Of a stretch of 64,000 nucleotides of DNA, positions 1 through 64,000 are shown one piece after another; position 1 is the first letter of the stretch, and the number at the start of each line of letters is the position of its first letter. A program made the position numbers and the translations under genes. The notes under the pieces were generated by a model. It did not search any database. It had not been told where the DNA came from and saw nothing but the letters and a program-made list of their open reading frames with translations. Location: positions 4,993,989-5,057,988 of the forward strand of contig CM042085.1 in NCBI GenBank assembly GCA_023512835.1, in the 5' to 3' direction. The stretch comes from Taxillus chinensis. Its lineage: Eukaryota; Streptophyta; Magnoliopsida; Santalales; Loranthaceae.

Positions 1-638
1 TTGTGAATAGCCGATGGTTGAATATAAAACTTTGTCATGGAGGCCCATTTATTTTAAGCATAATTAATTTTAACTAGATGACATGGGATTGTACAGCTGC
101 ATGATTACTTAAAAATTAAAAATATGTTTAGTGTGCTTTTTGATTTTATGTTTTAAAAGGTATTTTTAAAAATTATATTTAAAAATTATTTTCCGTTAAA
201 TTGAATATATTTTTTTTGTTTGAAAGTTAGAAAACCCTATGGGCAATTCTACTAATCGGTATAGAATAAGATAACAGGATAAAGGCACAAATAATTGAAG
301 AAAGTATCAAACTAGCAAAAATAAATTGGCTGAAGTCACATGCTACAAAAAATTGCATATTTCTCGACAAACCACAATTATGGCAAAAATTTACTATTTA
401 AAAAAATCATCTTGATATTCATCCGAATATAATATAAGTAAATTTACAATCCTAAAATATAATATTTTCATGTCGATTGGTTATTCCTCTCCGTTCGTAT
501 CTCTTTTTTCGATTTCGATAACACTTAGTTGCTTCTTGGTGCAATACAAATGACATAGATATCCATAGATTCACTCTCTTCTGTAGGCGTGCTTATGAAT
601 CATCTGTTGGGAATGACATAGCACAAATATCACAAAAC
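1..638. other. AT-rich spacer
   Basis: No gene or element is supported here. The sequence is AT-rich with short poly-A and poly-T runs. Confidence 0.5.
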
Positions 639-640
639 AT

Positions 641-1474
641 GCTTTTATGTGAATTGAAAGGTAAAATACTTTTTGAGAACCGAAAGCTAAAAACATGCAC
701 CAAACGGGCTCGTTTGTTTAGCACGGATGTTTCTGTTTTTGTTCTTATTTTTCAAAATAAAATATAAATTTAAAAAGAAAAAAATAAGTTTGTTCCGAAA
801 CAAAAGTATTTGGGAGAAAGATAAATAACAACTTTCGCTTTAAACTTTCATTATTCATAGAGTGGAAAGAAGAATGGAATCTAACTAGAAAAAATTGAAG
901 AATTATTACAAAAGAGTTTTATACGAGAAAGTATGTGCTTGTGTGTGGTTGCCACATTATTAACACCGGAGAAAAACTGAAAGCCGACAAATGTGGGTAA
1001 ATAGTTACTATTAAAAAAATAACCATCAATTATTAATTATTAATTACTTGTTTGGATGCTTTTATGTGAATTGAAAGGTAAAATACTTTTTGAGAACCGA
1101 AAGCTAAAAACATGCACCAAACGGGCTCGTTTGTTTAGCACGGATGTTTCTGTTTTTGTTCTTATTTTTCAAAATAAAATATAAATTTAAAAAGAAAAAA
1201 ATAAGTTTGTTCCGAAACAAAAGTATTTGGGAGAAAGATAAATAACAACTTTCGCTTTAAACTTTCATTATTCATAGAGTGGAAAGAAGAATGGAATCTA
1301 ACTAGAAAAAATTGAAGAATTATTACAAAAGAGTTTTATACGAGAAAGTATGTGCTTGTGTGTGGTTGCCACATTATTAACACCGGAGAAAAACTGAAAG
1401 CCGACAAATGTGGGTAAATAGTTACTATTAAAAAAATAACCATCAATTATTAATTATTAATTACTTGTTTGGAT
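641..1474. repeat. Perfect tandem duplication, two 417-bp units
   Basis: The segment starting at 641 (GCTTTTATGTGAATTG) starts again at 1058 and reads the same, base for base as far as I can follow, to about 1474. The unit holds no reading frame. Perfect identity in non-coding AT-rich DNA suggests a very recent duplication or an assembly artefact. Confidence 0.9.
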
Positions 1475-1604
1475 GATATGTTGGATCGATTCTAAGCTAT
1501 ATTTAAAAATTCATTTATACAACAGGTATCATCAGATTCAAGTTTGTTTGAGAGACATGTGAAAAACAACATTTAAAAGCAAGGATGAATTGTATGAGTG
1601 CTAA

Positions 1605-1985
1605 TCATGTTGTTCGGATTTTCTAATGCCCCAACACTTTTATATAAATAATAAATCAGATGTTGAGGCTTTTGTGGGAAAATTTACTGTTGTCTATTTT
1701 GATAATATTTTTATCCATAGAAAGAACGATGAAGAGCGAATTTAGTAGTTATGGGAAGTATTATTTGTTTGATAGAAAAATCAGTTGTTTCTTAACTTAA
1801 AAAAAATGTAAATTCTTGACGGGAGCTTACTTTTCTTAGGTTATGCGATAAGTTTAAAGGGGATGAAAAAAAAAATTCAAGTTATTTGAAAATGCTAGTG
1901 CTAAAGAGTGTGAGCGAAGTGACAAATTTCTATGAATTAACCACCTTTTACCGTGATTTATTCGGAATTTCAACAATCATAGCAC
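1605..1985 (+). mobile_element. Decayed Ty3/gypsy reverse transcriptase fragment
   Basis: Conceptual translation on the + strand, with several stops and frameshifts, gives recognisable gypsy reverse-transcriptase segments in the right order. They are FGFSNAPT near 1615, VGKFTVVYFDNIFIH near 1675 (the family has FDDILI, so one catalytic Asp is Asn here), NLKKCKFLTG near 1800, and an FYRDLFGISTI-like stretch near 1950. The element is dead. I found no LTR, protease or integrase around it. Confidence 0.75.
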
Positions 1986-1989
1986 ATAA

Positions 1990-3067
1990 CAGAGTGCGTA
2001 AAGAAGGGGCGCTTGGGCAAATGGAGGTGACGAACAGGACTTAGGGAAATTGGGTTCATAGCATTTTTGGAGACAAGAAAAATACCCTTGGCTAAAATTA
2101 ATAGGTGTAAACCACAGAAAAATTGCTTTGATTTCTCCGACTAAAATATGAAATATCATCATGTGCAATTTGATAGCAATTATTAAACAATAATCGTAAA
2201 ATAACATTTACCAATATATTTTTAAAAACAAGGTCATATATGTTTGTTGGAAAGTGTAATTTAAAATTTGAAGCCACTCTCCCTGTCTTGCATCGGTACG
2301 AAGAAGCTAACTATACAACATTACAACCACGACTAACCTGCTCACCAATAAATATTATACCAGATTCAAGTCTATCAGATTGTAGCAATGATGGCAATGT
2401 CATATGTCTTGCTTTTTTTTGTTGCAAATTAAGCTGTGGATGTACAGAAAAATAGATGCTTAAAAAGTGGGTCCGTATCCAATCAGTGACCTAGATTTAC
2501 ATGATTCATGGAAGAAAATAGACAATTTATGCAACTGTGGGTTAAGCTTATTGGTCACTACCGTTTTATGATATGTATCAGTGATGTCTTTGGCTTAACT
2601 GAATTCACATGGATATGAACGACATCTCTGCAGTCAAAGAAAGAAATAACATAACAAAAGTGAAAAATTGATTTGAGAAAATGTAAAGGAGAACGTTAAA
2701 ATTAATACAGAGGAGGAAGATGGGGAAAGAGAGGAGGAGGAGGACTACATATTTTTGGGATTCTGCTGTGTGCAACAATATGAGGTCCCGCCAGAGAACA
2801 TGGAAAAAAGAAGAAGCAATATAGCAAATTGTATACAGTCGTGCATGAAAAGCCTATTCTGGGGTATGGATGCACTGGCAAAGACAGTCTGGATCTTCCA
2901 ACCAGTGTTTATCAAACCCAATTGCATCAAAAATTGCCTAATAATTCCAAATCATATCATCATACGTGGCCAATTATAACTGGCCTCCATTTTTGCAGAG
3001 GCTCCGGCCGGAAGGTATTCCCTAATTAAATTCTGTATCACACCATACTAGCTATATATATACATAC

Positions 3068-3121
<54 letters not shown>

Positions 3122-3665
3122 ATGCGTAAGGATATCTTTTGAACTTTCCATCCGTATATTATGATTTATGAAGCATGTTGATAATTTCTTTCTGGAGCAA
3201 AATCGTACCCCTTGTTTCCCTCATTAAACATGGATAAATCTGAATCAAATCTCAAACAAGTTAAGTAAGATTGAGTAAAGAAGAAGTATATAAATATATT
3301 CCTTACATACTCAACTATATTTGTAATGATACTCCTAAAATAATAGAACATAAAGATTATTTCCAAAAACTTAATCATTAGAAAAAAGGAAAAAGAAAAG
3401 GAAAAACAAACTTAGGCAACCATATACGTGTGCTTTGTACCCAATAAAGTGAACCGAACATCATGTTAATTTCCCCTGTCACTTTTTAAATCTGTCATAA
3501 TTATCTCCCCCAATCTCTGTGTTAATCAACGGTTTTACTCTTTTTATTAACGTATAAGAGCATAAATTAATACTAACGAAAAACCATCATTCAAGAAGTT
3601 GTCGTTCGGCAATACATACGCGCGAGCTTCTTACAAACAACTTTCAGACCTTGAATGTTTTAAGC
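1990..3665. other. Spacer upstream of the receptor kinase
   Basis: No supported gene. Several short open frames overlap on both strands (for example 2745-3029) but have no family resemblance. A TA microsatellite lies at about 3077-3117. Confidence 0.5.
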
Positions 3666-3668
3666 TCA

Positions 3669-3700
3669 CCACCAAACCAAACCAAACCAAACCAAACCAG
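3669..3700 (+). repeat. (CCAAA)n in the probable 5' UTR
   Basis: About five CCAAA units lie some 55 bp before the start codon of the receptor kinase. Confidence 0.7.
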
Positions 3701-3752
3701 CCCCGGTAACTTGCTCGCTCGCTCACTCTGACACTCTGCCACTCATCTAATA

Positions 3753-7771
<4,019 letters not shown>

Positions 7772-8490
7772 GATACTATATATATATATATATGATCTTT
7801 TGTGTTTGTATATATATATATATATCTATCCGTAATATATCTTTTTGAACCTGTTTATTTATTGTACGTTAAAATTCTAATAAAATGTTTGACAGAGTAC
7901 GTTAATTAATGTGTGTCTGCTGTAACTCATAACTATTAATCCTTAACCGGTTGTTTCCTTTGGTTTTTTTTTTTTTGGTAGAACTTACAACTACATTAAT
8001 TTTTTTTATTTTTTTTTTTGCGGGCAATGAGCTTGTCTACAACCCCCTTTCCCTTGTGTATTTTGCTTCAATGTCCAATGAATCATATATACCATACGAT
8101 TTGTTTGTGGGTAATATATAGGGAGAAAAGCCGATTCAGGGCAAAGTGCTCTACCAACCATAATAAATCAATTAATCGTGGTATTTTTATTTATCTAAAT
8201 GATTGATTGTCTGATATAAAAGATTAATTAGAAGCATACAAATTAAAAGATTAATTATAAATTCTAGTTTTGAAAGACTTTATTGATGAGACAGAATAAA
8301 AATTTAATGACCGGCCATAATCCTATATATAATGATGATATTTTCAATTTCATTGTAAAGGCTAGTCCCACGTACGCAAATCTAATTACTCATCAGTATA
8401 AATTTCAAATCTTAATTTATGTTTAATTAAAAATATCACACATATTTAATATTTACAAGATATAATTTTCCCAACAAACTTAGCAATGAG
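7772..8490. other. Spacer, 3' flank of small-gene copy 1
   Basis: The first part is the 3' end of the receptor kinase, with TA repeats at about 7772-7825. From about 8160 the sequence resembles 14210-14340 downstream of copy 3, so it belongs to the duplicated unit of the array. No gene seen. Confidence 0.55.
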
Positions 8491-8841
8491 CTATCTGAAG
8501 CCCTTTCTCACTCTCAGTGCCTCTGAGCGCTCGTTGCAGCTAGACCTCAAACCAAGGCCACGGTCCAAAACAGTCCCATTTCGGCACTGCTTTTTCAGCT
8601 CCAGACCGCCGTGAGCAGTAGTGTTTGGCGACGGAGCCGAGCAGATTTGTACCGGGTAGTCGTTGTTGTTGTTGATGAAGAGGTGGGTGATGTCTTGTAG
8701 CGGGATCCTAGTTCTTCTTCCAATTTTGGTGCTTTTTTTGAGAGACGACGAGCCGATGCTGCAACCAGAAGAACTGGGGTGCTGACAGAAAGGAAGCATG
8801 TTCTCCTTGTTATCTGTCTCCCAACGTTTCAGATTGGCCAT
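8491..8841 (-). CDS. Small KEN-box/D-box protein, array copy 1 (type A)
   Basis: Intronless frame of 116 residues. I take the ATG at 8841 (MANLKRWETDNKEN...) because this start is shared by the sister copies; the frame stays open to 8928 but that part is only the CA-rich leader. Visible motifs are the KEN box at 12-14, basic stretch KKSTKIGRRTR at 35-45, a D-box RIPLQDITH at 45-53 (canonical form RxxLxxIxN, here ending in His), conserved CRNGT and DRGLGL segments, and C-terminal KGFR. KEN and D-boxes are known APC/C recognition motifs. The combination suggests a cell-cycle protein degraded by, or inhibiting, the APC/C; that role is inferred. I do not recognise a named family. A two-residue insertion (VR) before KGFR is specific to this copy. 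Confidence 0.8.
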   Translation of the reverse strand: MANLKRWETDNKENMLPFCQHPSSSGCSIGSSSLKKSTKIGRRTRIPLQDITHLFINNNNDYPVQICSAPSPNTTAHGGLELKKQCRNGTVLDRGLGLRSSCNERSEALRVRKGFR

Positions 8842-9078
8842 CTTGGTATTTCTAGACCTTCGAGTGTGAGTGTGACTGTGAGTGTTACGGAAAGTGAGAA
8901 AGCGAGGGACTGTAAGTGAGGGATGCAATCATGCAATCATGTAGGCGTGAGAATTGCTGTTTTAGTAGTGTGATTTCGGGGGCGCGTGGGGGACGCGGCT
9001 ACGAACCCGATGCGATGCGAGGTGACCGTACGTAGTGCATTTAAGGTTTGAATCTGAATTAAGAGTGATTGAGTGCCG

Positions 9079-9099
9079 TTGGGCCAAATAAGCGGGAAA
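9079..9099 (-). promoter_or_regulatory. GGCCCA/E2F module upstream of copy 1
   Basis: The + strand reads TTGGGCCAAATAAGCGGGAAA. On the gene strand this is a perfect E2F site (TTTCCCGC, 9092-9099) followed by a TCP-type GGCCCAA (9079-9085), about 240 bp before the ATG. The adjacent CCGTT (9077-9081 region) gives an AACGG Myb3R core. The module recurs upstream of copies 2, 3 and 6. Confidence 0.6.
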
Positions 9100-9218
9100 G
9101 ATTTAAGATACCAAAAATAACCACCGACCTGATTGATTTGAAATTGATCTAATTTCAGTTTATATATAGCATTTGTTGCAAATTTGGAAAAAAATTCTTC
9201 ATCCAGACTCAAAGCTTT

Positions 9219-9490
9219 AGTTTTAAATCTTTACTTTCAAGCATTCTCTGCTTAGAGACTTCTCATATTCGAAGCTTCCTTTTATGAATCATTCTTCAAG
9301 TCCTTTTATATCTTGTTTGAAATCTTTGCCAAACTTTTCGACCTTGAATCCTCTCTGTTACAAGACTAGTAGCAATTAAGTCATCAACCAAAATGTGGTC
9401 TGCACTCGAAAATAGCCTGTACACTTCTTTGTTAATCATTCAGTAATCACAAGTAAATAAGTCTTCATTAAACATTTGATGGTGTAACTA
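9219..9490. repeat. Dispersed repeat, first copy (pair with 19029-19300)
   Basis: About 270 bp resembling 19029-19300 in the same orientation, sharing phrases such as CAAGACTAGTAGCAA and CTTGAATCCTCT (TTC in the other copy). I cannot classify the element. Confidence 0.6.
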
Positions 9491-9589
9491 AACAATTAAA
9501 ATATATGCTTGCACACTTCTTTGTTATTTCTGTTTGCTTTTTTTTTTTTTGTTTCTTCTTTTTTTTTTGTGAAATAAACAATTAAAATA

Positions 9590-10370
9590 TATGCAGAAAG
9601 TAGACAAGCCAGAGAGTAAATGCCAGACCAGGGAACAGGAGAAGGCGCGAGGACTAACCAGAACAGATCAGACAAGAGATGATAGACCAGAACACCAGGA
9701 CCGATTGAACAGACCAGGAATCACGCCAGAAACCAGACCAGAAACTAACCTGGACCGGATGTCAGAGCAGGGGCCAGATGCTGTGCCTAGACCAGAAACG
9801 AGAGGCTAACCACACCTGATTTGGAGTCAGGTTCCTCATTCAAACCATTATTAATGCAGATAAGAATGCAATGGCAGCAGACAATTTCTACCCAACAGGA
9901 CAAGTGTGACGGTGTCTTTATCCCCCTAAAAAGAAACAAATGATGTCTGTTTCTCTCTTGATTAAAATTGAGGGTTTAAACCCAACAATAGAATCATTCC
10001 TCTCCTGCCTATCTCTCCTTTTATTACATGAAAAAAAATCAAACAACTCCAGATGATTAACCCAGCCCACACAGCCTTCAAACCAGAATTTAATGAACCT
10101 AGACAAAAACCAACCCAGTCCCGGAATTCTTCTTCAACAACTTCAATTCACCCTTTAATTCAGCAGTTTAATTCATCATTTTTAAATGGCCTAGACAGAA
10201 ATCAACCCAGTCCTGGGGTTTTTGAAACGGAGTGCAACAAGGGACAATGGGACAGATGTTGGGGCTGTAAAGGCTCTGCTCGTTTTGTTTTGTTTTTGAT
10301 GTGTTCAAAGATAGTATTCTGTCAATTTCTCAATCCCCTTTTAGGATTTAAGGATGAATAAAAGATGTAA
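9590..10370. repeat. Unclassified repeat-like region rich in CCAGA
   Basis: From 9600 to 9810 degenerate CCAGA/ACCAGAC motifs recur many times and give an open but low-complexity frame. Later, two imperfect copies of CCTAGACARAAAYCAACCCAGTCC occur at about 10096 and 10190. It looks like part of a mobile element, but no retrotransposon or transposase domain is readable. Confidence 0.4.
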
Positions 10371-11040
10371 GGATTTTATTTTTTGTACTGCAATTTAAAC
10401 AACTAAGTCTGCATGGTATAACATTAAACAGAGCACATAGTCGGCATGGTATAATAGATATTTAGGGCTTTTGGTGATTTATTGCAATTGTCAATGGCCT
10501 TCAGCGAATTTTTAAAAGGAAATAAGCAAGTCAAAGCAGCAATGGCTAGCTTCCGTACCAGCTGACAAGTCTTTATAGGTCATGCAACTAGACCAAGGTA
10601 TTCAATCTGTACAACGTGTAGCTGCAGCGTATGATGGCAACATCTTTTAAGGAAGAATAAAAGGCGACACTTTCATTAAACCCAGGATTGATACTAAGGC
10701 TCTTGATTAAGCAATTCTGTTAGAAAGCATAAATCGAGAAGAGAGAAAGAGGGAGCAGGGGAGCCATAGGATGCAGTCAAAATAGCAAAACCACATGGAA
10801 ATAAAACAAAACGAATCACAATTCTACTTGATCAAACTTCAATCCATCAGGAATAGACTAATAATTTGGTAACCATAGCCCTACATAATAATAATGTTTT
10901 TATTTTCATCACTCATTAAATTAAATATAATAATCCAGAATCTACAAATCAATTCTACGAGCCTTAACCTTAAACTTTAAATAACAAACACATTAAATAT
11001 TTACATTATATAATTTTCCCAACAAACAATGAGGAATGAG
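10371..11040. other. Spacer and 3' flank of copy 2
   Basis: No gene. From about 10860 the sequence aligns by eye with 22130-22265, the 3' flank of copy 5, which supports a block duplication. Confidence 0.6.
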
Positions 11041-11381
11041 CTATCTGAAGCCCTTTCTCAGTGCCTCCGAGCGCGCGTTGCAGCTAGACTTCAAACCGAA
11101 TCCGCGGTCGAAAATAGTCCCATTTCGGCACTGCTTTTTCAGCTCGAGAGCGCCGCGAGCGGTGCTGTTTGGCGATGGAGCCGAGCAGGTCTGTACCGGG
11201 TGGTCGCTGTTGTTGACGAATTGGTGGGTGATGTCTTGTAACGGGATCCTGGTTCTTCTCCCAATTTTGGTACTTTTTTTGAGAGGCGACGAACCGATGC
11301 TGGAACCAGAAGACTGGGCTGCTGACAGAAAGGAAACATGTTCTCCTTGTTATCTGTCTCCCAACATTTCAGATTGGCCAT
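11041..11381 (-). pseudogene. Small KEN-box/D-box gene, copy 2 (type A), frameshifted
   Basis: The reading begins as in its sisters (MANLKCWETDNKEN...) with the KEN box intact. One base is missing in a run near 11311-11313 (AGAAGACTGG where copies 1, 3, 5 and 6 have AGAAGAACTGG). This shifts the frame after about residue 23. Past the shift, the original frame remains readable to the conserved D-box and the terminal KGFR, with no second lesion seen, so the inactivation is probably recent. The shifted frame gives a protein with a KEN box but no D-box and no Phe-Arg tail. Arg6 is Cys here. Confidence 0.8.
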
Positions 11382-11578
11382 CTTGGTTTCTCTGGATCTT
11401 CGAGTGTGAGTGTGTGTTACAGAAAGCGAGAGACTATAAGCGAGGGATATGCAAACGGGGGAGGGACCAAAGGAGCGCATATGTAGGCGTGTTACAGAAT
11501 TGCTGTTATGGTAGTGTGATTTCGGGGGACGCGGTGCACTTAAAGGTTTGTATCTGAATCAAGAGTGATCGAGTGACG

Positions 11579-11600
11579 TTGGGCCGAAATAAGCGGGAAT
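11579..11600 (-). promoter_or_regulatory. GGCCCA/E2F-like module upstream of copy 2
   Basis: TTGGGCCGAAATAAGCGGG at 11579-11597, continuing AAT. On the gene strand this gives ATTCCCGC (one base from the E2F consensus) plus GGCCCAA, about 200 bp before the ATG. Confidence 0.5.
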
Positions 11601-11619
11601 GATTTACATACGTTGCCAA

Positions 11620-12590
11620 AAATGATATGCGTCCACACCACCAAGCGTTGCTTTGTAATTGATCTAGTTTCCGTTTATGGTATTGGGTGCAATTTTGTAA
11701 AACATTTATGACTTTCTAATTTTATCGTCAGTAATTAATTGGCAGATTGAAAGTCAATTTATCCTCATTGCATTAATTAAAGTCTCTCCATTATTGATGA
11801 CGGCATCAGTATTGGAATAATTTATTCTGTTGGATCTATATTTAGGTTTTTGCAAGAGAATTTGGCTATGTTGGAATGAATTATTAAATGAATAAAATTA
11901 ATATTAAAAATAAAATAAAAATTTTAATTTTCTTTTCCATTTGGTATATAAGAACCACCAAGATAATGTATTAAGGTAATTATTAAAATATTCTCATAAT
12001 TATTAATTTTTATTAAATGAAATCTTTTTTTTTTCTCTCATCTTTTCCAGTGAACACAGCAGGGGTTGCGAGGGAGATAAGGTGGTAGGGGCAATAGGAG
12101 GGAAAAGGGGGTGACAAGGGAGATCAGTGGCGTTAGGGGGAGAGGGGTGGCGGCGAGAGGAGTTATAGGTGAGACAGTAGGGTGCGTCGGGGGGAGAAAA
12201 AAAAAAAAAAAAAAAATATTAATATCAGTTGTATTTTTTCAAATGGGAAAATGCATCAGGGCAATGCACATATAGCATGGGTGAAAGTTGTATAATGAAA
12301 TTTTAGGGATTTTCAAAAAATTGCCTACATAGTTCTTTGTATTTTTATATAAATTTAAAGTATTTCTTTTATCAATTATTAATATAATATTATTATTTTA
12401 ATTTTAAAAATTAGTGAAAGAGACGATAGATGAATGTTTTTGATTATCATTACGTTGATCTCAAACAGGAAAAAAATATTTATTATGTATTATTTTTGGT
12501 ATTATTATTACTAAAAGCTACATATTTAATATTTTAGGTATTTCAACACTAGTTTTTTTATAATAATTTTCATTAAGGTTCTAGAATAGA
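11620..12590. other. Upstream flank of copy 2, with a G-rich tract
   Basis: 11620-11830 resembles 22835-23065 upstream of copy 5. A strongly G-rich stretch at about 12055-12195, with many GGG runs on the + strand and ending in poly-A, could form G-quadruplexes; a similar G-rich core occurs at 46440-46500. No gene. Confidence 0.5.
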
Positions 12591-13890
12591 TGTGTCTAGT
12601 TGCACATATGTAGACAAACAAACTCAACGAAAAGAGCCGAACACAAATACTAAATTATCATATAGGCCATTGTTAGGTGCAAGGTTAATAAATGTTCGTC
12701 AACTTATTTACGAATAGCACATGAGAATCTAAAGGCACAGAAGGCTGTGTGAAGGCGTTCAAATGGCTAGACAACATAGACATGATTGGTATTGGGTTGA
12801 ACTTAGTTTTTAATAAAATTTCTCACTTACCTAATCTTAAGGATGGTAATTCTAGCCCAATTCAGGTTGTTTTAACTTGATCCGCCCGAAGAAATAATGG
12901 GGTAGCCATAGGTATTGGTCGATCCAGCCTTTTATTATGTTTAAAAGTAATTTTAACTTAAAATATCTGCTCCAACTTGACTCAATCGCATCCTGTTGTG
13001 CTCTTTAATCTTATCTCGTCCTGACCCAAACTCACATGGGACGGGTTCAGATCACTACTATTTAGTCTTAACCCATCCTATTATTATCTCTACCTAAGTT
13101 GATGATCCTAACGAAAAAGTCAAAGTTATTATAGAGAATTGAAAGGTGGTGTTCAGCAGCCATAGTGTTATTATGTTTAGGCATGAAATCAGGTGACTAG
13201 CCATACAATTGATAACAACGATCAACAACATGCCTTGCAAATTTACAATGTGTCCAATATTGCAATATGAGTGATCTTTCTTTGGGTTCATGAAGGCATT
13301 AACTGCATGCAGATTTGATTAAGTCATAGCTTCCTCGCTTGAAGGAACTTATCTTCATGACAAAAGTAGCAGATCAAGTGTGACTACTGATAGTTGGATG
13401 TGAATTAGCTTGATGTTTCTCTTCCTCTTGTATAACCATATAAATGATCCAATTGATAGAGGGCATAGGATCCATAAGAAAGATTTGACCCTGAACAAGA
13501 GAAAGGTTTATCAAGGCCTGTTAAGAAAGACATCAGATATTCTATATGGTGATAAACAATGATGTTTTTCACATTCCCACATGTGCAGTTACTGTATGAA
13601 CATCTAGGTCTATAGTTGTTGAGTTCTTCCCAAATTGCTTTAAGTTCTATGAAATATATGCTAACGGAGACTTTTCCTGTCTGAGATTTACCAATTAAAA
13701 AAACTTTGCTTATTGGAAACTTTTTCGATAATTTAAATGTCATATCTCTCCAGCAGATGTTGTATATATGATGTTGGCAAGATGTCCTTGAAAACGGAAT
13801 TTTGGATCCATGAGATGACTATTTTGTTGCGAGCCCAAAGGTTTAAGGAACTTGAGCTACGATATGTACGTAAGGACTAACAATGGAGCT
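12590..13890 (-). mobile_element. Decayed Ty1/copia element, gag part and trace of protease
   Basis: On the - strand, 13743-13405 gives a copia gag signature (ELKAIWEELNNYRP, a Cys-rich CSYSNCTCG segment, EYLMSFLTGL). 13291-13100 carries a broken CCHC zinc knuckle, readable only with frameshifts and stops (GHIV...CYQLYG). Near 12640-12590 there is a trace of the protease region, GATRHI-like, closely resembling 24210-24165. The gag-to-protease order fits - strand orientation. Confidence 0.75.
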
Positions 13891-14336
13891 ATCAACGAAC
13901 CATAACTTTTTCTTTACCGATAAAGCTACCAATATTGCGCCACACCCACTAAGCATAGTTTTCTCCAATAAGTAAATGGGAGATGCAAATAATAAGAGTT
14001 TTAGGAATCTTCGCAGTTTTGCATAAAGACCCTCGTGGGGCGCATGAACAAAAAGGTAGGTAAGGAAAGAAGAAACTTGGTGGGTTAATCTTGTAGAGGA
14101 AGAATAGAGGAGATGTTATTACGATTATGTGTTAAAAATACAAATCAATCAATGACCTTTATACATGGCATACGAAGACCCGATCAGTAGTCGGTGTAAT
14201 TGCTGATATACCCTTAATAAATTAATCGTGATATCTTTACTTGGTAAATGATTATTTGATATCGGAAATTAATGTTATCCTAGTTTTCAATGGCTTTGTT
14301 AACGAAGATTCAGAATAAAATTTTAAAGACCATAAT

Positions 14337-14377
<41 letters not shown>

Positions 14378-14545
14378 CTGATAGCATTTTTAATTTACTT
14401 ATCAAATTAAATATAATATTTAAATATTTACACAGCATAACAATTATATCCTAACATTTAAAACTTCAAAATTTTAATTTAATATCAATAAAATTTTGAC
14501 AACATATTTAATATTTACGTGATGTAATTTTTCCAACACAATGAA
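13891..14545. other. Leader-like flank of the copia relic and 3' flank of copy 3
   Basis: 14000-14190 resembles 24370-24500 next to copy 6 (both contain TGTTAAAAATAC followed by a similar 60-bp stretch). A TA microsatellite lies at about 14339-14376. No gene. Confidence 0.55.
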
Positions 14546-14890
14546 TTATCTGAAGCCCTTCCTCAGTGCCGCTGAGCGAGCGTTGCAGCTAGACTTCAAG
14601 CCAAGGCCACGGTCCAAAACAGTCCCATTTCGGCACTGCTTTTTCAGCTCCAGGGCGCCGTGAGCAGTAGTGTCTGGCGACGGAGCCGAGCAGATCTGTA
14701 CCGGGTAGTCGTTGTTGCTGTTGATGAAGAGGTTGGTGATGTCTTGTAGCGGGATCCTAGTTCTTGTTCCAATTTTGGTACTTTTTTTGAGAGACGACGA
14801 GCCGATGCTGCAACCAGAAGAACTGGGCTGCTGACACAAAGGAAACATGTTCTCCTTGTTATATATCTCCCGACGTTTCAGGTTGTCCAT
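14546..14890 (-). CDS. Small KEN-box/D-box protein, array copy 3 (type A)
   Basis: Intronless, 114 residues. The N-terminus is altered (MDNLKRREIYNKEN): the conserved Trp7 is Arg and Thr9-Asp10 are Ile-Tyr. Even so, the KEN box at 12-14 and the canonical D-box RIPLQDITN at 45-53 are intact, as are the CRNGT and DRGLGL segments and the terminal RKGFR. Together with copies 4 and 7 it has the consensus Asn at D-box position 9. Its 3' flank carries the copia relic, as for copy 6. Function is inferred, as for copy 1. Confidence 0.8.
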   Translation of the reverse strand: MDNLKRREIYNKENMFPLCQQPSSSGCSIGSSSLKKSTKIGTRTRIPLQDITNLFINSNNDYPVQICSAPSPDTTAHGALELKKQCRNGTVLDRGLGLKSSCNARSAALRKGFR

Positions 14891-15126
14891 GTCGGTTTCT
14901 CTAGATCTTCGAGTGTGACTGAGTGTGTGTTACAGAAAGTGATCGTGTGAGACTGTAAGTGAGCGATGCAGATGAGGAAGAGACCACCGAAGGAGTGTAT
15001 ATGTAGGCGTGAGAATTTCTGTTTCCGGGGGCGCGTGGGGGACGCGGATATGAACCCCCGACACGGAGCGAGGTGACCGCGGTGCATTTAAGGTTTGAAT
15101 TTGGATCAACAGTAAATGGGGAGACG

Positions 15127-15145
15127 TTGGGCCGAAATAAGCGGG
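15127..15145 (-). promoter_or_regulatory. GGCCCA/CCCGC module upstream of copy 3
   Basis: TTGGGCCGAAATAAGCGGG, identical over 19 bp to the modules of copies 2 and 6, about 237 bp before the ATG. The base after CCCGC on the gene-strand side does not complete an E2F site. Confidence 0.5.
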
Positions 15146-15179
15146 CCTTGCAACCGCTAGCGCTGACTTTCTAATCCAT

Positions 15180-16640
15180 TTAATTTTCATTTATGGTATT
15201 GTTTGCAAATTTGTACAAACCTTTATGTCTTTCTAAATTTGTCTTCAATAATTAATTGGCTAATTGAAAGTCGATTTAACCCATTGCATTAATTAAATTC
15301 TCTATTATTTATTGATGACGGCATTGTATTGCTGGAAGAATTTATTTTGTTGGTTTCTCTTCTTAGGTCTTGGCAAAATAGTTGTGTTCTAAATACATTA
15401 ATTTCGTTTTATACTTTTTACTACTTTTTAAATACATTAATGACGCTCCCGAGATTAATTAATTCCATCAAGAATGTGAGACCTTAACTTGATTCAAATG
15501 CACTTCCGGAAAAATCCAAACAAAACCAAACCAAGTGAAACCACTAAGTTATTGAATCTTGGGCTTAATGTAGAGATGTTGGCATTAAACCAAATCATAT
15601 TGAGTAGAGTCATCAATTCTCTCAATTGATTTACACATTTGTTTTAGTTTAAATGACTTTTTGGTTTGTTTTTTTTTTTAAACTTATAAGACCTAAGTTT
15701 CTTGTAGTAAAGTGTTGATGATGTTTTAAATAAAAGAAAACAGTTATCATAATTATTATATTTTGGTCTAAGTAATTGTGAATAAATATTAATTATTCAA
15801 TTCATGGTTTCTTGAACCAATTTTTTTAGAAAACTATTTTTTCTTTTTATTATTTATTGATGATGGCATTGGATTGATGGGAGAATTTATTTGTTGGTTT
15901 CTCTACGTAGGTCTTGGCAAAATATTTGTGTTCTAAATGTATTAATTTTGTTTTATTCTTTTTACTAATTAAAGTAGGACATCTTTCACCCATTGGATCA
16001 AATGAGATTAATTAATTCCATCAAGAATGTGAGACCTTAACTTGGATTCAAACGTAGTTGGAGAAAAATTCAAACAAAAAATAAAGAACAAAACGACAGA
16101 AGTCTTAAATTAATTGTTAACATGATGAATACATCATGTAGCATCAAGCTTCCAAACACAAGAAGCACTATTTAATTCATATACTTATTAAATTTTATAT
16201 ATATATATATATATAAATCTCATAATAAAAACAAATAATATATAGAGTAATTTATAAAACCTATTATATATATTCATATAAAAAAATAATAATAATTTAA
16301 AACATTAAACAGTTAGTGTCAGGAATATTCCTCTTGGAATATGAGCCTTGTCAACCCGCATGAAAACATTAAACAGTTTGTGTCAGGAATACGAGACTTA
16401 CTCACTTGTGTACTATCTCGTGCGGTGCGAGGGAACAAGCCTTACACCCACCCTGTTTCCCGCTCACATACAGATATCTCGTATTGTATGAGAAGAGGTT
16501 ACCGTCCTGGTGGGCAGGTCACCTTCTCTCAATTCGGTCCAGTACACACTTGACTCACAAGCTAATACACAAATTAGCCGGCGTAACCCAAGCTTGGTAC
16601 ATCATCGAATTGATAGTTTGATACCATACAGGCATCCACG
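15180..16640. repeat. Upstream flank of copy 3 with internal duplications
   Basis: 15300-15560 and 15850-16080 are imperfect copies of each other (shared TTATTTATTGATGA and GGTCTTGGCAAAATA). They also resemble 11800-11860, 23005-23070 and 25620-25790. A 29-bp direct repeat (AAACATTAAACAGTT...) occurs at about 16299 and 16363. No gene supported. Confidence 0.55.
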
Positions 16641-17230
16641 ATTTTAGCTCAACTAGAGGTAGACCTGTTTTTCCAGCGGACCACCCCACAAACAGCAATT
16701 ACCAGATCCAGAAATTCAGCAACATTTCGTGGGCGAAATTTGGGTCTCGGCCTGGCCTACGGATACCTGCTAAAATTGTAGGGAAGGAAGGATAGAGGAA
16801 CAACAAAAAGAAGCCCTTGAAAATGCTTGTACCTCCTCCATATTTAAAGCTCTCTTTCAATCCTTAAAAAAAAATAATACTATGTAAGCTACCTTCATTG
16901 ACCTTGTGTCTCACATTCCCTAGTGCAATTTTGTTTCCAATTTTCTTAAATAGGGTTTAAGTTCAGTAAAAATTTCATTCCCACTTTGAATTAGTACTGG
17001 GCTCCACCGGTTTGATATGTAAGTTAGATTAGAGCTAAATCTTTAGTAAGAGCATGCAGTGTCGATAGGTCACGTACAGTTGCAGTTGATTCAACATCCC
17101 TATATATAGTGAAGCGAAATGTATACAGAGCTTTGGTTTGTGGGCAACAAATTGCGTCCGCCACAGCAAATTACAGAGGCTGTAATTCAATTCGCATGAT
17201 ACATATAAATAAATATGAAGCAGCGAGCAG

Positions 17231-17578
17231 CTATCTGAAGCCCTTCCTCAGTGCCTCCGAGCGCGTGCTGCCGGCAGACGACGACTTCAGGCCAAGGCCA
17301 CGATCGGAAGCCACCCCATTTGGGCACTGCTTTTTTTTCAGCTCGAGGGCGCGGGGAGCAGTGTTGTTTGGAAACGGAGCCAACCGGACATGTACGGGGT
17401 TGATGTTGCTGACGTAGAAGTTGGTGATGTCTTGTAGCGGGATCCTCGTCCTACCATTTTTTTTGTTGCTGCTTTTGAGAGTCGACGAGCCTTTGTTGCC
17501 GCCGCCCGAACTGGGGTGACTGCAGAAGGGAAACATGTTCTCCTTGTTGTCGGTTTCCCATCGTTTGAGGGCAGCCAT
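17231..17578 (-). CDS. Small KEN-box/D-box protein, array copy 4 (type B)
   Basis: Intronless, 115 residues, starting MAALKRWETDNKEN. The KEN box is at 12-14 and a canonical D-box RIPLQDITN at 45-53, then CPNGV and DRGLGL segments and the terminal RKGFR. Type B (copies 4 and 7) differs from type A in the linker after the KEN box (SSGGGNKGSS, KSSNKKNG) and in the middle (YVSNINPVHVRLAPFPNN), while the short motifs are kept. Such a pattern, variable linkers and fixed motifs, is typical of a disordered protein acting through linear motifs. Promoter has TATA and MSA sites. Confidence 0.82.
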   Translation of the reverse strand: MAALKRWETDNKENMFPFCSHPSSGGGNKGSSTLKSSNKKNGRTRIPLQDITNFYVSNINPVHVRLAPFPNNTAPRALELKKKQCPNGVASDRGLGLKSSSAGSTRSEALRKGFR

Positions 17579-17701
17579 TTTGGTGTGCCTCTGATTTTCT
17601 ATTAGTGTTTGTTGCTGAGAGAGAGAGGTACGGAGAGAGGGAGAGAGACGGTGTGAAAGAGCGATAGGAATATTGGAGCCGTTACTACGGACGGTGCTGT
17701 G

Positions 17702-17708
17702 TTTTATA
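17702..17708 (-). promoter_or_regulatory. TATA box of copy 4
   Basis: TATAAAA on the gene strand, about 125 bp before the ATG; the same site stands upstream of copy 7. Confidence 0.55.
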
Positions 17709-17767
17709 GTGTGATTTTGGGAGTACCCGTGCTAGGCGCGGGTATGAACCGATGGGGTCGAGTGACG

Positions 17768-17778
17768 TGACCGTTGGG
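17768..17778 (-). promoter_or_regulatory. MSA element (Myb3R site) of copy 4
   Basis: The gene strand reads CCCAACGGTCA, a perfect match to the MSA consensus YCYAACGGYYA that drives G2/M expression of plant B-type cyclins. It lies about 190 bp before the ATG and 60 bp before the TATA box. A second AACGG core lies at 17826-17830. Confidence 0.65.
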
Positions 17779-18319
17779 CTTAGGAAATTTGAATTTGGGT
17801 TAAAACTTAGACGAGAGAAATTGAGCCGTTGAGGGGAAGCAAGCCACGGATGAGATGACTCACAATCATTAATAAAATGAGTGGATTGCGCTCCCACCCA
17901 TTTTGTTTTGTTGATTTTAATAAATACATAAAATGTAGTTCTTTTTTCTTTTTTTCTTTTTTTCTTTTACATATTTTTTCTATTTGAATTTTTTTAAAAT
18001 ATTATTGTTAATATAGATTTTAACGAAAATAATGCACTTCGAAAGAAAATTATTTAAATTATAACAATACAACAATCAAACAACAATATTATATTGGTAA
18101 TAGTAAGGAGCCAACAAACTCAAGATAATTTAGTGAAATGAGGAGGTAATATGATAATCGGATTTATAATGTCATTTAATAATGTATTATATTTAATGGT
18201 GATTATTATGATGCTTTATTATTTCACTAAAATATCTTAAATTTGTCTTAGCACTATCCACTTATATTTGTTTGTCCACATATATAACTTTTTATTATTA
18301 TAATGTACATCTATGTTTA

Positions 18320-19028
18320 TTTTTATAAGGTATAGGTCCAAGTGTTGCAATATTTTTCATTTTAATTTGTCATATTGGCCTGCATTTTTTAAAATACGTG
18401 GTGATAATGCCGGGTCTAATCCATCATATAAATCTCATTGGATTTTTTTTATTTTTTTCAATGTTGGATAATTTTCTAATAATTTCTCTATTCTCATAAA
18501 ACCATGTCATAGGAAGGAAATGAACTAAGCTGTTACCATGTGGGACGTTATGAAATTTTCCTTGCAGTTTCTTTTTAATTCAAATCTTCATTGAAATTCT
18601 ACCAGTTCGATCAAGGCTTGTATTGCAATCTAATACCATCACACACTACGAGACACGCTATTCGATCACACCATACTAAGAAGACTTTAGATATTATAAA
18701 ACACATTTTTGAAGACAATTAAGCTCTGATAACACTTGTTAGGAATTGAAATTAGGTGCGGGCCCACCCTTATGTCATGATACTGTCTGTTTTGGATTCG
18801 TCATATCGAATCACACAACTTTAAAATGCATCGTGACAATTTCGGGCCTAATTTGTCATATAAATCTCATTAGTTTTTCTTATTATCCTTGATATGAAAC
18901 AATTTCCCAACTACAAGTGCTATCATAATGTGGTGGTTGTATATTCATATATAATAATTATTGTATATATTATCACATGCCACAATAAACAATGTTTTAG
19001 ATATATTTCAAATAAATTCTTTTTGCCT
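18320..19028. repeat. Spacer with a repeated ~120-bp segment
   Basis: 18380-18490 and 18800-18910 resemble each other (both contain CATATAAATCTCATT and a CGGGYCTAAT phrase). No gene. Confidence 0.5.
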
Positions 19029-19300
19029 TTGTTTTAAATTTTTACTTTCAAATTTTCAATTGAGACTTCTAGAATTCAAGCTTTCTTTATGGATCACTTT
19101 TTCAAGTTTCTTAATATTTCAATACTTCCCAATTTCAAATCTTCTTTGTTGCAAAACCTTTCTACCTTGAATTCTCTTTATTTCAAGACTAGTAGCAAGT
19201 CACCAATTAAAATATAGTCTTGATTGAAAAATAACTTGTACACCTCTTGGTTAATTATCCAATAATTACACTTAAACAAGTTTTCATTAAAAGTTTGATG
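19029..19300. repeat. Dispersed repeat, second copy (pair with 9219-9490)
   Basis: Same orientation as the first copy, with scattered differences and indels. Confidence 0.6.
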
Positions 19301-19489
19301 GTATATATATAAAACCAAATCCATGAACCAACAACATAAAAGCTTTGAGAGATATTTTTTATTCTCATGAATCAATATTTATTCTCATTATTGAGAGATA
19401 TTTATTCTTGATTTATTTTAGTTCTCAGTTATTATTCTTTAAAAGAAGAAATTCGTATAAAGTTTGACAGTAATCTAAAACTGTTTTGT

Positions 19490-20900
19490 TAACGGTAAAC
19501 TAAAAAATAACACGGCATGTCAAGCCAACAGGGGACGCCTAGCCAAACTATGACATGCCCGTAGGGCAAAAATAAAGACAGGGACCCCTTTGCCCTCATT
19601 AGAACCCCAAAAAGGAGTAGCCCTAGGATACCACAGCCTTTCCGAAAAATAGACAAAGAAAACAAAACAAATAAACCATAAGAAATAAACAAAAATTAAG
19701 CAGCAGTCCTGATCAAGGAAGATTTGCAAAGTCAAAAGGAGGCTTTGTCCAAAGCGCTGCCCGCAACTCCAAAGAAACCTGCAGCAAGGGAGAAGCAAGG
19801 ACACAAAAGAATGAAAGAAAGAAAACAAAACATAACATACCTGATGGGAGGAGGCAACAGCACCATCCTAGCCTGAACAATGGGGAGGATGATGAAGCCG
19901 CTCGAGCAAAAGCCTTAGACAAAAACCCAGAAACAGAAGCCACGGTGGTGAATATTGAACAACCCAACTGGCCCGGTTCAGCACTCTTTGGGAGGAACGC
20001 GAAAAGCACCCCAGGCAAAGAGAAGCCTTAATAGATAAGGAGTGCATGAACCAGCCAGCAAGGGCGCCCCAGTAATATATGATAGAAACCTCAACAAAAG
20101 CACAAGTGGGATATAGGCACCCTCCAGGAACGCCCAGTAAGCCCTATGAAAGTCCAACTGATGATATAAAAGGATGCCCTTCCCAAACCATCATAATTAA
20201 ATTTCAACCCAAACAAAGGAACATCCTATTTAACCCACCGACCATTGGGGATATGACAGTTAAGGATGGGAAAAGTAAGAAGGGAGAGGGCCCTGATGTC
20301 ACTGCTTGTAGGAATAGATCGAATCCAAGCCATAGACAACATGAAAACAGCAAGAGATTTCAGACGAGCAATAACATGGGTATGGGAAAAATTGAAACTA
20401 GCATATATAAATTCATTCTGAGCAACGTATATAATCCAAGGAATAAGACGTCCCAATGATATACGCAGAAGCCCAAGTTGGGAATTGGGCATCCACGCAT
20501 TTAAGAAAGGTTGAAATTCACTGCATGGCTTGGTAAATCCAAATAAACGCCCAAAGAAAGCCTAAAGGAGAGAAGCCAGCTCACCATTAAGCAGAAGGCG
20601 ATCGAGGGATTCCTCCTTGGGAAAGGAATAACACATGGACTTGGAAGCAAAGAGAGACACCACGTTTTTGGTAGCTCACAAACATGCCAAGACCTCTATT
20701 ATAATCCTTCAAAAGAAAAAGAGTACTTGTTTTGAGAGAATTGACCGAGTGCCAAATAAACGTATAGATGGGATCCTCTTTGTGCGGGTTCAAGAAAAAT
20801 TTAGAAGAATGTGGGTGTAAAGGTAGGCCTGGCTGCCCAAGAGAGGTCAGCATCAGAGGCGGGTAAAACAGCTTCTGGGCCCTGTGGATTCACAACAGCA
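19490..20900 (-). mobile_element. Possible decayed non-LTR retrotransposon remnant
   Basis: The base composition (less AT-rich) differs from both sides, and longer broken frames lie on the - strand. 20492-20400 reads LLRISLGRLIPWIIYVAQNE, weakly like the VYHIWQERN segment near the C-terminus of plant LINE reverse transcriptases. No catalytic motif is readable, so the assignment is tentative. Confidence 0.3.
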
Positions 20901-21879
20901 GTACTCTGATATTAACCCACGGGGACAATGTCCTCCCTGCTGCCAGGGCCTGATGAGAATGAATACTAGTGGGGAGTAGTGAGATGAATTTTGGGCTCAC
21001 GCTCACCATTTAGAGTGTCAGGCAGTTTAGACAAATAAAAAAAAAGGGCCAGACCGACCTACAAGAGCCATAGCTTTGTAACGTTATTAGCTGATACACA
21101 TCTAAATATATCCATACACAACATTTCATACATGATACCTCGTGTCATTGCTTTGTTCTAGTTCTTCAGCTAGTATTATTAAAAGGAAGAAAGTCTTATA
21201 AAAGTTATGAAGTATTTGGTTGATTATAAAGCAAAAGACAATCCAGTGTTAATATTATACTTATCACGCCTTCTAAATTCTAATAAAGTTTGCTTTCCAC
21301 CTTTTTGTTTTTCCAACTTTGGTTTAAGGGTATTTTCTGCTTGGGGACTATTTCAACAACACCCCTGCCCCTCTTTCTTCCTTCTAATTAAGTATAACTA
21401 AGTTTAAAATATACCTAAAAATTAATATAGACAATTACTCCTCTCAACGTCCAACCATTTAATTTTTCTTTCCTTCAAACTCACTCGTTGTATTTATAAT
21501 AAAAAAAATACAATAAAAGTAGGCGCTTGACTGCTTTTTGTTGGTATCGTATATTGGCTTGTATTTTTTTATTTTTATTTTATTTAATATAATTCGTTCT
21601 TTACTCTACCCAAAAATCTCTCATTCCCGCACCATGGTACTCCCCAAAAGCAATACATCCACAAAGGATGGAATTGCATCACCATTAGGCTACTCATGAA
21701 GTATATTAATTTGCTTGTATTTGATATATAGATTCTTGCAATCTAAGTTAATTTTACCATGTTCCAATTCTAAAAAAGGAGTCGCGTTCTCAGTGTGACA
21801 TAAATTCGTTTATATACAATAACTAGAGTTGTCATCCATTGCGGTTGAACTTGAATAAAAAAGGCATAGACAAACACTA
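20901..21879. other. Spacer
   Basis: No supported gene or element. AT-rich, with short open frames only. Confidence 0.5.
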
Positions 21880-22106
21880 TCCATTGTTTACGTCCCCTCC
21901 CATAAACAGAAGCAAAACGTATACAACAATTTTGATTTGTGGACATCGAATTGCATCTGCCACGACAAAATACAAAAAAACTATAATTCAGCATGTAACA
22001 TGTTTATTTATGTGAAGCAATGAGCTATCTGAAGCCCTTTTTCGATCAGTTAGTCTCATTTGGGCACCGCTTTTTCAGCTCGAGAGCGCCGCGAGCCATG
22101 TTATTT
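21880..22106 (-). pseudogene. Fragment of a type B small KEN-box gene
   Basis: 21900-22018 resembles the 3' flanks of copies 4 and 7 (GTATACA...TTTGTGG, GCATCTGCCACGACAAA). 22021-22106 contains the last codons (GFR stop), an internal deletion, then the LELKKRC region in type B form (TTTGGGCAC rather than TTTCGGCAC). Everything further upstream (D-box, KEN box, promoter) is gone. It abuts the 3' flank of copy 5, marking a breakpoint of the block duplication. Confidence 0.7.
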
Positions 22107-22267
22107 TGCTTTCGGGTTGTGATCTTCTAAAAATCTGATAATCATAGCCCTATGTAGCATAATAATATTTTTATTTTCATATTAGCCCTATCTTAACCTT
22201 AAACTTTAAATAACAAGCATATTAAATATTTACATTATATAATATTTTCCCAACAAACAATATTGAG

Positions 22268-22600
22268 CTATCTGAAGCCCTTTCTTAGAGCCTCCGACCT
22301 CAAACCAAGTCCACGGTCGAAAATAGTCCCATTTCGGCACTGCTTTTTCAGCTCGAGAGCGCAGCGAGCAGTGCTGTTTGGCGACGGAGTCAAGCAGGTC
22401 TGTACCGGGTAGTCGTCGTTGTTGTTGTTGTTGATGAAGAGGTGGGTGATGTCTTGTAGCGGGATCCTAGTTCTTCTTCCAATTTTGGTACTTTTTTTGA
22501 GAGACGACGAGCCGATGCTGCAACCAGAAGAACTGGGCTGCTGACAGAAAGGAAACATGTTCTCCTTGTTATCTGTCTCCCAACGTTTCAAATTGGCCAT
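22268..22600 (-). CDS. Small KEN-box/D-box protein, array copy 5 (type A)
   Basis: Intronless, 110 residues, starting MANLKRWETDNKEN. The KEN box is at 12-14, a D-box ending in His (RIPLQDITH) at 45-53, with an expanded Asn run (five) after it. A block of about eight residues between DRGLGL and RSEALRKGFR, present in the other copies, is deleted in frame. The upstream region lacks the GGCCCA/CCCGC module that stands before copies 1, 2, 3 and 6, so the copy may be differently expressed or silent. Confidence 0.78.
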   Translation of the reverse strand: MANLKRWETDNKENMFPFCQQPSSSGCSIGSSSLKKSTKIGRRTRIPLQDITHLFINNNNNDDYPVQTCLTPSPNSTARCALELKKQCRNGTIFDRGLGLRSEALRKGFR

Positions 22601-22609
22601 CTGGGTTTC

Positions 22610-23159
22610 TCTAGATCTTCGAGTGTGAGTGTGTTACAGAAAGTGAGAGACTGTGAGTGAGGGATGCAATCATGCAAACGAGGGAGAGACCAAAGGAGCG
22701 CATATGTAGGCGTGAGAATTGCTGTTTTAGTAGTGTGATTTCGGTGGCGCGTGGGGGACGCGGATCTGAACCCGACGCGAACCGAGGTGACCGTAGTGCA
22801 TTTAAGGTTTGAATCTGAACTAAGATGCCAAAAATGATATATACGTCCAGTCCACCCCACTTAGCGTTGCTTTGTAATTGATCTAATTTCCGTTTATGGT
22901 ATTGGTTGCAATTTTGGAAAAAAAATTATGACTTTCTAAATTTATCATCAATAATTAATTGTCAGATTGGAACTCAATTTAACCTTATTGCATTAATTAA
23001 AGTCTCCATTATTGATGACGGCATGGATTGTTGGGATAATTTATTTTGTTGGTTTCTCTACTTAGGTCTTTGAAAACCCAGCTGTAATATGGCCAATGTA
23101 GATTGTAGACACAAAAGCAAAACACCCACAGACGCGAAAAATATTGTAATCAGGGATTG
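22610..23159. other. Upstream flank of copy 5
   Basis: Resembles 11390-11860 upstream of copy 2, except for a gap of about 45 bp after 22820 where the promoter module should be. No separate gene. Confidence 0.6.
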
Positions 23160-24412
23160 TGTGATGCAGTAGGTGGGAAGGTCTTTGATTTTTCAATGAC
23201 AAAGGGATTTCTGCTGATGATAAAAACCAGCAATAGAATGCAGTTTGACCAAAAGCTTATTGACAGTTTAGACTAGAAGAAAAGAGAGTGGGCGACATTG
23301 AGAAGCTGTTGTTGATGCTTGAGTTCAACCATCGAATTTTGTTGGGGTCTCTCCACACAGCTATACACAGGAGAATTGATGCAGCACTCCATGAGTCTTG
23401 AATATTTTGTGAAAGATAGTTATGGCACATTGTCAGACTCGAACGTTTTAATAATGGCATGAAACTGAGTTGAGATAAGTTGAAAGAATTGAGGTATAAC
23501 AGTAAGTGCATCAGATTTGGGTTTCAGATAGTATACCCAAGTGAAACGGATACAGCCATCCACCAAAGTCAAGAAATAACAGTATCTCGTGTATGAGGCA
23601 ATTGGATATAGTCCCCAAATATCACAACGTACCAAGTCAAATATTGGAGATGCAGCAAGTCAGTTATGTGACTAAAATAGAAGTCTCCTTAATTTATTTA
23701 GTCATGGGGCAGATATAGCAAGGCTTGGAACACCGATAGTCCACACTGAAGCTGAGTTTTCAAGTGATTGAATATCTTGAAGGACATGTGACCAAGATGA
23801 TGATGCCAAGTGAAGACAACCACTGAGTTGATGATCTCAGAAGAAGTGGAGGAAAAATGATGACCATTTAAGATATAGAGACTTTGTATCTTACTACCCT
23901 TGCCAATAATCTTCTTGGTTGAAGCATCTTGAATGAAGAAACCTTTACGGGAAAATTTCACTGTCATAGTTTTATGTACAAGCAAGGCAGTGACTGACAA
24001 CAAATTCAACTCGAATTGAGGGAAGAACGAAAGATCCTTGAGAATGGTATCTATGTGTAGCTTGATATTGCCAGCAAAGTGAACTACAATCTCAGAATTG
24101 CATGTTAAGTAGATGCACTGTCATGTTGGGAATGGAGCGGAGTGATGTAAAAATGCTTGCTTTAGAACAAATGTGTCTAGTTGCACCTGTGTGAACAATC
24201 CAACACAGTTCAGTTTTGAGGGTGGAAGTTAAGGATACAGAGAAATAGATGGCCACACGATAGTTATCGGGGGGGGGGGGGGGGGGGCTGGTAGTGGGGG
24301 GCGTTAATCTTGTCACTCTGATGCCATTTTGAGGTTTGCACACACTAAACACCAGTGACAAAAACGAAAGCAAGAAGTGAAAGACGGGAAGAGACGAGCT
24401 ATATATTGTCAT
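23160..24412 (-). mobile_element. Decayed Ty1/copia element, protease to integrase
   Basis: On the - strand, in order: protease (CWIVHTGATRHICS, 24225-24170; the family has D-S/T-G, here H-T-G, so the catalytic Asp is lost), the GAG-pre-integrase segment HHLGHMSFKIF (about 23790), and integrase core (IWGLYP, YFLTLVDGCIRFTWVY, FFQLISTQF, ESDN, 23620-23430) running on with stops to about 23170. Gag, reverse transcriptase and RNase H are not readable. Partner of the relic at 12590-13890. Confidence 0.85.
24269..24287 (+). repeat. Poly-G run of 19
   Basis: Uninterrupted G19 followed by GGTAGTGGGGGG, inside the copia relic; the length is likely unstable. Confidence 0.9.
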
Positions 24413-24630
24413 TACTATTATCTGTTAAAAATACGGTTCAGTCAGCGACCTTCATATATAGGCATATAAAGACTCTATTAGGGATTAGTATAATTCCCCA
24501 TTTACCCTTAATAAAATCAAATTGATTATATATAGTAGTCTATACAATAATTATACACTTAAACTTTAAATTTTAATAAAAATGATACAATATATTATTA
24601 TATTTAATATTTACGTCATACAATGTTTAG

Positions 24631-24975
24631 TTATCTGAAGCCTTTTCTCAGTGCCTCTGAGCGCGTGTTGCAGCTAGACTTCAAACCAAGGCCATGGTCC
24701 AAAACAGACCCATTTCGGCACTGCTTTTTCAGCTCCAGAGCGGCGTGAGCAGTAGTGTTTGGCGACGGAGCCGAGCAGATCCGTACCGGGTAGTCGTTGT
24801 TGTTGTTGATGAAGAGGTGGGTGATGTCTTGTAGCGGGATCCTAGTTCTTCTTCCAATTTTGGTACTTTTTTTGAGAGACGACGAGCCGATGCTGCAACC
24901 AGAAGAACTGGACTGCTGACACAAAGGAAGCATGTTCTCCTTGTTATCTGTCTCCCAACGTTTCAGATTGGCCAT
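24631..24975 (-). CDS. Small KEN-box/D-box protein, array copy 6 (type A)
   Basis: Intronless, 114 residues, starting MANLKRWETDNKEN. KEN box 12-14, basic stretch KKSTKIGRRTR 35-45, D-box RIPLQDITH 45-53, conserved CRNGS and (D)HGLGL (Arg changed to His relative to sisters), terminal RKGFR. The 5' leader contains a long GTGAGTGT-type microsatellite (about 25000-25035). Its 3' flank shares the copia leader sequence with copy 3. Function as inferred for copy 1. Confidence 0.8.
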   Translation of the reverse strand: MANLKRWETDNKENMLPLCQQSSSSGCSIGSSSLKKSTKIGRRTRIPLQDITHLFINNNNDYPVRICSAPSPNTTAHAALELKKQCRNGSVLDHGLGLKSSCNTRSEALRKGFR

Positions 24976-25249
24976 CTTGGTTTCTCTAGACCTTCGAGTG
25001 TGAGTGTGAGTGTGAGTGTGAGTGTGTGTGTGTGTGTTACAGAAAGTGATTGTGTACGTGAGATGGTAAGAGAGCGATGCAAATGAGGGGGAGACCGAAG
25101 GAGTGTATATATGTGGGCGTGAGAATTGCTGTTTAATTTAGTAGTGTGATTTCGGGGGCGGGTGGGGGACGCGGATATGAACTCGAGACGAAGCGACGTG
25201 ATCGTTGCGCATTTAAGATTTGAATTCGAATACAGTGTGATTGAGAGAC

Positions 25250-25268
25250 TTGGGCCGAAATAAGCGGG
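25250..25268 (-). promoter_or_regulatory. GGCCCA/CCCGC module upstream of copy 6
   Basis: TTGGGCCGAAATAAGCGGG, identical to the modules of copies 2 and 3, 275 bp before the ATG. Confidence 0.5.
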
Positions 25269-25269
25269 G

Positions 25270-25980
25270 ATTGCAAAAATGTTATACTTCCAAGTCCAAC
25301 CACTAGCGTTGACGTTTAATTGATTTAATTTCCATTTATGGCATTATTTGCATTTTTGTAAAAACATTTATGACTTTCTAAATTTGTCTTTAAACATTAA
25401 TTGGCTAATTGAATAAATTCCCAAAAAAATAAGATATTAATTTTTGGGTGTTATGAGGTGGATGATATTTATCGATGACACGTGCACGCCTGTAATGAGA
25501 TTTTGTAGATTGTAAACCTTAGACCTGTGGGATAGGAAGAGAGTATTGTAAATTCTAAAAACAAAAAAATGAAAGCCTAGTTAACGTTGTGGCATTAATT
25601 AAAGTCTAGTTAACGCCTATAATGCATTAATTTTGTTTCACTGTCTTTACTAATTAAAGTAGGACATCCTTTTGATCAAATGAGATTAATTAATTTTATC
25701 AAGGATGTGAGACCAGTTTTAAATAGGATTCTAACAACCCAAGTGAAACCAATACCAACCCAAGTGAAACCATTAAGCTATTGAATCTCGCGCTTAACAT
25801 GGGGGATATGCTGGCGCCAAACCCGACCATCCTCCCGGTTACACCACCCCGACCATGGACGAGCACCAGGCTCCAACCAAACCCCCGGCGCACCCTGCAA
25901 TTCATGGCCACGATTGTGCATGCAGGTCACCATAGAAAGAACAAGACAGCAGATCTCAATACTCAGAAATCTTAAAATGA
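25270..25980. other. Upstream flank of copy 6
   Basis: Shares segments with the upstream flanks of copies 2, 3 and 5 (for example near 25330-25420 and 25630-25790). A more GC-rich stretch at 25800-25950 is not recognisable. No gene. Confidence 0.5.
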
Positions 25981-25983
25981 TTA

Positions 25984-26250
25984 TTAATACAACCCATCCA
26001 ACTCCAGCACCCCTGCAATCACAACGGCGGGACCTTTCTTGAAACAGTCACATGTGGACTTTTTGGTTTCTTCATATTCAGTAATTAAGGAATTGCAGTG
26101 GATAATGTTATGCTTAAACGCGTGCCAATTCATCCAGGTGCTAGAGCCGAAAGACCCACCCCCACATACCTTCAAGGGCCATTTGCTGATGACGAAGGAG
26201 GCCTGAGTGTGCCTGCGCTGGGGTTCACCAGCTGTGAAAATTGGTGCCAT
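25984..26250 (-). CDS. Unrecognised 88-residue open frame
   Basis: Open frame beginning MAPIFTAGEPQRRHTQ on the - strand, of mixed composition with five Cys. I recognise no family, and only part of its surroundings is shared with the copy 4 duplicate near 16650. It may be a captured exon or chance. Low support. Confidence 0.2.
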   Translation of the reverse strand: MAPIFTAGEPQRRHTQASFVISKWPLKVCGGGSFGSSTWMNWHAFKHNIIHCNSLITEYEETKKSTCDCFKKGPAVVIAGVLELDGLY

Positions 26251-26697
26251 GGTGTGAAACTTGTTACCCAGATTTAGAAATTCAGCAATATCATCACCAA
26301 CTCTATGAAGATTTTACTCAGCACCCTCTAATAATTGTGGAGAAGGACAGAGGAAGAACAAAAAGAAGTCCTTGAAAATACTCGCCCCTCGCATCTTTCA
26401 ATCCTTAATATGCAAGCTAGCTTCATTGATCACGAGTCTCACAATCTTAGTACTGGGTTCCACCGGTCTGATATATAAATTAGTTAGATTAGAGCTAAGT
26501 CTTTAATTAAATTTTAGTCAAGAACATATGCAGTATCGAGATCACGTAGAGTAGCAGTTGAATCGACATCTCTATATATGGAAACGAAATGTATACAAAA
26601 CTTTGGTTTTGTGGGCAACAAAATGCGTCCGCCACAACAAATTACAGAGGCTGTAATTCAATTCGCATGATACATATAAATATGAAGCAGCGAGCAG

Positions 26698-27045
26698 CTA
26701 TCTGAAGCCCTTCCTCAGTGCCTCCGAGCGCGTGTTGCCGGCAGACGACGACTTCAGGCCAAGGCCACGATCGGAAGCCACCCCATTTGGGCACTGGTTT
26801 TTTTTCAGCTCGAGAGCGCGGTGAGCAGTGTTGTTTGGAAACGGAGCCAACCGGACATGTACGGGGTTGATGTTGCTGACATAGAAGTTGGTGATGTCTT
26901 GTAGCGGGATCCTCGCCCTACCATTTTTTTTGTTGCTGCTTTTGAGAGTCGACGAGCCTTTGTTGCCGCCGCCCGAACTGGGGTGACTGCAGAAAGGAAA
27001 CATGTTCTCCTTGTTGTCGGTTTCACATCGGTTGAGGACTGCCAT
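26698..27045 (-). CDS. Small KEN-box/D-box protein, array copy 7 (type B)
   Basis: Intronless, 115 residues from the ATG at 27045 (MAVLNRCETDNKEN). The frame stays open to 27111, but sister copy 4 begins at this ATG. KEN box 12-14, canonical D-box RIPLQDITN 45-53, CPNGV and DRGLGL segments, terminal RKGFR. Trp7 is Cys, the change most different from copy 4; elsewhere the two type B proteins differ at only a handful of positions. Promoter has a TATA box and a perfect MSA site. Confidence 0.82.
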   Translation of the reverse strand: MAVLNRCETDNKENMFPFCSHPSSGGGNKGSSTLKSSNKKNGRARIPLQDITNFYVSNINPVHVRLAPFPNNTAHRALELKKNQCPNGVASDRGLGLKSSSAGNTRSEALRKGFR

Positions 27046-27129
27046 TTTGGTGCCTGCCTCCGATCTTCTAGTGTTTGTTGCAGAGAGGGGTACAGAGAGA
27101 GGGAGAGACACTGTTTGGACGGTGCTGTG

Positions 27130-27136
27130 TTTTATA
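27130..27136 (-). promoter_or_regulatory. TATA box of copy 7
   Basis: TATAAAA on the gene strand, about 85 bp before the ATG. Confidence 0.55.
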
Positions 27137-27195
27137 GTGTGATTTTGGGAGTGCCCGTGCTAGGCGCGGGTATGAATCGATGGGGTCGGGTAATG

Positions 27196-27206
27196 TGACC
27201 GTTGGG
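27196..27206 (-). promoter_or_regulatory. MSA element (Myb3R site) of copy 7
   Basis: Gene-strand CCCAACGGTCA, a perfect YCYAACGGYYA match, 150 bp before the ATG. A second AACGG core lies at 27260-27264, at the same relative place as in copy 4. Confidence 0.65.
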
Positions 27207-27750
27207 CTTAGGAAATTTGAATTTGAATTTGGGTTAAAACTTAAAAGAAAGAAATTGAGCCGTTGAGGATGAGATGACTCACAACCATTAATAAAAATAG
27301 TACAAAGACAACTAATGAAATGAGTGGATTGCAGTCCCCAACATTTAATTTTACACATTAAATGTATTTACTAATTTATTTTTTATTTAATAAATACATA
27401 AAAATGTATTTATTTATTTATTTATTCTATTCGACTTTTAAAATTATTTTTGTTAATATAGATTTTAATGAAAATAATGCACTTCAAAAAGTAAAGTATT
27501 TAAATTATAATTATATTGGGTAATAGCAAAGAACCAGGCAAACTCAAGATCATTTATAGTGAAATGAGGAATTAATATGATAATCATGATTGGATTTGTA
27601 ATGTCATTTAATAATGTATTATATTTAATGGTGATAATTATGGCACTTTATTATTTCACTAAAATAACTTAAATTTGTCTTATCATTATACAATAATATT
27701 TGTTTGTCTATATAATTTTTCACTATTACAATGTATATTTTGATTTATTT

Positions 27751-29431
27751 TTACAAATGTGTTACTTTCTAAAGACACTATTGAATTTTTTTATTGAATA
27801 ATGTAAAACTTAAGTTATAACACATTCTTAAAAAACCCCATGAACTTTTAACTTAATTCTATGAGTAATGTTGTATATAATCATGGTTACATAATCAATG
27901 AGTTATTGTAACGACGTAACATCATATTAAATTATCAGATTGATAACCGGTAATTTATCACAATTTCCCCCACAAATGATTGACATATAAAAAAAATTAT
28001 TTATGATTCGCATGCCGATATATCAGCATTCAACTATCAATTCAACTAATTCATCCAGTTAAAAATCAAAAATGGCCAACACTCACTTGGATTCAAAGAT
28101 AATAAAACCCAATACATCCCTCTCCACCATCTTGGCCTTGTGTCACCGCTCAGGCTTCACTCTTTTCACTTATTGAATTAACAAACCTATTTAACACTTT
28201 TCCTCAACTAAAACACATCACTAGACCCCTTGTCGTGAATGTTATATTTACGATCTCCAATGATCTCCATACTTTACTACAACAGAATATATAAAGTTAA
28301 GATCAAAATCAAAAAGGGTGTTAGGGGCAATGTTGTACGATATCAAATTTCCAAATTACAAAACCATTTAAAACATGATAAGTGACTTTTAAGAGTATCT
28401 TCAACCCTTTTGCTATTTATTGTAATATAGAAAGCTAATTATATGCTTTGTTTCTTCAATTATCACCATAAATGCTCCCTAAGTTAGATACCTCTCTAAA
28501 GTGCTCACTATATATAGAAATGCATTACTACTCCCTAAATTAATTTTATTAGTATTTTAATATAATGAAACATTAACTAGTTAAATAAAAAATAATTGTT
28601 TATTTTTTTTAAAAAAAATATTATATAATTAGCTAAGATAGAGAGTATGGTTGGATTAAATTATTGTAAATAGTTGAATTTTACATAAAATGGAGAGTAA
28701 AATTTAGGGAGCATGGTTGAAAATGGCCTAATGCTCAATCTTCAGAACCATTTAAAATTTATAAATTTTAATTTATTTATCTTTTGGTTTTTTTAATTTA
28801 ATTTGCTAAAAATTAACCATTAAATCATAATAAAAGTTTATAAGCATGATATGAATGTTTAATTTAGAGGTTAATTTTTAAAATAAATATTAACAGAATA
28901 CCGAAATAGACGAGATTAGCACAGTAGTAATTTCTACGAATCACTCGTGAATCTGAATCCCATTATATACTCACTCTTAATATAAGTTATATTAAAAAGG
29001 ATGCTAAATTTGATAGTTTGGTATTATTTTTAAAAACTGTGAATTTAAAAAATATTTATAAGCTATATAAATTCATTTGCATACATAACTTTTAAAAATA
29101 AAATTATTTTAAAAAATAATCTTACCAAAGCACTTGCATTAAAAGTTTGAAAGTTAAATTCACTGGCCATTCAAGGACTTAATTGACCATTAAATTAGTA
29201 CATATATTAAAATCTTGTCGAAATTTGTTGCCTGCCGGGGAAAGAAAACCACTAAAACCAAGTAAAAAGTAATTAAATGGGGGGAAGCAGTTTAAACCCA
29301 CAGGACAGAAATCTATCTTCTTATCCACCCCATCCATCCAGCTACCATACCATTAGTCCATTACCAGTGTCTGAAGAGCTACTACGGTACCTACATACAC
29401 ATACACATACAACACTACCCAACCAAGCCCC
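27751..29431. other. Spacer between the array and CHLI, possible MITE
   Basis: No gene. 28385-28735 begins with TTCAACCC and ends with GGTTGAAAATGGCC, loosely inverted, with AT-rich interior, as in small inverted-repeat elements. Similar wording recurs at 33335-33350. Weak support. Confidence 0.35.
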
Positions 29432-29437
29432 ATGTGA
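29432..29437 (+). promoter_or_regulatory. AUG-stop element (minimal uORF) before CHLI
   Basis: ATGTGA, a start codon directly followed by a stop, ends 22 bp before the CHLI start. It is followed by GTGAA repeats. It can act only if transcription starts further upstream. Confidence 0.5.
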
Positions 29438-29459
29438 AGTGAAGTGAAGTGACGTGAAT

Positions 29460-31172
29460 ATGGCTGGAGTCTTAGGAACATCGTCGCCACCACTTTTGCC
29501 TCCTCTAGCCATCTACGCATCAACCTCAAGAGGGCGTTCTGTTCCCTTTTTCTGTTCAGTACCTGGTACGCATCTCTCAGCGACATCCCAAACCCATGCC
29601 AATTGTTGTTTTTCCTTGTCTTTGTTTTTGTTTTTTTTTTTGGGTCACCTTTTTCGCGGGTTAGGGTTTCTGATTTCGTTTGCCCCTCTGCAATTTGTCG
29701 ATTTCATGGTCATTTGAACTCGGTAGTTACAGGGAGGAGGTATACAAGGAAGCTCTGTGGTGTGATTGGAGCTCCAGTCCTAAAGGGCAGGTCTAGGTTT
29801 CGGATTCCAGTTGCCAGTGTTGCTACCGAAATCACCCCTCCTCAACAACAGGTGCGAACCATTTCCTGAGTCTGTTCTGTCCTTGCTATTTGGGGTTATA
29901 TGTTGTTGTTTTATTGTCTGTCGCAGGACAACATAAACTGTTTGTTGTTCATTTTGTCACTAAAGTGTATAGTCTTTACATGGGTAACATCAAGATAGTT
30001 GCAATGTGCCACTTCAAGTTATGATTTGGATTTTTAGATGTTAATGGCCCTGTCGGTTTATGGGAAATTTAAATCACATTATTATGACTGAAAACGAATA
30101 TATGTATATATATTCTCAGGAACAATTGCTCGCCTTGAAGAAAAGCCAACGGCCAGTGTATCCATTTTCTGCCATAGTAGGTCAGGACGAGATGAAACTG
30201 TGCCTTCTACTGAATGTAATTGATCCCAAGATAGGAGGTGTCATGATCATGGGTGACCGGGGAACAGGAAAATCCACCACCGTTAGGTCCTTGGTTGATT
30301 TACTTCCTGAAATCTGTGTGGTTTCCGGTGATCCATTTAACTCCGATCCGGAGGACCCCGAGTCTATGGGAGCTGAGGTCAGAGACTGTGTTCTGAAAGG
30401 AGAGAAACTCCCCGTGGTGATGACAAAAATCAACATGGTTGATTTGCCACTGGGTGCCACGGAGGATAGGGTTTGTGGGACGATTGACATTGAGAAGGCC
30501 CTCACTGAGGGCGTGAAAGCGTTCGAGCCTGGCTTACTTGCTAAGGCCAATAGGGGTATCCTTTATGTTGATGAAGTGAACCTTTTGGATGATCATTTGG
30601 TGGATGTGCTTCTGGATTCGGCTGCCTCAGGATGGAACACTGTGGAAAGGGAGGGGATTTCAATCTCACATCCTGCCCGCTTTATTCTGATTGGCTCTGG
30701 CAATCCTGAGGAAGGGGAGCTGAGGCCACAGCTCCTGGACCGGTTTGGAATGCATGCTCAAGTTGGAACTGTGAGGGATGCGGAGCTCAGGGTGAAGATC
30801 GTGGAAGAGAGAGCACGGTTTGATCAAAGCCCGAAGCAATTCAGAGACACTTACATGGGTGAGCAAGAGAAACTTCAGCTGCAAATTTCCTCAGCTAGGA
30901 GCTTTCTTTCTTCCGTTCAGATCGATCATGACCTCCGGGTGAAAATCTCAAAGGTTTGTGCAGATCTCAATGTTGATGGATTGAGAGGTGATATAGTAAC
31001 AAATCGGGCAGCCAAAGCTCTGGCTGCTCTGCGGGGAAGGGATAAAGTAACTCCAGAGGATATCGCTACTGTGATTCCCAACTGCCTAAGGCACCGACTT
31101 CGTAAGGACCCTTTAGAATCCATAGACTCAGGTTTACTTGTTACCGAAAAGTTTTATGAAATTTTTAGCTGA
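29460..31172 (+). CDS. CHLI: Magnesium-chelatase ATPase subunit I, plastid
   Basis: Three exons (29460-29565, 29733-29851, 30120-31172) give 425 residues, the usual length. CHLI is the AAA+ motor that, with CHLD and CHLH, inserts Mg2+ into protoporphyrin IX, the first committed step to chlorophyll, in the chloroplast. Seen: a Ser/Thr-rich plastid transit peptide (roughly 1-60, MAGVLGTSS), RPVYPFSAIVGQDEMK, Walker A GDRGTGKS at 120-127, Walker B ILYVDE at 222-227, the near-invariant DLPLGATEDRVCGTIDIEKA segment, and C-terminal IPNCLRHRLRKDP. The Cys pair implicated in thioredoxin control in Arabidopsis CHLI1 (in KVCADL and PNCLRH) is present. Extra Cys occur at EICVV and RDCVL relative to Arabidopsis as I remember it. 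The start is the first ATG giving the transit peptide. Confidence 0.97.
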
Positions 31173-31606
31173 AAAAGGTGGGCAGATGGCCCTTCTCCTT
31201 TACTTCAGTTCAGCATTGATGTTTAAATATACAATTTTTATGCTGTTTTCACCCTGTACCCCAGTAAGTTATCAGAAACAGGAAACCCTCTGTTTTTGTA
31301 CCCTGTTCTTATAGGGTTATTATGTATAATACCAAACACTTGGATCTTGTTTTCATATTTACCCTCATGTTTTTGAACGCCCACAGCCCTTGTTGTCCCA
31401 ATAGTTTTTGACGTTCATCAAACGGGCATAAAAATTGGCAGCTTTGCCAATTTAGCAATTAATTCTCAACCGTGGCATCTTACAAATTCCAAGTCCTGGA
31501 TGTTATGATAACATAAACAGATAGCATGGTGCACAGCCTTGAAACAGATAGCATGGTGCAAAGTCCTGGGTTTTGACGTTCATACAGAATTGCAAGAGGC
31601 TTTGAT
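31173..31606. other. Convergent 3' region of CHLI and Nudix gene A
   Basis: The two genes face each other; this interval should hold both 3' UTRs. A 21-bp direct repeat (ACAGATAGCATGGTGCA...) occurs at about 31518 and 31544. Confidence 0.6.
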
Positions 31607-32998
31607 TCATCTTATTTCTTCCCTGCTACCTCTGCTCCGGCCTTCAAAAGTTGGGGCCTTTTCCAGAAATGCTGGTGGTCGCTTGTACACAGCAGATGCA
31701 GTCCGAATCAAGATTCTGGCGGTTAAAGCCCATATTACGTACTTCTTGTCCCCCACCTCATAATCGAAGAAATGGAGCAGATATTTTTCCCCCTTCCACT
31801 CCCTCTCCTCTGCTCTCCTGTTCTCATCCTGCACCCACGACCACCCGCCACAAAACGAATTGTAAGAACAGATGAAACCAGCATTGCCACAGATAACCTA
31901 CAACGACCTTTGAGAATCCATAATTGAGATTAAAGAGTACAACGAACCCTGAGGAACATCTCCAAGGGAACATCAAAGATGGCTTCCACCTCTGCTGCAT
32001 TCAGAATAGGAGTGAATGCTTTTCTGTCATACAGCAGTCCGATAACCGGAACAACGACCATTCCTTTCTGCGAAAAAACAAAACAATGGCAGCAACAAAT
32101 CAAAAGGAAACAAAACAATTAAAAAAATCATTAATGATTATTAAAATTTAAGATTGATATCCTAAAATCAATTAATTTACAAAAAATCCTTGAGTTTATA
32201 TTAAATTATATTTAATCAGTAAATTTTCTAAGTACATTCTCATCATGAGTAAAAAAATACTAATACCATATTAAAATTTAAGTACTAACATTCTAAAACC
32301 ATTTAGTTATCCCTATACTTAATTATTTCTCCACGTGAGATAATTCTAACAGTGATATACTGTGAAAGTAAAAATATAATTCACAGATCACATGATGCTT
32401 GTTTGACACAATCCAATCTCTCAATGCTGGAATTGATTTAAAAGAACATCAAATCCCAATCAAATTGTGTGTACCTATTTTGCATACCTTGGTTTGAATT
32501 GGTTCGAGAACACTGACCACATCCACAACCGAAGGGTCCAACCCAATCTCCTCCTTCGCCTCCCGCGTCGCCGTCTCTATGTCACCGGCGTCACCTTCCT
32601 CCACCATGCCTCCAGGCAACGAAACTTCACCTGTAAAAGATAGAAAAAGACACCCACCGGTTAATCTTTGTTAGTACAAAACGAAAACATGTCGTTATAA
32701 CAAGTGTGCAAAGGACAGATGTTCTGATTCTGAGACCTGGATCAGCAGAGAGGATTGAAGACCGACGGGTGAGAAACACGCGGAGCTGGCCGGTATCGTC
32801 TTCAAAGAGACAGACCAGAACGGCTGCTCTGGGGGTAGTTTTGACCCTGACAGCCCCCTCGGCCGCGTCTTCAACGGCAGGTCCGGTGGTGGCTGGGCTG
32901 CCTTTGAGGGAGTCAGGATCTTCATGGCAGCGGCGGAGCTGGCGTGCCAGATCCATAAGTGTTGGAGATCCACCCCCTACCATACCATTGGAACCCAT
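31607..32998 (-). CDS. Nudix hydrolase, CoA-diphosphatase type (gene A)
   Basis: Four exons on the - strand (32998-32737, 32630-32488, 32067-31948, 31828-31607) give 248 residues. The protein resembles Arabidopsis NUDT11/15/22, which hydrolyse CoA and derivatives to phosphopantetheines and 3',5'-ADP. Seen: the NuCoA signature LTRRSSILSADPGEVSLPGG spanning intron 1, directly followed by the Nudix box (ETATREAKEEIGLD, with the REAKEE metal ligands), then KGMVVVPVIGLL and a conserved C-terminal part DENRRAEEREWKGEKY...FFDY. The N-terminus (MGSNGMVGGGSPTLMDLARQ) has no clear transit peptide, so I expect the cytosol. Exons 2 and 3 have the same lengths (143 and 120 bp) and phases as the neighbour at 35017-37923, so the two arose by tandem duplication. 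Confidence 0.92.
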
Positions 32999-33059
32999 TT
33001 GTGATTTGTGTTGGGTCTTGCAGGTACTACGTCTCGTATGGTGAAAACTTCACCTGCTA

Positions 33060-35016
33060 TTCTCCATCGTACCGAACTTTCATCGATTAAGACATTTTAT
33101 TAATATTTTGCCGTAAAAAATATATAGAGAGGTGCAAAATGCAAATGGGTTGGTTAAGAGCAGAGTCAAATTCAAGTACACTTTTCATCTCCCTCTCTTT
33201 CCACCTTACTATTCATTCTCTCCCCATGTAATATTCTTTTTCTTTTTCTTTGCACATGTGAAAACAACGAGTAAGAAAAAATTAAAATAAATAATAATAA
33301 TATTTTAATAAACATAAATATTACAAACACTGTTGAAAATGGCCTAATTTTGAATTTTAAGAATACTATCGGTTATCAAATCGTTTTTTCTAAAATTAAT
33401 TTTAAAATTAATTTTTTATTTCTTATACAAATACACATTTTATTAATTATTACTTATATTATTAAAATAATACTTTTACCCTAATTTTATTATTTATTTT
33501 TCTTTTTTACTTTTTATCTTTCAATTATTATTTTTAAATTATTATATTTTATAATTTAATAATTATAAAAAATAAATAATACTTTCCAATACATTAGAAA
33601 ATATTATACAAAACTCATAAATAAAGTTAAATATAGATGGAAAATTTTTTTTACTTTTTTTTCTAGATAAAAAAATATACTCATATAAGAAATATGTTAT
33701 TAGTGCGCTAGACCCGAAACAAATGATCAGGTTTTATATTAAACGTGAACCCAAATCAAAAATTTTGATTCAATCTCAATTCGTTATTGATTTCATTTTT
33801 TTTCTTTGAATTACTGTGTGAAAGCATAAAGAAAAGAAATTTTGGCAAAGTAAAACGCTTTTAAAAGGTTTAAAATAATTTACATTTTAAACTACAAAGT
33901 CTTAGAATATTAATTTGTTAATAAATTATAAAAATCGTATTAAGAAAACTAAACGTATAAAAAAAACCTAAATCGAAAACTTAAAAATTGAATAACAGTA
34001 GCAAATATAAAACTCAAATTCACAAAACAAAAAATTTACAACATGACATTACATCTTCATAATCTAAATACTCGAGAATATAACAACTGACAAAATCGAT
34101 GATAAAAAACATACAATTAAGGTCAAACTAAATCAGCTTTGTTAACCCAAAGGCCAAAATAGCCAACGGATCTGCTTTTGAACCCAAAATAGAGTTGGAT
34201 TCGGATTTCGGGTCCGAAGTCAGCCTGTTTGAGTTTTACTAATACCTATTTACCTTACATATAAATAAATAAATAAATGTCTTCTTTTTAGTTGCCATTT
34301 GGGTTATCATTTGTTTTGTCTACGTAACACACATTAATTCAGATCCTCTTTAAATCATGCCCAGCTGCCGATCTTCCTACACCCAAGCAAAAGCAATGGC
34401 AAAGAACATCAATGAAGGAGCAAGCACAAGCAGCAGGCGACTCAGAGCTGTCAACTTCAAGCACAAAGCTATTTTGCTTTTTAAAAAATATATAAATAAA
34501 TTTACAGGAAAATTTGAAGTCAGGCGTTGGCATTTGGCAAGCTTCTGGTTCTTATTGCAATGACAGCCTCAACAGACAACAATACAGCATCAGGTCAAAT
34601 CGTTTCTGGTGGCGTTAAAGTAGGACCAGATAAGCACCTTCTGGTTAAGAAGTGATCCTGCATACAAAAACACCCAAAAGCAGCTGGAAATGAGGCAACC
34701 CTCCAGTTTCCTTTACGGCGCTGATGGCAACTGACCGGAGGTAAAATAAGGTGACCGAGTGGAACAAATTTGCCTTCACGCTCTAACCTTGGAAGATTTC
34801 CTGCTCCTGGAGCTCAGCAAACACCTTGTACAGAAAATTACCCACGTAGCTTTGGTAGTCCTTGAACAAGCAAAGTATAAAAAAACTAGGATCATTCAGA
34901 AAATGATTGATGTATCGAGTCCACCCATTACGTTTAACCAGCATGGGAGTGAGTCCAACGTGGATTTCATTACATAAAACTGTTACACCGAAGAACTATT
35001 GCTTTTCTACAGAAAA
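33060..35016. other. Spacer between the Nudix genes
   Basis: No gene. 33400-33700 is very AT-rich and resembles 38110-38400 upstream of Nudix gene B (shared AATACATTRGAAAAT-like phrases), either a duplicated flank or the same small element. Confidence 0.5.
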
Positions 35017-37923
35017 CTAAGGCATTACAGTATCATTTTTTAAAACCCTGGGAAATTTGAAGCTTGGCTTCTGCTCAAGAAAAGCGGGTTGTCGTTGGAA
35101 CACGACAGAGGCAGCCCTGATCAAAATCCCAGCAGTGAGACCCCAAATCAGATACTTCTTGTTCTTGGTTTCATAGTCAAAGAAATGAATTAGATATTTC
35201 TCCCCCAACCAATCTCTCTCTTCCTGTCTCCGATTCTCATCCTGCGTGGAACATTCTTCAGAAGATGTTCTTCTCTAAACAAAAAGGTTTAAAATTGGAT
35301 AAATTTATGGTAAACAAAGAAATGGAATTAAAAAGGCCCAAACCTTTAGAAACATTTCCAATGGAGCATCAAAGACATCTTCTACTTCAGAGGCACTCGG
35401 AGTGGCTTTAAAAGCACTTCTATCAGAAAGTATGCCTATCACAGGGATAACTTTCAGGAGATGCTGCACAATCAAAAAAAAAAAAGGAAAGAAAAAAAGA
35501 ATGACACCTTACTCATGTGTGATGTGTCACAAATAACTAGGTGTTTATCTTTATCCTGAGAGGTTTTATGCCAGATGGTATGGTGATGGCAAGTTTCATA
35601 TTCCACTGAGAAGATGGGTGAGGAATAATAACCTCGTGGAGAGGGATGGGAGCAGCTGCTGTGCCCCATTGCCATCCCTACCGCATATTTAAGTCCGTTC
35701 TTGACAGAAGTCAAACAATGGCATCAGTATCTTTAATGTAAGTTGCCTTTTTATTTTATAGTTTCAGTTAGCCAATAAATCGATGAGTTTACGAGGATGT
35801 GCGAGGCAGAGTATATAAACTGTGCTAAGAAGTAGTGGAAGAGGTCCAAAAAAACGAAAACTTATAGCTGCCCCCCTATTTACTCTACATAAAGGATCCT
35901 ACACTTCAATAATCAAAATTGCCATGAGAAAGTCTGGGTGCCAGCACTTTTTACCATTACAAGACATGAAGCATACAATAGCGTCCTGAACATCTATGAA
36001 ATAAAGTTTATATTTATGTTGTTCACATCCCTGCCTTAATCGGTCATCTTAATAATTTCCTTAAAATTATGTTGTCCCAAAATATAACTCAATTGGACAA
36101 ACACACAATTTTATTAGACAAATAAAGTTCCTCTATCTTTCAAGATTATAATTTACATAGAAGAATAACTCATCAGTTTTATAGTAGTTTCAGCTTCACT
36201 TAGCCCAGCAGAGAACATTTATTAGAGAAAGGATAATTCAAGCAGGGAGAGTACGTCCTGTCATGTTTCTAAAGGAAATGAATTGATGACTTTGATACAA
36301 TTACCACAAAGTACAAATTATAAAAAAACTACAAAGGAACTGAATGACAAAGGGTATGTGGTAGCAACAAACCAGTCAATCAAACCCTTCACACTGAAAT
36401 CAAAATTTAAATGCATAAAGAAACAGTATCACAACAGAATTCCCATTTTCGCATCTAAAAAAAAGAAGCGATTCAGGAAAGGAATTCATAGTAGACCATA
36501 TCAATTGATAATATAATTTTAGTAGACAGCAGTGATTTTCTCTAGATCTCATTTCCTAATTGTTTTATATAATCGGTATCCTCCGCCTGAAGGTGACTTG
36601 CCCCAGGTGAAGGAGAGACAAATCCTGTGGAGGCCGTCAAACATGTCATACAAATGGGCATCCTACTCTGGAAATAGCTTCTTTACTTCTTTTTCCCTGA
36701 ATGGAGGGCAAGAAGTACTCAAACATGTGCATTCCAACAAAGCGACTACCCATTACTTGTAATGAAATTTCCCCAAAAAGTACTGAAGTGATGTTTGGCC
36801 ATCTTTGGAAGTAGGAATTAACCAACTATAATTTGCGATATTCAAGTACCAGCAAAAAAGAAAAGAAAAGAAAAGAAAAGAAAAGGGAACGTGTTTCTCA
36901 CATAAAGGCTTGAGATTTTCTTTTTAAAAAGAGCATAATTGTGTTCAATTTCGTCCCACCTTCGATAAAAAGGGTTCAAGAACAGTAACAACGTTCACAA
37001 GCGAGGGATCCAACCCAATCTCCTCATTAGCCTCTCTCGTCGCCGTTTCACTATCATTGGCATCTCCCTCCTCCGCTTTCCCACCTGGCAACGAAACTTC
37101 ACCTGCAACAGCAAACCCATCTGATGAAATCCACAAAAACCCAAAACAACTCTACTAAATTTTCTCAGGACCCAAGCAGACTGCAACAGCAAACTCATTT
37201 GGTGAAATTGATAAAAACCCAATATTGTCCAATAAATTTTCTGGGGGACCCAAACAGACTGCAGCAGCGAACCCATATGATGAAATCTACAAAACCACCT
37301 CAATATTCTCTTCCATATTTAATCGGGAACCAAACAGACTAAAACAGCAAACTCATTTGGTGAAATCCACAAAAGATTAGTATCATACACAAAAAAAAAA
37401 TCTCGGGATCCAAAACGATTGCAACAGCAACGCATTTGACGAGATGCACAACCCAATATCCCCTGGGACAACAGAACCATTTGATGAAATTTAAAAAGAG
37501 TCAATATTTTCCACCAAATTTTATCGGGAACCAAGCAGGTGATTCTTAACGAGGGCACCTACCAGAGTGAGTAGAGAGCCTCGAAGATCGCTTGGTGAGT
37601 ATGACACGGAGATCGTCACTCTTCCCTTCAAAAAGGCATATGAGGACCGCGGCCCTCTTGGGTCTGAATCGATTGGAGACGACGGGCGTTGCGGATTCCG
37701 GGAAGCCTAATTGTGCCACCACTTTCCCGGCGGTTTCCTCGACTTCGTCGACCTCGTCCGGCGTCGGAGGCGCCTTGTATTGGCGAAGCTGCTGAAGCAA
37801 GGCTACGAGTCTCTGCGATACGCGACAAGCCGGGGATGAGGGTGACGATGATGACGACAGCAACGACGAGGGTGGGGTGTTGACCATCGGTGTTGTTAAG
37901 ATCTTTCTCAGAATTGATAGCAT
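35017..37923 (-). CDS. Nudix hydrolase, CoA-diphosphatase type (gene B), probably organellar
   Basis: Four exons on the - strand (37923-37563, 37102-36960, 35463-35344, 35241-35017) give 282 residues. The NuCoA signature TKRSSRLSTHSGEVSLPGG spans intron 1; the Nudix box follows (ETATREANEEIGLD), then LKVIPVIGIL and DENRRQEERDWLGEKYLIHFFDYE. Compared with gene A it has a longer, Arg/Ser-rich, acid-poor N-terminus (MLSILRKILTTPMVN, then a run of Ser) typical of a mitochondrial or plastid presequence, as in NUDT15. The pair may therefore serve different compartments (inference). Intron 1 (37103-37562) is filled by a 78-80 bp minisatellite. Confidence 0.92.
37105..37540 (-). repeat. Minisatellite, ~78-80 bp period, in intron 1 of Nudix gene B
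   Basis: The phrase GCAACAGCAAACYCATYTG-GTGAAATYNA starts at about 37105, 37183, 37261 (GCAGCAGCGAAC), 37341 (AAAACAGCAAAC) and 37421, with a truncated sixth start near 37466. Units end with GGGAACCAAGCAGACT-like sequence. On the gene strand each unit contains TTTGCTGTTGCAG or a variant, the same string that forms the real 3' splice site at 37103. Confidence 0.85.
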
Positions 37924-40900
37924 CAGACGGGCTCGCGATTTAGGTGGGTCATTAACATAACAACATGGCTTCGCCCGATGTAGGAGGGTCTCACTTCAAT
38001 GATCAGGTGTTTTGAAGGTTCAACATCAACAACCTTTTACATTAAACGAGCGAGCGACACGCTCCGGTTTCGTGCTACATTGAAGGCCATTTTGCGCCTA
38101 CTCTTTGACGGTGCGGTCACAGCTTACCTCCCCCATTTACATATTTAAATTAATTTTTACTTTCCTCCGTAAATATATACCATAATAATTAAAATAATAT
38201 TTTATAAATTTTTATTTAATAATAATCTTTTATAATTTTAAAGTTATATAAAAAAGAATAAACAGTACTTCACGATACATTGAAAATTTTATAGGACTTA
38301 TGATGTGAGAATAATTTTATAATTTTTTTACTTTTTTTCTAAGCAAGAGGAAATAGGCTTTTATAGAAAATCTGTTACTATTACTCTTATCTTAGCTTGG
38401 ATTGTGAAATAACAAGATGCTCATGTAAAAAATGACTTATATGAAAAAAAAAGTTGATGGGAAGTTGATGGTTAGCTTTTTTAGTTTTGTGATTTACAAA
38501 ATTACAAGTAATATAAATTTATAATATTTATTTTTCATGTTATATGTATGCGGAGGATGTTCATAATATATTTACTTATGTGACATATTTATTCTATTCA
38601 TTTTGTGATTTAAATAAATAGTACTTACAAAAAAAAATCACCCACTAATGAGTGACGAATAAGTCTACTTGTGCAGTCTAATTAACATAAAACAGTGACG
38701 ACATAGGAGCATTGCCATGGAGGGGAGGTTGCAGAGGAAGTGTTGTGCCGGGTTGGATGAGTGTATTAATCAGAAAGAATTTGTGTAATTTTTTTATAAT
38801 ATGAAATTATTGTTTATAAATTAATTGTTTAAGGTTGATATATCTATAAAATATGTACTTTCAAGGTGGATGGATGTATTAATTGTTTAAGGTGGATGTG
38901 TATTATTATTTTATTATTTGTAATTTTCCTCTTTTATATATATATATATATATATAACTCATAAAAATTACAAAATTGGCACAGTAATAAAATATGTACT
39001 TTGTAAATATATGTTATGTATATTAATAATGGGATTTAATTATTTTATGAATTTTTGTCCAATAATTATTTGATGAATATTTCAAATTTTATTTCTCCCT
39101 TCATTATTGATTTTAAATGGAAAAAATTAATGTCCCTCCACGGATTGTTACATCAATAATCGAATTTTTATGGCAATAACTTTCAAAGATTAAAAATAAA
39201 AGTTGGAGAAAAAAATCTAATAACCTTTAACTACGATAGCCTTAAATAGTAATTACTCTTAAAATTATGATAGGAACCTAATTTTATATGGCTCATTGTT
39301 AGCTTTTATTTTTGAATCAAAACATGGTATCATTAGTCATCATCGCAATAGATTCAAAATTAATTTGAATAACATTCATATTTTGGGATTGGGACATAAT
39401 GATTATTATTAAAAAAAATCTTTTTTCAGAAAAACATAATCTAATTTGTTCGCAGCGAGCTAGTTCTTCTAATTCATAATATGTTTTATTGATTTGAAGT
39501 ATCAAAGTTTTATGACATTTTGATTATTTTTTAAGATAGCAAGGTAATGATTGCATTCGTCAAACATTTAAATTCAAATGAAATCTTCAATAACTAAACA
39601 AGTAACAACTTTAGGCTAGTGGAGGCGTGTGTCTAATACTTCCCTACTCATAATCATACTCATAGACCTAAGAACTTGAAATACAAACCATTTTTATTTT
39701 GCTACCCTTATTCAATTGCAATCTATATTTTCAGTGGGCGACGACTTTAAATGTATCAATTTTATTTTTCACCCTTACCCCTTTTAAACAAATAAAAGAG
39801 CCATCGCATGAGTTACTCGGCAGGTGTGACAAAACCTAGAAATGTAAACACATTTGCTCCAAAAACCTTAGAGAGAGCCTGGGGCCCTTGGTTGCCCGTT
39901 CCATTGTCATAGCGCATCGTGTACGACATACCATTGATTTTTAAATTCCCTTGCATCCTCCTCCTTCTATATTCAAACTACCGTGTATCCGGTTGAGTCC
40001 TTGTATTTAGGAAAGTCATTGTACTCAACCCTATATGTATACCTTACTACTGTTGAATAAGATATTGAACTCAATTTTTTTTTTTTTTGTAAAGATGATA
40101 ATTTAACTCAAAAACAGGTCAAAGGTAACCCCAAGATTAGCCTAAATCAATGTTTTCTAACGGACTGAAACAAAACCAAATCGTCATAAAATCAGCCTTA
40201 ACCAAACCAAACCAGACCATAATAATCAGTTTGTTTTCGGTTTCCAATAATCAATTTGGTTTGCGATTACCTGACCAAACCAGACTGTTGACAGTAATAA
40301 AAATAAAGGCAATGGGGCAATGACATGCGGAAAACAATGTCATTAATGTCAGTTACAACATGACTAGCCAATGTTTGGTGACCCCTTCGGTTTGAAACTA
40401 GAATGTTACCAGATTCAGGGACAATCTACATTTATACTTATGCTCAGTGAGGCATGTGATTTGCCACAACTGACCTATTTGACTCACTATTTTACGGGCT
40501 GCAATTAGAATAAAACCAAAAAACAGAACAAAAGCATCCAATAGCTTTCTAGTTTAACAGAACAAAGGCCTGCGGGCTGCTTAGTTGCAGCTAACTGTCC
40601 GTGTTTTAGTCTCAACCCAAGTTGTAATATATGGAGGGCCGGGGACTCGCCGGAAAGGGGGTGAGAACCAGAGCATCAAATGCCTCATGCGGTAACACAT
40701 TCAATAAATAATACATAAATCTATGGCATAAAAAGCAAGCCTAAGTTAAAATGAAAGGCATTCACCAGTTGTTACACAGGAGTTTTGTCATCAGCGATAA
40801 TATACTTGTCTATGTACACCATAAATAAGGAATTCTAATGCGGGTATGCGTGGGAAAATACTAAGAGAGAAGCCAATATAAACCAAATTGCATTCAACAT

Positions 40901-40964
40901 TCCACATACACTACTCAGGATGAAAACCGAAATGCTAAGGTATTACCAATTTCTCTTTCTCCAT
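37924..40964. other. Spacer between Nudix gene B and IQD
   Basis: No gene. AT-rich, with a TA repeat at about 38936-38956 and a poly-T run at about 40075-40089. No recognisable element. Confidence 0.55.
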
Positions 40965-42404
40965 CTATACTTCTCTGGTTTTGATTTTCCCTTTTTGTGC
41001 AGCTGTTTTTTGAGCTCCCAAGTACGATAATTTTCGAGCCGTAGCAGACATTCTTGGGGTGATCGAAGCAGGTTTAACCGACATCGAAACTTTAGTTCCG
41101 TTCATGTTTTTTTCTACTACCCCTTTTCCCTGCTTAGGCAGCCCTTTCTTTGGGCTGGGATACAGAGTGGATACTCGGCCTTCCCATGGGCGAACAGCAA
41201 TCCAATGTTCCATCCAACTCCAGCCCCAATTAGCCCTGCCAAGTTCATAATTACCCGGAACTTGATTCTGGTTAGAATTGGCCCTCCACTGTAAAAGCAT
41301 GGGTTTCATATGTTAAATACCCGTAAAAATCATGAGTTAAAAAGGTCCAGTGCTCTGATTGCTGTTGATATGCAGCATACCTGATGAGTAAAGGCGTAGG
41401 CCATAGCTCGTTCCCTTTTAATAGAGGCTTCTTCTCTCTGATGTATCCTTCCTAGGACAACTTCCTTTGTTTCAGAGCCACCCCACCAATCCGCCTAGCA
41501 CACATTTATAATCACAGGATTGAGAAATCAGACAATGTCCAGCAGGTACAATAATTACATAACAGAGGTACAGCCAAGACTTTCTCTAGCTCAACATACC
41601 TGTAGGTCACGAAGCTTTGCCTCCAGCTTCAGTTGATTCTCTTGTTTCTTTCGATTAATCCAGCTTTCTGTTACCATAGAGAGTCGACGAGCCCTTAGTT
41701 GAGCCTGTATCCTGCTCCATGAATGGAGATAGCTCAATGTCGAGGAAGCTTGATATCTAGCAGAACGTCCCTTGATCACTCTTTGGAGTCTTGTTATGCC
41801 TCGCACACAACGCAACATTCTCCTTGCCTGTCCAAGAGGGAAAATGCACAGGTGATCACCGTTGTCTGATTCTGCATTTAAACACATACATACACATCTT
41901 TCTGATGCCAGCCACAACTCTTTCTGCAAACTGAGTTATGACAAAATCTATACAATGTAAGCAGTAATCTCTGGAAATTTGATTATCCTTTCCGAGGAAT
42001 AAGAGTGTGCAAGATAGAGCACTTGTTTGTCATTCTGTAAAAAGGGATACAGACAAATCTCCCTAATAACAACAAAAAATAAACTGTGTACAAAAAATCC
42101 CAATAAAATTGCAAAACTAGATTTGGATAATAAATTCAATGACAAAGGAAATGTGCGATTTGAAACCAGAAGGGATTTACCATGTATGCCCGGAAAGCAG
42201 TCTGAATCCGTATGGCTGCTATATCCTCAACTGGTGTGCCAATCACCGGGCTTCTCGATACATCAGTTGACCCCTGAGAAGCTAGCTTTAATTTGGAGCC
42301 ACCCAATTTTTTAGAGGTAGATCCCTGTCCCAAGGAGTCAGAAAAGATTGAAAAATGTCACATGCCCTGATAGTCTAATAAAAAGAAGCGAACGACAGAT
42401 CCAT

Positions 42405-42443
<39 letters not shown>

Positions 42444-42637
42444 CGCATTTCAAAAACCTCAAAGCCTACATGTTTCCATCTTGGTGTTGAAGAAATTACA
42501 TAACTTGGCAGGAAATATATAGATAAACACAAAGAAACTGCAATATTGTGCATAGTGCCAGATACCTTATCTTTCCTTTTCTCATGCTTGGCCTTATTTC
42601 TGTGAATTATTTTTTTTAACCAATCTCCAGAACCCAT
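40965..42637 (-). CDS. IQ67-domain (IQD) calmodulin-binding protein, IQD9/10-like
   Basis: Five exons on the - strand (42637-42566, 42324-42181, 41827-41600, 41494-41381, 41288-40965) give 293 residues. IQD proteins bind calmodulin and act as scaffolds on microtubules, plasma membrane or in the nucleus. Seen: N-terminus MGSGDWLKKIIHRNKAK as in IQD9/10, the IQ67 domain (about 56-122) with IQTAFRAYMARR, a second ITRLQRVIKGRSAR and third SWSRIQAQLRARR, and the C-terminal WSWMEHWIAVRPWE motif. The intron inside the first IQ motif (after RAYM) in phase 0 is a family hallmark. The basic C-terminus (KKTAAQ-like, KIKTREV) fits nuclear or microtubule binding. Upstream non-coding exons may exist but I cannot place them. 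Confidence 0.94.
42406..42439 (+). repeat. (AG)17 microsatellite in IQD intron 1
   Basis: Uninterrupted AG dinucleotides, reading as CT on the gene strand. Confidence 0.9.
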
Positions 42638-45600
42638 TCTGATTTTAACTATCTGTATTCAACTGTGACATAACCCTGAGCAGACATTCGAAAAATAAAA
42701 ATATATCAAGCAGGCTTCCGATGTTCAATATCTAAAGATGAATTATTAAAAATGAAAATAAAGTAAAAGCGATGATTCTAGGATTAGAAGAGGCATCATC
42801 ACAAAGATCTACTATAACTTCAAATGAATAAGAACAGAGTTGGACAGAAAGTACAAGTAGAATTATAACAGTTTGTCCAGCAAGAGAGAGGCAGGGTGCA
42901 TCAGATCCAAAAAGAAAAAGAAAAAAGAGATAGATATGCAGGCAGTGCACCTAAATTCCAGCCTAGCTACATCTGTAGTAATGGGAAACTAGAGCATTTC
43001 CTTGTTAACCTCTTTTAAGAACAAACTGTTAAAAAATTGCACATAAAAACTTAGGATTATTAAATAAAGAGGTCTATTTATAGCCACTCTAGGCGTTATT
43101 GTAGGTGTCTGATTCCAAATTCCACCACCGTTGACCCAATATGATTTCTATTTCTCATCAAAGTCAACCCCAAGAAACTGAACCTCACCGATCACGCCCG
43201 GGACTGCGGTATAAACTTAATAAGGACCCAATATCCTATTCACAGAGATAACGTACTGATATTTTCGTTTAAAACTCCGAATGAAAAAAAAAAAAAAAAA
43301 AACAAGAAAACAACCACCGGTTGTGAATACTGAATACAAATGGCGCTCATATTAATTAAGATGGATTATTTAAATTCTTGTCCAACTTTGGCTATGTTGA
43401 GAAATGCAAACGAAAAATGAATAACAACTGGAAGATAAGTAACATAAATTGCAACTCACGTATCTTAGGAGTAATGTCGCTCACAACAGCTTATCAAAAC
43501 GGTAGTGGCGAGTTTGGTCCCTTTTCTTGCCAAACTTTTGATAAGAGATGCCACAACAACCTTTTCTATCTCTCGGGAATTTCTCTATACAAAAGCAAGA
43601 AGAAAAATAAAAAGAGAAGACATATGATGGCAATGCAATTAAAACTCCTGCCACTATATACCATTAGCCATTGTCTATATATCTAACAACTACTAGTTTC
43701 GTATAATATTAATGTGGGTAGATATTTCATTATTTTAAATATTTTAAAAAAAAAAAAAAGAACTGCTGGTCCCAAATTTCCGTTAACAGAGACCACGTAC
43801 GCCCATGTCAGAATAAATATGGAAATAGCTGCTTCACTCACCTCATTAATGGTGAATGAAACTTGCCCCTTTTGAAGCACAAGATCTGAAAATCAAAACG
43901 ACCCATTTCAAACAGATCTAAAAAGAAGACGAAGAATACATTCACATAAGCAAAAGCTTGAGGCTTGAGGATATAGCATGACATACCAGAAGAGCAGCAC
44001 TACTACATGGTATGTCAGGGATCCCTTTGGATGTGATATGGGTTATCCGAAACTCTGGAGAAGAAAGACCGCGGGTTGCACAGCAGTAATAACAAGACCG
44101 TGTTGAGCTTCTCCGAGGGGAGTGATGAGATAGAGACCCTACAGAGCAAGTGAGCTAGCGTGTTCTGACCAGCCTTTCTTCCAAAGAATCCGTCAATATA
44201 AACTCCCAACAACAAAAAAAAAAAAAAAAAGCAACCCCCTCCCCTGCAACCGACACTACATAGCAGACAGCACAAGTTTCAACTCTTGGGGTGCGCGTGA
44301 ATCATTGTTTGATACAACAAAAGCAGGCAACAGGGACAGGAAAACGGAAGCGTAATTATTTGGATGGAGATGGGGCCAGTTTTTCAATTATTTTGTTAAA
44401 CTTTTGGATGGGGTTTTGAACTTTCGATTCTCCCTCAAGCTTTGTTTGCTACAACTTGCTACAGAAGACAACTAAACATGGGAAAGGAACAATTTGTTTG
44501 GATAATAACGTTTATGTTCATTGAACTTCAGTTAGAATTTTTTTTTAAGGTAGTCCATGGATAATAGTGCATAGTGCATAGTGTTATATTTTTAAACGCC
44601 TGGATTATTTTTATTTTGGAAAACAAAAAGACGTAATAATAATAATATAGTAAACGAAAACAATAGTCCGCGTGGGCTTAAACTATGTAATTATGTATTT
44701 TATATATATATGCACCGTCGCAGAGAGCATGGTCCATGGACGAGAGTGTGTTGCGTACTAATACTATCGTTATTGTTTAATCATTTGATACGAATTTTTT
44801 AATAACGAGTTTTGGTTGCTATTGTTTTTAAAAATATAATTATTTTTAAAAATATTAAATCCCATGAATTTAAACTATTTATGAATAAAAAATTTAAAAA
44901 AATATTTTAAAATAAAAAAATTAAAATAAATTTTAAAAATCGAAAACCAATACCAAATTCCAAATTCCAAAACTAAGGAATAAAAATGAAAGATTAGTGA
45001 GATGTATGCGAGAACAACAAAGTATAGCCAACCTTGAGAAATTATGGCTGAAGTACAATGACTACTGTCTACTAGCTATGAACATTAATTTGATTTTCCA
45101 TTTGTCAGCAGGACTCAGATGGGATAAGTAGGGTAAGCCAACGGCATCAGCGGCCCTACCTGATCACATTAGTATAATTATGAAATGTTGATGGGAGTTT
45201 TTTTTTTTATATATACTCTATTTTAAAGTTCTTAAATTGACCATTGTGATAAAAAAAATTAACTTTTTAATTTATTGTGACCATAGTAATATTTTATTCA
45301 CTTCATAATAAAATAATAATTATATCGCCAAAAACCTATATTGCTCTTATAAATAAGAGAGAAAAAGTGAATTTAAAAATAAGAACTTTCACTCTTTGGT
45401 TATATGTGTATATATATATATGAGTTTTTAAAATCTATATTAATTTACTGTAGTTTTTAATTAAATTTATTTTAAATTGGTAAAGGTATAATTACAATTG
45501 TTTAACTATGTATGATAATACTCAAATTATTTGTTATAATTAACCCATTAAATTGATATTATATTAAATAGTATAATATTTTATATTTATATAAATATAA

Positions 45601-45693
45601 ATATAGTTACCTAAATGTACTAAAAAATTATTAAACACATTTTTAAAACGTAAAGAATACGTATACAAATACAAACAAACTAAACTCATTTGG

Positions 45694-45739
<46 letters not shown>

Positions 45740-46628
45740 TTTTAGTTTTAAATATAAAATTCAGGACCCAATCAAGGGTCGTGGATTGAACGTTGATGCC
45801 CGGAGCGGAGATCGAGGTTGGAACTGATCCAGTCAAAAATCCTAGATTCCATTTCCCTGGCTAGAGTCTTGTAAAGCATGGGAGACGGAATTACAGGAGA
45901 CATTTCCATTCTCGTAGATATTTCCATTCCTACAAATAGTTTTACGTACGCCACGAACATTTCGTCTGCTGCTGGGCCCTGGGCCCTACCTGTGTTCTTT
46001 CCTGCCAATTGACAAGCACCGTAATTATTTTCCATGCGAGCAGTGATTTCTATTCTCCGGTGTAGTAGGCTGGTTGTGGGCCGATCTGCCCGGCTGCCCC
46101 TGGCCCCCTGCCCGCGTGTATGTATCAAAGACTGAAATTATGATATGATATAAATTACACTCAAATAAACACCCAAAAGACAACATAAATTTCAACTCTG
46201 GGGGTGTCTCTGCTCTGTTTTTAAAGTTACGAGGTTAATGTAAATTATGTCCACCGGTCTTGGTGTTCGCGGGTGGCAATATAAGTTTTAATAGCTAAAA
46301 GATAGTACAGTAGAGGTGTTTTTTCATACCGTTATTTTATTTTTGATTTCTGAAAATCAATACTCAATAATTTTAAAAATTAATAATGAATTTAATTGCT
46401 ATTTTCTACTTTTGTTTTTCGTTCGCCGAAAGCTCGTGCAAGGGGGAGGGGTTGCAGTGGGTCGGCGGGCAGCAGATCGGGGCAGAAGACGGTGGCAGGG
46501 TCACCGGAAAAAAGTGAAAAAGAAAATACCAAATTGAAAACATCAATAATGTGTTTTCATTTTTTGGCATTTGAAGACAACTTATTTTCAAAAAAAAAAA
46601 AACAGGCACCAAACAAAAAAACACAGGT

Positions 46629-46654
46629 GTTTTCTGTATTTTAATACAGAAAAC
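46629..46654. repeat. Perfect 12-bp palindrome with 2-bp spacer
   Basis: GTTTTCTGTATT, then TT, then its exact reverse complement AATACAGAAAAC. It lies in a region with a G-rich core and may be part of a small mobile element. Confidence 0.8.
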
Positions 46655-46868
46655 AAAAAATCGAATACAATGACCAAACACGTTCTTAATGTTCAACATC
46701 TCCACAGGCGAAAATATTATGACTACTAAAATGTAAAGATAAACGCCTTAAGATTAATAGACCTTAGGAGTAGTTATTCTTGGATATATATTAGGTTTTA
46801 CACGGTCGTTAATAGTGACGGATTTAGGGAGGGCTGCAGAGGTATGGCTCCCTTCAAATTTAAAATTT

Positions 46869-46901
<33 letters not shown>

Positions 46902-48530
46902 TTTTAATTATAGTTATAACTATAATTAATTACTGATATGATTTATTGCATTAAAATATTTAAGATGAACATGTTGTTAAAAGTATTAATTGTATAATAG
47001 TTAAATGTTTTAATAAATTTATCAATATGAAATAATATTAGTTTTAAATTATACTTTAAATTTGCGTATCAACTATAATTTTGTTAAAATTTAAATTTTA
47101 AATTACTAACTAACTAAATTCAGTCCAAATTGGCTAACAAAGTACTTCGAAGTTTAGAATTGTAACAAAGTTTGTAGTCAAAATACATATTTTAATTATA
47201 TTTTGTGGCTAATATTACTCAATGTAGACAAATTTTTTAAAACATTTAGCTATTTTATTATAAATGCTCTAAATATAATAATAGTAATTAGATTATTTGA
47301 TTTTAAAAAATAATATGACTTGATTATATGAGTATTTAATAAGTTTTCTATGCATTCGTGTCATTACTTATGACTTAGATGATGTTAATCACAATTTTAA
47401 ATAATAATTTTTAAATATGAATTCCACAATTTGTATCTCCCCCTTCCTCCCAACTAAACTTTTTGGATATGTCCCCAATTGGTAACTTTTCCAATGTGAA
47501 CTCTAATATACCCCCCTTATGTGATTAATACACATTCAAAAAATTTTGACTAGGCAAAACATTAGAAATACTATCCTCATATGCAAGACATCGTGAGGAA
47601 AAAATATAAACTAATACCATATTAAAATCTAAGGATCAACTTAATAAAATCAATTGATTATAAGAGAGGCTATCATTAAATTTATATTAGGATTACTCAG
47701 TTAGTAATTTCTTTAATGTAAGTCTCTAATAAATATGATATATAAAGAATAACATGTCTTAAAATATCACAATGTGTTTTAAGATCATATAAACTGATGT
47801 AGCAAGCCTAAAACAAATAGTATTATGACATAAGAGTTTGCATTGCAGGTGCAAGCGAGCACAGTAACATCTCCACTATATTCTCATGTTCCAACATAAA
47901 TAACTTTCACAAAAATTATTAACTAACATCTCAATCCCAATAACAATTATTCACTAAACAAGTGATCAGATAGATCGTCCACCTTAAATTTCAGTAACTG
48001 TACAAGCTACACTATTGTAATAATAATAACAGTTGTTATCGGGGCAAGACTCCTTTGTGTAGAAAATGGAGAGGAATACTCACACACCCATTAAAACTGT
48101 AAACACATTTGCTTTCTGGGTGAAATGATTAAAATATTTCTTAAAAAATAATAAAAATATATATATGTGAATATATTATTCAAATATTTAAATATAATAA
48201 AAAAATAAATTTTTTTTAAAGATTATTTTTAAAATTTAACATGAAATTAAAAATAATTTATTGTTATGATGGGTCCGTAAAAAATTCATGCTAAAATGAC
48301 ATATTTTTGTATCTTTTTCTTTTTAAAAAACAAACTTAGTTCGCTCGGATCCTGATTAGTGATTCTTAATTATCCCCGAAAAGTTTGAGGCGCTGGTAAA
48401 CGAATCCAACACACGGCAAAAGTCAACACCCACTCCGGACTCACCAACATCTAGATCCGATAGAGGATTCGACTATTCTGAGTCAAATTTCCTGAAGAAA
48501 CCGTGTCTGCACTCGGCTCTGAATGCATCC

Positions 48531-48552
48531 TCTCTCTCTCTCTCTCTCTCTC
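48531..48552 (+). repeat. (TC)11 upstream of the glutamate receptor
   Basis: CT-rich microsatellite about 70 bp before the start codon, probably in the 5' UTR, where plant genes often carry CT tracts. Confidence 0.85.
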
Positions 48553-48621
48553 ACCCACACCCACGCCCACCCACACACACATATATAACTTAGAAGTTAT
48601 GATTCGGTAGTGAGACCCAAG

Positions 48622-51600
48622 ATGCCTTTGGCCATCATGACCGTTAGAGAATCCCCAAAAGCAGGGTTCTTATTATATTTAGTCATAATGTCCCAGCTTC
48701 TAGTTTTCTCTCATGGCTCGATGCCTGCTGCTGAAGCCAGAAAGCTCACTGGGCCGATAAACATCGGCGTAATCATCGACGCTAACTCCCGTGCCGGCAA
48801 AGAACAGAAAGCAGCCATACAAATAGCAGTTCAAGTCTTCAATAATTCAGACCGCGGTCTAAACCTGTTTCTTCACTTCCGTGATTCTGCCAGAAGCCCT
48901 CTTGGAGCAGCCTCCGCAGGTTTACAACTCTTTTCATCTGCATACCTTTTCCCGCCTTTTTCGCTAGATCAATCAATGAGAGTCTCTGACCGTAACAAAC
49001 TTGATATGCATACACACGTACATCCATATATATATATATATAAGGAAGAGCTAATAATGTTTGTACTTTGTAATTTATATGGGTACACGCAGCTGAAGAG
49101 CTGATAAAGGAGAAAGGTGCACAAGTGATCGTTGTTGGCATGGACACGTGGGACGAGGCAGCTTTGGTAGCTGATATTGGAAACAAAGCTCAAGTGCCGG
49201 TCCTTTCTTTAGCCGCACCTGCTGTTTCACCGCCACTGTTGCCTCCCCGGTGGCGTTTCCTTGTGCAAATGGCCGGCAATGGCAGCGTGGAAATGGACTG
49301 TGCCGCGGCTATTGTGCACTCCTACAGCTGGCGCCGAGTCATTGTGGTGTATGAGCAGGGTGCATACGGTGGCTACGCGGAGCAGGCAGCTATCTTATCC
49401 CAAGCCTTAGGAGTCGTGGGCGTAGAGATTGAGTACCTCTTAGTCCTTCCACCAGCAAGTTCTGTTTCCAATCCAAGAGGAGTGGTTGAGGAGCTACAGA
49501 AGCTGCAGAATAAGCAGAGCAGGGTCTTCATTGTTCTTCGTTCGTCTGTTTCTCTAGCTGCACATTTGTTTCGAGAAGCGAAGCAGATGGGGCTAATGGA
49601 GGAGGACTCAGTCTGGATAGTGACGGACGCAATCACAAGCCTGATGCACTCTTTCAACAGCTCTATCATGGTTTCTCTGAATGGTTCTATAGGAATCAAG
49701 GCCCACTATGGAGTCCATAGTAGGCCTTTCCGGGTCTTCAGCGATCAGTTCCAGAAACTTTTCGGGTCAGAGTTTCTGGAAGAACACAAATCTGAGCCAG
49801 GGATTCATGCCCTGCGGGCATATGACAGCATCGAAGTCATTGCAAGGGCCCTAGAGAAATCGGGCATCGACATCAACCACAGTACTACACCTAGTACTCC
49901 CGGAATGTTGCTGCAGAACATGTTATCTAGCAACTTCACGGGTTTAAGTGGCAAAATCGGATTTTCTATGGGGGGATTAGCTCACTCATCATATGGCATA
50001 GGGAATGTGGTTGGCACCAGGTACACAGAGCTTGCCTCGTGTTTGCCAGAGGAGGCAAGGGAAGGGGGAAGCAATAAGGAAAAGTTATTGGCAGGGTTGG
50101 TGAACTGGCCGGGGGGTATTCACCGGGTGCCAAAAGGCTGGGCAATGCCAACCCCCACAAAGTTTTTGAAGATTGGAGTACCGGCTCGAGCCCTTTTCTC
50201 GGAGTTAGTGAAGGTGGAACCGGGGAATATATCTGGGTTTTGCATTGACGTCTTCAAGGAGGTGCTGCGGCTTGTGGAGACAAACTACCGCCTGCCTTAT
50301 GAATTTCATCCTTACAGCTGCACTTATGACGAGCTAATTGATCTGGTCTACAACCAGGTAACCAACTTTTCACAACTCCTAGATTTCTCCGATATGTTAG
50401 TAAAATGCCCACAAAAGAAAGAAGTAGTTATTATATATTTGTTTTCCAGCATCATTGATTTTGCTTCTAACCCTCTTTCTCCTGCGACAAGACTCTTGAT
50501 GCCATTGTTGGCGACGTCACCGTTCTAGCCGAGCGGATGGAGCGCGTGGATTTCACACAGCCGTTCGCAGAGTCCGGCCTGTCGATGATTATTCCGGTGA
50601 AATCAGTGCCTCGTAGGGCGTGGATATTTTTGAAGCCTTTCACCATTGCGATGTGGCTGGTAACTGGACTCATCTTGGTATTCACAACGTTCACTGTCTG
50701 GTTCTTAGAGCACCAGATCAATCCGCAATTCAGAGGCACGTGGGACGATCAGCTTAGCAGTACACTTTGGTTCACCTTCTCTTCTCTCTTCTTTGCTCAC
50801 GGTGAGTATCGATCGACATTAGACGACCATGCAACTCTTATATTTGCTTCATTTATTGTTCATTCGACTGTAAATTAACAAAAGACATTGATTTTGTAGG
50901 AGAAAGAATTCAGAGCAACCTCACTAGAGTGGTGCTGGTGGTATGGCTTTTTGTGGTTTTGATCCTCACATCAAGCTACACTGCCAGTCTCAGTTCTATG
51001 CTCACCATTCGACGCCTCGACCCGGACTTGACAGACATCGATTGGCTAAAGAAGGACCACCAAAATGTCAGTTGTGACGGCGATTCATTCATGATGAATT
51101 ACCTGGTAAAAGTACTTGGTTTCAAAAAGGACAACATTTTGATCGTTAAGAGCATACATCAGTACATAGAGAAGTTTAATAGCCACGAAATCAAAGCTGC
51201 CTTCGTTGAAATCCCATGGGCCAACCTCTTCCTCGGTAAAAACTGTAAAGGATACACAGTGATCAATGCCAACTATAGATTTGGTGGATTGTCCTTTGTA
51301 AGCACCGATAGCTCGAAAAATCTGTGGCTCTGTTTTCTTGTAATCAAAGTAATATGTAAGGACTCTTTAACACTTCATGGTTTCCATGCAGGTGTTCCAA
51401 AAGGGGTCTCCCATGACGGTCGACTTCTCTGAGGCTATACTGAATATATCTGAAAATGGGAAGTTAGGGGAATTGGAAAAGAAGTGGTTACATCCCACAA
51501 CTGCGTGTTCGGCTGCTAAGAATGCCACGGATACTGAGAGCTTAGGGCTCCAAGACTTCTGGGGGCTATACACTATTACCGGAGGCACTTCCACCATTTG

Positions 51601-51799
51601 CTTTCTGCTATTCCTTGTTTCCTTAATAAGGAACTTTCGTCAGCAGCAACAGGAATGTGAGGACAATGCAACACAAAGAGATAATAGCGTCTGGAACAAA
51701 GCAAGAAGGCTGGGCCAATATTTTCATGGAGGCAAAACTGAAACTCCAAGGAGTCCAGTTGCTCCGAGGCCTGGGGGATCCGATATTGCAATCCTATAG
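48622..51799 (+). CDS. Glutamate-receptor-like channel (GLR, clade 2 type)
   Basis: Five exons (48622-48919, 49093-50357, 50492-50801, 50900-51297, 51392-51799) give 892 residues, normal for the family. GLRs are amino-acid-gated Ca2+-permeable cation channels of plasma or internal membranes. Order: signal peptide (up to about residue 40), LIVBP-like amino-terminal domain starting INIGVIIDANSRAGKEQ, ligand-binding S1 (about 450-560, ending VDFTQPFAESGLSMIIPV), M1 (WIFLKPFTIAMWLVTGLIL), pore loop (LSSTLWFTFSSLFFA), M3 with the channel signature SSYTASLSSMLT, S2 with FVFQKGSPM, M4 (about FWGLYTITGGTSTICFLLFL) and a short Ser/Arg-rich tail. The Arg upstream of VDFT is present. EHQINPQFRG and the overall wording resemble GLR2 more than GLR3. 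The start is the first ATG of the frame; residue 6 Met is an alternative. Confidence 0.95.
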
Positions 51800-53812
51800 G
51801 ATAATTGCAGAACAACAAAAGATTGCCTTGCTAACATATAAATAGCATTGTATAAACTTCACCCGTATCCCCTCCTCCTTCCGATTTGTCCCGTCCCCAT
51901 AGGTTAAAACAAATTTAAGGTTAAAAAATTCATTCCGCCCGGACCCCTCTGGATCCAACACAAAGCACTAAAACCATCGTCAGGTTCGGTCGAACTATGT
52001 AATTCCGGGTCAGGTTTGGGTCGGGCAATATCCAAGCCCGACCCAACCCATTTCTATTCCTATTGCTAGGTAACTGTAGTGTTCAGTATTAAACCCAACT
52101 TCCTTCCGGATAGCTAAATATTTAATAAATTTATTTAATAAAGCAATATTTATCACTGTTTAAAATTTTATATATTTTAGATAAATTTTATTTAAATTTC
52201 AAACTTTGAAGCACTTATTAATTAAATTTGATAAAATTTGGCTAGCTGACGACTTGAAGTTTGTAATTTTAATAAAAAAAATTTAATACACAAATTTTGA
52301 GTATAATTTGTAATCATTATTACTTTATATAGATAAATTCATTAAAACATTTATCTATTTTTAGAGGTATATATAGTTCTCTGGATATTTTATAATTATT
52401 ACCTTTTAATTTTTACATTATATGTATATAATGTGATATGTGTATATCGTGCATCATTATTTCTATGAATTAATATTTATCTTTATGAAAGTGATGTTTA
52501 TTGGTGATTATTTAACTCTTTCCGTTTCTATCTATTATTGATTATAGTTATCTTTCCCTCGAAGAGGTTATGAAATATTAGCCTAGAGTCCAAAATAAAA
52601 CCAAACTCATATTTCCTTAGAAACCATACTCACCCAACTACGGACCATGAAAATCACAATCAAGCCTCAAGAGGAATGAATGTCAATCCTTATGCCTTTG
52701 GAGAAAACTCCCATAATCCATTTCCAATCCAAACATCATATACCATTGCCAACCATGAATCTCGTTTTCCCATCGTCGATCTTTTCCCAAATCTAAATAT
52801 GAATTATATACAACTAGTGGTCATCTTATTGAAGCCTCTAATGACTATTTTGTCGCTTTTTTGTCCCGATCATCAAAACGTTGATCCATGTTCTGTTTTC
52901 TGTGATAGCCATATGAGTGCACACATCATGCTCTCCCTCACTATCAACGTCATCTCCCAATACGCATACTACTAGACCCATTTTAGCCTCCCAATCATCG
53001 TTGCAACTAATCAAAGAAAGATTGTCACACCAAGCCACCAACACCCAATCTCGATCATCCATCTTGATTACCTGATTGACCACATTATCATGCACCATTA
53101 TTGCAATGCTAGGACACATGTACCTTCACTAGTGCAGATTTATGTCATTAAGGATTAGCCTCGCGCCACGCCTCCACTCGCTCTGCTCCGCAACACCACT
53201 TTACTGTGGAGGATCATTAATTACTATCAAATTTGTAATTAAATTTACATATAATTTATCAGCTTTAATTTAATATTTTACTGAATTAATATATTTTATA
53301 ATAATTTTTCCTATTTTAGTTGTTTAAGGTTTTTAATTTTACTGAATTAATACATCTATAATTGCTATATGGTGCAGTTCATTAAAACTGTATTATTTTT
53401 ATATTTTTATATTAAAATTATTCTGTTTTGGTATATGTTTTAAAAAAAAATTAAAATGACATAGTTTAAGGTATTACATCATATAAACTCAAATATATGT
53501 TAGACCGGAAATTGGTTGCGTGATTTAATTAAAGCTATATGTTGACCGGAATAATATAATTAAATAAATAATAATCCTCGCCTGGTAGTATTTCCCATCA
53601 TATAAACTCAAATATATATGGTCACGGCAGTCAGTTAATCAGAGAAATCAATAATAAATTAAAATAGTTTAGTCAATTAATTTATGTAGTATATGTACCG
53701 GACACAACAACTCATCACAAGATTTATAAAACAGTTCACGAGATGCGCAGGTATTAGTAGGCTGCAGGCTCGTGGGGTGGGTGCGCTTTTCTTTGTGCCT
53801 TTCCCTTTAACA
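51800..53812. other. Spacer between GLR and peroxidase
   Basis: No supported gene. 51880-52060 contains repeated CCCGACCCAACCC/GGGTCGGG phrases, partly inverted. The rest is AT-rich. Confidence 0.5.
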
Positions 53813-56445
53813 ATGTTTGTCCCTCTATTTTCTTCCTCGGTCTTGAGGACCTTCCTCTTCTCATTCCTATTCATCCTACACCTCTCAGCAAACTGCACCG
53901 CCACCAATACCACCACCCCTCCTGCATCCAAGTGCTGCCAGCAGCTCTCGACCAATTACTATGCCATGTCCTGCCCTCTTCTGGACCAGCTTGTCGGTTC
54001 TGTCACTGTCCAACGGTTCAAGGAGGCGCCGCTCTCCGGACCTGCCACCATTCGCCTCTTCTTCAACGATTGCTTCGTTGAGGTACGGTGTTTCTTCAAG
54101 TCTTTCCATGGTTTACCAGCGCCTCTTAGCTTACGTATGTATGCCCTGCCGCGTGCTTATCTTTGTCGTGCGGTGTCAATTATAATTACTGCATATGTAT
54201 GTCAGCATGTGAATGATGTTTTGACTTATTGGGGCCCGTGCATGTGGATGTGGGGGGTGTTATCAGGGGTGTGACGCGTCAATATTGATATCGTCGAAGC
54301 CCGGGGAACCAGCGGAGAGGGATGCGCCGGATAACAGGGAGCTGGCACCGCAGGGGTTCGAGACTGTAACGCAGGCCAAGGAATTGGTGGAGACCAAGTG
54401 CCCTGGCGTCGTCTCTTGTGCTGACATTCTTGCCATTGCTGCCAGAGATTTTGTACACTTGGTATCAATACTTTGTTTCTGTGTTGCGTAATTAATCTGT
54501 CGTCTTTCTTTTAAATAGCAAATTAACGGCAATGGGTAGAGGCTTTTTAATTAATGTTTTCGCTTGGATGTATGAATTATAATAGTAAAACATTTATAAT
54601 AATATTAGAAAGTGATTTGATAAAAAAAATTAATTAATATTATGCGATTGGGTGACAGAATTAAGTAATAATGAGGTAGTAGTTTAGAATTTATTTTTAT
54701 ACTCTTTATTTGAAAAGTAAATAGTAATGACACCCACCATCTCCATTATCCCAACCTACCTTGATATATATACTTCACTAGTGGTAGAAATGTACAAGAG
54801 TCCAACAGCGTCTAAGTTTCCACAAAACCAGAAGCGCCCGCAGAAAGTTAGTGAATATGCAAAAACGAATAGTCCATTGCTTTCAGGCTTGTCCACTTTG
54901 GTCCTAGGCCCTTTTTGTTACTGCAAAAAGGACAAATCCAAACACAGTTACAGAGATGACGGTTTCTTTTCTTTTTTCTTTTTCAGAAAAAAACCAAACA
55001 AAGATATAGTTGAATTGAACCGTTCGATTATGTTTAAGAGTCACGAGAAACCAATTTTGTTTTCCCTCGTGAAGCCCACGTCGCGTGTATATATTATATT
55101 ATATTATATTATATAAGTTTAGTCTTCAAAATTATATTATTTTAATAAGTTATTATTTTTTCTTATAAAATAATTAAATTACTTATATATAAAAACACAA
55201 TTTTAAGGTATTATAAGCGCTAATTAAATTCAGCCCGACAGGCACACACACATATGATAGAATTATGTTAAAATGTTAATGTGAAATCTTTTGAATTTAT
55301 ATTCAATGATTCAAATTAAATATTTTTTTAAATTATATATAGTTTCTAACTTTATTTTAACAAAACTTTATATTAATTAAACCCTATATTAAATAATATT
55401 TGAGACATTCAATTTAATTCAATTTTAAATTAACTGCGTTTATTTTAGCCTTTCAAAATTTTACCAATCTAATTTGCAATTTATCAGAGTTTATATTTTA
55501 ACTTAATGTAAGGAAAATTCCACTAATTAAGTTGAAAATGTATTGTGGATTAAGCAAAAATATGAAACATTAAACAGAAATTATATTGGTAGGATGGTAT
55601 TATTTATTAAAATAGGATTATTTTTAAATATAGTAAGCCTAAATAATTTTAAAGAATTTATAAATAGTATAAATACATTTGAATTTACAAGTTTTTTAAA
55701 ATAATTATATTTTAAAAAATAATTTTACCGAAAACTTTATAGATTTATAGGGTGAAATGTATAATTTAATTAAAAAAAGTATGTGCATGTTGATTTTTTT
55801 TTTTACTTAAAAATTTGTTAAAAGTTTATTTGTTTTTCTTTTTAAAAACCGTTGTTACAGGCAGGGGGACCTTACTATGAAGTGAAGAAAGGCCGGTGGG
55901 ACGGGACGACATCAATGGCGTCCCGGGTCCACTCAAATCTCCCACGCGCCAACTCCACGCTCTCCGACATCATCGAACTCTTCGCCTCCAAAGGCCTGAA
56001 CATCACCGACCTCGTCGTCCTCTCCGGAGCCCACTCCGTCGGCTTCGCCCACTGCGACAGCTTCCTCGGCCGGCTGTACGACTTCCGGGGCTCCGGAGAA
56101 CCCGACCCGGACATGGACCCGAAGCTCCTCAGCGCGCTCAGGGAATACTGCCCTCGCCAGGGCGGGAACGACGACGTGGCGGTGCCGTTGGACGTGACGA
56201 CGCCGTTTAAGTTCGACAACGCGTACTACGCGAACCTGCAGGCGAAGATGGGGCTGCTGGCGACGGACCAAGCCCTGTTGTTGGACCCAAGAACGAGGGG
56301 TCTGGTCGGGGATCTGGGGAGGGACAAGGGGAGGTTCCTCAGGGAGTTTGCAGGGGCCATGGAAAAGATGGGTTCCATTGGGGTGAAGAAGAGGGGAAGT
56401 GATCATGCGGAAATAAGGAAAAATTGTAGCGTGCACATATTATAG
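53813..56445 (+). CDS. Class III peroxidase, peroxidase-19-like, with altered distal His
   Basis: Three exons (53813-54082, 54267-54461, 55861-56445) give 349 residues. Class III peroxidases are secreted haem enzymes that use H2O2 to oxidise phenolics in wall or vacuole. The start at 53813 opens a clear signal peptide (about 1-27); the frame is open 40 codons further up, but that part is not hydrophobic. Seen: distal region [13 protein letters not shown] (Arg81 kept, residue 85 Asn where the family has the catalytic His), GCDASIL (Ca2+ site), the conserved [20 protein letters not shown], proximal [12 protein letters not shown] (His213), and the C-terminal MGSIGVK. Similarity to Arabidopsis PRX19 runs the whole length ([31 protein letters not shown]). 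Exon 3 is very GC-rich. With Asn85 the enzyme is predicted to be poor at forming compound I. Confidence 0.93.
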
Positions 56446-58138
56446 CTTCTCCCCAATATCATCCCCCCACCCCCACCGCCAAAAACAAAAAAAAAGTATA
56501 GTAGTAGTAGTAGTTGATAGGTATATTCATGAAGAAGAATGAGAGGATTAAGTATATGCTATCTGAAAAGGAAATAGTATTACTTGTTTTGTCATTTATT
56601 GTTATTGTCATACTTATTTTATCCCAGTTATTGTAGGCACTTAACGAAAATGTTGCATTAAACTTTATATGTATAGGGGGTTGATAAAGAGAGAAAAGGG
56701 ATGTCATTGGATGATCTCATTTAATCTGATATGATGAAATGACAATAATAAAATTTGATTCTTAACCATCAGATACGACATGGCAGACAGCAAGGACTAT
56801 TAGAAGGGGGGCTAATACTCAGTCATATACAACTGAATTTACAGCTGAATTTTGATATGATAGTGTTTAAACCGTAGTTAATATTTTAAAAAATTTTAGA
56901 TGCCAATTAGCTCCTCGGTTAGGCTATAAGAAGTATTCACGGGTACTGATTTTTCTTGCCTGATTTTTCGGGTATTGATTATTATGAGAAGAGCTTTGGT
57001 TTTGGTTTCTTTTTGGGTATACATTCGGTGTTTTGTGGAGGTTTCGATGAAATGGGAGTAATCTTCTTTGGGATTCTGAAGCAGTTGGTTTAGTTGTGCC
57101 TTGGAATCTGTTGGCAAGCATAAATTGTGCCAATTGCTTTGTCAATAGAGTGTTTTCATGCCAATTCTATATTTCAACCATCAGTTTTATAAAATATGTT
57201 AGCATTAAAAATTATCCATGGCCTAGTATTTGAGATGTACTTCATTTTGGTTTTTGACCAGATTCTTCTCCCATTTTTTATTCAGCCAGTGAAAACTCAG
57301 ATACTACAAAATACATTTTGTTACTTCCTTGAAAAGTAAGAGTTTTCGAAAAATTCCAATGACCATATATAAAACAATTGGAGACTTTAGGGGTAACCCA
57401 GAGGAGGCAGTGAATTGAAAAGCAAGAATCAGAAGAATCTTAGGTACTAAATCAACATATCCAATGCTTATAAAACGTACTTCACTGATTTACAACTGCA
57501 TTATCATATATACGAGGATATATGCTTCCTTTCAAAACTTCAGAAGTTAAGATTCAAAAAACACAATTAATGAAAGAATTGATGAAAGAAGTAGCAATGT
57601 TGAGGCGGCTTCTTTAATTGGTACTACTATTAGTTTCTTGATATAAATATAGATTTCAAGTCATCTCCCAGTCAATTGATTTTATAATATTGACCGATTC
57701 TAATATGGCAACGAACATGAATGTTTTTCAAAACTAATACTACTTAGTCGGTAATTTGTTGCTGCAAAGGAGAAAGTGAGACTAGCAGGTGTAAATGATT
57801 TGATATTGACACGCTTAGCGCCTTGTGAGTACTGTATATGTGGTAGTGATCCTAACTATACAATTCTTTGTTATTTAGGTTAAGAAGATCAGTTAGTTAG
57901 ATGAACATGTTAAGACATTTTGAATTTTAATTTGCTTTTTTAATAATAAAAATTTCGTACTTATCTAATTTTCATTCTTTATCTTATACATATTTAATTT
58001 ATTTTTCACGTAATTTTGGTGTTTAGCTATTTATGGAATCTAGAGTTATGAATGTAAAATTTTAAAAAATTTAAAGAAAAGCTAATAAATGAACCAAACA
58101 CGCCCTTACGTCAGCCTTTTACATTACCGGCTAGAAAC
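56446..58138. other. Spacer between peroxidase and DTD
   Basis: No supported gene. Short overlapping frames at 56896-57145 on the - strand have no resemblance to a family. Confidence 0.55.
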
Positions 58139-58481
58139 ATGCTGTCCCTCATTTACACTACCCGTGGCAGTCCCTTTCCGTTCGCCACAATACGCAGGAG
58201 GCACAAGCCTTTCTGCGGCGGCGGGAAGAGCCAAATCAGAGCAATGAAGGCTGTAGTACAGCGGGTTGCGTCAGGCAGCGTTGAGGTCAGTACGCCACAC
58301 CACCCTATCCATCCGTGGTTGTTTTTTTTCCTGTCTATCCTGCATCACCGGCGCAAATTGGCGACCGCCACAGGTCGAAGGACGCACCGTGTCGGAGATT
58401 GGGCCGGGGCTTCTCGTCCTCGTTGGGATTCACGATTCCGACACCGACTCCGATGCTGACTACATGTAATACACCTTTTCT

Positions 58482-58516
<35 letters not shown>

Positions 58517-61500
58517 GTATCTATCCACTTTTTCGGGTATTTTAATGTTAATTGGTTGTTTCAAGATTTTGGAAGTAAAGCTAAAAGTTATTATTATCAT
58601 TTGCAGATGTCGTAAGGTGTTGAACATGAGATTGTTCCCAAATGAGAGCACAGGCAAAGCATGGGATCAGAGCGTAATTCACTCACTCTGTCTTTTATAT
58701 ATATTCGTGTGTGTGTGTGGTTCCATATTGATGTTATGTGTTCTCGTTCTGGTGTGGTAAAATTTTATGTGTTTAGGTGAATTTCTTGCATGTATATGCA
58801 GGTGATGCAGAGGAAATATGGGGTTTTACTAGGTATGTGTTGAAAAAAAAAACATTTTAAAAAGAAGAGAAGATGCTAGGTACGGGTGGTGATCTCGAAT
58901 TATGTGCGTACCTAATGTAAGTGGTTTTTGGTGATTTAGTGAGTCAATTTACATTGTATGGAATATTGAAGGGCAACAAACCGGATTTTCATGTGGCAAT
59001 GCCACCGCAAAAGGCAAAGCCCTTCTATGATTCTTTGGTGGAAAAATTTCGGAAATCATACAACCCAGATGCAGTTAAAGGTGAAAGTATATTCTTATCG
59101 TTTGTTGCAATTTCAATTTATATACAATTTCATACTTGTTTTGTTGTCCTTATACGTTGTCCTACTTAGAGAGAGAAGCGGTGAAGCACAGTGGCTGACA
59201 ACAAAACAATTATAATGTTAGAACTTGTTTTGGGCTGTCTGCAGTGGGGCACTAACTCATTTTAGGGTTCATTAAAAATTATCTTAACAGGCTGGAAAAT
59301 TTACAGGCATTAGGATAGTGGAGAGTATATAGCGTTGCATATTTGTTGGCAATGGCTAAAGAATAAAAGTAGTGTAAGTTTTGAAACTAGGTGCATGTGA
59401 TACTCTTGGGACTTGGGTGCAGATATAATTTAGGCTGCTTGCTTGCACCTCACATGAAAAATGGAAATTTATTCTGTTTAAGAATCCAGATGTGATGTTA
59501 AGGAGACACCCCTCAAAAGACCTGTGGCACTAGATAAATTTGGTTGCTCTACATTGGGCACTAACTGCTTTTAGGGTTCATTAAAAATTATCTTAACAAG
59601 CTAGAAAACTTACCTATCAGTGCTATTGATAGATCGGGCAAATGTTAAGTGTTGAAGAAATATGGTAGAACTGTGATAATATTCTCAAAGTTCTTGTCTC
59701 CTACTAGTAATACAATCCTCCATTCTCTCTCTCTCATTGTCATCTTTGTGAGATTGCCTTGAAAGAAATAATAAGTAGAATAAAATATTACAAAACAATT
59801 AAAATGTTTAATAATTTGACTAATAGATAAAAGATTATTAGAAAAAATAGGGTCTAGTCAAATTGAAGACATTGAAAAAGTAGGTGTGAGAGTGAGACAT
59901 TCTCATCTCCAATAATGGGCATGGGAGTCTTATTACCAACCTAAAGAAATTTAACTAATGAAGACACGAGAAAGGTAATTAGAGAGAAATTATTAGTTAT
60001 TAATTAGTAGTTATTGAGAAATTACTAGTTATTAGATGATTTTATGTTGTGTTTCCTCTCAACTTGCTTGAGTTTATATTATTCCAAATAGCCATGCTTC
60101 TTCTAGAAGATATTAACCATATGTGTAGTATCATTGCAATGAGTGCAACGACAAATGGAGGAACTAGTAGGAGGAGCTATTCAAACAATCCTTAATTCCC
60201 ATTGTTAGTTGTCTCTACCCTTCATGGTAAACCAATAAATATGTTTCTTTTAGGGTAAGTAACAATGTGGAAACTAGAACACAACTACTAACTTGATCCG
60301 GATTATAATTAATGCCTACAATAGGACACTTCATCTGATTGGGTCACCGATAATCCAACTCTATGAAGAATCATAGAGGTCAGTTGTTCTGACGCAATTG
60401 AAAAGACTTCTTCATTAGTTTATATACTTTTAAAAAGTTAAAGGTATTAAGGTAACTCTTTTTAACAAAATGTGACATCTGATTAGGTGTCATAGAATTG
60501 ATAATTCATAATTTAACAAGTGTATTTTCAGCTTTTCATTTATCATAGTTTGGGTGACATTTTGAAAGGGTCATCTTTCTCCTTGTGATATACTCTTCTT
60601 CTTCTTACCAATAATATGTGTCTCCAAAACTTTGTACTATATTGTTTATTTAATATGGATTTGTGTATTGATTTCTTAAATGGTGAAAGCTGATTGTACT
60701 TTGTTGTTTGGGACTACAAAGGGCTTTTCAGTAGCCATGATGAAATGCTAATGTATGAGTCAAGTAAGCACTTGATTAGATAGACTAAATACACCAACGT
60801 ACACCAAAATAATTTTTTTTTTATAAGTAACCGTACACCAAAACAACTCAACCAATAATTAGGTTTGACGGGTGCACTCAACTCCAATAGTAGCGACTTA
60901 TAAGGGAGAATTACTTGTAGTGGTGCACGGTAGCGATGGTGACGGTGGCAACGGCCGACGATGGCAGTGACAATGGTTGCTCCTTGCGCTGGTGCTATAG
61001 CGGCTTCGTAGCTTTGTGACTTGCAGTGATGCTGTTGTGGTCACGATAAAGCGTGCAACACCTTGCACTGGTGATGGCAATGATTTGTGGCCGGTGGCTC
61101 ATGGCAAAGAGAGATTGAGACTGCTGTGCTTGATTTAGGTTACCTAAAGGGAGGATAGGCTGCAGTTCCTGCTTGCTTAGGATTTTAATTTTCTTTGATA
61201 TCAAGAAGAAAAGAATATAAAATAATAATTTATTTTTATATCTTCATTGAAATAATACAATCATATGTATATATACAAGGTTGGAATGACCCAATTAGGC
61301 AAGTACCTTATTTAGGTCACCTGTAATCAATATACAACTTATTCCAACTAGAAACAATAATTACTATTGTGCACATAAAGCCACTTGTATCTTTTTTATT
61401 TTACGAAGATCCTTAGAAATTTACATTTAAGTGGCTCCTGAAGTATCCTCCAACCATCAATTGCTCCGATGGAGACCCTCTGTATATCTCCTGTGTGCTT

Positions 61501-62156
61501 TCCTCTCCACATTCAGCTCAACTGCGTTATTTTCTTGATCTGATGTGTTCTCTATGTACTTGGCATCACACATTAAGTATGATCTCATTATATAATGTAC
61601 TAGAAGAATGTAAATCTTGTTACGTACTAATTGGTCTTCTAATTCCCCTTTCCTCATCCCATTTTGTTACTTTCCTGCAGATGGCGTATTTGGAGCAATG
61701 ATGAAGGTAAGGCTACATCACCCTCAGTACCAACCAACCTTATTTTGCACTACATATGTTTCTTAATTCTATCCCCCGACTGAAGGGCATATATAGGCAA
61801 ACTCGTGTTTAGTTTATTTCTTGAGAAAATCTCTTTTTGTTTTTTTAAACTTCTTCTTGTTTATCCCATCTTCATCTTATAATATGAAAAAGTGATTTTT
61901 CTCCTTCAATTCAATCCCCATGACTATCTTTGCCTATCATGAAAAGGTTAATTTGGTTAATGATGGTCCAGTTACAATGCAACTTGATAGCCTAGATTCA
62001 TCACAGCAATCCAAGTGAGTGAGACTGACCACTCCCCCGAACTCACCATATGCATGCTATTCTGTGAGTAGTTGACTGCTGTTCTGATTTTGACTTCGAT
62101 GAGATTTTAATTGTTTTGCATTCAGGAGTAAAAAAGATACGGTGCAAGAAGCATGA
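58139..62156 (+). CDS. DTD: D-aminoacyl-tRNA deacylase
   Basis: Eight exons (58139 or 58244-58285, 58374-58465, 58607-58673, 58802-58832, 58940-59080, 61681-61706, 61947-62014, 62126-62156), phases agreeing, give 165 residues from the ATG at 58244 or 200 from 58139. DTD removes D-amino acids (and glycine mischarged on tRNA-Ala) from tRNA. Seen: start MKAVVQRVASGSVEV, GPGLLVLVGI, RKVLNMRLF, the catalytic SQFTLYG motif, and NDGPVTMQLD holding the Gly-cisPro element. The ATG at 58244 gives the conserved N-terminus. The in-frame ATG at 58139 adds a basic, Ser/Thr/Arg-rich 35-residue extension that could target an organelle. Intron 5 is 2.6 kb. Intron 2 has a 32-G run near its 5' end. Confidence 0.95.
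58484..58515 (+). repeat. Poly-G run of 32 in DTD intron 2
   Basis: Uninterrupted G32 beginning 18 bp after the 5' splice site of a 141-bp intron. Confidence 0.9.
59247..59615. repeat. Direct repeat of ~60 bp in DTD intron 5
   Basis: 59247-59306 and 59556-59615 share GGGCACTAACT, TTTTAGGGTTCATTAAAAA and TTATCTTAACA with few differences, about 309 bp apart. Confidence 0.8.
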
Positions 62157-64000
62157 ACTGGATGGTCTGGTCGAATTTTGACTGTTGGGGTCAGAAGTGT
62201 TTTCACTCTTCTGCTCGCACGAGCCACAGCCATCTATGGATGTTAGGGTAAACAAATTTCTTCATCCAGTATTTAGGTTCAGTAATGCAAACGTAAATGC
62301 ATGTCTGGTTATATTAATTTTCCCCTTAATCAACAATAGCTGTCTGGGATTGCTCTCAGTTTCAAGTATCTTTTTTGGTTAATGTTAAAGTAGGTGCTCA
62401 AAGCTTATTAGTATTCTCAATTCTGTAAAAGAATATAAAATAAAATAAGTGACAAAAATGTCAAAACGGGCAAACAATAATAATTGTGGAAGAGCATGGG
62501 TGAGTAAAGTTTTTATTTGTTTGATAAACTATTTCCTGAAGATAAAATTTCAAAGGAAAACCCTCATCGATGTGTATGGCTTAAAAAAACAATTCTCCCC
62601 CAGGAACAATATTTAAGTAATCAGTTTTCTACCTACCCATTCCATTTTCTGTGAAATGGGGAGACAAGGACTAAAACTAATATGCCATTTTTCATAATAA
62701 CGGTAAATAGAGGAACTCTGGTCATTTGAATTAGAATGCATTTTGGGATATATATATATGGCTGATAAAAATAAGGTAAGCAGGCACTTTAAATAAAGCA
62801 CTCAGCGGAGATGGCTCATATTATGATTTTTAACTCAACTTTTAAGAGATAATCCTTTTGTTTGATTGAATTATTTGGGTATTTTTATGTAAATATTTTT
62901 ATTTTTTAAATCATCTGTATTATATATAGGTTAGGGGTTTGTGTATGTTTTTCAATATTATTCTTTCAAAAACTATTATATAAACTTTTGAGAGAATATG
63001 AGAGCAAAAATTGAAAGCTTACTTCATTAGGATGTCTATGCATTATTTTAAAAAAAAGGTTTAATATCTATGAAACAGTTAATTTAGCTGTGGCACAACC
63101 AATTAAATTATTTTTTTCAAATCTATCACTATAATTGAAGTTGTCTCAGGTCATCCACACACCAATATAATTTTCTCTAAAATACAGTTTTCTAAAATAT
63201 ATATTTATTTAAAAAAAAAAAAAACCTGTGGAAAGTTATCTCGCCGGCCACAACCAGTGGAAAGTTATCTTGCCGGCCACAACCTGTGAGAGACCTGCGG
63301 GGAAGTGGGACTTCAACTTGCGGACGGGTCTGCTTCCATAAAGCAACCCCAATCATACTTCTGTTTCCGGCGGACGGGTCTGCTGACTCTGCTCTCCAAA
63401 ATCAACCCCGCGCACGCTTTTGTAGGCAGATTTGCTTTTTTCCCACGAGACACACATGTTGGATGTACTATAATTTTGTAATTATTTGTTACATTACATG
63501 CTTGAATAATAATATACATAAATATTACTACTAGATGTTTACAACTATTATAATTTACTGAAAATTATGTTTTCATAATACATAATAAATTAAATATCTC
63601 GACTAAAGTAAATTTTAGATGATATGTGTGATTTGTAATATTAAAAGTGGTAATATAATTTTAAAAACCTCATTTTTAACATAACCGCTATTTTATAAAA
63701 TAATAATATTTAAAAAGTTTTCCTAAAAAGATAGGTAGAACATTATGTATGGAGACTAGTTGTGTCTATATATTATTCTAATAAAATGAGAATATATAGT
63801 ATTATTGTTACAATTCAATGGTCAATATATTAAAATTAATTGGTTAACATAACATGTTTTGATATCATGTTAAAATCTAAGGGTTAACTGTCTTAATTAA
63901 AATCAATTTGTTATAAGAAATATTACTCTTGAATCTATATTATGATCTACTTGATTGATAACTTCTTGAATGTGGGACTTTAATACTTGTTTCTTAAAGT
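62157..64000. other. Spacer downstream of DTD
   Basis: No supported gene. 63800-63990 is a copy of the dispersed repeat noted near 47600. Confidence 0.5.
63228..63284. repeat. 29-bp tandem repeat, two units
   Basis: GTGGAAAGTTATCTCGCCGG and the following CCACAACC occur at 63228 and again at 63257 with one change. Just downstream, CGGACGGGTCTGCT occurs twice (about 63322 and 63371). Confidence 0.8.

Follow-up and report, generated by a model that had tools for sequence, protein, structure and literature searches.

Organization of the gene array

The window, a 64-kb stretch of Taxillus chinensis DNA, carries on its minus strand six intact open reading frames (ORFs) of 110–116 amino acids, one frameshifted copy, and one remnant. 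The copies belong to two types, A and B, whose proteins share 60–64% identity in tblastn. Type A comprises A1 (8491..8841, 116 aa) and A5 (24631..24975, 114 aa), both located by the ORF list and tblastn, together with A3 (14546..14890, 114 aa), whose N-terminus has diverged yet keeps the KEN box, and A4 (22268..22600, 110 aa), which is shortened in frame N-terminal to the tail. The type B copies B1 (17231..17578) and B2 (26698..27045), also located by the ORF list and tblastn, both encode 115 aa. A frameshifted type A copy (11041..11381) is a pseudogene that lost its frame between residues 23 and 34, and tblastn matches it in two frames (11381-11313 and 11283-11044). The remnant (21909..22117, tblastn) begins with a C-terminal piece of a further copy (22051-22117); the 3′ flank behind it (21909-22039) matches that of type B. 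The preliminary description had proposed an array of six open copies and one frameshifted copy on a single strand, and the ORF list and tblastn confirmed it.

A region-by-region comparison of the open copies places the A/B differences mainly in the linkers, as had also been claimed. Two topologies for the branching order of the type A copies lie within 0.4 lnL of each other when the coding sequences alone are used. The genes had further been described as intronless; this holds for the ORFs, although the 5′ UTR may contain an intron.

Conserved motifs in the encoded proteins

Three motifs are identical in all six open copies: a KEN box at residues 12–14, RIPLQDIT at residues 45–52, and a terminal RKGFR, with GFR as the C-terminal end. 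Position 53 of the D-box is Asn in three copies and His in the other three. The motif set originally listed for the family, KEN, RIPLQDIT(N/H), and terminal GFR, is thus present in every open copy. Computed from the ORF coordinates, the KEN box of B2 lies at 27004..27012, its D-box RIPLQDITN (residues 45–53) at 26887..26913, and its C-terminal Phe-Arg codons at 26701..26706, all on the minus strand. On the same strand in the other open copies, the KEN box is at 8800-8808, 14849-14857, 17537-17545, 22559-22567, and 24934-24942; the D-box is at 8683-8709, 14732-14758, 17420-17446, 22442-22468, and 24817-24843; and the Phe-Arg codons are at 8494-8499, 14549-14554, 17234-17239, 22271-22276, and 24634-24639.

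When the six proteins were shuffled 200,000 times, a KEN box, an R..L.[DE][ILV] core, and a hydrophobic-Arg end coincided only once, so that their combination exceeds chance. As a second control, we used the 87 ATG-initiated ORFs of at least 60 aa in the window, of which six are the family and one, a reading frame of the frameshifted copy, was excluded. Among the remaining 80, neither a KEN box nor a hydrophobic-Arg end was found, and the D-box core occurred once.

None of the six copies reached a curated cut-off in Pfam. The AlphaFold2 model, for which the input was only six close sequences, contains no residue with a pLDDT of at least 70. Low pLDDT throughout is as expected if the protein is a carrier of motifs; low confidence obtained from six close sequences is weak evidence that the family proteins may be disordered.

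These motifs could belong to ordinary cyclic APC/C substrates, which we regard as possible but doubtful. The degrons would then time destruction at mitotic exit, Phe-Arg would dock as in Nek2A, and a conserved block outside the motifs, LELKKQC...GLGL, would be the functional part. The KEN box and the D-box are near consensus, lysines are present in the family proteins, and plain substrate behavior fits the degrons equally well. However, no domain is recognizable in Pfam.

Selection on the coding sequences

The six ORFs are genes under purifying selection. The overall dN/dS is 0.42 (M0 omega), and a value of 1 is rejected (2ΔlnL 15.4). Distinct coding gaps are multiples of three in 8 of 8 cases, compared with 14 of 53 gaps in the upstream regions and 11 of 35 in the downstream regions, where the counts come from pairwise comparison and are not all independent. 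Because the copies are paralogues, their agreement does not amount to six independent events, and the evidence for constraint therefore lies in the codon and gap statistics. The same statistics rule out chance ORFs and bear out the claim that these are real genes.

Constraint is concentrated in the motifs. The motif segments (residues 11–17, 43–53, and 108–114), which had been chosen first for looking conserved, have an omega of 0.10 as against 0.55 for the rest (2ΔlnL 20.2). Strict motif residues are invariant at 13 of 14 positions, compared with 60 of 114 overall, and equal segments placed randomly match this at a frequency of about 0.002. The further conserved block LELKKQC...GLGL (residues 79–98) has an omega of 0.37, and it could be the effector.

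This third conserved block suits a substrate with an activity of its own. However, it is less constrained than the motifs (0.37 vs 0.10), and the best-conserved parts of the proteins are the three APC/C motifs.

The comparison of dN/dS among the copies, proposed as a check in the preliminary description, gave a divided result. The overall and motif values indicate constraint, but on recent, within-type branches omega is 0.56 and neutrality is not rejected (2ΔlnL 3.6), and for the pair A1–A5 it is 1.08. These recent values, together with the frameshifted copy and the remnant, are what would be seen if the array were a decaying or non-functional duplication, with motifs inherited from one ancestral gene and now out of use. 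We consider this very unlikely, since six copies are still open, all of the coding gaps stay in frame, and the A–B branch has an omega of 0.30, although allowing separate branch rates does not improve significantly on a single rate (2ΔlnL 2.2).

Promoters of the type A and type B copies

An exact mitosis-specific activator (MSA) element, CCCAACGGTCA, lies on the minus strand upstream of both type B copies, at −200 from the B1 ATG (17768..17778) and at −161 from the B2 ATG (27196..27206). In each case a TATA-like box follows 70 bp downstream, at −130 of B1 (17703..17708) and −91 of B2 (27131..27136), also on the minus strand. The MSA–TATA spacing is the same in both copies (~70 bp), which argues further against decay. 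Additional AACGG cores on this strand are found upstream of B1 (17826..17830, −252; 17679-17683, −105) and B2 (27260..27264, −219); within 400 bp, each of the two type B copies has an exact MSA element and two to three AACGG cores. Over the same distance, MSA elements with at most one mismatch were found neither for the four open copies of type A nor for the frameshifted one.

Exact MSA elements occur three times in the 64 kb, compared with 0.23 expected, and two of the three are those upstream of the B start codons. For the AACGG core by itself, the window shows no enrichment (63 vs 69.4 expected). Since the two B promoters are duplicates, the elements upstream of B1 and B2 count as one event. 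In G2/M genes controlled by MYB3R, an MSA element with its AACGG core lies near the start of transcription. An exact MSA element near a TATA-like box in both B copies predicts G2/M expression, and type B is the likeliest G2/M-expressed form. An MSA promoter would suit cyclic substrates as well.

Search for relatives

Searches of the PDB and the protein database returned no relative of the family within thresholds. The protein search covered proteins of 0.55–1.75 times the query length that have several exact words in common with it, and its E-values refer to 5.8 billion sequences; these length and word limits would hide any relative that is longer or similar in its motifs only. The same database returned 422 matches for the plant inhibitor family POLYCHOME/GIGAS CELL1. 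Matches to Pfam DUF5563 (E 0.23) and PH_trem (E 0.2) were below cut-off and were dropped, as were weak PDB matches to GRINL1A (E 0.059) and RBMS1 (E 0.13 and 0.3). A scan of prokaryote genome contigs gave 73 pattern stretches and no relatives, an outcome to be expected of a plant gene. A literature text search for six peptide strings from the family proteins had no match, and among the matches listed no description of such a family was found in titles and abstract starts. Plant sororin was also considered and does not fit; for the Arabidopsis protein, four exons, 222 residues, and no KEN box are reported (excerpt of PMC11148194).

Comparison with OSD1/GIGAS CELL1 and UVI4/POLYCHOME

The family is like the plant APC/C inhibitors OSD1 and UVI4 in motif order. 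In these proteins and in the present family, a GxEN/KEN box is followed by a D-box of the form R.PL.D[IV][ST] and by a C-terminal hydrophobic-Arg, and the KEN box precedes the D-box in all six copies as GxEN/KEN does in OSD1/UVI4. The family D-box, RIPLQDITH/N, resembles RTPLRDITH and RTPLQDITA, which occur in 22 and 3, respectively, of 120 listed UVI4/OSD1 relatives. The tails of these relatives are MR in 108, LR in 3, FR in 2, IR in 1, and other in 6. FR, invariant in our family, is therefore rare among the listed relatives, but its occurrence there makes Phe-Arg a natural variant of the UVI4/OSD1 tail.

The differences are also clear. The family has KEN where OSD1/UVI4 have GxEN (KEN in 2 of the 120), as illustrated by GRENMP in Arabidopsis GIGAS CELL1 and NKENMFP here. 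Its proteins are ~115 aa long, compared with mostly 220–300 aa, and its arrangement as a tandem array of six differs from OSD1/UVI4. When the six copies were aligned by hhalign with 18 of the 120 listed relatives, only the D-box aligned (14 columns, probability 8.6%, E 0.0039 for that single pair of profiles). The RDR near the start, RAIE after the D-box, L.NSID, and VRTLM, which are invariant or nearly so in the OSD1/UVI4 alignment, are absent from the family. The distance from KEN to the D-box is 34, as against 22–33 by the same measure in the 77 listed relatives in which both boxes were matched.

The shared motif order, the similar D-box, GRENMP beside NKENMFP, and the occasional FR tail would be compatible with a shortened, fast-evolving OSD1/UVI4 descendant. 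With the alignment restricted to the D-box, the characteristic blocks absent, and the spacing outside the range, we consider such descent highly improbable. At the level of sequence profiles, the family is not a detectable member of POLYCHOME/GIGAS CELL1.

In both OSD1 and Mes1, KEN/GxEN comes first, the D-box second, and an MR tail last, and the D-box and the tail are of importance to OSD1 function (excerpt of PMC3406007). According to the same excerpt, OSD1 could fulfil its meiotic function without the GxEN box; therefore, KEN is not taken as a mark of inhibition.

Comparison with Nek2A, Mes1, Acm1, and PATRONUS1

The statements on KEN, the D-box, and the hydrophobic-Arg tail in the preliminary description are consistent with excerpts of PMC3406007, PMC6534075, and PMC7271329. 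Like the family, Nek2A combines a C-terminal hydrophobic-Arg dipeptide with KEN and a D-box, and the pocket of Apc8A that accepts IR tails is where its MR tail docks (excerpt of PMC7271329). This tail marks a substrate (same excerpt), which favors the possibility of ordinary substrates. However, Nek2A is a dimeric kinase and not a ~115-residue protein.

Mes1, a fission yeast APC/C inhibitor and substrate of ~100 aa, is also a small protein with KEN/GxEN, a D-box, and a hydrophobic-Arg tail. It is a pseudosubstrate of Fzr1/Mfr1 and a competitive substrate of Slp1 (excerpt of PMC6534075); when PMC3406007 appeared, tests of its tail were still outstanding. Mes1 differs in being a yeast, meiotic protein with an MR rather than an FR tail, and it is likened here by description. 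The mechanism of Acm1, the budding yeast Cdh1 pseudosubstrate inhibitor, is not known to involve a C-terminal tail. Acm1 is a motif-built coactivator blocker, as is proposed for the family, but it also has an ABBA motif, unlike the family (excerpt of PMC6534075).

The plant securin PATRONUS1 is a nuclear protein of dividing cells with a DEN-box and a D-box (excerpt of PMC4536785). The family might be securin-like, of the PATRONUS/RSS1 kind, with the N-terminal KEN and D-box timing its removal and the C-terminal part inhibiting separase. The PATRONUS1 boxes, at about residues 14–16 and 46–54, nearly match the family spacing; RSS1 is the rice counterpart. However, PATRONUS1 is longer, at about 190 aa, and is not known to have a terminal hydrophobic-Arg. 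The terminal Phe-Arg of the family would be left unexplained. The comparison is by description, and the family searches gave no protein within thresholds. We therefore regard this explanation as improbable.

Proposed function and significance

The best reading is that of an unrelated, minimal OSD1/Mes1-like APC/C-binding family. The preliminary description had suggested an APC/C regulator, and the genes, the motif-focused selection, the type B MSA element, and the likeness to OSD1/UVI4 favor this suggestion, whereas the recent branches do not. That the six tandem genes encode ~115-residue proteins that bind the APC/C as OSD1 and Mes1 do, each predicted to be both competitive inhibitor and substrate, is in our judgment an evenly balanced proposition. 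Through its KEN box and D-box, each protein would bind to the WD40 face of a CCS52/CDC20 coactivator, and an IR-tail pocket would receive its C-terminal Phe-Arg. Bound in this way, and with expression predicted at G2/M, the protein would compete with true substrates, inhibiting the APC/C, and eventually be ubiquitinated and destroyed itself. Repetition of the B-A-A′ block would increase dosage, and type A is perhaps partly relaxed. Rather more tentatively, a lineage-restricted plant family may have reached the full three-hook plan of OSD1/Mes1 independently, in a protein with little besides these hooks, and been amplified in tandem as a dosage-tunable APC/C brake.

Conservation between kingdoms is lacking for the known APC/C inhibitors Emi, Mes1, Mnd2, Acm1, and OSD1 (excerpt of PMC3406007). 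If our reading is true, these three motifs recur in an identical order in a further unrelated family, and this motif set has been reached repeatedly. The family would also offer plant research a natural ~115-residue protein in which to dissect binding to the coactivator together with the tail pocket. Endoreduplication, cell size, and meiotic exit are all influenced by APC/C control; the local copy-number expansion would therefore link gene dosage to ploidy traits in a testable manner.

Organization and copy history of the array

Six open reading frames (ORFs) of 110–116 codons each, all on the minus strand, span 8491 to 27045. When each of them was compared with the window by tblastn, the same six ORFs were recovered, together with a seventh, frameshifted copy (minus strand; two frames, 11381–11313 and 11283–11044) and a C-terminal scrap on the same strand (within 22051–22117). 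The preliminary description of six open copies and one frameshifted copy on one strand was thus confirmed. The open copies are of type A (A1, 8491–8841; A3, 14546–14890; A4, 22268–22600; A5, 24631–24975) and type B (B1, 17231–17578; B2, 26698–27045), with 60–64% protein identity between the types. Because the segment just downstream of the scrap (21909–22039) matches the 3′ flank of both type B genes, the interval 21909–22117, which follows A4 directly on its downstream side, is probably what is left of another copy whose 3′ flank was type-B-like.

A tree built from proximal upstream plus coding DNA joined B1 to B2 (support 100), the frameshifted copy to A4 (79), and A3 to A5 (77). This tree fits a duplicated B-A-A′ block plus one extra A copy; the branching order of the A copies comes from the combined region, and the coding sequences alone are compatible with other orders. 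Broken copia-like pieces, with one weak gag_pre-integrs match below the curated cut-off, lie between A4 and A5 (23698–24412), and they may have mediated duplication.

Conserved motifs and selection

All six open copies have KEN at residues 12–14, RIPLQDIT followed by Asn (three copies) or His (three copies) as the D-box at residues 45–53, and RKGFR at the C-terminal end; the motif positions noticed earlier, including the terminal GFR, therefore hold in every open copy. The consensus degrons are given in a review as RxxLxxxxN and KENxxxN, with variable surroundings (PMC6534075). Of 200,000 composition shuffles, 3.0% contained KEN, 1.0% contained the D-box core R..L.[DE][ILV], and 1.75% had a hydrophobic-Arg end; a single shuffle (5e-6) combined all three. 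Among 80 other ORFs of at least 60 residues in the window, none has KEN or a hydrophobic-Arg end, and one has the D-box core. The combination exceeds chance.

A codon model of the six open copies gave an omega of 0.42, with 1 rejected (2ΔlnL 15.4). In a two-class model, omega was 0.10 for the motif segments versus 0.55 for the rest (2ΔlnL 20.2), the segments (residues 11–17, 43–53, and 108–114) being broader than the motifs proper. Thirteen of the 14 strict motif residues are invariant, versus 60 of 114 overall, which random placement of same-size segments equals at a frequency of ~0.002. Because it was their conservation that first drew attention to the segments, the test is to that extent not blind. 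All eight distinct coding-region gaps are multiples of three, compared with 14 of the 53 gaps upstream and 11 of the 35 downstream; because the gaps were counted by comparing the six open copies pairwise, they are not all independent events. The six ORFs are genes. Constraint may have loosened on some of the type A copies, because omega on within-type branches was 0.56, with 1 not rejected (2ΔlnL 3.6), and the A1–A5 pair gave 1.08. Neutral evolution, which the preliminary description had named as telling against the regulator reading, is therefore rejected for the copies together but not within types.

Conservation also extends to LELKKQC.NG...D.GLGL, a block at residues 80–98 of A5 (24682–24738) and at the corresponding place in the other copies; omega was 0.37 over residues 79–98, which span it. 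Its RGLGL resembles an RxL cyclin-docking motif; A5 has HGLGL instead. AlphaFold2 prediction from the six-sequence alignment gave a mean pLDDT of 52.5, with no residue reaching 70; this is consistent with a disordered motif carrier, six close sequences being a thin basis for the model.

Comparison with OSD1 and UVI4

Pfam gave no match to the family above the cut-off, and the PDB gave none to one copy at E up to 10; three PDB matches to the family profile (E 0.059–0.3) were taken as chance. In the protein database, no match was found with one copy at E up to 0.01 (7 candidates) or with the six-copy profile at E up to 1 (2680 candidates). That this database includes plants was shown by a UVI4-type query, which returned 422 proteins; among the 120 listed, many carry the name POLYCHOME or GIGAS CELL1 and come from flowering plants.

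The array proteins share their motif order with the plant APC/C inhibitors OSD1 and UVI4. Among the 120 listed relatives, the D-box reads RTPLRDITA in 37, RTPLRDITH in 22, and RTPLQDITA in three; the His form in the array matches seven of nine residues of RTPLRDITH, and the Asn form six. The C-terminal dipeptide is MR in 108, LR in three, FR in two (Cucurbita maxima and Cucumis melo), IR in one, and others in six; Phe-Arg is thus a natural tail variant. However, a profile comparison with 18 relatives aligned the D-box only (14 columns, probability 8.6%, E 0.0039), the remaining invariant OSD1 blocks are absent, and the KEN-to-D-box distance is 34, just outside the 22–33 of the 77 relatives with both boxes matched. 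Membership in the OSD1/UVI4 family was therefore not detectable; at most, the array proteins work like OSD1 and UVI4.

Possible action on the APC/C

According to the literature, Mes1 acts towards Fzr1/Mfr1 as a pseudosubstrate and towards Slp1 as a competitive substrate (PMC6534075), the Nek2A MR tail occupies the Apc8A pocket that also takes the Cdc20 IR tail (PMC7271329), and an Hsl1 piece with KEN and D-box is reported to stay far longer on APC/C-Cdh1 than with either alone (PMC8764033). By analogy, the KEN box and D-box of the array proteins would bind the coactivator, and Phe-Arg would bind the APC/C core. Sequence reads alike for inhibition and for timed destruction; the chances are about even that the proteins are inhibitors that eventually undergo self-destruction, and somewhat less likely is that they are substrates only, with timed destruction. 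The proposed role as APC/C regulators is upheld in part: the motif triad and the constraint favor it, while the within-type branches, on which an omega of 1 is not rejected, count against it. We infer that the family may be a new form of motif-built APC/C inhibitor.

Promoters and predicted expression

The MSA element has the consensus YCYAACGGYYA. Its AACGG core and its location near the transcription start are described in one article (PMC10905365). Three exact elements occur in the 64 kb, versus 0.23 expected, while the bare core is without enrichment (63 versus 69.4 expected). Two are in the sense orientation at −200 and −161 from the start codons of B1 and B2, each followed 70 bp downstream by a TATA-like box and with more AACGG cores nearby; because the two B promoters are duplicates, they represent one event. 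The third (48638–48648) is inside an ORF just upstream of the glutamate-receptor-like coding sequence. No MSA element, with up to one mismatch, was found within 400 bp upstream of the type A copies. E2F-like TTCCCGC lies within 400 bp upstream of A1 (9092–9099) and of the frameshifted copy (11593–11599), and the remaining five copies show no such site within that distance of their start codons. From these promoters, the B copies are predicted to be G2/M genes, and the A copies to have different timing or weak expression.

Neighborhood of the array

The window also encodes B-lectin, S-locus, and PAN receptor domains (3.7–5.3 kb), Mg-chelatase subunit I (30–31 kb), a glutamate-receptor-like gene with receptor and channel domains (49–52 kb), and a peroxidase (56 kb), a set of neighbors that suggests a flowering plant. 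Three ORFs (32627–33049, 37546–37995, and 58058–58459), none with a Pfam match, resemble on visual inspection the N-terminal parts of two Nudix-type hydrolases and of a D-aminoacyl-tRNA deacylase. A perfect 420-bp direct repeat at 639–1475 (639–1058 and 1056–1475) is either a recent tandem duplication or an assembly artefact.
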